DNA from: an uncultured Ruminococcus sp. | GTDB lineage: Bacteria > Bacillota > Clostridia > Oscillospirales > Ruminococcaceae | Direction of reading: 5' to 3' | Assembly: GCA_902787365.1 (NCBI GenBank) | Contig: CADAGC010000020.1 | Span: 1 to 36,106, forward strand | Length of the DNA stretch: 36,106 bases | Part shown: piece after piece, positions 1 through 36,106 of the stretch | How positions within the stretch are numbered: the first letter of the stretch is position 1 | How the letters are laid out: every line of letters begins with the position of its first letter | The notes under the pieces: model-generated | What the model was told of the DNA's origin: nothing | The model's database searches: none | Seen by the model: only the letters and a program-made list of their open reading frames with translations | Made by a program: the position numbers and the translations under genes

Positions 1-611
1 AGTGCAATGTCTGGGTGCAGGACGAGGACGAGTTCCTTGTGACGGAGAATGAGATGTCATTCGCTGGCGAGTTCTTTGAGGGCGACAACCTCTCTATCCT
101 GAATCTCGGCGAGTATAAGAAAGACCAGGAAGTAAGGATAAGAATAACCCTTGTTGACGAGAACAACGAGGCTTTCTGGTATGACGAGCTGTTCTACACC
201 TTTGACGAGGTGGATTTTGCAAAGGCAGTAGAGACTATAAGAGACAACGGCATTCTCGATATCGAGGAGTTTGATGACAGATACGTAAAGGGCACCGTCA
301 ACTGCAAGCAGAACGGCCAGTATCTCTTCACCACTATCCCCGATGAAGATGGCTGGACTGTTATGGTTAACGGCAAGAAGGTCGATTACGAGGTGACTCT
401 CGATTCGATGATAACCATTCCCTTAGAGCGTGGCGAGAATGTGATAGAGATGACATTCAGCCCCAATTACTTCAAGCTGGCTGTGGTTTTAAGCGTTATC
501 GGCGTGCTTATGCTGTTAGGTGTGTTCCTCTACGAATACAAGGACGGCGAGCTGCTTGATAAGATAATCAACCGTGGCGAATACGACTATGAGGTAAAGG
601 AAAAGAAATAA
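1..611 (+). CDS. YfhO-family membrane protein, C-terminal fragment
   Basis: The reading frame is open to the left window edge, so this is only the last ~203 residues of a larger protein. The visible part has a beta-rich extracellular segment with the pattern Ile-Pro-Asp-Glu-Asp-Gly-Trp followed by a Val-Asn-Gly-Lys-Lys turn, then a Gly-Glu-Asn-Val-Ile-Glu-Met stretch and one transmembrane helix near the C-terminus (about residues 150-172 of the visible part), ending in a charged tail. This layout, a periplasmic-type domain before a final helix, matches the C-terminus of YfhO-like polytopic proteins (GT-C-like fold, implicated in lipoteichoic acid glycosylation in Bacillus). The family call rests on the C-terminus alone. 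A hairpin terminator follows directly. Confidence 0.6.
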   Translation, partial: CNVWVQDEDEFLVTENEMSFAGEFFEGDNLSILNLGEYKKDQEVRIRITLVDENNEAFWYDELFYTFDEVDFAKAVETIRDNGILDIEEFDDRYVKGTVNCKQNGQYLFTTIPDEDGWTVMVNGKKVDYEVTLDSMITIPLERGENVIEMTFSPNYFKLAVVLSVIGVLMLLGVFLYEYKDGELLDKIINRGEYDYEVKEKK

Positions 612-618
612 GCATCAT

Positions 619-647
619 AAAAGGCAGGAACGATTCCTGCCTTTTGT
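619..647 (+). terminator. intrinsic terminator after YfhO-like gene
   Basis: An 11-bp stem (AAAGGCAGGAA, 620-630, paired with TTCCTGCCTTT, 634-644) with a 3-nt loop ends in T residues just downstream of the stop codon. Confidence 0.85.
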
Positions 648-681
648 TATTTGTTATATCTTTACTGTAATACTTATGTAA

Positions 682-710
682 TTGACATTAAAAGTCGTGT
701 GCGATATAAT
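682..710 (+). promoter_or_regulatory. consensus sigma-A-type promoter
   Basis: TTGACA (682-687) and TATAAT (705-710) are separated by exactly 17 bp. It lies 33 bp upstream of the start at 743 and is homologous to the two promoter copies inside the 108-bp repeats further down. Confidence 0.85.
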
Positions 711-742
711 TAACATAGATAAAAAGAAAAGAGGACAACCAA

Positions 743-1282
743 ATGGAAAAGAGACCGATAAAGAAATATATCATAAGAACCGCTGCTATCGTGGGGGTCT
801 TGGCGGCGATTGCTTTGGGGTATTATTTATATATGTATAGAGTTCCGCATATACCCTATACAAAGAGTAAAGTGACCGACAACATTGATGAATGTAATAT
901 CATGGCACAGGCGTGTGTCGATTTTTATAATTCTATTGATGACGATGAAGAGATTTGGTCTGTTATGCTTGATCTTGATAGGAATAAGCTGATTCACTTG
1001 AAATATCATGATACCAATGATGAATATGATATGACATCAGAACAAATAGACGCTTTTAAGGCATTGATTCATGAGCATATTTTTTATGTTGATCACATAA
1101 ATTGTATAGAGATCGTCACCAATAACGATTTTGTGGTTTTCAGCAATCCTAAGGGCCAGGCGTGCTTTATCTATTCCGTTTCGGGCGAGCGTCCCGATTT
1201 TTGCAATACACCCGCAAGTGAAAACAAAAAAATCTGTGTTCAAAAGATAACTGATAACTGGTATTATTCATGCAAGCAGTGA
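743..1282 (+). CDS. single-pass secreted protein of unknown function (tandem paralogue A)
   Basis: A 179-residue protein with a positively charged N-terminus, one hydrophobic segment (about residues 10-31) and a 145-residue extracellular domain. I do not recognise the family. Shared landmarks with the next gene are Pro-(His/Asn)-Ile-Pro-Tyr after the membrane segment, Val-x-Asp-Asn-Ile, a central Asp-Glu-Tyr-Asp acidic patch, Phe-Tyr-Val-Asp-His, and a C-terminal Trp-Tyr-Tyr-x-Cys-Lys-Gln. Conserved cysteines suggest disulfides outside the cell. It carries a segment near residues 130-155 that the paralogue lacks. The ATG at 743 is preceded by AAAAGAGGACAA, the same ribosome site as in the paralogue. 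Confidence 0.8.
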   Translation: MEKRPIKKYIIRTAAIVGVLAAIALGYYLYMYRVPHIPYTKSKVTDNIDECNIMAQACVDFYNSIDDDEEIWSVMLDLDRNKLIHLKYHDTNDEYDMTSEQIDAFKALIHEHIFYVDHINCIEIVTNNDFVVFSNPKGQACFIYSVSGERPDFCNTPASENKKICVQKITDNWYYSCKQ

Positions 1283-1294
1283 TGATAAAGCATC

Positions 1295-1332
1295 AAGAGG
1301 TAAGGATAACAATTCTTACCTCTTCTTTCTTG
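1295..1332 (+). terminator. intrinsic terminator in repeat copy 1
   Basis: A 10-bp stem, AAGAGGTAAG (1295-1304) against CTTACCTCTT (1315-1324), with a 10-nt loop and a T-rich tail. Confidence 0.8.
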
Positions 1333-1358
1333 CTTTTTAAACTGTAAACATTATGTAA

Positions 1359-1387
1359 TTGACAATATACGACGGGTGAGTTATAAT
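1359..1387 (+). promoter_or_regulatory. consensus promoter in repeat copy 1
   Basis: TTGACA (1359-1364), 17-bp spacer, TATAAT (1382-1387). It lies 32 bp upstream of the ATG at 1419. Confidence 0.87.
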
Positions 1388-1418
1388 AGCCTTAGAAAAA
1401 AGAAAAGAGGACAATAAA

Positions 1419-1868
1419 ATGGAAAAGAAGCTGAAAAAGTGGTATATCATAATACCCGCAGTTGTCTTGGCGCTTGCGGCGGCTAAGCTGTTTTGTGTGC
1501 CGAATATACCGTATTATAATCAGCGGGTGCTTGATAATATTGAAAGCTGTGATATAGCAGCAGGAGCGTGTCTTGATTTCTATGAGGGCTCAAATAACGA
1601 TGGAAGCCAGTGGTGTGTTTCTTTTGATCTAGAGAAGAAAAAACTGTATCATTATGAATGGCCCGAAGGTTGCGATGAATATGACCTGACAGATGAACAG
1701 GTTGAAGCATTTGAAAACATTTACATAGAAGATGTGTTCTATGTTGACCATACAGAATGTAATGATATAGTTATGAACGAAGATTTTCCGTCAAGCAAAA
1801 AAAGCAGCTCTGTCAAATGCGTCAAGAAAATCAATGACCATTGGTATTACGTCTGCAAGCAGATATGA
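1419..1868 (+). CDS. single-pass secreted protein of unknown function (tandem paralogue B)
   Basis: A 149-residue paralogue of the preceding gene with the same plan: basic N-terminus, one hydrophobic segment (about residues 8-27), then an extracellular domain with Pro-Asn-Ile-Pro-Tyr, Leu-Asp-Asn-Ile, Asp-Glu-Tyr-Asp, Phe-Tyr-Val-Asp-His and a C-terminal Trp-Tyr-Tyr-Val-Cys-Lys-Gln. It lacks roughly 20-25 residues present near the C-terminal third of paralogue A. Family and function are unknown. The coding sequences have diverged clearly, although the flanking intergenic blocks are nearly identical. It has its own promoter and terminator, so each paralogue is a separate transcription unit. 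Confidence 0.8.
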   Translation: MEKKLKKWYIIIPAVVLALAAAKLFCVPNIPYYNQRVLDNIESCDIAAGACLDFYEGSNNDGSQWCVSFDLEKKKLYHYEWPEGCDEYDLTDEQVEAFENIYIEDVFYVDHTECNDIVMNEDFPSSKKSSSVKCVKKINDHWYYVCKQI

Positions 1869-1877
1869 TAAAGCATC

Positions 1878-1915
1878 AAGAGGTAAGGATAACAATTCTT
1901 ACCTCTTCTTTCTTG
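1878..1915 (+). terminator. intrinsic terminator in repeat copy 2
   Basis: Same 10-bp AAGAGGTAAG/CTTACCTCTT stem as in copy 1, at 1878-1907, followed by a T-rich tail. Confidence 0.8.
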
Positions 1916-1941
1916 CTTTTTAAACTGTAAACATTATGTAA

Positions 1942-1970
1942 TTGACAATATACGCCGGGTGAGTTATAAT
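1942..1970 (+). promoter_or_regulatory. consensus promoter in repeat copy 2
   Basis: TTGACA (1942-1947), 17-bp spacer, TATAAT (1965-1970), placed to drive the cluster from 2010 to 4761. Confidence 0.87.
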
Positions 1971-2009
1971 AGTTATATACACTAAACTAATAGAATGGAG
2001 TAATATACA

Positions 2010-2498
2010 TTGAGCAAAAAGAGGAGAAGTGCCGATACGGGCAATCAGCTCATAGGCGTGGTGGCTATAATCGCCGTGGCTATATTCGTGGTCGGCGTGA
2101 TAGTAATATTTGCCAAGAGCCTTTTCTCGGGCGTCGAGGCTGATGTGCCGACGGGGCTTGATACGGCGACGGTCGCAAATGCTCCCGCACAGACCGAGGC
2201 GGTAAAGAGCGATGATTCAAGCTCTAAGGCTGATAAAAAATCCACCAAGAAGAAAAAGACCGACACCGGTGCGGAAACTACTACCACTACACAGGCAGGT
2301 CTCGGCACTAAGACCGTGCAGGAGTATGCATACCTGAGAAAAGACCCCTCACCCGAGGGCGAGCAGCTTTTGTGCCTCTCACCCGGGATAACCGTCACCG
2401 TGCTTTCCGAGGAGGACGAGAACGGCTACGTGCAGGCAAGCTTTGATAATAATGGCACTGTGCTTTCGGGCTGGATACACGGCTCGTACTTAGCCTAA
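2010..2498 (+). CDS. membrane-anchored protein with extracellular bacterial SH3 domain
   Basis: A 162-residue protein with a basic N-terminus, one transmembrane helix (about residues 13-35), a low-complexity Ser/Thr/Lys-rich linker (about 55-95) and a C-terminal SH3b-like domain (about 100-162). The domain shows the usual Tyr-Leu-Arg start, a Leu-Leu-Cys-Leu-Ser-Pro-Gly turn and a closing Gly-Trp-Ile-His-Gly-Ser-Tyr-Leu. Such domains usually bind peptidoglycan or cell-surface ligands. The start is TTG, supported by GGAG about 11 nt upstream and by lack of a better in-frame ATG. The stop codon abuts the ATG of the metallopeptidase gene, so the two are probably translationally coupled. Confidence 0.8.
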   Translation: MSKKRRSADTGNQLIGVVAIIAVAIFVVGVIVIFAKSLFSGVEADVPTGLDTATVANAPAQTEAVKSDDSSSKADKKSTKKKKTDTGAETTTTTQAGLGTKTVQEYAYLRKDPSPEGEQLLCLSPGITVTVLSEEDENGYVQASFDNNGTVLSGWIHGSYLA

Positions 2499-3209
2499 AT
2501 GAGCAGGGGAAAGCGTGTAATACGCTTTGAGGACGGGCGTGAGCTTGAAGCGATAATTGACCGTGCGCAGCGCAAAAATCTCTACATTCAGATAAAAGAG
2601 GGGCAGCTTGTTATCAAGATACCGCCTAATATGAATGACGATGAGATGATGAGGTTTGTAAACACAAGGGAAGAGTGGATCTTCCGCTCGCTTGCCGAGT
2701 GCGCCAAGGAGCCGCAGAGGCTAAAGGACTTTGCAGACGGCGAGCAGTTTGATCTGCTTGGCAGAACGGCGACCCTGCGCTATATCACCCCCGAGAGGTA
2801 TAAAGAGCCATATATGGAGGGCGACGAACTCTTCGTCAGCGTGCTAAAGAGCGGTGCCGACACAGATTCGGTAAGGCGTGACGCTATGCGCTTTATCACA
2901 GACCTTGCCAATAAGGAACTTCGTGAGAGCTGCGAGCGGCTAATCCAGCGCACCCGCCTGTGCCCTAAGATAATAACTATAAAGCCTATGAAAAGCTGCT
3001 GGGGAAGGTGTTCTTCCAATGGCAGCATTTCTCTTAATTTCTACCTCTATGAGCACCCCAAGGAGTGTATGGACTACGTGGTAGTGCATGAGCTGTGTCA
3101 CCTTGTGCATATGGATCACAGCAAGGAATTCTGGGCTTTGGTTGAAAAATATATCCCCGACTGCAAGGAGATACGGCGCAGGCTCAATTTCAACGAACAT
3201 GAGGTGTGA
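2499..3209 (+). CDS. YgjP-like (DUF45) zinc metallopeptidase
   Basis: A 236-residue cytoplasmic protein with the hallmarks of the YgjP/DUF45 metal-dependent hydrolases. It has a beta-rich N-terminal half, a Ser-Cys-Trp-Gly-Arg-Cys-Ser motif near 166-172 matching the family's RWGSCS, and the zinc site His-Glu-Leu-Cys-His (197-201) with a third His at 207 in His-Ser-Lys-Glu-Phe-Trp. Length is normal for the family. The in vivo substrate is unknown. It starts immediately after the stop of the SH3 gene and slightly overlaps or abuts the next small gene, so it is part of one operon. Confidence 0.9.
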   Translation: MSRGKRVIRFEDGRELEAIIDRAQRKNLYIQIKEGQLVIKIPPNMNDDEMMRFVNTREEWIFRSLAECAKEPQRLKDFADGEQFDLLGRTATLRYITPERYKEPYMEGDELFVSVLKSGADTDSVRRDAMRFITDLANKELRESCERLIQRTRLCPKIITIKPMKSCWGRCSSNGSISLNFYLYEHPKECMDYVVVHELCHLVHMDHSKEFWALVEKYIPDCKEIRRRLNFNEHEV

Positions 3210-3211
3210 GC

Positions 3212-3550
3212 ATGGAAAAAGGCATTTTCACAGTAGCAGACGATAAGCTTTATTTTACCTATAAGGGAATTACCTATGCTGTCTCATTCTACCCCTATGA
3301 GCCGTGCCTTTATCTTTATGAGAGGGAAAAGCTTGTACTTGTTTTGCATAATGCCTTTACAACCCATGCGCTTATAGATGCCTTTGCCGAGGGCAGGGCG
3401 CTTGACGGCATGGACGGGATCTTATATGATGAGAGTATCATGGCACAGACCCTTGCGGCTGCCCTTGACAGCGGCAGGGAAGATATGGATCTTACCTACG
3501 CCGCAAAACAGCTTGCGTGCATTACACCACAAAGGAGGAAACAACAATGA
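3212..3550 (+). CDS. hypothetical protein, ~112 residues
   Basis: A small soluble protein without signal peptide or membrane segment; I do not recognise the family. It starts with a beta-rich half (Leu-Tyr-Phe-Thr-Tyr, Tyr-Ala-Val-Ser-Phe-Tyr-Pro-Tyr-Glu-Pro-Cys) and ends with helical sequence. The ATG at 3212 sits 7 nt after GAGGTG and is preferred, although a GTG at 3206 overlapping the previous stop is possible. Its stop overlaps the ATG of the downstream glycoside hydrolase (ATGA), so it is translationally coupled in the 2010-4761 operon. Confidence 0.7.
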   Translation: MEKGIFTVADDKLYFTYKGITYAVSFYPYEPCLYLYEREKLVLVLHNAFTTHALIDAFAEGRALDGMDGILYDESIMAQTLAAALDSGREDMDLTYAAKQLACITPQRRKQQ

Positions 3551-4761
3551 ACAAACGAAGAACGATCTCACTTATTTCATCAATGGCACTTGTATTATCT
3601 CTTTTCTCGTGTGCAGACGGTGACTCATCATCGTCAGCAGAGAGCCAGGTTGAGATGCAGCAGGCGTGTACGAGCGAGAGTTTCAATTTCTCCACCACCA
3701 CCGACGGCAGCGCAAGGGTGAGAGTTGACGGCGGCGACTTTGACGTGGGCGGCAAAAAGCTCTGGCTAAACGGCTGCAACGCCCCGTGGATAAAATGGAA
3801 CGACTTCGGCGGCAGTTTCAGTTTTCTGGAGTGGAGCGAGCATTTCAAGGCACTTCATGATAACGGTGTCAACTGTGCAAGGGTATGGATATCCTGCAAC
3901 GGCGAGGTCGGAATGGATATAGATGACGAGGGCAACTTCACGGGCGCCACCGAGCAGCATTGGAAAGACTTGGCCGAGCTTTTCAGCATAGCCGAGGCCA
4001 ATCAGATATACATTATGGCCACCGTGCAGTCATTTGACCACTACAAGGACGACAAGGACGTTGACGACTCAAAGGAAAAATTCTCGGCGTGGCGCAAGCT
4101 GATAATGGACGATGCCAAGACCGATGCCTACATCAACAACTACATAGTGCCGCTGGTGCAGGCTTTCGGAAAGAGCGATTATTTCTTTTCTATCGACCTT
4201 TGCAACGAGCCCGACTGGATATTTGAAAACGCCGAGTGCGGCAACATCGAGTGGGAGAGGCTCAGTGCCTTTTACGGCAAGGCAGCTGCGGCGATACACG
4301 CTAATTCCGATGTTTTAGTGACAGTCGGCATGGGTATGCCCAAGTATAACTCAGACAGCCAGAGGGGCAACAAAATATCTGACGGCTATCTCAAGTCATT
4401 CATCGAAGACGGCTCGGGGTATAATAAGGACATGGCTTTTGTCGATTTCTACTCGACCCACTGGTACCCTTGGGAGGAGGGCTCCGGCATGGGCAACCCC
4501 TTCAAGCAGACGCCCGATGAATTCGGCATAGACACCGACCGCCCCATAGTCATAGGCGAATGCCCCGGTACACCGCAGGGCATCACCCTCACCGAGGAAT
4601 ACAAGGCGGCCTACGACCTGGGCTATGACGGCGTTCTTGCCTGGAAATCCAGCGGCCAGAACGACGGCAACGGCCTTATAGACGACATCACCCCCACCAC
4701 TAAGGCTATCTGGGAAGAGCACGAGGAAGAGGTGTTCCCGTTGGGGTATAAGGCGGGGTAA
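3547..4761 (+). CDS. GH5-like (clan GH-A) glycoside hydrolase, predicted lipoprotein
   Basis: A 404-residue secreted enzyme. The N-terminus has a basic start, a hydrophobic core and a lipobox-like Leu-Phe-Ser-Cys (Cys22), then a Ser-rich linker. The catalytic domain shows clan GH-A features: Trp-Leu-Asn-Gly-Cys-Asn-Ala-Pro-Trp near the start, Asn-Cys-Ala-Arg-Val-Trp, the acid/base Glu in Leu-Cys-Asn-Glu-Pro-Asp (Glu221), a His-Trp-Tyr-Pro motif, and the likely nucleophile in Ile-Gly-Glu-Cys-Pro-Gly (Glu338). Mannanase or endoglucanase activity is plausible; substrate cannot be fixed. The ATG at 3547 follows AGGAGG by about 6 nt, which rules out the longer in-frame start at 3517. It closes the 2010-4761 operon. 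Confidence 0.82.
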   Translation: MNKRRTISLISSMALVLSLFSCADGDSSSSAESQVEMQQACTSESFNFSTTTDGSARVRVDGGDFDVGGKKLWLNGCNAPWIKWNDFGGSFSFLEWSEHFKALHDNGVNCARVWISCNGEVGMDIDDEGNFTGATEQHWKDLAELFSIAEANQIYIMATVQSFDHYKDDKDVDDSKEKFSAWRKLIMDDAKTDAYINNYIVPLVQAFGKSDYFFSIDLCNEPDWIFENAECGNIEWERLSAFYGKAAAAIHANSDVLVTVGMGMPKYNSDSQRGNKISDGYLKSFIEDGSGYNKDMAFVDFYSTHWYPWEEGSGMGNPFKQTPDEFGIDTDRPIVIGECPGTPQGITLTEEYKAAYDLGYDGVLAWKSSGQNDGNGLIDDITPTTKAIWEEHEEEVFPLGYKAG

Positions 4762-4773
4762 TAATGACACACA

Positions 4774-4800
4774 CCGCCGCAGAGCTGTTTTTTGCGGCGG
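4774..4800 (+). terminator. GC-rich hairpin after the glycoside hydrolase gene
   Basis: CCGCCGCA (4774-4781) pairs with TGCGGCGG (4793-4800). It lacks a good T tract on the plus strand, so it may stabilise the mRNA end rather than terminate. Confidence 0.5.
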
Positions 4801-4878
4801 CTATTAATGAAAAAATGAAATTATTTACAAATATTTTTGGCGATATTAGCTATATTTGGCAAAGGCGATAATAAATTC

Positions 4879-4925
4879 AAGCACATTCTTGTGAAAATCT
4901 CACAAAAGAATGTGCTTATTTTTTT
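4879..4925 (+). terminator. strong intrinsic terminator
   Basis: A 12-bp stem, AAGCACATTCTT (4879-4890) against AAGAATGTGCTT (4906-4917), contains an inner GTGA/TCAC pairing and is followed by ATTTTTTTT. It isolates the surface locus from the left flank. Confidence 0.9.
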
Positions 4926-4936
4926 AATACAGATAC

Positions 4937-4965
4937 TTGCAAAAGCTTATAAATTGTGCTATAAT
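4937..4965 (+). promoter_or_regulatory. promoter of surface-locus unit 1
   Basis: TTGCAA (4937-4942), 17-bp spacer, TATAAT (4960-4965). The ~75-nt leader to the start at 5040 contains a small CCGC/GCGG hairpin (about 4983-4996), but I recognise no riboswitch. Confidence 0.75.
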
Positions 4966-5039
4966 AAAATAGAGTAACTGTATCCGCAAGGGGCGGAGTA
5001 TGCCCTAACGGTGAAATCAACGAAAGCGAGGTGAACACG

Positions 5040-6128
5040 GTGGGCGGTAAAGCTTTAAAAAATGCTGAAAATGCCGATATAACTAATGTAGAGTCTGTTT
5101 CAAAAAAGGCTGATGAGCAGACTGTCAGCAGGAAAAAAGCTCTTATAAAATTCGGCGCCCTGACCGTGTTTACAGGGGTCATAGTTATAATTGCGACGGT
5201 GGCGTGGTTTACGATGAATAAGGATGTCGAAACAGGTGGTATGTCTGTCACGGCAGTAAAGGATAATTATACCATTAGATCTGTTGAAGGTTCTGTGGCG
5301 GGTATCTATGACGATTCTGATAATGAATCGGATTATGTACGTGATGTACTTCTTGAAAAGGCGAGCAAGAGTGCCGATACAATAACATGGCAGATAACCG
5401 AAGATACTCTGTCAGGTGATACACTTACAAAGGGTAAGAATATAGGGAACGGTCCCGCTGAGGGACGCACGGGCGGTATAGTCCCGGGTTCATCAGGCGA
5501 GCTGCAGTTTGTGGTTGACCCCGAAGAAGATGTTGATATAAAGTTTACATTCTATATGTACGGCTATACGGGCGGAATAAATGAGCAGGGTGTTGAAGAT
5601 AAGTCTACACTCAGTCTCATAGGCACAGGCACCTCTACCGGTTCAAGAAAGGCCAGGGAACTGCTAAACGGTCATATTTTGCTGTTTGAAAGCTGTGATG
5701 ATGGTAAATTCAGCGGCCTCATAGCGTCAAATGATGATTTTGAGCGTGTACTTGAAAAAAGCTTTACGGCACAGGAAACTGTGAGCATATACTGGGTATG
5801 GCCGGAGACCCTTGCCGAGCTTATACTTGATGACGCCGATCCCGATCATACCGATAATCTCAGGGGCAGGAGCAGTCTGTGCAGCAGTGATGGCAGGATA
5901 GAGGTCATAAAGCTTTTTAACAGCCATACCGATTGGTTTCTGTATGATCCGAACAGTTCCGACCCGAACTGGCAGGCGACCTTCAGCGGAACTACGCAGC
6001 AGGATATTGCTGCAACGGCTGACACTGTAAATTCAAACTATGCGCTATACAGCTCGTTTTATAATGAGGCCGATCAGTGCATAGGAACCAATGTGACATA
6101 TATAATGCTTGATATGACGGCTGACTGA
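5040..6128 (+). CDS. TasA/camelysin-style exported precursor (AWF-type), surface-locus protein 1
   Basis: A 362-residue protein with an unusually long, charged N-terminal extension (about residues 1-33), a hydrophobic segment (34-54) ending in Ala-Trp-Phe-Thr-Met (55-59), then a beta-rich domain. The hydrophobic segment followed by Ala-Trp-Phe and a Gly-Met-Ser-Val-Thr-Ala strand is shared with the proteins at 6168 and 19242 and resembles substrates of SipW-type signal peptidases (TasA, camelysin, spore-coat-associated proteins). The GTG at 5040 is preferred because AGCGAGG lies 8 nt upstream; a GTG at 5031 would overlap that site. It is the first gene of the unit running to 18969. The exact family is not recognised; a minor fibre subunit or anchor is likely. 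Confidence 0.75.
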   Translation: MGGKALKNAENADITNVESVSKKADEQTVSRKKALIKFGALTVFTGVIVIIATVAWFTMNKDVETGGMSVTAVKDNYTIRSVEGSVAGIYDDSDNESDYVRDVLLEKASKSADTITWQITEDTLSGDTLTKGKNIGNGPAEGRTGGIVPGSSGELQFVVDPEEDVDIKFTFYMYGYTGGINEQGVEDKSTLSLIGTGTSTGSRKARELLNGHILLFESCDDGKFSGLIASNDDFERVLEKSFTAQETVSIYWVWPETLAELILDDADPDHTDNLRGRSSLCSSDGRIEVIKLFNSHTDWFLYDPNSSDPNWQATFSGTTQQDIAATADTVNSNYALYSSFYNEADQCIGTNVTYIMLDMTAD

Positions 6129-6167
6129 GCGCGGTAAAGATTATCATGAAAGGTGGTGGAGCTTGCT

Positions 6168-7112
6168 GTGAATAATACTGAAAAAATAAAAGCGTGTGCA
6201 GATAATGCTGAAAACAGCGCAGAGGCTCCGCGAGGCTTTTTTGTGAGATTAAAAAAGAGATTTTGCAGTCTCAGCACATCAAGCAGAATACAGCTTGTGG
6301 CTGCGGTGATAATAACCGTAGCGGCTATAATCAGCGCACCTACGCTTGCGTGGTTCGCAAAGCAGAAGGAGATGTCTGTATCTGCAAAGATAAACTCACC
6401 TGCTACACTTGAAATAAAGTCCGGCGGACCTAAGGATAACGAGCAGGATATTATAAATTTTGAGCTTTCAAATATCGACACTGAGGATAAGAGCTATAAA
6501 TCATATATCGACAGCTCAACGGGTGATAAGTATTATTATAAGGACTACGTATTCTGTATAAAAGGGCAGGCAATAAGCAGTTATGATCTTCAGTTTGCTC
6601 ATACTACGAATATTCCCTTCAAGTATGAGATATACCGTGCCGTGCAGGACGATACCCTGCTTGACAATGACCCGAGAATGATACTCTATGAATCAAAGGA
6701 CAAGTCAGTTACTCAGAAGTATAAGCTTGCAAGGGTGAAGGTAGTGGACGGCACCGTTCAGACAAATAATGAGGGCGGCGTGATCTATGAGGATTATTCT
6801 ACTCCCATAGACGGTGCGTATGTCAATAAGGATACGGGTGAAAGGATACTTGCGAACAATTCGCTGCAAAGCAGGAGTTACAGCGGCGGTGACAGTATAC
6901 AGTCTTATGCGCAGCCGCTTTACTGGCTTAAAAGAAACATAACCGTTTATCCTCAGGAGAGCTCGCAGGCAGGCTTTACTCATTCATATGTTCTGCGTGT
7001 GAGCTGGCAGATGCCCGATTCTGAGGGGGAGGGTTATGACCGAGAGAATATCAACGCCGTACAGAACAATAAAGAGACAGATATGATCTATATAACAGCT
7101 GCAGTAAGCTGA
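6168..7112 (+). CDS. TasA/camelysin-style exported precursor (AWF-type), surface-locus protein 2
   Basis: A 314-residue protein with a ~40-residue cytoplasmic basic extension, a hydrophobic segment (about 41-60) ending in Ala-Trp-Phe-Ala (61-64), and a strand with Met-Ser-Val-Ser-Ala-Lys-Ile and Ala-Thr-Leu-Glu-Ile. The last pair aligns with the Ala-Thr-Leu-Gln-Ile of the subunit at 19242, which supports common ancestry. The C-terminal part contains a Trp-Leu-Lys segment and ends in a beta strand, with no LPXTG motif. The GTG at 6168 is chosen because the AAAGGTGGTGG ribosome site ends 8 nt upstream; starts at 6153 or 6156 would lie inside that site. A structural subunit processed by one of the locus signal peptidases is likely. 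Confidence 0.72.
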   Translation: MNNTEKIKACADNAENSAEAPRGFFVRLKKRFCSLSTSSRIQLVAAVIITVAAIISAPTLAWFAKQKEMSVSAKINSPATLEIKSGGPKDNEQDIINFELSNIDTEDKSYKSYIDSSTGDKYYYKDYVFCIKGQAISSYDLQFAHTTNIPFKYEIYRAVQDDTLLDNDPRMILYESKDKSVTQKYKLARVKVVDGTVQTNNEGGVIYEDYSTPIDGAYVNKDTGERILANNSLQSRSYSGGDSIQSYAQPLYWLKRNITVYPQESSQAGFTHSYVLRVSWQMPDSEGEGYDRENINAVQNNKETDMIYITAAVS

Positions 7113-7149
7113 TAATACTGCAAATACTTCATAAAGGAGAACGGCCGTA

Positions 7150-8271
7150 ATGAAAAAAAGCATAAGGCATTTATTAAAAAAGCTTAGACACTCGTGGATA
7201 ACCGTCTGGCTCGTTATGGCAGTTCTTGCTCTTTCCTGTGTGTTTATATTTGCGGTGTATACGGGTGTTTCCTCTGTAAAGAGGGTAGTATCGACAGGCG
7301 CCGGTGCCGGTCTTCTTTTCTCGTCAGATTATATGTCGACAGGTACACAGTATACTACCGAGCACGGAGATTACTCGGCCTATGACGCAGATGAGAACCC
7401 CACATATCAGTTCATTGTGAGCAACCATCCGCAGGGTGACAGGCACATTTGGTATACAGCTAACAATATCGAATACAATGTCTCGGCTGAGCTTGTCAAG
7501 AATCAGAAATATACTGCTGAAGACCCCCAGGTGCAGTCAAACCCTTCGCTTGTAGGACAGTATAAGCCCGTGACAGCCGATGACCTTTTGGGCAAGACCT
7601 TTCAGATAGGCATAAAAGGTCAGGCTAAGCAGAACTTCAGTGCCGGTTCGGCAGTGACTTTTACCTTTACCGGCAGTAATGCGCTGAAAAAGACCGAACC
7701 TGATGATGATACTTTTGAGCTTGTGATAGATAAGAGCGAGCTGCTCGGTGAAGAACCTTCGGTACTTGTAAAGCTTACCGCCATACCCACAAATGTTTCT
7801 GGCGGCGAGGTCGACAGACTGTATGGCTATATGGGCATTTGTAAAAGAGCCACAGGCGATGCCAAGTGGTCAGGAAAGATAAATGACGAAAATTATACCA
7901 CTACCGATTATGATGCATATAATTATGTTATATCGGGTATAGGCAAGGGTACCTTCTACTTTGCTTATGACAGCTCAAAGCTCAGCCCAAATATGTTCTT
8001 TACACAAAATAATTCGGGAATTCAGCAAAACGATACACTTACCAATGAAGACTGGGGCAGGCTGACACAGTATAAGTCATCACAGCCATCGAATAAAAGC
8101 GATTGGAAACTTATGGTGCTTACAGTTGATTCCTCCGATAAGTCAAGATATGAGATACAGCTTTATAAAACGAGCGGTGATGATTACAGACAGGTCATTG
8201 ACGGATATGTTGATTTCGGATTTGTGGTGTCCGAGCAGGAGGATAATAACGAACCGGCCGGCGACGGCTGA
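7150..8271 (+). CDS. membrane-anchored or secreted surface-locus protein 3, unknown family
   Basis: A 373-residue protein with a strongly basic N-terminus, one hydrophobic segment (about residues 16-40) and a beta-rich extracellular region. Unlike its two upstream neighbours it has no Ala-Trp-Phe after the hydrophobic segment; instead a Ser/Thr/Gly-rich stretch follows, so it may stay anchored or be cut by another peptidase. The tail is acidic (Glu-Gln-Glu-Asp-Asn-Asn-Glu) with no sorting signal. AAGGAG stands about 11 nt before the ATG. The gene lies between the AWF precursors and the giant protein in one unit, so a linker or anchor role is possible, but this is inference. Confidence 0.7.
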   Translation: MKKSIRHLLKKLRHSWITVWLVMAVLALSCVFIFAVYTGVSSVKRVVSTGAGAGLLFSSDYMSTGTQYTTEHGDYSAYDADENPTYQFIVSNHPQGDRHIWYTANNIEYNVSAELVKNQKYTAEDPQVQSNPSLVGQYKPVTADDLLGKTFQIGIKGQAKQNFSAGSAVTFTFTGSNALKKTEPDDDTFELVIDKSELLGEEPSVLVKLTAIPTNVSGGEVDRLYGYMGICKRATGDAKWSGKINDENYTTTDYDAYNYVISGIGKGTFYFAYDSSKLSPNMFFTQNNSGIQQNDTLTNEDWGRLTQYKSSQPSNKSDWKLMVLTVDSSDKSRYEIQLYKTSGDDYRQVIDGYVDFGFVVSEQEDNNEPAGDG

Positions 8272-8310
8272 TAAAGAATTAGAATATGCCTAAAGAAATG
8301 AGGTGATCGG

Positions 8311-11300
8311 ATGAAAACGGCAATAGGCAAACTTAAAACTAAAATGGTATTTAAAAGAGCATTCAGCATTATAACCGCGTTTGCTATGCTTTTTGCTGCT
8401 CTTCCGATCGAGCATCTGGCACAGCAAGTAATGCTCTATGCCAGTGCAGAGATGACTGTTGAACCACGTGCGCATTCAATTGCTTTTGCGTCGCTTGAAG
8501 ATTTTGTTGCATATTCAAGTGATTATGCTAAAGGTACTTCCGAAGTTGATGGTGATACTGTCAAGAATTATGAATACTATTCTAAAGATATCATCACGCT
8601 TTCACTCAATACCGGTTCGACCAATGAAATGCCTAACGGCTATATTGGCCTTGGTACGATAGATGTACCATTCGATGGTAAGATAATCATAAATGCGGCG
8701 TCCGATTCCTACCAGTTGGCTGTAGATACTCCGCTGTTCACAAATGTAAGTGATAGCGTATTGATCACAAAGAATAACGGAACTGATGTGATCGAGCTTG
8801 ATCTTAAGAGAAAAAAGGCAGATGTCCTTGATCAGAAGGTTGAACTCAGCCCGTTGTTTGCAAGGCTTGTTACCCATTCCGGAGACGGCGGCACTACATG
8901 GAAGATAAGATCATCGACTTATAATGAATCGGGAAATGTGATAGCCTATAATTTCTCAGGCTTGATAGGTACATTGAATGAGCAGGCAAATGTAAATATT
9001 GAGTTTAAAAATGACTCATTTGTTGATGCAAACAATACAGCCCATGTCAAGGTTGAGAATGAGTCGGAAGATGATGGGATAGATGCAGGCCTAATTGCAG
9101 GCAGAATGAAAAATCTTGCGAAGATAGCTCTTAAGCTTTCGGGCACTAATACATCATGCAATATCTCGTCCTCTTACGGCAGTGCAGGCGGTCTTGTGGG
9201 CAAAATGGATCCCGGCGCAGAGATTGTCATCAATGAGATGAGCTATACCCCCACAGATAGCAGAACGATAAGTGCATATTCTTATGCCGGTGGTATTGTG
9301 GGCTATTGCGACGGGGGCAAGATAACTATCGCCGATAATGTTACTGTGCCTGTTAAAGGTGTTGTCATAAGTCAGGACGAAGAATCTGCTGCCGGCGGTC
9401 TTTGCGGTTATTATTCAAGCCCCGCAGTTTATGATGATACTACGTCTGATGAGATCGATTATGATGATTATAGCTATGACGATGTAAGCTTTGATATTTC
9501 AAAATTTGATATTGATGTAAAACTTAAGTCGCAGGTAATGACCGGTGGCTTGTTTGGTATGCTTTATTCTTCTGCTGATGTTTCTGTTACCGGTTCGTCC
9601 ATAAAAGCGGCAAATGAGATTGATACATCGGCATTTGGCGGTATCTGCGGTAAGTATCAGACGAATAGCCTTGAGAATATGCTTGAGGTGTCTAGTATTA
9701 CGTTGAATACATCTTCATCGGCCTACACAGATTATTACGGTGGTGTGGCGGCAGTTATCATTGATAATGATCCTGCGTATATCAAGGTTGATGACCTTAT
9801 ACATAACACTAAGCTCGGCTGCGGCAATGGCAGTACCGGAACAGGCTGTTTTGGCGGCGTTGTAGCAGATGCCGGCAGCAGTCAAGGCAGTATGCTTGAC
9901 ATAGCCAGTGTAACTGTATCCACAATGCCTGAGACAGGCTCGTCTGCAACGAAATTCCACGGCGGCGGCCTTGTGGGTAATATTCAAAAGGGCGTAGTGC
10001 GCCTTAGTGGCGTTACAACAATGACCAATGCTCCTTGTGAGGAGAATAATTCCGATTGCGGCCAGCTGGTAGGCATAAGAGGCGAAGCACTTGTATATGC
10101 TGTCGGCTCGGGTAATTCGGGCGATACGGGCTGGGAGTTCAACAGATCTTCTGTCGATGTTCGGGCAGATGATATAGGCACTTGGGGCGAAGTAGTAAGA
10201 GTAGAATGCATTGAAACTAATATTCTTAGCTTTGACGGTAGTGAGCATACTGTTACGATAAAAAAGCCTGTGAATAATACTAATATAACCAGTAGTACTA
10301 CAGCTATTACTATTCCGAACAAAGATGCATTTATAAGGCTTGCCCTTTATATGCAGCTCAATTCTTCAGGTGATTCCAGTTCGGCATTAGAATTTCAAGG
10401 AGCAACTCAATATTACAGAAAGAACAATCTGTTTAAAAGTGCGATCACATATACCATTGGTCAGGATATCGACCTTACCGATACAGGTATCACAGGCCTT
10501 ATGCGTGATGACGCAACGAACGGAAATGATAAATTCTGCGCAAAGATCACTGCGTCTGCTGCAAAGACCATAACTCTCAAAACGGGTCAGCAGTATGGTG
10601 TGATCAGCGGCACCTCCAATTACAGAGGAGCTATCTGCGGGCATAAGTATAACGGCCTTCTTGCACGTACAGGTGCCGGAGCCGAGGTCTCAAATATTAA
10701 CATAGCAGGAAATATATGCGTAAAGGGATTTGATGTAACATATATCGGCGGCGTTGCAGCCGAGGTCACAGACGGTATTAAGCTGACTGATGTAAACGTT
10801 TCTGAGACTATAGATACAGCTACACCGAAAGTAAGGCTCGGCGGATATATTGGTGTGGTATCATCAGCAAATAGCAAGGAAATTGCCATAAGCGGTACAA
10901 AGCCGGAGATAAAGCCCACTATCAACAATGGCGCACAGCTTAATAACGAAAGCAGCGGTGATAATCACTCGATAGGCGGCGCTATAGGCTATATTGCGTC
11001 AGTTAATAGCTTTGATGTCAAAATAACAAACGCTGAAGTGGGTACAACCATAACCAATAGCGGAAATGCCTCTTCGAGAATGCGTATGGCAGGCCTTATT
11101 GCCGATATAGCTGCAAATACTTCCGACACAAGAACGATATATCTTACCAATGTTACCGTTAAGGGTACTACCATATCCAATAATGCCACCGGTTCCACAG
11201 GCGGTATGCTGGGCTATAACTGGCATAATACCAATGTCAGCTTTTCGGGTCTTACTTTAGAGAAAAACGGCAGCACCAATAATGCCATATCAACATCAGC

Positions 11301-14300
11301 ACCTAATCTGGGCGGCCTTGTGTTTACTGCGACAGGTCATTGGACTGTGCCCGAAAAAGGAATAACAATTCGCTCTCTGAAAGATAACAGAACATCGGGC
11401 GATTCCTTTGGTATGCTCGTAAATAGAGGCTATGCCACTATCAGTAATAAAAAGTACGGTTTATATCTCGACCTTACCCACGTAAACAGCTATGTGCTGC
11501 CCAATATGGTAGGTGAAGGGGGACTGGCGGCATCGGGTGATATAACTGTTATAGCCAGCACAGTATATGATGAATTGGTAGCTTACAGCGGTGCCGACGG
11601 AAAAGTGCTTTCAAACAAGGGCGGCGTTGTTTCGATAACTACTTCGGGAGATTCACCTACAGTACTTATGAGCGGCAGCACTTGCAGCACTTATCAGAAT
11701 AAGTATAATAAATCAAAAACCAACGGTAATACAAGATATTACTATAATCTTGACTATATAAAGGATCACCTCACAGACGATAACGGCGGCGAGTCCGATG
11801 CAAAGAAACTGCTTTTCTGGAGCCTGAGTGAGTATGCTGCGGGCAATATAAGCGGCAATTTTGCGGGCGGTGCTGTTTGCGGCAACTGTGATATGGAAGG
11901 TATATCATACTATCCTATTGATGTATCAAGTATAACTATAGCCGATGATCTTAAACTTAAGTTCTATAATTCTCAGATAGAGGACATGGAGAATGCTGAA
12001 AGCGGCAATACCGACAGCAATGTCAGGTCAACAAGGAGTTCATCGTCACAGCACTATCTGATGCACAGTGGCTTGTTCCTTAATGCTACAGGTACTGTCA
12101 AGACTCAGGGCAATCTTCATTTTATAGGAAATATCGTTTCTGACAGCACATATTCCGGCGTTTTTATAAAGGGCACCCTAAGCGGCAGCCTTTTAACGGC
12201 AGATAATAAGGATATAGTTTTTGAAGGCCTTACTATGAGCAGCAATGGCGGTGCGCTGTTTATCAATAAAATAACCGGTTCGGATCAGTCGGTGCAGATA
12301 AATGGCGTGCGTACAGGCGGTCTGGGCTTTGATGTTGTTTCAAAGATTGACGAGACGGGATATGCAGCGAATGCTGCCGTGGCGGGAAGCCTTATAGGTG
12401 ATGTAACTGTAACTAACCTCTCGATGAAGTTCAACAGGATAAAGATCGATGCGAGAGATTCGGTAGGTGCTGCCAATAATGGATATAATACCACAAGATC
12501 TATATTTACAAATGCAACTCTGCTAAACAAGCTTGATGCCGATCTTAAGACCAATGCTGAATACAATTTTAATGAGACGGAAGACTGGAGCGGCTCTACA
12601 CACGTTGCTGATGTGACCTACGGCAAAGAGCTTACAGATAGCATTGAATACAGTACAAATGGTGTGAGCAATGAAAAGTATTATTATGATACAAGAGCGC
12701 TTATATACATCACGGATGCTGATAAGGAAAGCGGAACTAATTTCAGCAGCGGCTATCTGCCTTATGTGAGGTTTTATCATTCAAGTGTTACAAATGCGCC
12801 TGCACCCATAAATCAGCTCCGTGAGATCAAGGTCAATGTTAAGTCCACAGACCTTACAACGGGCTGCGGCACATATGATCACCCTTATGAGATCAACGAT
12901 GCCGTTCAGCTTGTAAGTATTGCGGGCATGATCGCGGGCGGCGACAGTATTCCTACCATTCGTCTGCCCAAGACAGTTGCAAAGTATTCGACTAATTACA
13001 ACTCTCACTGGTGTCATAACAATAATGCTGAGACCTGTGCCGAGTATACTACCACTGACGGAACAACCTATACCAGCACTGAAACAGGTGCTGCTGAATG
13101 GACAAAGGCCGAGGTGCGTGAGTATCTTGCATCTGCATATTATCAGGTCATCAGTAATATCACTATCTCCGATAGCAAGTTCCAGGGTCTCGGCTCATAT
13201 GAAACATCGGGCAAAGGGCAGTATGCTTTCAGGGGGGTTATAGCCGGAAGAAAGGGTAATGAAAATGTCAAGATAAAGAATAAGACCAAGTCGCCTCTCA
13301 TCAACTTCTGCACAGGTGCAGTTATAAAGGATATAGATGTTGAGGTAGAGTGGCCGAGCAATGACACCTTCGTTTCCTGCAATATCAATGCGGATAATAC
13401 AAGTGAGTATTCTCTGAGCAACGATGACTGCAAGGCCTACGGCGCAGTTATTGGTAAGATATTTGCGGGCGATAACATCATCGACAATGTTAATGTTACA
13501 TTTACTGAAGGTCATCATATTGAGATAACCTCGGGTGCTCTTATAACAGACAACAACAGAAAAAAGAGAAACGTTGCTAATACACCACTTGGCGGTTATA
13601 TTGGCACGGTCATTGACGGCTGTGTGATATTCAGAAATATGGCAGAAACCACTGCCGAATCAATGGGTATGCATGTTGATTCTGTCGTTTCAGTGTATAA
13701 ATACAGTGACGTTCAGGTGGATTCGCCCCTTAAAAATGTTGCAAATGATTCTTCCGACAGCAACTACGATAATGGCAACGGAAAGAGATTTCTCTACGTT
13801 AACCCGATTATAGGCAGAGTAATAAACGGCTTTGTGATAAACGAAACCGATACTTACAGATATAGTGAGGACGGTAAGTACGGTGACGGTGAAACTCGTG
13901 TGACAGGCGGCTCGACGGTTACTCTCAAGAATGGCAGAAAGAACTACTCTATTGCCGATATTGACAGCACTTCCGAGACCAAGCTACAATTCAGAAGCAG
14001 CAATTTTTCAACAACGATTAGTAATAATGCTTCGTCAATGAGCGTTTTCGCCCCTGATGCACAGTCACTTTATATTATGTCCGGCATATTGATTATAGGT
14101 GCAGGTACGGCAGATACAATGACGGGTAATTATAACTACAGTACGGCATACAGTAATGGTTCATCTGTCGGGAACTATAACGCAACTCACCATGCAGCGT
14201 ACTCTGCAATAGGTGAGACAGACGCTGTTGAAAAGGCAAGTGTTGCGACAGATACTGTTAACTCAACATCGGCTATACCTTATATAATAGAGCATTACAC

Positions 14301-17300
14301 CGAAAAAGTCGGAGATAATTATCCTGCACGTATGCTTACGGGCAATAAAGGCAGTAAAAAACATAGTATTTATCTCTGCAAACCGGGGGAGCAGTCAAAT
14401 GACCCTCCGGAAAACGCCGAGGATACCATATACTATATGCCGGATGGTTTCAGAGGTCTTGGCAGTTTTACAGCCGATAATACTAACAGACTCAACAAGA
14501 GTCTTTATCTTAAATGCTTTGACGGAAGAAATAAGACTATTGATATGAATGCTGTATATAAATCAGTCGCTAAAACTATGGATAATTATTACAGGGCAGA
14601 AAAAACGTTTGGCCCCGGGCTTTTTATTGCTCTTAGACAGGATGGTATAAATAATAATGGTACCAGTGCAACTGATGACAGATCCAGGACTATAGGAAAT
14701 TTTGCTTTGTCCGGATATATTTCGGGCGAGTCGATCAATCCGGCAGACGGAGGTTACAAAGAAATGGTTTTTGTCGGCGGCGTGATAGGTAATACAGGTA
14801 ATAACAATACCTTAAGTCTGAATATAGGTGGTATTAAGCTTAATAATCTGCATCTGTTCGGCACTCATCATACCGGTGGAATTGTTGGTTATGCAACAAA
14901 TAATACACTAGATATTAATAATGGTGCTCTCTACATCAATAACTTTGAGGCAAAAGGTGACAGAGGTCTTAAGGTTGAAGCCTGGTCACGTGCAGGCGGT
15001 CTTGTGGGAACTGTTGATAGAATGAAAGTGTATATCAATACTCTTTCGGATGAAGACAGTGAGTTTAAAATAGCGTCTGTTGAAAACGTTGGCTCAACAA
15101 GTACTGACGGCGGAATAACACAGTGTGGTGGAATTATAGGTAATATCTGGTCTCAAAACATGCAAGTACTTATCAAAAATGTTCATATCGTTAAAAAGGA
15201 TGATAATTCCTGCATAAAGTGTTCAGATGCAAATATCAACAGTAGCAAAAACGGCGTTGATTCAAGAGCAGGCGGTATAGTTGGTTCGGTTGGTAAGTGC
15301 GGTTATCTTATGATCGTTGGCTGTTCGGTAAGTGATATGACCATAAAAGGTAATTCTGCCGGAGGTTTCGTAGGCGCAAACTACAATAATAATACAAAAC
15401 CTGATAAAAACAATGGATATATTAAGATCTATAACGGCGCTGTGAATAATTGCAATATAACAGGCAAGAAATATGCAGGCGGTCTTGTAGGATATGATGA
15501 AGAGGACAACCAAAAGTACACAGCCGATAGTGCATTTCAGGATCCAACTGATACGTCAGATGATACTAAGAACTATTATCATGATATAGACGGCTGTCTT
15601 GTGGCAGATTGCACAATAGAGCATACCGATTCTGATAGTTCTTCATATGCTTCCGGTGGCCTTGTGGGGTTATATACTCCAAGCACCGTAAGGGTAAGGA
15701 CTATATGCAATTCCCTTGTGACAGGCTGTACACTTATCAGCCCCGAGGATACAAACTCAAGCATGGGCGGCCTGATAGGGCGTACATCCAAGACTAAGGT
15801 CTACGGATATAACCTTGCTGTCAATGATATTACTTTCAAAAGAGGCACATCTGTAGCTTCCGGTGATATACTCAAACGCACGGGCAATCTGGTTGGTTGT
15901 GTGTCATACGGCGAGATAAAGCTTGTGGGCGTCACAAGACAGGGCACACTTGTCCCCGAAAAGACATCTTCGCAGAATGATATAGATGTTAGTCTAAGAC
16001 AGAATTCACCGAGTATATTTGTAGTCTACGGCGATTATGACGGCAGCAGTACTGAGCTTTTTGACAACGCATATAAATGGGGCTCTACAAGCGAAAACTC
16101 CGGTGCCAATGCAAAGAATTTCATTGAAACGAAAGAGTACGCCGAGCAATATGCGCATTTGTCGGGCTTGACTAATGATGAGAGTATTAACGATGTATTT
16201 GCGGGTGATCCAAAGAAAACCTATCCTTTCGTTATCGACAGCCCCTATACCGTAATGGGCAAGACGGGCGATGATATTACGGAGGTTCTGAACGGTGATG
16301 GCGCAAAGACTTACTCACCGGAAGGAGCAAACAAGACATATCCTCTTATTAAAAGGATAACCGAAGATAGAAGTTCGTCAAAGAAGTATGTGATTCCCGA
16401 TGTATATTCTTCGAATGATGAAGACGATGCTAACTACGCAAGAATGCAGAAAGCGCTGTCTCAAACTGATGATTCTCAGAATAAGATATCGACCTATAAG
16501 AACGAGATGGGTAAGCTGCCTTCTGCCAATATAGACGACTTTGCTGTAGTGACTATCAATTCGGAAAATCAGGAGATGTCAACCAATATCGTCAAAAACT
16601 ATATCCGGGCTGTTACGAATACCGACATTGATTATTCCTATAAGGAAGAGGACGAATATCCTTATAAGCTCAATATCTATGCCTGCACCTTTAAGGACGG
16701 AAAATACAGCATAGATGCCGAAGCCAGGGCGGGGCTTATGCATAACTCGGATATCGGTAGATTTTATATGGTGGCATCAGGTGCTGATACCAATAAGGAT
16801 AACGATCAGTTCTCACTTATAGATATCGAGTATTTTGATCCTGCCGATAGTAGTATGGAAAATGTCGTTATGCACGTATATATTCCTGTCCTGACTAAAA
16901 AGATGCTCAATTACGGTATCAAAACGGCATCTCTGTCGGGAACGGATTATAAGTATACCAATGATCCGAATTATGTGTGGGGCAATACCCTTTTTGAAAA
17001 CATGAATTCCTGGTATACGGCATTTGTTTCCTTCAGCTATTCCATGGAAGAACTGCAATCATTGGTTGATAGTGAAACGGGGCTTAAATGGCATAATGAT
17101 AAGGTGATCAGTATGGAGTATTCGGATACCACTGTGGCAGGTGATAAGCTTAATGGCGATACTCAGCTCGTGCTTGTCGACCCGAATAAGAACACCGACG
17201 AGTATTACTACAGCCTCCTGTCTCATCTGCGAAGTAATGAAAATGCATCAACCGATGCTGACAGCGATACGCTTTATCTGTCTGATTTTAAACAAGGTCT

Positions 17301-18969
17301 TACGACCGGCAAAGAATTTACGCCGATTGATTTCAGAGAACTTGCGATGAATCAAAATGTCATTAGCGTAGAGGAGTATTCAAGCGGTGACAAAACTGGC
17401 TTTAATTATGTTTTGGCTGATGAAGATACCGGCACCGTGGCCTATAAAAACGGTGATACTATCCTCTATCTGAAGTATAAGACCGAAGAGGAGGAAGGAC
17501 AATATAAAGTTACTGTGACCGACGGTGTTGTAGAGAATTATTACCTTAGCGTAATGGTCAAGAGCAAGTCGTCGACCGATAAATTCGTATTCAATTATAA
17601 TATCACCTCGCCTCTATATCTTGACGGAAGTGTTAAGGCAAGAAGAAGTGGTTATGATGAGAAGAAGATAACCCATATACTTACGGGCGATCTTTATACT
17701 CAGCAGGTATTGCTCGAGGTGAAAAACAACGGTAAGGACGAAGAGCAGATCGACGATACCAATCATCAGCTGCAGCTAACAATGGTTACAAGGATAAGTA
17801 TGAACGGCACAACTGATGAAAAGACTCAGTTGCTCATTCATCTTAACGCAAACAGCAATATATCGGTATTGCAGTCATTCATAATTGATCTTACAGCGTA
17901 TGATTATGACAATACGAGGACGAAGATACTCAGCAAGCCCGATCTGCAAGCTGAATTTGCGTTTAAGAAATCTTCCGATGCAAATGCTGCAATGACCACG
18001 GGCTATTCGACACCAGTAGATGACGATACCTGGGGAACGCAGGTCGATAATGATATCGGCGGCAATTATATTAAGCTCAACAGCCACGATATAAAAGAAT
18101 ACCTTGATACGACAATGTATACTTATGTGCGGGCTAAAGCTACCATAACCTTTGATGATTATGAGGAGTTTCCAAAGAGAACGGGTGATGATCAGAGAAT
18201 AGGTGTGAATGTCTCACTTTCATCTAACCTCTCATATTCAGAGGCGTCGATAGTATATTCAAATATGACCAAGAGCCCCGATACGCCTGATTCAAAGTAT
18301 TTCTATATAAGAGATATCGAAAAAGCGGAATTGACTTTCAATGCAATAGGGGATATACCGGATATGTACGATAGTGACGGATTGCCCGAGAAGAGCAACA
18401 ACACAAGTCAGTTGGGCATAAATCCCAAAAACTTCTTTAATCCGTCGACTACAAGGATACCTATATATAATACCTCGTCATATAATGCGTCTAAAGTAAA
18501 GCACTCAGAGTTTGCAAACACAAAGTACATCGAATATACCCTTGAGCTTTATCAAAAGACCGACAGCGGCGGTACGGCACATTATGAAAAGGTATCGGAT
18601 ATGAGTCGGTATATCGACTTTGATAAGGGCGTAAACATTCAAAGCAGCAGCCTTGATTCGGATATGTATAGCTATAGCGGCTCGTTTGATACTACTGACA
18701 GTGGTAAGCTGATATTCAGGGCATCAATTGACCCCGAAAAGTTCACTGCCGAGAATCAGCAGAAATTTGAGGCAGATATTGACTTTACGGTCAAGACCGG
18801 TGCAGACTGCACAGAGCACGCCAATTACCGTATGATGCTGCACGTTGATCTTGTAGACGATAATTATGCGTCTATCAACAGCAAGACCAAGGTCAAGGAC
18901 TGGGTAGTTTATACCAATGCCAAGATCAATCCCACAATGCTGCTTATATCGGAATATCCGGGCGGATAA
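8311..18969 (+). CDS. giant exported GLUG-repeat surface protein, 3552 residues
   Basis: One uninterrupted 10.7-kb frame encodes a ~380-kDa protein with a Sec-type signal peptide (basic start, hydrophobic core about residues 15-35, Ala-rich cleavage region). GLUG-like Gly-Gly-(Leu/Ile)-Val-Gly motifs occur in two dense clusters, e.g. residues 293, 327, 362, 412, 443 and 551, then 2156, 2189, 2229, 2273, 2321, 2351, 2390, 2449 and 2486, with looser copies between (about 810-970). A Gly-Thr-Tyr-Asp-His-Pro-Tyr-Glu-Ile segment near 1520, typical of the start of such beta-solenoid modules, suggests a second module. The last ~1000 residues lack the motif and look like beta-sandwich domains. No LPXTG, choline-binding, SLH or C-terminal membrane segment is visible. 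GAGGTGAT precedes the ATG. An adhesin or scaffold is likely. Confidence 0.88.
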   Translation: MKTAIGKLKTKMVFKRAFSIITAFAMLFAALPIEHLAQQVMLYASAEMTVEPRAHSIAFASLEDFVAYSSDYAKGTSEVDGDTVKNYEYYSKDIITLSLNTGSTNEMPNGYIGLGTIDVPFDGKIIINAASDSYQLAVDTPLFTNVSDSVLITKNNGTDVIELDLKRKKADVLDQKVELSPLFARLVTHSGDGGTTWKIRSSTYNESGNVIAYNFSGLIGTLNEQANVNIEFKNDSFVDANNTAHVKVENESEDDGIDAGLIAGRMKNLAKIALKLSGTNTSCNISSSYGSAGGLVGKMDPGAEIVINEMSYTPTDSRTISAYSYAGGIVGYCDGGKITIADNVTVPVKGVVISQDEESAAGGLCGYYSSPAVYDDTTSDEIDYDDYSYDDVSFDISKFDIDVKLKSQVMTGGLFGMLYSSADVSVTGSSIKAANEIDTSAFGGICGKYQTNSLENMLEVSSITLNTSSSAYTDYYGGVAAVIIDNDPAYIKVDDLIHNTKLGCGNGSTGTGCFGGVVADAGSSQGSMLDIASVTVSTMPETGSSATKFHGGGLVGNIQKGVVRLSGVTTMTNAPCEENNSDCGQLVGIRGEALVYAVGSGNSGDTGWEFNRSSVDVRADDIGTWGEVVRVECIETNILSFDGSEHTVTIKKPVNNTNITSSTTAITIPNKDAFIRLALYMQLNSSGDSSSALEFQGATQYYRKNNLFKSAITYTIGQDIDLTDTGITGLMRDDATNGNDKFCAKITASAAKTITLKTGQQYGVISGTSNYRGAICGHKYNGLLARTGAGAEVSNINIAGNICVKGFDVTYIGGVAAEVTDGIKLTDVNVSETIDTATPKVRLGGYIGVVSSANSKEIAISGTKPEIKPTINNGAQLNNESSGDNHSIGGAIGYIASVNSFDVKITNAEVGTTITNSGNASSRMRMAGLIADIAANTSDTRTIYLTNVTVKGTTISNNATGSTGGMLGYNWHNTNVSFSGLTLEKNGSTNNAISTSAPNLGGLVFTATGHWTVPEKGITIRSLKDNRTSGDSFGMLVNRGYATISNKKYGLYLDLTHVNSYVLPNMVGEGGLAASGDITVIASTVYDELVAYSGADGKVLSNKGGVVSITTSGDSPTVLMSGSTCSTYQNKYNKSKTNGNTRYYYNLDYIKDHLTDDNGGESDAKKLLFWSLSEYAAGNISGNFAGGAVCGNCDMEGISYYPIDVSSITIADDLKLKFYNSQIEDMENAESGNTDSNVRSTRSSSSQHYLMHSGLFLNATGTVKTQGNLHFIGNIVSDSTYSGVFIKGTLSGSLLTADNKDIVFEGLTMSSNGGALFINKITGSDQSVQINGVRTGGLGFDVVSKIDETGYAANAAVAGSLIGDVTVTNLSMKFNRIKIDARDSVGAANNGYNTTRSIFTNATLLNKLDADLKTNAEYNFNETEDWSGSTHVADVTYGKELTDSIEYSTNGVSNEKYYYDTRALIYITDADKESGTNFSSGYLPYVRFYHSSVTNAPAPINQLREIKVNVKSTDLTTGCGTYDHPYEINDAVQLVSIAGMIAGGDSIPTIRLPKTVAKYSTNYNSHWCHNNNAETCAEYTTTDGTTYTSTETGAAEWTKAEVREYLASAYYQVISNITISDSKFQGLGSYETSGKGQYAFRGVIAGRKGNENVKIKNKTKSPLINFCTGAVIKDIDVEVEWPSNDTFVSCNINADNTSEYSLSNDDCKAYGAVIGKIFAGDNIIDNVNVTFTEGHHIEITSGALITDNNRKKRNVANTPLGGYIGTVIDGCVIFRNMAETTAESMGMHVDSVVSVYKYSDVQVDSPLKNVANDSSDSNYDNGNGKRFLYVNPIIGRVINGFVINETDTYRYSEDGKYGDGETRVTGGSTVTLKNGRKNYSIADIDSTSETKLQFRSSNFSTTISNNASSMSVFAPDAQSLYIMSGILIIGAGTADTMTGNYNYSTAYSNGSSVGNYNATHHAAYSAIGETDAVEKASVATDTVNSTSAIPYIIEHYTEKVGDNYPARMLTGNKGSKKHSIYLCKPGEQSNDPPENAEDTIYYMPDGFRGLGSFTADNTNRLNKSLYLKCFDGRNKTIDMNAVYKSVAKTMDNYYRAEKTFGPGLFIALRQDGINNNGTSATDDRSRTIGNFALSGYISGESINPADGGYKEMVFVGGVIGNTGNNNTLSLNIGGIKLNNLHLFGTHHTGGIVGYATNNTLDINNGALYINNFEAKGDRGLKVEAWSRAGGLVGTVDRMKVYINTLSDEDSEFKIASVENVGSTSTDGGITQCGGIIGNIWSQNMQVLIKNVHIVKKDDNSCIKCSDANINSSKNGVDSRAGGIVGSVGKCGYLMIVGCSVSDMTIKGNSAGGFVGANYNNNTKPDKNNGYIKIYNGAVNNCNITGKKYAGGLVGYDEEDNQKYTADSAFQDPTDTSDDTKNYYHDIDGCLVADCTIEHTDSDSSSYASGGLVGLYTPSTVRVRTICNSLVTGCTLISPEDTNSSMGGLIGRTSKTKVYGYNLAVNDITFKRGTSVASGDILKRTGNLVGCVSYGEIKLVGVTRQGTLVPEKTSSQNDIDVSLRQNSPSIFVVYGDYDGSSTELFDNAYKWGSTSENSGANAKNFIETKEYAEQYAHLSGLTNDESINDVFAGDPKKTYPFVIDSPYTVMGKTGDDITEVLNGDGAKTYSPEGANKTYPLIKRITEDRSSSKKYVIPDVYSSNDEDDANYARMQKALSQTDDSQNKISTYKNEMGKLPSANIDDFAVVTINSENQEMSTNIVKNYIRAVTNTDIDYSYKEEDEYPYKLNIYACTFKDGKYSIDAEARAGLMHNSDIGRFYMVASGADTNKDNDQFSLIDIEYFDPADSSMENVVMHVYIPVLTKKMLNYGIKTASLSGTDYKYTNDPNYVWGNTLFENMNSWYTAFVSFSYSMEELQSLVDSETGLKWHNDKVISMEYSDTTVAGDKLNGDTQLVLVDPNKNTDEYYYSLLSHLRSNENASTDADSDTLYLSDFKQGLTTGKEFTPIDFRELAMNQNVISVEEYSSGDKTGFNYVLADEDTGTVAYKNGDTILYLKYKTEEEEGQYKVTVTDGVVENYYLSVMVKSKSSTDKFVFNYNITSPLYLDGSVKARRSGYDEKKITHILTGDLYTQQVLLEVKNNGKDEEQIDDTNHQLQLTMVTRISMNGTTDEKTQLLIHLNANSNISVLQSFIIDLTAYDYDNTRTKILSKPDLQAEFAFKKSSDANAAMTTGYSTPVDDDTWGTQVDNDIGGNYIKLNSHDIKEYLDTTMYTYVRAKATITFDDYEEFPKRTGDDQRIGVNVSLSSNLSYSEASIVYSNMTKSPDTPDSKYFYIRDIEKAELTFNAIGDIPDMYDSDGLPEKSNNTSQLGINPKNFFNPSTTRIPIYNTSSYNASKVKHSEFANTKYIEYTLELYQKTDSGGTAHYEKVSDMSRYIDFDKGVNIQSSSLDSDMYSYSGSFDTTDSGKLIFRASIDPEKFTAENQQKFEADIDFTVKTGADCTEHANYRMMLHVDLVDDNYASINSKTKVKDWVVYTNAKINPTMLLISEYPGG

Positions 18970-18978
18970 CAGTTAATG

Positions 18979-18998
18979 GGCCGGGAGTATTCCCGGCC
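18979..18998 (+). terminator. hairpin terminator after the giant gene
   Basis: GGCCGGGA (18979-18986) pairs with TCCCGGCC (18991-18998) around a 4-nt loop. The T tract is weak, so some read-through into the next unit is possible. Confidence 0.65.
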
Positions 18999-19124
18999 TG
19001 ATATAAAAATACTTTAATTCTCGGAAAATCGTCCGATATATATTTCATAGCATTATAATATATAAAAAATCCCCCCTACATTTTGTTAAATATGCCAAAC
19101 TTTTTAAAAATGGCGTATAAACTA

Positions 19125-19153
19125 TTGACAAAAATAGTAATATGTATTATAAT
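19125..19153 (+). promoter_or_regulatory. perfect consensus promoter of the candidate major subunit gene
   Basis: TTGACA (19125-19130), 17-bp spacer, TATAAT (19148-19153), in a very AT-rich setting. The ~80-nt leader to the ATG at 19242 includes AGGAAAGGA at 19224-19232. Confidence 0.9.
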
Positions 19154-19241
19154 AATAGTGTGGATAACTATGACATTATAGCCGCGGCGTGTGCCGTATC
19201 GACCCTATAGAAACGATTTTATGAGGAAAGGAAATGATAAT

Positions 19242-20342
19242 ATGAAAAACAACAGCGCAAGGAAAAAGCTTATACCCGCTGCTGCTATGCTCGCAGTTTC
19301 CGCAGCAATGCTCGCTACGAGTACGTATGCGTGGTTTACGATGGCTAAAGATGTATCAGTTGAAGGTATCAGTATGACAGCTACTGTTCCTGCTACTTTG
19401 CAGATTTCGCTTGGAAAAGGAACAAATACAACAGCATTGAATACTGCAACAACTGATGATACGACTAAAAGATTAACAGCCGTTACGGCACCTGATGAAA
19501 CTAATCATACTGTTGCAGATACGGACTGGTCTAATAGTGTTCAGGTTTCGACATATTATACTTTTGGTAATATCACTCCTGCAACATCTACAAGCGGTTT
19601 GGATATTTTTTATACTGATGATGCTACCGGCACAGGTAAAACCCTTAAAGGTCATAACATAGGTGCTAATTCCGAAATGAATGGAGGAACGATAACAGCA
19701 GTATTTGCTCAGGCAGATACAGCTGATGCACTTGGTGCTGCTAATAAGGCTGTATCTATAGTTGCAAGCGAAGCTGATGACAAATACCCCACATCCGGTG
19801 CATATTATGTTGATATTCCCGTTTGGTTCAGAACTATGGAAACAGATGATGTTAAACTTGCTGTTAAGGCTAAGTTTACTGCCGGTGAAACGTCCGGTGA
19901 TTTATATAAGGCTGCAAGAGTGTCGATTTTGACCGGAAACAACACAACTACTGCAACAAATGATGTGGCAAGTAAGACAAAGCAGGGTGTAATATCTGTT
20001 GGAAATGAAACGGATTATTATAGAACTGCATTGGGTGCAAAGAAAGCGAATGCCGATGAACCGTATACTATAAGTGAAATAGATGGTAGCGGAGTTGGTA
20101 CATGGGCTAAAGTTGTTCCTATAACTCAATTCTCAACTATAGATAATTCCACAGGATACGTTAATACAGGTGACTGTGTTGTTTATGTTACTAAGTCATC
20201 AACAGCAGGCCAATTTGGTGCAGGCGTTCCTTATACGATCAGAGTATGGCTTGAAGGCGAAGATGTTAACTGCTATAACGCAAACGCAGGTCAGGACTTT
20301 AGTATTGATCTGAGCTTTGCTAAAATCAATCCTTCAACCTAA
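19242..20342 (+). CDS. candidate major fibre subunit, TasA/camelysin-style precursor (AWF-type)
   Basis: A 366-residue precursor with a short N-terminal leader: basic start, hydrophobic segment (about 9-29) and Ala-Trp-Phe-Thr-Met (30-34), followed by a beta-rich Thr/Ala/Gly/Asp-rich domain with few charged-basic residues. The Gly-Ile-Ser-Met-Thr-Ala and Ala-Thr-Leu-Gln-Ile strands match the proteins at 5040 and 6168; the C-terminal Arg-Val-Trp-Leu-Glu-Gly-Glu-Asp pattern matches Val-Val-Trp-Leu-Glu-Gly-Asn-Asp in the protein at 21299. It sits alone between a perfect promoter and a strong terminator and looks more AT-rich than its neighbours, as expected of a highly expressed structural protein. 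The ATG at 19242 is used, not an upstream GTG at 19191, because the ribosome site lies between them. TasA-like fibre formation is inferred, not shown. Confidence 0.8.
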   Translation: MKNNSARKKLIPAAAMLAVSAAMLATSTYAWFTMAKDVSVEGISMTATVPATLQISLGKGTNTTALNTATTDDTTKRLTAVTAPDETNHTVADTDWSNSVQVSTYYTFGNITPATSTSGLDIFYTDDATGTGKTLKGHNIGANSEMNGGTITAVFAQADTADALGAANKAVSIVASEADDKYPTSGAYYVDIPVWFRTMETDDVKLAVKAKFTAGETSGDLYKAARVSILTGNNTTTATNDVASKTKQGVISVGNETDYYRTALGAKKANADEPYTISEIDGSGVGTWAKVVPITQFSTIDNSTGYVNTGDCVVYVTKSSTAGQFGAGVPYTIRVWLEGEDVNCYNANAGQDFSIDLSFAKINPST

Positions 20343-20356
20343 TCAATAATAATCCC

Positions 20357-20387
20357 ACCCCCTCCTCGTGAGGGGGTTGTTTTTTTG
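20357..20387 (+). terminator. strong intrinsic terminator after the subunit gene
   Basis: ACCCCCT (20357-20363) pairs with AGGGGGT (20371-20377) around a 7-nt loop, followed by TGTTTTTTT. Confidence 0.9.
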
Positions 20388-20428
20388 CCCTCACGCAAAA
20401 AAACGCACAATAATATCATCATAAATAA

Positions 20429-20457
20429 TTGACATTTTCGTGAATTTGTAGTATAAT
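20429..20457 (+). promoter_or_regulatory. perfect consensus promoter of surface-locus unit 3
   Basis: TTGACA (20429-20434), 17-bp spacer, TATAAT (20452-20457), 52 bp upstream of the GTG at 20510. No terminator hairpin is visible between here and 29334. Confidence 0.9.
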
Positions 20458-20509
20458 AGAATTGGCTAACTATTTCTATTTGAAAATTATGCGAAGGGGG
20501 CGGTGAAAC

Positions 20510-21286
20510 GTGGCTGAACAGACGCTGGTAGGCGGCCTGCGGGCGGTCGAGATGTATTATAGGAGTGTGCGTGAGATATCAAGCGGCTCGGCGGCGTTCT
20601 TGCAGACGCAGACAAGGCTCAACACCCCCGATATGGGCGTGCTTATGCCCGAGGCGTATAGGGAACTGTGCGACTTTACAAACCAGTCGGTCGCCCTATT
20701 CGGCCTGGAGCTTGTGCAGGCGCTCGATACTATAAAGAAATTTGATGACAGAGAAGTGCCTTTCCGCTGGCTGTCGGTCTATATGCCCGTCAACTACCTG
20801 CGTGAGGAAAAGGCCGAGCGTGGCATCATCGGCTATATGGAGCGCTATAAGATAGACTCAAACCGCCTGTGCTTTGAGCTGCCCGATAAGCTGCTGAACG
20901 AGACAAGCGGCGTGGCTGCCGATAATATACAGAAGCTGCGCAACAGGGGCTTCCACTTTATGCTCGGCGGCTTCGGTGCGGCGTCTACGCCAATGATGAG
21001 GCTTTCCGATTTCCCTGTTGATTTCGTGCTTATGAGCGGTGAGGTAACTACCTACCTCGGCCGTGACAGCAGGTCGGATAATGCCGTAAAGTCTATGATA
21101 ACCTTCGCCCGTGATATGGGCGCCGAGCCTATAGCTGACGGCGTGGTGAATGCAAACCAGGCCGAGATGCTCTTTGAGCTTGAATGTAACTACTGCACGG
21201 GTACCCTTGCAGGCAAATATACCCAGGAGCGCTATGTCAGACGCCGTGGCGATGAGCAGGCTGACGATGAAGAAGCGCAGCAATAA
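20510..21286 (+). CDS. degenerate EAL-domain protein (probable non-catalytic c-di-GMP receptor)
   Basis: A 258-residue cytoplasmic protein that aligns through the length of an EAL domain but has lost catalytic residues. The signature EALLR is replaced by Gln-Thr-Gln-Thr-Arg (32-36) while the following Asn-Thr-Pro-Asp-Met-Gly and Met-Pro-Glu-Ala-Tyr keep the family pattern. The Glu-x-Thr-Glu motif reads Glu-Leu-Pro-Asp (123-126), the Asp-Asp-Phe-Gly motif reads Gly-Gly-Phe-Gly (153-156), and Ala-Glu-Gly-Val-Glu reads Ala-Asp-Gly-Val-Val (209-213). With the metal-binding acids gone, phosphodiesterase activity is unlikely; ligand binding or protein contacts are more likely. The tail (about 240-258) is acidic. 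The start is GTG with AAGGGGG 9 nt upstream. It heads the unit carrying the processing and NTPase genes. Confidence 0.8.
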   Translation: MAEQTLVGGLRAVEMYYRSVREISSGSAAFLQTQTRLNTPDMGVLMPEAYRELCDFTNQSVALFGLELVQALDTIKKFDDREVPFRWLSVYMPVNYLREEKAERGIIGYMERYKIDSNRLCFELPDKLLNETSGVAADNIQKLRNRGFHFMLGGFGAASTPMMRLSDFPVDFVLMSGEVTTYLGRDSRSDNAVKSMITFARDMGAEPIADGVVNANQAEMLFELECNYCTGTLAGKYTQERYVRRRGDEQADDEEAQQ

Positions 21287-21298
21287 AGGAGTAGAGAA

Positions 21299-22012
21299 AT
21301 GGACGAAAAGTTGAGAGATGTTCTGGAACTTCGCAGAACAGCCAAGGAGGTCAAGCGGCACGTTATTGTTATGCGTGTTATGGGGCTTTTGGTGATAATA
21401 CTGATAGCGCTTGTTTCCATAGCCTATGCGATATCCTATTTCTATGATAAGTACGGAAGCTTTACCGTAAGGATAGATAAGTATGATATGGTCAAGCAGG
21501 GGCTTACTCTATCCGAGAATCCCGACTGGGAGAGGACGCAGTCGGTGCTCAATGCCGATATCGTCTATGATATGACCAATATCAGCGGCGAAGACCTACC
21601 TGAAAATATAGATATGGTAAACGGCTCGCATAACGGTGAAAACTATATCGCCTATACTTTCTACCTTATCAATTCGGGTGATGATACCCTTAGCTATGAG
21701 GGCGAGATGACCCTTGAAAATGTCACCAATAAGCTTGATGAAGCTATCCGTATAGCCGTGTATAAAAACGGCGAAAAGACCGTCTACGGCAAGACCAAGT
21801 CGAGCGGCGAGGGCATCGAGGGTGACTGTGATAAGGAGTTTGAGACATCAAGCATAGTTATGACAACGGCTTCTGAGGGCTTTAAGCCTAACAGTAAGGA
21901 TAAATATACCGTTGTGGTATGGCTCGAGGGCAACGACCCCGACTGCACAGATGAGCTTATCGGCGGAACGCTCAAGCTCGGTATGGACTTCAAGATAGTA
22001 GAATCGACCTAA
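21299..22012 (+). CDS. membrane-anchored TasA-like accessory subunit
   Basis: A 237-residue protein with a basic 20-residue N-terminus, one hydrophobic segment (about 22-46) and a beta-rich ectodomain of about 190 residues. The pattern Tyr-Thr-Phe-Tyr-Leu-Ile-Asn-Ser-Gly-Asp-Asp followed by a C-terminal Val-Val-Trp-Leu-Glu-Gly-Asn-Asp and a closing Leu-Gly-Met-Asp-Phe-Lys strand is like the C-terminal half of the candidate major subunit at 19242 and typical of camelysin/TasA-fold proteins. The Ala-Trp-Phe motif is replaced by Tyr-Ala-Ile-Ser-Tyr-Phe. It lies 12 bp after the EAL gene and 32 bp before a signal peptidase, a layout reminiscent of tapA-sipW-tasA. An initiator or anchor subunit is a reasonable guess. 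The ATG follows AAAGGAGTAG. Confidence 0.72.
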   Translation: MDEKLRDVLELRRTAKEVKRHVIVMRVMGLLVIILIALVSIAYAISYFYDKYGSFTVRIDKYDMVKQGLTLSENPDWERTQSVLNADIVYDMTNISGEDLPENIDMVNGSHNGENYIAYTFYLINSGDDTLSYEGEMTLENVTNKLDEAIRIAVYKNGEKTVYGKTKSSGEGIEGDCDKEFETSSIVMTTASEGFKPNSKDKYTVVVWLEGNDPDCTDELIGGTLKLGMDFKIVEST

Positions 22013-22044
22013 ACATAAATAATAAATAGGGGAGCATAATCTGT

Positions 22045-22725
22045 ATGAAAAAGGCGCTTTCGATAATAGTAAACATAATAGCGTGGATAATACTGCTTTT
22101 TGCGCTGCTGGTGACGATAATCGTCTTCTCGTCATCAAGAAACGGCGATACGGCTGAGGTCTTCGGGTATATACCACTTTCGGTAGAATCCGACTCGATG
22201 AAGCCCACCTTCAAGCAGGGCGACCTCATCATCATAAAGGAGGTAGACGACCTCTACGACCTGAAAGAGGGCGACGTCATTACCTACTGGACGATAATCG
22301 ACGGCAAGCGTGTCAAGAACACACACCGAATCGTGAGCATAAACGAGTTTGAAAACACCCGAAGCTTCGTTATGAAGGGTGATAATAACGAACTCAATGA
22401 CGAAGAGCCCGCACTCCCTTCCGATATAATCGGTAAGTGGAACGAAACGAAGATAGGCGGCGGGGGCAAGGTAATGGATTTCCTGCGCACTAAAAAGGGC
22501 TTCTTCATCTGTATCGTGATACCGATGATACTCTTCTTCCTCTTTGAACTTTATAAGTTCATAGTCACCCTCGTTGAGGTCAGAAAGCCTGCACTTACCG
22601 AGGCTGATGAAGAGGAGATAAAGAAGCGTGCAATAGAAGAATACCTCGCCGAGCAGAAAAAGAATGATAGCGGGGAAACGGACAATACCGAGGCAGAGCA
22701 GAGCGATGCCCCGAACGATAAGTAA
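22045..22725 (+). CDS. signal peptidase I, SipW-like (Ser-His type), copy 1
   Basis: A 226-residue membrane protease with an N-terminal helix (about 5-28), an extracellular catalytic domain and a second helix near residues 150-175, followed by a charged cytoplasmic tail. The catalytic Ser is in Ser-Asp-Ser-Met-Lys-Pro (Ser51). The general base is His (His94 in Asn-Thr-His-Arg-Ile), not Lys, as in SipW and the archaeal/ER signal peptidases. The Lys-Gly-Asp-Asn-Asn box (Asp113) completes the family pattern. SipW enzymes process TasA-type precursors, and four such precursors are encoded here. ATG at 22045 with GGGGAG upstream; 17 bp precede the next gene. Confidence 0.92.
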   Translation: MKKALSIIVNIIAWIILLFALLVTIIVFSSSRNGDTAEVFGYIPLSVESDSMKPTFKQGDLIIIKEVDDLYDLKEGDVITYWTIIDGKRVKNTHRIVSINEFENTRSFVMKGDNNELNDEEPALPSDIIGKWNETKIGGGGKVMDFLRTKKGFFICIVIPMILFFLFELYKFIVTLVEVRKPALTEADEEEIKKRAIEEYLAEQKKNDSGETDNTEAEQSDAPNDK

Positions 22726-22742
22726 AAACTTAGGAGAAGGCT

Positions 22743-24329
22743 ATGAATGCGTTTTTAAAATGGTTTTTTGTCTTTATATCCGAGATGCTAAAGGGTTTTG
22801 CCGATATCTTCGGTGGCCTGTGGAGCGGGTTAAAGCAGATATTCAACATCAAAAATTACATAGATATTTTCAAGAGCTACTCTACCGAGTTCGGCGCTCT
22901 GGCGTGGATACTGGCGATACTTTCTATCATAATCGTTGTGGCTATCTTTGTGTTGATAGCACTTATGATAATCTTTGCTCTGCGTAAATACGTGCGCTTC
23001 AGGCATTCTATCGTCTCGAATGAAGACCTCCTCGAGGAGATAGCACTCTTACAGCGCCGTGTGCTTAAGATGACTAAGGAAAAGGACGAGATAATGGCTA
23101 TGAAGATAGCCCAGATGGGCGTGCCTATGTCGGGCAATTTTGCACTTGGCGACGGCCAGATGATGCTCGAGGGCGAGGCTGCGGGTGCTGAGGGCATGGC
23201 AGGCCAGGGCGAGGCAGCAGTTGCTGATGACGGCGTTATCCAGACCACCGACAGGCGTTTCTCAAAGCTTATGGAGGTCGATGCTTTCTATAAGACCTAC
23301 ACTCCGCCCGAGTATGATAACGATATAACCCTGGAGCAGTTTTGCGAAAGGTACCGCAACTTCGCCTGCTCGAGAATGCACTTGTACTATGAGCCCAAGA
23401 CAATACGCCTCTTTATTGCAGGTATGGCTTCTACAAAGCTCATTATCCTACAGGGTATATCGGGTACAGGTAAAACTTCGCTTCCTTACTCATTCGGTAA
23501 GTTCTTGCAGAATGACACCACCATAGCTTCCGTTCAGCCCTCGTGGCGTGACCGAACAGAGCTTTTCGGCTACTTCAACGAATTCACCAAGAACTTCAAC
23601 GAGACCGAGACTCTTAAGAGAATATATTCATCAAGCTTCAATAACGATATCAACCTCATTCTTCTTGATGAGATGAACATAGCACGTATCGAGTATTACT
23701 TCGCAGAGATGCTGTCTATCCTCGAAATGCCCAACGCCGACGAGTGGGAACTTGACATAGTGCCCAACGCATGGAGCACCGACCCTGTCAACCTCAATCA
23801 CGGCAAGATAAAGATACCCCAGAACATCTGGTATATCGGTACGGCTAACAACGATGACTCGACATACGCTATCTCAGATAAGGTTTATGACCGTGCTCAG
23901 CCGATAAACCTTGACGCCAAGGGTATTCCTTTCGAGGCGCCCGACACGCCGCCTATCAATATGGGCTTTGACCACCTCGATGCGCTGTTCAACGAGGCGT
24001 TCGAGAAATATCCTATCTCGCAGGAGAATTTAAAGAAGATACAGCAGCTTGACCTGTGGGAAATCGAAAAGCTCAGAGTTGCGTTCGGTAACCGTATCTT
24101 AAAGCAGATGAACCTCTTCGTGCCCGTTTATGTTGCCTGCGGCGGCGAGGAGCTTGACGGCATAGACTACGTTCTTGCCACCAAGATATTCAGAAAATTC
24201 GAGAGCTTAAACCTTGCTATGCTTCGTGAGGAGCTAAGAGAGCTTTGCGTATACATCACCAAGTCATTCGGCAAGGGCAAGATGAGCGAGTCGATAGCTT
24301 ATCTTGAAAGACTGCAAAAGCTGTTCTAA
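22743..24329 (+). CDS. membrane-anchored McrB-like AAA+ NTPase
   Basis: A 528-residue protein with an amphipathic start, a strong transmembrane helix (about 50-80), a coiled segment (about 93-120), a Gly/Ala/Glu-rich linker (about 128-165) and a C-terminal AAA+ domain. The Walker A is Gly-Ile-Ser-Gly-Thr-Gly-Lys-Thr-Ser (238-246). The Walker B is Leu-Ile-Leu-Leu-Asp-Glu-Met-Asn (305-312), followed by a helix corresponding to the McrB DEINRGN-FGEL region. Sensor 1 is Ile-Gly-Thr-Ala-Asn-Asn-Asp-Asp (365-372), corresponding to McrB's MNTAD, and an Arg at 384 may be a finger residue. McrB proper is a cytoplasmic restriction GTPase; the membrane anchor and absence of a DNA-binding domain are unusual. 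It is probably the energy source of the locus, paired with the DUF2357-like protein at 25005. NTP preference cannot be read from sequence. Confidence 0.85.
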   Translation: MNAFLKWFFVFISEMLKGFADIFGGLWSGLKQIFNIKNYIDIFKSYSTEFGALAWILAILSIIIVVAIFVLIALMIIFALRKYVRFRHSIVSNEDLLEEIALLQRRVLKMTKEKDEIMAMKIAQMGVPMSGNFALGDGQMMLEGEAAGAEGMAGQGEAAVADDGVIQTTDRRFSKLMEVDAFYKTYTPPEYDNDITLEQFCERYRNFACSRMHLYYEPKTIRLFIAGMASTKLIILQGISGTGKTSLPYSFGKFLQNDTTIASVQPSWRDRTELFGYFNEFTKNFNETETLKRIYSSSFNNDINLILLDEMNIARIEYYFAEMLSILEMPNADEWELDIVPNAWSTDPVNLNHGKIKIPQNIWYIGTANNDDSTYAISDKVYDRAQPINLDAKGIPFEAPDTPPINMGFDHLDALFNEAFEKYPISQENLKKIQQLDLWEIEKLRVAFGNRILKQMNLFVPVYVACGGEELDGIDYVLATKIFRKFESLNLAMLREELRELCVYITKSFGKGKMSESIAYLERLQKLF

Positions 24330-24352
24330 AACGTTTTGTTGGAGAGACCCCT

Positions 24353-24964
24353 ATGAACACCCTTTTATCAAAAGCAGGCGCACTTATCACCACCGTAACG
24401 GTTGCGCTCTTTGCGCTGTTTATCATAATAAACTTCCCGTTCGGGTATTACGTTGTGTGTATGCTGCTGCCTGTGGGGTATGTTATGATGTCGGCGGGGC
24501 TTGCTTATGAGTGCGATGATGACAGGCGTGTGGCCGCAATAATAGGCATGGCGCTTGCGGCGGTGTATATGCTGCTTGTGCTGCTTGTCTATTTCTCGCA
24601 GACCACCACAGTCGCCAACGAGCAGCTTGATGAGCAGGCAGACAAGCTGATAAACTTCCGCCGTGGCGGGCTTATCTTTAATTACGATCTGCTGGGCTAC
24701 GGAATGATGGCGCTTTCAACATTCTTTATGGGGCTCACCGTCAAGCCTAAAAATAAGTGCGATAAGTGGCTCAAATGGCTGCTGATAATACACGGGGCGT
24801 TCTTCCCGGGGTGTTTTATAATGCCTATGACGGGCGTTTTCCTCTCTATGCAGGGCGGCGAACATGGGCGTGGCGGCGATATGGCGCTGCTTTTCTGGTG
24901 CGCCTATTTTATCCCCGTAGGAGTACTGGCGTTTAAGCATTTTAATCAAAAAAACGATAACTAA
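24353..24964 (+). CDS. polytopic membrane protein of unknown function in the NTPase operon
   Basis: A 203-residue hydrophobic protein with about six predicted transmembrane helices and no recognised family. Landmarks are two early helices, a short acidic cytoplasmic or outer loop (Glu-Cys-Asp-Asp-Asp-Arg-Arg), a loop rich in Glu/Gln/Asp between about 86 and 102, and a Phe-Asn-Tyr-Asp-Leu-Leu-Gly-Tyr-Gly segment entering the fourth helix. It sits between the McrB-like NTPase (23-bp gap) and the DUF2357-like protein (40-bp gap), so it may be the membrane channel or platform of the same complex. That role is inference from position. Confidence 0.75.
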   Translation: MNTLLSKAGALITTVTVALFALFIIINFPFGYYVVCMLLPVGYVMMSAGLAYECDDDRRVAAIIGMALAAVYMLLVLLVYFSQTTTVANEQLDEQADKLINFRRGGLIFNYDLLGYGMMALSTFFMGLTVKPKNKCDKWLKWLLIIHGAFFPGCFIMPMTGVFLSMQGGEHGRGGDMALLFWCAYFIPVGVLAFKHFNQKNDN

Positions 24965-25004
24965 AATCTGAAACTGATATTTTAAGAAAGGAGGGAGTAA
25001 AGCT

Positions 25005-27260
25005 GTGGCAGCCACAAAGCAGGACTGGTATAAAGACTTTAAAGGCTTTGTAAAGGATACGGGCGATGATGAGCTTTTTTCGCAGCTTGATTCTCTCCTT
25101 CACGCAAGCCGGAATAACTTCGCATTTAACCGAAAGATAATGGAAAAGGCCATAGATGTTTCCTGGGTTGAAACTATCGAAAACGGCCTGTTCCACGTTG
25201 ATAATGTAATAAGAAACCCAAGGCGTACAATAGAAGACGTCGAGGAGGTTGTGCCTATAGCCCTCTCACGTAAGATAACTGTTGAGAGCGTCAAGCACTT
25301 GGCCCAGCATACCGACCTTATACAGAGTATCGACAAGAAAACGGGCAGGATAACCCCCTCAAAAATACTCAACGTCTATAAGGAAGAATCCCTTATGACG
25401 TATGAGAATAAGTTCGTCAACACCCTTGTTGACAGACTGTATATTTTCATAAACAGAAGATACGAAAAGCTCGCTCAGGTGGCTAAGGACGAGGAAGTGC
25501 TCTCCTTGGGCTACGACACCGACATTGACGACGGTGCGGGCGGCAGAATGAAGATAAATATAAACATCGAAACGGTAGACAGCCTTGATAAGGTCAACGA
25601 GAGCGGCCTTACCGTTTGGCAGAGGGTTGAAAAGCTCAAAAAGATAATCGAGGAGTATAAAGGCTCAGAGCTTTGCCTTACCCTCGGCAATACCTACATA
25701 AGACCCCCCGTAATGCGCACCAACGCCATTATGAAAAACGTAGACCTCAAAGCTTGCCTGACGCTCTGGCAGTATATTGAGAGCTACGATAAGGTGGGCT
25801 ATGAGATAAATGTCCAGAACACCGCAGTAAAGCCCGATATCAAGTATGTTGAGGACTTCTATAAGCTGGTAGTCACGAGCCTGCTGCTTTTCAGAAACTA
25901 TAACGCAGAGGGCGGCAACAAAAAGCTCGAAGAAATGAAGACCGTCAAGCAAAGGGCACTACAGCCGAGATTCTTGAAGCACTTTGATAAAGAGCTTGCA
26001 AGCACCTATGATATTCAGACAGATGCGGCGGCGGGCTACCTTGCGGCTGACAGCGACCAGAAGCTTATCAAGAAAATGCCCGCAGATGTCAGCGGCGTTA
26101 TAGACCAGGTATCAAAGGTCATAGAGATAGAGCGAAACTATATGCGTGAGCAGGAGCGTATCCGTCAGGAGCGCATAAAGGCCGAAGAAGAGGCCGAGCG
26201 CCTGCGGCAGGAGGAGATCGCCCGCCAGGAGGAGCTTCGCCGTATCGAAGAGGCCAGAGAGGCCGAGCGAGAGCGCATAAGGCTTCAGCAGCAGGAGGAA
26301 GAGCGCCAGCTGCGTGAAATGCTCGAACAGAAGAGAAGAGAGCAGGAGGAAGCCGAAAAGGAGCGTGCAAGACAGGAAGAGATCCGCCTTGCAAGACTTG
26401 AAGAGGAAAGAAAGCGGGAGGAAGAAGCCCGCATCAAGCGAGAAAAGGAAGAGGCCGAAGCTGCCGAGCGAGAGCGCATAAAGCAGGAGAAGCTTCAGGT
26501 AATGACCGAGCTTGGCGGCGCCGAGGGCTTGGATGCCGAGCAGATAGAGGAAGAAGTTCAGGCGGCAGAGGAGACCGAGGAGCAGAAGGCATACGAGCAG
26601 GTCACCGAGGCAGAGATAGAAGAGGTAGTAAACGACCTCGAGGAAGAATCATCCGAGAACGAGGTCGAGCAGCCTGAGGAACAAGAAGACCCGAGAGCGA
26701 TTGCCGCACGAATGAAGCTCGAGCAGCAAAAGCGTGAGAAAGAGCGTGCCGAGCGTGAGCGTGCAGAGCGTCTCAAGGCCGAAAGGCAGAAGTTCGAGAG
26801 CAAGCCGTTTAAGGAGATATACAAGGAATACTCCAAAAACCCGATATATGCTATACCGAGGTTTATCAGATATATCCTTGCATTCGTATTCGGCATAATA
26901 CCCGAGGATACCGATAACCCCGACCTCAGAGAGAGACTTGCTAAGCGCAAGGCCGAGGCTGAGGCAAGAGAGATCGAGCAGGCAAAGCATATCGAGATGG
27001 AGGGCTACTACAAAAAGTATGCCCAGACCTTCAAATACCGATTTATGCGTAAGATCGGCGATATCAAGTTCAAGCGCAAAAAGAAGAAAGAGCGCAAGAA
27101 CAGCCCGAGGCCTGTTTACAAGCCGCCTGTTCGCACCGCAGAGGAGCAGCGTGCTATTGATACAGAGATGAAGCGCCTGTATAAGGAGTATCACGTATCT
27201 CTTGCAGAGAGATTCAGAAGGTGGCTCGAGGAATTTAAGTTCAAGCATCGAAGGAGATGA
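25005..27260 (+). CDS. DUF2357-like protein with long charged coiled coil, probable partner of the McrB-like NTPase
   Basis: A 751-residue protein without signal peptide. Residues 1-350 resemble the DUF2357 region that accompanies McrB-type NTPases: Ile-x-x-Asn-Pro-(Arg)2 (about 70-74), the Thr-Tyr-Glu-Asn-Lys-Phe-Val-Asn stretch (132-139) leading into a long helix, and an Ile-Arg-Pro-Pro segment (232-235). Residues 370-535 are a highly charged Glu/Arg/Gln coiled coil, followed by an acidic stretch (about 540-600), more coiled coil, an isolated hydrophobic segment (about 625-640) and a basic C-terminus. Standalone DUF2357 proteins usually carry a PD-(D/E)xK nuclease region; I see none. The start is GTG with AAGGAGGG 9 nt upstream. 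The stop overlaps the ATG of the second signal peptidase. The family call is moderate; the coiled coil is certain. Confidence 0.72.
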   Translation: MAATKQDWYKDFKGFVKDTGDDELFSQLDSLLHASRNNFAFNRKIMEKAIDVSWVETIENGLFHVDNVIRNPRRTIEDVEEVVPIALSRKITVESVKHLAQHTDLIQSIDKKTGRITPSKILNVYKEESLMTYENKFVNTLVDRLYIFINRRYEKLAQVAKDEEVLSLGYDTDIDDGAGGRMKININIETVDSLDKVNESGLTVWQRVEKLKKIIEEYKGSELCLTLGNTYIRPPVMRTNAIMKNVDLKACLTLWQYIESYDKVGYEINVQNTAVKPDIKYVEDFYKLVVTSLLLFRNYNAEGGNKKLEEMKTVKQRALQPRFLKHFDKELASTYDIQTDAAAGYLAADSDQKLIKKMPADVSGVIDQVSKVIEIERNYMREQERIRQERIKAEEEAERLRQEEIARQEELRRIEEAREAERERIRLQQQEEERQLREMLEQKRREQEEAEKERARQEEIRLARLEEERKREEEARIKREKEEAEAAERERIKQEKLQVMTELGGAEGLDAEQIEEEVQAAEETEEQKAYEQVTEAEIEEVVNDLEEESSENEVEQPEEQEDPRAIAARMKLEQQKREKERAERERAERLKAERQKFESKPFKEIYKEYSKNPIYAIPRFIRYILAFVFGIIPEDTDNPDLRERLAKRKAEAEAREIEQAKHIEMEGYYKKYAQTFKYRFMRKIGDIKFKRKKKKERKNSPRPVYKPPVRTAEEQRAIDTEMKRLYKEYHVSLAERFRRWLEEFKFKHRRR

Positions 27261-27973
27261 GCGAAGGCTTGAAAAGCGCCGAAAATACAGCAAATACAAA
27301 AGGCAGACTGACTAAAGCCTTCGATATAGCGCTAACAGCTGTTATCGCCGTGCTTGTTATCGTGATAGGCTATACTATGTATCAGAGCCACCACGGCAAG
27401 TCGGCAAGCTTCTTCGGCAAGAGCGTGCTTGTGGTAGTCACAGGCAGTATGGAGCCGTCTATCAGCGAGGGAGACCACATTTTCATTGAGAAATGCGACC
27501 CCGATACGCTCAAAGAGGGCGATATAATAACATTCACCTCCCACGAGGAGGATATAAATGGCAAGCTGGTGACTCACCGCATAATAGCCAAAAACGCCGA
27601 CGGCAGCTTTGAAACAAAGGGCGATGCTAACCCCACAGCCGATAAAGAGCCCGTTAAGCCCTCTGATATCGAGGGCAGATATGCGGGCAGGGCAAGGGTG
27701 TTTGACCTGATAGGGTCATTCGGCAGCCCCCAGAAGCTGATAATGGTGTTTGTGATGATACCGCTTGCACTTGTATCGCTCTATGAGGTCAAGACGCTGA
27801 TGAAGCTGTTCATTCAAAGCAGGGCAGAGCTGCGGCTGACTGATGAAGAGCTCAAACAAAAGCTTATAAGAGAAGAGATAGAAAAGGAAAAAGAACGCCT
27901 GCGTCAGCAGGCCGAGAATGATAAAGCAGGGGAGGTGGAGCCTGATGGGACAGGAAGCGATAATGAAGCGTAA
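27257..27973 (+). CDS. signal peptidase I, SipW-like (Ser-His type), copy 2
   Basis: A 238-residue membrane protease with an N-terminal helix (about 22-42), catalytic Ser64 in Thr-Gly-Ser-Met-Glu-Pro, His107 in Val-Thr-His-Arg-Ile as general base, and the Lys-Gly-Asp-Ala-Asn box with Asp123. A second helix lies near residues 160-180, followed by a long charged tail. It is clearly divergent from the copy at 22045, so the two probably differ in substrate. Its ATG overlaps the stop of the DUF2357-like gene (ATGA) and its 3' end overlaps the next gene, which implies translational coupling with the NTPase machinery rather than with the subunits. Confidence 0.92.
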   Translation: MSEGLKSAENTANTKGRLTKAFDIALTAVIAVLVIVIGYTMYQSHHGKSASFFGKSVLVVVTGSMEPSISEGDHIFIEKCDPDTLKEGDIITFTSHEEDINGKLVTHRIIAKNADGSFETKGDANPTADKEPVKPSDIEGRYAGRARVFDLIGSFGSPQKLIMVFVMIPLALVSLYEVKTLMKLFIQSRAELRLTDEELKQKLIREEIEKEKERLRQQAENDKAGEVEPDGTGSDNEA

Positions 27974-28397
27974 GATGATAAGCGCTATCATATTTGCCGT
28001 GGTAATGGCCATAGGTATGCTTGTGTTTATCGGGCTTTACATGGACGAGCGCAAGGTCTCGCAGCAAAAATACCGTGAGCAGTATAACGAGAGCCTTTCC
28101 CACGTTGCCGAGGATATAGACTCATACCTTAAGGCCGAGGGCGATAAGGATATGCGCTATACACGAATAGTGTGCGATATGTCAAATGCCGACTCCTTTG
28201 CGTTTTTGCTTGATGATTTTACCGACAAGCAAAAGACCGTCAACGAGCTTTATACCTGCCTGCTCAAATACCCCGAGCAGATGAGCGGTAAGCTTGAAGA
28301 TGTCAAGGCGGCTGTTGAGGATATGAAGCAGGAGCTTGACAAGGGGTATGAAAAGGCCGACGAGATAGTCGATTCGGTCAATAAAAAGGGTAATTAA
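27945..28397 (+). CDS. small single-pass membrane protein, unknown function
   Basis: A 150-residue protein with one N-terminal transmembrane helix (about residues 10-33) and a helical, charged outer or cytoplasmic domain of about 115 residues with heptad-like spacing toward the C-terminus. No family recognised. The ATG at 27945 is chosen because GGGGAGGTGG lies 7 nt upstream; a longer frame from 27918 would start before that site. It overlaps the 3' end of the second signal peptidase gene by 29 bp. Confidence 0.75.
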   Translation: MGQEAIMKRKMISAIIFAVVMAIGMLVFIGLYMDERKVSQQKYREQYNESLSHVAEDIDSYLKAEGDKDMRYTRIVCDMSNADSFAFLLDDFTDKQKTVNELYTCLLKYPEQMSGKLEDVKAAVEDMKQELDKGYEKADEIVDSVNKKGN

Positions 28398-28415
28398 TTT
28401 AAAAGGGTGATATAC

Positions 28416-28643
28416 ATGAGCGAAAAAAGCAAACTCAAAAAGGAAATCAAGATATGCCAGCAGACGATAGAGGAGATAGAGCGTAAGCGTTCACGTTCCC
28501 AGTCGGCGCTGGTGCAGGCGGTGCTTTTGCAGGAAACGCCTAATGAGAACGACGTTGAGTGGTTCAATAAGTACACAGGCGAGATAACCGCCTGCCGTAA
28601 CCATATGATAGAGCTGCAAAAGAAGCTCGATTCGATAAAGTAG
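28416..28643 (+). CDS. small coiled-coil protein, 75 residues
   Basis: A short soluble helical protein, rich in Lys/Glu/Gln with leucine spacing typical of a coiled-coil hairpin: one helix about residues 3-40, a break around Thr-Pro-Asn-Glu-Asn, and a second helix to the end. No family recognised. The ATG at 28416 follows AAAAGGGTGA. It is 18 bp after the previous gene and 10 bp before the DUF4253 gene, in the same presumed operon. Confidence 0.7.
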   Translation: MSEKSKLKKEIKICQQTIEEIERKRSRSQSALVQAVLLQETPNENDVEWFNKYTGEITACRNHMIELQKKLDSIK

Positions 28644-28653
28644 AGGTGAGCTT

Positions 28654-29334
28654 ATGGCTGAGAGAAACATAACCGACTACTTAGGCTTTGAGTATGAAAA
28701 GGTGCCGCTGTGGACTACCCCCAAGGAGCTTATGGAGCTTTGGAAAAAGGAGTATGAGCAGGGTAAGCAGGATGGCTTTATCCCCGTTATCATACCGTTA
28801 GAGGACAGGCTTGAAGACTACCTTGAGGATATGGAGGGGCAGGATTATTCTGCCGACTCGCTGCCCGAGGTGAAGGACTTTTTTGCTGCCATGAAGCAGG
28901 AAATAGACGATATTGACAGCTACAAGGGCACTATGACCGCAGGCGACGCTAACGACATTATGGTGTCGATGACCGATTATGAGTCGGGCGAGCTTGCAGA
29001 GTGTGTTATTATCCACCTGCCGACGGACAAGCCCTGGGAGGCGGCGCTGTTAGTGCCTTTCGGCGGCTGGAACGACTGCCCGACCCCCGACGATATGGCG
29101 GCGGTGCTCAAATACTGGTATGAGCAGTACGGCGCAGTTCCCGCAGCGATAACGCACGACACCTTAGAACTGGTGCTGCCAAAACCCGTTTCGAGAGAGG
29201 ACGCACCTCAGGTGGCTATGGAGCAGTTTCTGTTCTGCTCAGACAGGGTGACACAATGCACCAAATCGGGCACGATAGGCGAGCTTGCAGGAGACTTAAG
29301 CGTTTCTACCGTGTGGTATTTCTGGTGGGATTAG
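28654..29334 (+). CDS. DUF4253-family protein
   Basis: A 226-residue soluble protein. The C-terminal ~110 residues carry the DUF4253 pattern: Val-Pro-Phe-Gly-Gly-Trp-Asn-Asp-Cys-Pro, then Leu-Lys-Tyr-Trp-Tyr-Glu-Gln-Tyr-Gly-Ala, His-Asp-Thr-Leu-Glu-Leu, Ala-Met-Glu-Gln-Phe-Leu-Phe-Cys-Ser-Asp, and the terminal Trp-Tyr-Phe-Trp-Trp-Asp. The family has no firmly established function; members often occur in polymorphic-toxin or immunity-type neighbourhoods. It is 10 bp downstream of the small coiled-coil gene and is the last gene of the long unit. AGAGGTGAG precedes the ATG. Confidence 0.85.
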   Translation: MAERNITDYLGFEYEKVPLWTTPKELMELWKKEYEQGKQDGFIPVIIPLEDRLEDYLEDMEGQDYSADSLPEVKDFFAAMKQEIDDIDSYKGTMTAGDANDIMVSMTDYESGELAECVIIHLPTDKPWEAALLVPFGGWNDCPTPDDMAAVLKYWYEQYGAVPAAITHDTLELVLPKPVSREDAPQVAMEQFLFCSDRVTQCTKSGTIGELAGDLSVSTVWYFWWD

Positions 29335-29476
29335 TCTTAGGCAACACCGCACAACCAACGGCTTACGCCTTTGTATGCCATATGCTTGAAAATTTTCCGT
29401 CATATCGCCCAAATCCACCTTGTCTTACGCCAGTAACTTAAATAATTATCTGTAATGCACAATTGCAGTTCGCATC
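29335..29476. other. intergenic stretch without recognised gene
   Basis: Between the DUF4253 gene and the metY promoter I see no clear terminator, tRNA or SAM/T-box leader. The segment from about 29338 has a short GGC-TTAC-GCC hairpin but no T tract. Confidence 0.5.
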
Positions 29477-29505
29477 TTGCTTTTTGACAGAAGATGTGTT
29501 ATAAT
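29477..29505 (+). promoter_or_regulatory. promoter of the metY-like gene
   Basis: TTGCTT (29477-29482), 17-bp spacer, TATAAT (29500-29505). A TTGACA at 29484-29489 lies only 10 bp from the same -10 box and is not a usable partner. Confidence 0.6.
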
Positions 29506-29589
29506 TGTACTTGTGCATTATTAGTTTTCTGACCGCAGACTGCGGAAATCATAACTATGCATATACGCATTGAAAAAGGAGAAATTATC

Positions 29590-30864
29590 ATGAGCAAGAT
29601 CGAAACCAAATGTATTCAGGCAGGCTGGCAGCCGGGCGAGGGAGAGCCGAGGCAGGTGCCTATCTATCAGTCAACAACATTCAAGTACAACACCAGCGAC
29701 GCTATGGGCAAGCTGTTTGACTTAGAGGCATCGGGCTATTTCTATACAAGGCTCCAGAACCCCACAAATGACGCAGTAGCCAACAAGATATGCGCCCTCG
29801 AGGGCGGCGTGGCTGCTATGCTCACATCATCGGGTCAGGCTGCTAATTTCTTTGCTATATTCAATATCTGCGAGGCAGGCGACCACTTCATCGCTTCATC
29901 GTCTATCTACGGCGGAACATTCAACCTCTTTGGCACAACCATGAAGAAAATGGGCATCGAGTGCTCTTTCTTTGATACAAAGATGACCGACGACGAGATA
30001 AAGGCTCTTATCAAGCCCAACACAAAGGCAGTTTTCGGTGAGACTATCACCAACCCAACCTGCGATGTTTTCGATATCGAGCGCTTTGCTAAGATTGCTC
30101 ACGAAGCAGGCGTGCCACTCATCATCGACAACACCTTTGCTACCCCTGTTAACTGCCGCCCGATAGAGTGGGGTGCTGATATCGTTACTCACTCGACCAC
30201 TAAGTATATGGACGGCCACGCTTCGGGTGTCGGCGGCTGCATAGTTGACAGCGGCAACTTTGACTGGGCAGCTCATAAGGATAAGTTCCCCATGCTCACA
30301 ACTCCCGATGAGAGCTATCACGGCCTTGTTTACACCGAGAAGTTCGGCAAGGGCGCATATATCACAAAGGCTACATCACAGCTTATGAGAGACTTCGGCG
30401 CTATCCAGTCGCCGCAGAATGCATTCTACCTCAACTTAGGCCTTGAATCTCTCCACGTAAGAATGCCCCGCCATTGTGAGAACGCTCTTAAGATAGCTAA
30501 GTTCTTAAAGGCTAATGATAAGGTTGCCTGGATAAAGTACCCCGACCTCGAGGGCGACGACAGCTACGAGCTTGCTAAGAAGTATCTCCCTAACGGCTCA
30601 TGCGGCGTAATGTGCTTCGGCATCAAGGGCGGCAGAGAAGAGAGCATCAGGTTTATGGACAGCTTAAAGCTTATCTCCATAGTTACCCACGTTGCAGACG
30701 CACGCACCTGCCTGCTCCACCCCGCAAGCCATACTCACAGGCAGATGACCGACGAGCAGCTTTTAGAAGCAGGCATAGCCCCCGACCTTATCAGACTTTC
30801 CATAGGTTTAGAGAACGCTGATGACCTTATCGAGGACATCAAGCAGGCACTTGATAAGATCTGA
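29590..30864 (+). CDS. metY: O-acetylhomoserine sulfhydrylase / Cys-Met metabolism PLP enzyme
   Basis: A 424-residue PLP enzyme of the Cys/Met metabolism family. It shows the N-terminal Gln-Ser-Thr-Thr-Phe and Tyr-Thr-Arg-Leu-Gln-Asn-Pro-Thr motifs, Ser-Ser-Gly-Gln-Ala-Ala (80-85), Ile-Ile-Asp-Asn-Thr-Phe (178-183) with the PLP-binding Asp, and the Schiff-base Lys205 in His-Ser-Thr-Thr-Lys-Tyr-Met-Asp-Gly-His. Length near 425 and the Gly-Gly-Thr-Phe-Asn-Leu-Phe segment favour O-acetylhomoserine sulfhydrylase (homocysteine from O-acetylhomoserine and sulfide) over the shorter cystathionine gamma-synthase. The ATG at 29590 with AAAGGAGAA upstream is used instead of the in-frame ATG at 29557. 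It is a monocistronic gene with its own promoter and terminator, unrelated to the surface locus. Confidence 0.9.
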   Translation: MSKIETKCIQAGWQPGEGEPRQVPIYQSTTFKYNTSDAMGKLFDLEASGYFYTRLQNPTNDAVANKICALEGGVAAMLTSSGQAANFFAIFNICEAGDHFIASSSIYGGTFNLFGTTMKKMGIECSFFDTKMTDDEIKALIKPNTKAVFGETITNPTCDVFDIERFAKIAHEAGVPLIIDNTFATPVNCRPIEWGADIVTHSTTKYMDGHASGVGGCIVDSGNFDWAAHKDKFPMLTTPDESYHGLVYTEKFGKGAYITKATSQLMRDFGAIQSPQNAFYLNLGLESLHVRMPRHCENALKIAKFLKANDKVAWIKYPDLEGDDSYELAKKYLPNGSCGVMCFGIKGGREESIRFMDSLKLISIVTHVADARTCLLHPASHTHRQMTDEQLLEAGIAPDLIRLSIGLENADDLIEDIKQALDKI

Positions 30865-30875
30865 TAATATGATTT

Positions 30876-30906
30876 TACCCCCGAAAGCTTCAAGCCTTCG
30901 GGGGTA
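30876..30906 (+). terminator. bidirectional hairpin terminator
   Basis: TACCCCCGAA (30876-30885) pairs with TTCGGGGGTA (30897-30906). It lies between the convergent metY-like gene and the minus-strand gene at 30913-31212. Confidence 0.8.
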
Positions 30907-30912
30907 TTGTTG

Positions 30913-31212
30913 TCAGTCAGACAGCTTGCATAACAGCCGCCATATTATCAGAAAAGCAAAGACAGGTACAAGCCTGTTGCCGTCGAGCAGTTTGTCAAGG
31001 AGTATCACAGTTAGCGGTATGCCGATAAAGATAATGATAAGGAAAGCGATTATGTGCCCGCCGCCGCTGAGCTGTGAGAATATTGACTTTTTTGCAGGCT
31101 TGGCAGGGCGGTAAGTGGGGCTGTCGCCGTTCTGCTTTTCCTGCCCATTGTGATATTCTTCGTATGCAAGATAGTCCATAAACTCCAAAAACATCTTATC
31201 GTCATCATTCAT
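30913..31212 (-). CDS. small membrane protein, unknown function
   Basis: A 99-residue protein with an acidic N-terminal ~30 residues, a Pro/Lys-rich linker and two hydrophobic segments near the C-terminus (about residues 53-72 and 80-95), i.e. a probable two-helix hairpin. No family recognised. The ATG with first base at 31212 follows AGGAGGTG at about 7 nt and is preferred to a start three codons upstream. It has its own consensus promoter and shares a bidirectional terminator with metY. Confidence 0.7.
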   Translation of the reverse strand: MNDDDKMFLEFMDYLAYEEYHNGQEKQNGDSPTYRPAKPAKKSIFSQLSGGGHIIAFLIIIFIGIPLTVILLDKLLDGNRLVPVFAFLIIWRLLCKLSD

Positions 31213-31244
31213 AGTAAGCACCTCCTGCTGTGTTTTCTGAGGTC

Positions 31245-31273
31245 ATTATAACACCTAATGTGTGATCTGTCAA
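31245..31273 (-). promoter_or_regulatory. consensus promoter of the small membrane protein gene
   Basis: On the minus strand TTGACA (31273-31268), 17-bp spacer, TATAAT (31250-31245), 32 bp upstream of the ATG at 31212. Confidence 0.85.
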
Positions 31274-31318
31274 TGCAATTTTTTGGACAGTTGCAGCAAG
31301 TCCGTATTATTATACTCC

Positions 31319-31376
31319 GCCGCAGGCGGACTCCTCAATTATGCATTATGCATTTTTGTATTGGCAAAGCCAATGC
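31319..31376. repeat. cluster of small palindromes, possible intergenic repeat element
   Basis: This stretch packs a CCGCC-GCA-GGCGG hairpin (about 31319-31331), a TGCATTATGCA palindrome and an ATTGGC-AAA-GCCAAT hairpin (about 31362-31376). Such arrays are typical of short non-coding repeats in related genomes. Only one copy is present here, so the repeat status is unproven. Confidence 0.35.
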
Positions 31377-31525
31377 AAAAAAAATGCCGCCCATAAACGC
31401 TCGGGCGGCAAATTTTTGCGTCATAATAAATCCACTTTATCTAAACTCTAAGAGGGGGAAGAGCCGTGAGCTGTGTGTTTGTCTGTCACGGCTTATATGT
31501 CAAAGGGGCACGTCTGCCTTCCTTT
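31377..31525 (-). ncRNA. candidate small RNA (~150 nt) on the minus strand
   Basis: A minus-strand promoter (TTGACA 31560-31555, 17-bp spacer, TATTAT 31537-31532) is followed after ~115 nt by a strong terminator stem (31410-31403 with 31392-31385) and a run of eight T residues. In between are two more hairpins: GGCA/TGCC extended by AAGG/CCTT near the 5' end, and AGCCGTGA/TCACGGCT about 40 nt in. No ribosome site with a credible ORF is present. A separate promoter for the next minus-strand gene lies downstream of the terminator, so this looks like an independent RNA, not a leader. I do not recognise its family. Confidence 0.5.
31378..31410 (-). terminator. strong minus-strand terminator
   Basis: TGCCGCCC and GGGCGGCA (31385-31392 and 31403-31410 on the plus strand) form an 8-bp GC-rich stem with eight T residues on the minus-strand side. 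It ends the candidate small RNA and would also catch read-through from the ATPase gene. Confidence 0.85.
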
Positions 31526-31531
31526 GCCAAA

Positions 31532-31560
31532 ATAATACCATAAACCTTCCGATATGTCAA
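31532..31560 (-). promoter_or_regulatory. promoter of the candidate small RNA
   Basis: TTGACA (31560-31555), 17-bp spacer, TATTAT (31537-31532), reading leftward. It begins 48 bp after the end of the ATPase gene on the same strand. Confidence 0.65.
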
Positions 31561-31607
31561 TAAAAATTAGTAATCTGTAAATAAAGTTTAACCCCCTTGT
31601 AATAAGG

Positions 31608-34256
31608 TTACAGAAGCTTTTTTCTGCCAAACGCCTTTGCTAGCTGTACTACAAAAGGTACAGAAACCGCAAAAGCGAGTGATACTCCAAGATATGGCAG
31701 AGTCATTCCGCCTGTTTTGAAAACTGCCGAAAGTGTGGGTATGTAAACACAGCAAAACAGCGCCGCTGCCGATATCATAACCGCCGCAATCAAGGCAGGA
31801 CTGCTGAAAAAGCTCGACCTTTTGAGCACCCCCGATTCGCTCTTGCACTCAAAAACGTGTATCAGCTGACTGACAGAAAGCGTGATGAGCGCCCCTGTTC
31901 TTGCACAGGATAGGGGAGCACCCATTCGCAGCAGCACCCCGAAGCCTGCCAGAGTCGATAGCGCTATGAGAATCCCCCTAATGACAGATGAGAATAACAG
32001 CCCGCCCTCGAAAAAGCTGTCGCTGTCCTTGCGGGGCGGCTTTTGCATAATGCCGCTCTCGGGCGGCTGTGCCCCTAAAGCTATTGCAGGCAGCCCGTCT
32101 GTCACAAGGTTAACTAATAGTATCTGCGAGGGTGTGAGTATGGCAGGCATTCCTATCACAATCGCCCCCAATGTTGTCAGCACCTCGCCTATGTTGCACC
32201 CCAGCAGAAAGCGCACGAATTTCCTGATGTTTGCATATATCGCACGCCCCTCGCATACTGCCGCTTCAAGGGTGGCAAAGTTGTCATCTAAGAGTATCAC
32301 ATCAGCCGCCTGCTTTGTAACGTCCGTGCCCGAAAGCCCCATTGATACGCCGATGTCCGCTTCCTTTATAGCAGGGGCGTCGTTCACCCCGTCGCCTGTC
32401 ATAGCGCAGATGTGCCCCTGCTGTTTTAATATCTTTACTATCCGCAGTTTGTGTGCGGGCGTTACTCTTGCAAAAACGCTCACCTCGCCGATAATGTCTG
32501 ATAGCTGTTCGTCATTTAACCTGTCAAGCTCTGCCCCCGTCAGCGCTCTGTCGCCCTCACGGAAAATCCCTGACTCTCTTGCTATCGCCTTTGCTGTTAG
32601 AATGTGGTCGCCTGTTATCATAACAGTTCTTATGCCGGCCCTGCGGCAGCTTGTCACGGCACTCCTTGCTTCGTCACGCAGCGGGTCTTTCATAGCGGCA
32701 AGCCCTAAGAACACCCCGCCCTGCCCGAAATCACAGCTTAACGCCAGCACCCGCAGGCCGTTTTCTGCAAACCTCTCGCATACCTTGTTTATAAGCTCTT
32801 TTTCGTTGGCGCTTAGGGCGTATTCGCTCTCACCGTCTATGCGCAGCGAGCATATGCCAAGCACCTTGTCGGGCGCACCTTTTGTGAATGTCACCCGCCT
32901 GCTGTCATCGTATATAACGTCTACGCTCATCAGCTTGCTCTCGCTGTCAAAGGGCTTTTCCGACTCACGCCTTGCCCCCGTGTGCTGTGCCGTAACGCCG
33001 TTTGCGTGCGCCATTAGCGCAAGCGCCGCCTCTGTCGGCTCGCCCTCGCAGCTTAACGTGGGGCGCCCTCTGTTGCGCTGTGTCGGCGCAGGCCGTGATT
33101 TGACTATGACTGCATCGCTGCAAAGTGCTGCACACTCGTTTATAAGCTTAAAGGCTCTCTCGCTGCCCTGTGTGTCGGTCACGTACTTGCCGCTGTCAAG
33201 GGTGTATTTGCAGGGCTTTTCGGAATAGACGAAAAAATCCGTCACGGTCATTTTGTTCTGCGTTATCGTGCCTGTTTTGTCAGTGCATATCATATCAGCG
33301 CAGCCGAGAGTTTCAGCGCTGTGCAGCCTGTGAATGAGCGCCTGCCGCTTGAGCATTCGCCTAACCGATAATGACAAAGCTATCGTCACCGCCGCAGGCA
33401 GCCCCTCGGGAATTGCCGCAACGGCTATGGTGATAGAAGTCATCAGCATATCAGCAAGCCCCTCGCCTCGCAGAAGCCCTGCAATAAAGGTCAGTATGCA
33501 TATCCCGGTGCAAATGAGCGCCAGCATTTTGCCAAGCTCGCCCAGCTTTTTCTGTAGGGGAGTGGGCTGTTCCTCTGTGTGGCTTATCATACTTGATATC
33601 TGCCCTATCTGGGTGTTCTTACCTGTGCGGCAGGCTTTCATCAGGCCGCTGCCCTTTACCGCAGTCGTGCCCATGTAGAGCATATAGTCAAGGTTTATCG
33701 CATCAAACTCATTCTGCCCCTCTCTTGCGCTCTTTTTGACGGGCAGGCTCTCGCCGTTTAATGCGCTCTCATCACATTCAAGGGCTGAGCATTTTAGTAT
33801 GTAGCCGTCACAGGGTATCCTGTCGCCCGTTTTTATGCTTATTATGTCGTCGCATACTACCTCTTTTGAGGGTATAGTGATAAGCTCACCGTCACGGTAG
33901 ACCCTTGCTGTGGGCGCAGTCATCTCTTCAAGCTTTTCAAGTGTCTTTTCGCACCTGTATTCCTGAAAAAAGCCGAGTGCGGCGTTTACGACTATTATGA
34001 TGAGTATTGGTATCGCATCGCTTACCTGCCCCATAGCAACAGTTACCGCCATAGCAAATATCAGTATCATCACCATTATGTCGTGAAACTGGTTTGCAAA
34101 TATCTTTAGCGGCGTTTTGGCTTTCTTAGCTTCTAAGGTGTTTGCCCCGTCAGTCAGCAGACGGTGCGCTGCCTCGCTTTGCGAAAGCCCCGTTTCTTCT
34201 CCGTTTTCCACCCTGCTTGCCGCAGAGTCAAGCTCGGTTTTGAGTATGTCAAGCAT
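31608..34256 (-). CDS. P-type Ca2+-transporting ATPase (P2 type)
   Basis: An 882-residue membrane pump of normal length for bacterial P2-type calcium ATPases. Present in order are an N-terminal cation-ATPase segment, paired M1-M2 helices (about 55-100), the actuator-domain Asn-Gly-Glu-Ser (167-170), M4 with Ile-Pro-Glu-Gly-Leu-Pro (282-287) for calcium binding, the phosphorylated Asp326 in Asp-Lys-Thr-Gly-Thr, Met-Ile-Thr-Gly-Asp-His, Thr-Gly-Asp-Gly-Val-Asn-Asp-Ala-Pro, and M6 with Asn-Leu-Val-Thr-Asp-Gly. It is expected to export Ca2+ (or a related cation) at the expense of ATP. The ATG follows GAGAGGAGAAC. It is transcribed alone on the minus strand; an open frame on the opposite strand is a shadow of it. 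Confidence 0.92.
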   Translation of the reverse strand: MLDILKTELDSAASRVENGEETGLSQSEAAHRLLTDGANTLEAKKAKTPLKIFANQFHDIMVMILIFAMAVTVAMGQVSDAIPILIIIVVNAALGFFQEYRCEKTLEKLEEMTAPTARVYRDGELITIPSKEVVCDDIISIKTGDRIPCDGYILKCSALECDESALNGESLPVKKSAREGQNEFDAINLDYMLYMGTTAVKGSGLMKACRTGKNTQIGQISSMISHTEEQPTPLQKKLGELGKMLALICTGICILTFIAGLLRGEGLADMLMTSITIAVAAIPEGLPAAVTIALSLSVRRMLKRQALIHRLHSAETLGCADMICTDKTGTITQNKMTVTDFFVYSEKPCKYTLDSGKYVTDTQGSERAFKLINECAALCSDAVIVKSRPAPTQRNRGRPTLSCEGEPTEAALALMAHANGVTAQHTGARRESEKPFDSESKLMSVDVIYDDSRRVTFTKGAPDKVLGICSLRIDGESEYALSANEKELINKVCERFAENGLRVLALSCDFGQGGVFLGLAAMKDPLRDEARSAVTSCRRAGIRTVMITGDHILTAKAIARESGIFREGDRALTGAELDRLNDEQLSDIIGEVSVFARVTPAHKLRIVKILKQQGHICAMTGDGVNDAPAIKEADIGVSMGLSGTDVTKQAADVILLDDNFATLEAAVCEGRAIYANIRKFVRFLLGCNIGEVLTTLGAIVIGMPAILTPSQILLVNLVTDGLPAIALGAQPPESGIMQKPPRKDSDSFFEGGLLFSSVIRGILIALSTLAGFGVLLRMGAPLSCARTGALITLSVSQLIHVFECKSESGVLKRSSFFSSPALIAAVMISAAALFCCVYIPTLSAVFKTGGMTLPYLGVSLAFAVSVPFVVQLAKAFGRKKLL

Positions 34257-34883
34257 TTTTGTTCTCCTCTCATGGCTTTTTTACCAGTCTATGAGAAAGA
34301 ATATGAAAAAAGAACAAGCCCTTAATTTGATAAATATTAGTTTTCGGGATTAACAAACCGTAAGTTAATTTACAAGTTGAAAAGTCGGGGATTTTTTTGG
34401 ACAAGACAAATATTACAAAAGGTTACAAACGGCTGTTTATTTGGTTACAAAACGATTTTATTCTGTAAACTGTCTGTTTTTCTTCCGTAATAAACGTGAA
34501 AAAAACTCTGATAAATCGCTATTTTTCGAGAATTTCCTATTGATATTTTTGAGGAGTGTGGTAAAATATTAGTGTACTAAATTTTACATATTTTTTTGTT
34601 AGCAAATATCCTGTGTCAAATCCATAGGCTGTGCGGGGGTGGGCGCTTCGGGTTTATGCCCTCTCAATATTTGACAAAATGCAGGAGTAAATAAGAGATG
34701 ACAGAGATATGTGTAAATTCTGTAAACGGGAAAGGTAAAATATATACTTAATTTCTCTTCTATCGTGGATATTTTTAGGTAATTAGCAGAATTTACGCTG
34801 TAGGACTTTTAAAATAAGCACAGTTGTGGTATAATAACGGAAAAGTATTAACAATTTCCGTAAATCAAGGGGTTGTGGATCAA
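34257..34883. other. 627-bp AT-rich divergent intergenic region
   Basis: No credible gene lies between the ATPase gene and murA. The stretch is strongly AT-rich and holds promoters for both sides, including TATAAT at 34830-34835 without a good -35 box before murA, and a TTGATA (34540-34545) / TAAAAT (34562-34567) pair with 16-bp spacing. A long inverted repeat at 34610-34685 is listed separately. Confidence 0.6.
34610..34685 (+). other. possible structured RNA or long inverted repeat
   Basis: CCTGTGTCAAAT (34610-34621) pairs with ATTTGACA (34669-34676) plus CAGG (34682-34685), enclosing a GC-rich core with a GGGC/GCCC hairpin (34641-34661). The GC content contrasts with the AT-rich surroundings, and a promoter-like pair lies ~45-70 bp upstream. 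No known riboswitch or RNA family recognised. Confidence 0.4.
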
Positions 34884-36106
34884 GTGGAAAAATTTATTAT
34901 TAGGGGCGGTAAGCCGCTTGAAGGAGAGGTCTCCATAAGCGGTGCCAAGAATGCAGCCGTGGCACTCGTCGCAGCTACTATACTTTGTGATGAGCCTTGT
35001 ATTCTTGAAAACGTTCCCGAGATAAGCGATATAACCAAGTGCGTCAAGATCCTTAAGGAAATGGGCGCAGATATCAAGATAATCAACAGAAACACCATAC
35101 GTTTCGATACAAGGAATATCCGTGAGCCTGTAGTTCCCTATGAGCTTGCTATAACTATGAGAGCTTCGAGCTATTTCCTCGGCACTCTGCTTGGCAGATT
35201 CCATGAAGCTTTCGTTCCTATGCCCGGCGGCTGTGACCTCGGTGACAGGCCGATAGACCAGCACCTTAAGGCTTTCCGTTCACTCGGCGCTAAGGACGAG
35301 ATAATAAACGGCGCAAACCATGTGACAGCTGACAGACTTATCGGCTCGCAGATATATTTTGACTTTATAACCGTGGGCGCAACTATAAACGCTATCTTCG
35401 CAGCAGTAAAGGCTGAGGGTCTTACAATAATCGAAAACTGCGCTAAGGAGCCGCACATAGTTGACCTTGCTAACTTCTTAAACTCTATGGGCGCTGATAT
35501 CAGAGGCGCTGGTACAGACGTTATCAAGATAAGGGGTGTAAACCACCTTCATGGCGTTACCTATGCAACTATCCCCGACCAGATAGAGGCTGGCACATAT
35601 ATGGTGGCAGCAGCCGCTACAAGGGGAAATGTACTTATAAAGAACGTAATACCCAAGCACCTTGAATCTATCACCGCAAAGCTTAGAAAAGTCGGCGTTA
35701 CGGTTGAGGAATTCGATGAGAGCGTGAGAGTAAGCGTTGAGGGTCCTATGGTCAAGACATCGCTCAAGACCCAGCCTCACCCCGGCTTCCCGACAGATAT
35801 GCAGCCCCAGTTCTCTACACTCCTCACTCTTGCAGAGGGTACGAGCATTGTTACAGACGATATCTTCGATAACCGCTTCAGATATGTGGGCGAGCTTAGA
35901 AAAATGGGCGCTGACATCTCCGTTGACGGTAAGGTGGCAGTAATTCAGGGCGTCGGCAATCTTAAGGGCGCACCCGTTATAGCTACAGACCTTCGTGCAG
36001 GCGCAGCTATGGTAATTGCAGCTCTGACGGCTGATGGCACTTCCACGATTGGAAATATATGCCACATCGACAGAGGATATGAAAAAATGGAGGACGCTGT
36101 AAGGCT
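34884..36106 (+). CDS. murA: UDP-N-acetylglucosamine 1-carboxyvinyltransferase, 3' truncated by window
   Basis: The frame stays open to the right edge and covers ~407 of the usual ~420 residues, so only the last dozen or so are missing. Recognisable features are Lys22 in Ser-Gly-Ala-Lys-Asn-Ala-Ala, Thr-Met-Arg-Ala-Ser (91-95), the PEP-binding Cys117 in Pro-Gly-Gly-Cys-Asp-Leu-Gly-Asp-Arg-Pro, Pro-Asp-Gln-Ile-Glu-Ala-Gly-Thr, Pro-Thr-Asp-Met-Gln-Pro-Gln, and the C-terminal Ile-Asp-Arg-Gly-Tyr-Glu. The enzyme transfers enolpyruvate to UDP-GlcNAc in the first committed step of peptidoglycan synthesis. Having Cys rather than Asp at 117 predicts fosfomycin susceptibility. The GTG at 34884 has AAGGGG 11 nt upstream; an in-frame GTG at 34875 is too close to that site. 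Confidence 0.93.
   Translation, partial: MEKFIIRGGKPLEGEVSISGAKNAAVALVAATILCDEPCILENVPEISDITKCVKILKEMGADIKIINRNTIRFDTRNIREPVVPYELAITMRASSYFLGTLLGRFHEAFVPMPGGCDLGDRPIDQHLKAFRSLGAKDEIINGANHVTADRLIGSQIYFDFITVGATINAIFAAVKAEGLTIIENCAKEPHIVDLANFLNSMGADIRGAGTDVIKIRGVNHLHGVTYATIPDQIEAGTYMVAAAATRGNVLIKNVIPKHLESITAKLRKVGVTVEEFDESVRVSVEGPMVKTSLKTQPHPGFPTDMQPQFSTLLTLAEGTSIVTDDIFDNRFRYVGELRKMGADISVDGKVAVIQGVGNLKGAPVIATDLRAGAAMVIAALTADGTSTIGNICHIDRGYEKMEDAVR

Follow-up and report, generated by a model that had tools for sequence, protein, structure and literature searches.

McrBC of E. coli, a type IV restriction system, joins an AAA+ protein (McrB) to the product of an adjoining gene bearing a DUF2357 domain (McrC), and in restriction systems of this type a PD-(D/E)XK nuclease is found on the McrC partner. 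Published work on McrBC describes the McrC stalk as inserted into the McrB pore, likens it to the gamma subunit of F1, and proposes a rotation cycle. The related CoCoNuT systems have a nuclease (HEPN or other) in or beside McrC. Another kind, CoCoPALM, was named in one short passage of Bell et al. (2024, eLife, PMC11090510), with its treatment deferred. That passage lists an McrB-type GTPase of the NxD clade with membrane and coiled-coil helices (FtsB-like), an McrC-like partner with a coiled coil, and signal peptidase neighbors. A more distant analogy is offered by NorQ/NorD, where, according to PMC13036017, a MoxR AAA+ ring twists a pore-inserted partner (finger); these proteins belong to other families and serve metal insertion.

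Among fiber loci, SipW-type signal peptidases adjoin secreted fiber precursors in tapA-sipW-tasA of Bacillus and in sipW-bsaABCRSD of C. perfringens, as they do in the locus analyzed here. To our knowledge, the Bacillus operon has no AAA+ or DUF2357 gene. The operon description for the BsaA filaments of C. perfringens likewise names neither.

The cassette studied here shares the AAA+ motifs and the adjoining DUF2357 gene with E. coli McrBC, but has a membrane helix and no nuclease was found in it. It is a member of the already named, uncharacterised CoCoPALM kind; a first-pass annotation of this DNA had regarded an export, assembly, or anchoring apparatus driven by a repurposed McrB-type NTPase as new. 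Substrates, an EAL protein, an E protein, and a fusion of DUF2357 to a peptidase all go unmentioned in the PMC11090510 passage, its supplement aside, and so does the sister form described below.

Gene content of the locus

The window is the whole stretch of 36,106 nucleotides from an uncultured Ruminococcus sp. (GCA_902787365.1, contig CADAGC010000020.1, positions 1-36,106, forward strand), of which 4937..29334 were studied. The core gene order at 20510-28397 is EAL - E - Sip1 - McrB-like AAA+ - DUF2357 - Sip2 - F, and precursors with an Ala-Trp-Phe (AWF) junction adjoin it. Relatives of the AAA+ gene were the best 80 of at least 557 confirmed loci in a named collection (hereafter the best 80), and counts of neighbors take in only loci whose contig reaches far enough. 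The features are as follows.

5031..6128, +, A, AWF-junction precursor (open frame, hydropathy helix, signal region common with D)
6153..7112, +, B, AWF-junction precursor (open frame, hydropathy helix, signal region common with D)
7150..8271, +, C, surface protein with a signal anchor and no AWF junction (open frame, hydropathy helix)
8311..18969, +, 3552-residue secreted repeat protein with GLUG-like motifs (motif count against shuffles)
19125..19153, +, sigma-70 promoter TTGACA-17-TATAAT before D (12/12 match)
19191..20342, +, D, probable main fiber subunit, STYAWFT junction (best-profile counts across loci)
20357..20377, +, terminator-like hairpin and T run in the D/EAL gap (8-pair stem)
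20429..20457, +, sigma-70 promoter of the EAL-to-F unit (12/12 match)
20510..21286, +, degenerate EAL domain protein (PF00563, 111 bits)
21299..22012, +, E, membrane-anchored core protein (upstream of AAA+ in 61/67 of the best 80)
22045..22725, +, Sip1, SipW/archaeal-type signal peptidase (TIGR02228, 101.7 bits)
22743..24329, +, membrane-anchored McrB-like AAA+ NTPase (PDB profile match to McrB, N-terminal helix)
24353..24964, +, polytopic protein, accessory, outside the core (1/80 of the best 80; also G113)
25005..27260, +, DUF2357 (McrC N-terminal-like) protein with a putative coiled coil and no nuclease (PF09823)
27257..27973, +, Sip2, second signal peptidase, 4-base overlap with DUF2357 (TIGR02228, 97.2 bits)
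27918..28397, +, F, small one-helix protein, start perhaps 27963 (49/56 of the best 80)

Every gene named in the first-pass annotation was found as an open frame, and its three AWF junctions lie in A, B, and D, with none in C or E. Its two signal peptidases both exceed the TIGR02228 cut-off of 51.85, and its DUF2357-like protein reaches 33.1 bits against a PF09823 cut-off of 23.3. The EAL domain is degenerate as described: GGFG, LMS, and DGVV stand at the positions of DDFG, KxD, and EGVE, the motifs of active EAL phosphodiesterases, of which DDFG and KxD are present in accessory EAL proteins of the same comparison. This protein is presumably cytoplasmic. The motifs of the 3552-residue protein are real, as GG[LIVFAY][VIAFC]G occurs 18 times, where 1000 shuffles averaged 0.22 occurrences and never exceeded three, but no Pfam family was matched up to E 0.5 to support the GLUG domain assigned to it. 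The polytopic protein, previously placed in the NTPase module, was dropped as a machine part, as its profile matched a single relative among the best 80, besides genome G113.

The genes had also been proposed to be nearly gapless and co-expressed. From EAL to F, with the polytopic gene included, the intergenic distances are 12, 32, 17, 23, 40, -4, and -56 bases, the last (Sip2/F) becoming -11 if F starts at 27963. D and the EAL-to-F genes are probably transcribed separately, since a perfect promoter precedes D and a terminator-like hairpin follows it; the true start of D is perhaps an internal ATG. Of 59 relatives, 45 have a promoter with 11 or 12 of 12 matches ahead of EAL, as compared with 0 of 59 shuffled sequences. 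A c-di-GMP riboswitch or other known RNA was sought, with no Rfam match within the window.

The AAA+/DUF2357 pair and its linkage to signal peptidases

Searched against the PDB with a limit of E 0.01, the AAA+ profile had no matches other than E. coli McrB chains (three sequences, best E 0.001), and hydropathy gave one strong hydrophobic helix at residues 62-80, in agreement with the earlier description of a membrane-anchored McrB-like protein. By the same measure, an N-terminal helix was present in 78 of 78 relatives of at least 480 residues among the best 80 and in none of 20 generic McrB controls; a putative coil in the AAA+ protein was judged by eye. The string GTANNDDST (N-x-D-D, also readable as NxxD) occurs in all of the best 80; since the generic controls are also NxD (GT.NxDE), the signature marks the clade and not CoCoPALM alone. 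In the DUF2357 protein, residue 381 begins an extended charged region with a heptad-like pattern, by eye a putative coil. The profile of this protein had no PDB match up to E 1.

Within the first 420 residues, the partners of the AAA+ proteins carried DUF2357 in 54 of 54 cases among the best 80 and a PDDEXK nuclease in 0 of 54, and none was found in three partners scanned at full length. In the window, nine proteins (D and the products of EAL through F) were scanned with Pfam, again with no nuclease family identified. The 20 generic control loci represent 20 of 54 genomes, chiefly the highest-ranking ones, and span 5 to 15 kb apiece. None included a signal peptidase, a membrane helix, or the cassette neighborhood, while a PDDEXK_7 match was found in 10 of 10 partners scanned, nine of them above the cut-off. 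A restriction role is unlikely for the cassette, given that no nuclease was found in window proteins or scanned partners and that the AAA+ gene was present in all seven genus genomes searched.

The association with signal peptidases was constant. Among the best 80, a signal peptidase lay upstream of the AAA+ gene in 74 of 74 loci; on the downstream side, DUF2357 was present in 66 of 66 and a peptidase, fused copies counted, in 56 of 56. This linkage, together with the generic controls, speaks against chance clustering. The second peptidase was fused in frame to DUF2357 in 24 of the 68 3'-complete DUF2357 genes of the best 80, and a separate adjoining peptidase was found for 43 of the 44 unfused ones. 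At least three changes between the fused and separate states are forced on the AAA+ tree, a quick tree with long branches flagged.

Surface proteins and distribution across genomes

Profile comparisons related several of the exported proteins to D. A shares 58 columns with D at the signal and junction (E 3e-12, disjoint sets), B shares 58 columns at the signal (E 2e-7), and the C-terminal region of E shares 127 columns (E 5e-11). E is predicted to be a membrane-anchored core protein whose outer part is akin to D; its single weak PDB match, to a spliceosomal helicase (E 0.011), was taken as chance. Among the best 80, 42 frames from 38 loci matched D better than any other profile, and AWF occurred in 36 of 39 D-profile frames of 180-500 residues. 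D is the probable main fiber subunit.

The label TasA/SipW-like, used previously, applies to the SipW-type signal junction, where alone kinship of D to TasA is indicated. The hhalign match of D to the TasA/CalY (Peptidase_M73) family covers 34 columns at the signal only (E 1.6e-6), and AWF was seen in seven of eight members of that family in the class. PF12389 had no match in the window genome, with a positive B. subtilis control. Among loci of the best 80 with at least 9 kb of flank, a D, A, B, or giant-protein family member was the best profile in 46 of 64, or 47 of 64 with AWF-junction frames added, and neither was present within the sequence examined in 17 of 64. Of the proposed single fiber and NTPase locus, the AAA+/DUF2357/peptidase linkage is conserved, but AWF precursors or their kin only in those 47.

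Machine genes are conserved and surface genes divergent. Between the window and G113, identities were 84-99% for EAL, E, Sip1, AAA+, DUF2357, Sip2, and F, but fell to 24-28% in the surface set of A, B, C, D, and the giant protein. In the 64 loci with AAA+ identity of at least 75%, the medians, which use the best family member per locus and do not prove orthology, were 80 for AAA+, 74 for E, 62 for DUF2357, 61 for Sip1, 54 for EAL, and 51 for F, as against 34 for D (n=31), 31.5 for A (n=15), 37 for B (n=11), and 31 for C (n=10).

A check set beforehand, which the linkage passed, concerned co-occurrence in several genera. Within the family sample, the identical eight of 148 genomes (seven of 123 genera) carried both DUF2357 and the cassette-type AAA+, and in each of them a SipW-type peptidase shared a contig with one or the other of these genes. 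A ninth AAA+ match, in genome G005, had 33% identity and was a generic McrB. Although E and a peptidase are present in G005, no cassette-type AAA+ was seen, on a contig that ends 467 bases past the peptidase match. The class sample gave 30 places in 21 genomes, from which 20 regions were taken: 14 of the full-length type, five of an AAA-DUF2357-AAA form, and one other without peptidase (L166). All 14 full-length loci, classed after inspection, had a peptidase; 13 had DUF2357, 12 had E, and 12 had an AWF-junction frame, but only three had F. The AAA-DUF2357-AAA sister form is peptidase-free and occurs with transglutaminase-like surface proteins. A mobile element was considered and set aside: there is no tRNA within the window, and none of the 262 plasmids and two phages among the records that matched carried 80% of the AAA+ protein.

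A proposed assembly machine and its alternatives

At slightly better than an even chance, we regard the cassette as a dedicated machine that both processes and assembles SipW-type surface proteins and is built on a repurposed McrBC pair. A, B, and D would be exported with a signal-anchor and cut after the alanine, before Trp-Phe, at the observed junction. Sip1 and Sip2, whose family is clear, may be the dedicated peptidases, as their linkage suggests. The AAA+ protein would form an McrB-like ring that its N-terminal helix tethers to the inner face of the membrane, with the DUF2357 stalk entering the pore as in McrBC; the coiled coil and C-terminus may couple the ring to Sip2, a coupling that the gene fusion in relatives suggests. 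NTP turnover could then twist or pull this link, ordering cleavage and the hand-over of subunits onto a base of E, and perhaps F, with the dead EAL domain as a putative cytoplasmic regulator or adaptor. From sequence, the NTPase is proposed to drive export or assembly, and by analogy its stalk would do mechanical work.

Some observations count against this assembly machine. As 17 of the 64 loci show no recognizable fiber gene in the sequence examined, the machine goes more closely with the peptidases and E than with such genes. SipW-type peptidases are common without the NTPase (the TIGR02228 cut-off was passed in 46 of 148 family genomes, the cassette AAA+ being found in eight), the BsaA-filament operon is described without an AAA+ gene, and D resembles TasA at the signal only, with no PF12389 match in the window genome. 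The many peptidase-bearing genomes without the NTPase would also suit a role in membrane quality control, in which the AAA+ ring, with no part in fiber building, would extract or clear signal-anchored precursors that stay uncleaved. A membrane-tethered AAA+ protein beside peptidases and signal-anchored proteins fits that role equally well, but Pfam scans of the window cassette revealed no degradative protease and the DUF2357-peptidase fusion suggests a coupling to processing; we consider it rather unlikely.

A signaling gate, in which the NTPase and DUF2357 merely switch both peptidases in response to EAL and perform no mechanical work, would account for an EAL gene near AAA+ in 63 of 64 loci of the best 80, for 35 GGDEF matches in the window genome, and for a GGDEF-EAL protein downstream in both distant loci scanned. 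It seems improbable, as the EAL protein lacks catalytic motifs, its c-di-GMP binding is only putative, and an EAL profile match was found in only nine of the 14 full-length class loci. Quite improbable, too, is a defense system of the CoCoNuT kind moved to the membrane to guard the cell surface, with the surface genes as neighbors or triggers. The nearest relatives are of the McrBC type, the PADLOC candidate model PDC-M26A was matched at 125.7 bits, and recognizable fiber genes are missing from the 17 loci noted above; against it stand the failure to find a nuclease domain in the scanned proteins, the AAA+ gene in seven of seven genus genomes, the plasmid and phage counts, and the generic relatives without the cassette neighborhood.

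Tentatively, and with the balance against it, the assembly machine may be a membrane-anchored, McrBC-derived rotary or twisting motor, whose DUF2357 shaft, coupled to a SipW-type peptidase, drives ordered fiber release and polymerization; a broader clade, with the peptidase-free AAA-DUF2357-AAA form among its members, would then serve the cell surface and not DNA. If so, we know of no earlier NTP-powered assembly machine for this fiber class. A motor acting on surface proteins would give Gram-positive fiber building a new principle. The data suggest the reuse of an old defense machine in cell-surface building: a DNA-restriction motor family, linked to peptidases by fusion, was apparently stably reused in rumen bacteria, including known plant-fiber degraders. 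The cassette is open to experiment, as the AAA+ gene is present in cultured strains of Ruminococcus albus, R. flavefaciens, and Eubacterium ruminantium.

Gene content and promoters of the locus

Open frames and profile matches bore out the gene inventory that the first-pass annotation had drawn up for the locus, which includes surface precursors with an AWF junction (A, B, and D), a signal-anchored protein (C), a membrane-anchored protein (E), and a small one-helix protein (F).

5031-28397: genes for A, B, C, a 3552-residue giant protein, D, a degenerate EAL protein, E, a signal peptidase (Sip1), an McrB-like AAA+ protein, a polytopic protein, a DUF2357 coiled-coil protein, a second signal peptidase (Sip2), and F
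19125-19153: perfect promoter of D
20357-20377: hairpin and T run after D
20429-20457: perfect promoter of the EAL-to-F genes, their own

The source genome comprises 2.9 Mb in 137 contigs, and rumen Ruminococcus genomes were the best matches of the AAA+ gene among the matches listed, which were named genome contigs. From a query alignment of eight AAA+ proteins, the best 80 of at least 557 loci on named genome contigs were analyzed (the best-80 set). These included Ruminococcus, R. albus, R. flavefaciens, Eubacterium ruminantium, E. uniforme, and E. xylanophilum, as well as Oscillospiraceae, Lachnospiraceae, and Clostridia lacking species names. Upstream of the EAL gene, a promoter agreeing at 11 or all 12 of the 12 positions was found in 45 of 59 relatives and in 0 of 59 shuffled sequences. 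By the same criterion, promoters preceded 21 of 107 D-profile matches, 8 of 74 Sip1 genes, and 3 of 66 E genes, and none of the AAA+ (0/79), DUF2357 (0/74), or F (0/56) genes.

Outside the inventory, positions 743-1282 and 1419-1868 encode adjoining small membrane-anchored proteins, which are apparent duplicates by motif likeness judged by eye. Positions 3517-4761 encode a secreted protein that is glycoside hydrolase-like by eye, has no Pfam match, and is kept in G113, a relative with the same gene order.

Linkage and conservation of the cassette

The first-pass annotation had proposed a search for the neighbourhood of AAA+, DUF2357, SipW-type peptidase, and AWF-precursor genes; in the best-80 set the linkage of the first three was complete wherever the contig was long enough, and the fibre-family genes followed only in part. 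Counting only loci with enough contig on the relevant side, the best 80 of at least 557 loci carried a peptidase 5' of AAA+ in 74/74, DUF2357 3' of AAA+ in 66/66, and a separate or fused peptidase 3' in 56/56. The EAL protein was near AAA+ in 63/64, E was upstream in 61/67, and F was present in 49/56. Flanks of 9 kb or more were available for 64 loci in this set, of which 47 contained a member of the D, A, B, or giant-protein families or another AWF-junction frame, but 17 had neither.

In an even sample of the class, an AAA+ match at E 1e-40 or better was found in 21 of 391 genomes. Twenty regions were fetched, and the 14 classed as full-length type contained a peptidase (14), DUF2357 (13), E (12), an AWF-junction frame (12), EAL (9), and F (3); the one without DUF2357, L181, is cut by a contig end. 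In the family sample, 9 of 148 genomes had an AAA+ match at E 1e-10. In one of them, G005, the match is a generic McrB of 33% identity. The eight with cassette-type AAA+ were exactly the eight with DUF2357, all with a SipW-type peptidase match on the AAA+ or DUF2357 contig. E was present in these eight and in G005, whose contig stops just past the peptidase. AAA+ was found in all seven genus genomes searched.

Generic McrB loci served as controls. A phylum sample yielded 54 additional genomes whose McrB-type matches scored at most 118 bits, and 20 loci of 5-15 kb were taken from 20 of these. Profiles of the peptidase, E, D, A, B, EAL, F, and the giant protein matched in 0/20, and AWF-junction frames occurred in 0/20. 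A membrane helix was predicted in none of the 20 control McrB proteins, in contrast to 78 of 78 cassette AAA+ proteins that are 480 residues or longer (best-80 set). All ten control partner proteins scanned matched DUF2357 and PDDEXK_7, nine exceeding the nuclease cut-off. Among cassette partners, scanned over their first 420 residues, DUF2357 matched in 54/54 and the nuclease in 0/54. The nuclease match was also absent from the full-length window protein and two full-length relatives, for one of which (L046) the DUF2357 match itself was unlisted at full length.

Between the window and G113, the core genes share 84-99% identity, and A, B, C, D, and the giant protein 24-28%. Median identities to the window were calculated among 64 loci with AAA+ of at least 75% identity, using best family members of unproven orthology. 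AAA+ had a median of 80, E of 74, DUF2357 of 62, Sip1 of 61, EAL of 54, and F of 51; among the surface genes, D had a median of 34 (n=31), A of 31.5 (n=15), B of 37 (n=11), and C of 31 (n=10). Judged from sequence, a constant machine with variable, putatively exposed products is the pattern expected of surface structures.

Signals of the secreted proteins

Profiles of D, A, B, and E were compared using disjoint sequence sets. D shared 58 columns with A (E 3e-12) and 58 with B (E 2e-7), in both cases within the signal and junction region; an apparent full-length kinship of D and A was an artefact of 35 sequences common to both alignments. The similarity between D and E covers 127 columns in the C-terminal part (E 5e-11), and A and E had nothing significant in common. 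For comparison, members of the TasA/CalY family (PF12389) were collected within the same class; the match of D to them was confined to 34 columns, which lie at the signal and junction (E 1.6e-6). AWF occurred in 36 of 39 D rows (best-80 set) and 7 of 8 TasA-family rows. In TasA, F is given as the second residue after the cut (PMC10269814), and a cut after A would likewise place it second here. The TasA/SipW-like character ascribed to the locus is thus supported for its signals; the match of D to the TasA family ends at the junction, a TasA fold in D is no more than possible, and no PF12389 match was obtained in the window genome.

Peptidase fusion and relation to known McrB systems

The second peptidase was fused in frame to DUF2357 in 24 of 68 3'-complete genes of the best-80 set, and 43 of the 44 unfused genes had a separate peptidase gene directly 3'. 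The window has them as separate genes with a 4-base overlap. The fused L046 protein matched TIGR02228 at residues 763-922 (97 bits). Mapped on a quick AAA+ tree, the fusion required four changes of state, at least three of them forced by starred branches. No other single observation points as strongly to the NTPase pair acting on, or together with, the signal peptidase.

A sister form was found in 5 of the 20 class regions (L162-L165 and L179), where two AAA+ genes flank a gene with a DUF2357-profile match of 94-130 bits (triplets at L162:7749-15595 and L163:7241-16188, and in L164, L165, and L179). The one middle gene scanned, that of L163, lacked a Pfam DUF2357 match. All ten AAA+ proteins contain GTANNDDST, and inspection of L162, L163, and L165 by eye showed a hydrophobic stretch at the N-terminus of both. 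No peptidase profile matched nearby. Downstream of the triplet, L162 and L163 encode membrane-anchored proteins, with a transglutaminase-like domain in two of three scanned. This form suggests that the link to cell-surface proteins reaches beyond the peptidase cassette. L166 (G747) fits neither form, with a 605-residue AAA+ relative (348 bits) next to an 834-residue gene and no peptidase. More distant AAA+ relatives on Deinococcus (L210) and Polaromonas (L211) plasmids, of 37-39% identity over the matched part, adjoin a DUF2357 or hypothetical gene, and an annotated signal peptidase is absent.

An apparatus driven by a repurposed McrB-type NTPase had been put forward as one that would be new, but the kind was named in 2024 as CoCoPALM, an NxD McrB GTPase clade with FtsB-like membrane and coiled-coil helices, which is associated with signal peptidases presumed to be pilus assembly factors and whose treatment was put off to a later paper (Bell et al., 2024; PMC11090510). 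The window cassette belongs to this named but unstudied kind. Judged by the listing of a literature search, only Bell et al. (2024) and its preprint use CoCoPALM in the McrB-clade sense, and none of the papers in the library searched contained both SipW and DUF2357. The main-text passages of Bell et al. on CoCoPALM mention neither AWF precursors as probable substrates, nor E or EAL proteins, nor the DUF2357-peptidase fusion, nor the AAA-DUF2357-AAA form.

In McrBC, an McrC finger is described as spanning the McrB hexamer pore, with a proposed rotation cycle (PMC7680126), and the McrC stalk has been compared to subunit gamma of F1 (PMC6624300). NorQD is reported to have a similar twisting partner (PMC13036017). 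Unlike McrBC, the cassette AAA+ is tethered to the membrane by a predicted helix, and the DUF2357 C-terminus lies beside a signal peptidase or is fused with one. NTP turnover might twist or pull the DUF2357-peptidase link, which would order subunit cleavage and hand-over. The catalytic motifs of the EAL protein are lost. With 35 GGDEF matches in the window genome, this protein may act as a receptor. Separately, long GGDEF-EAL proteins with strong EAL matches were observed downstream of two distant cassettes (L168:10731-13022 and L177:13100-15367).
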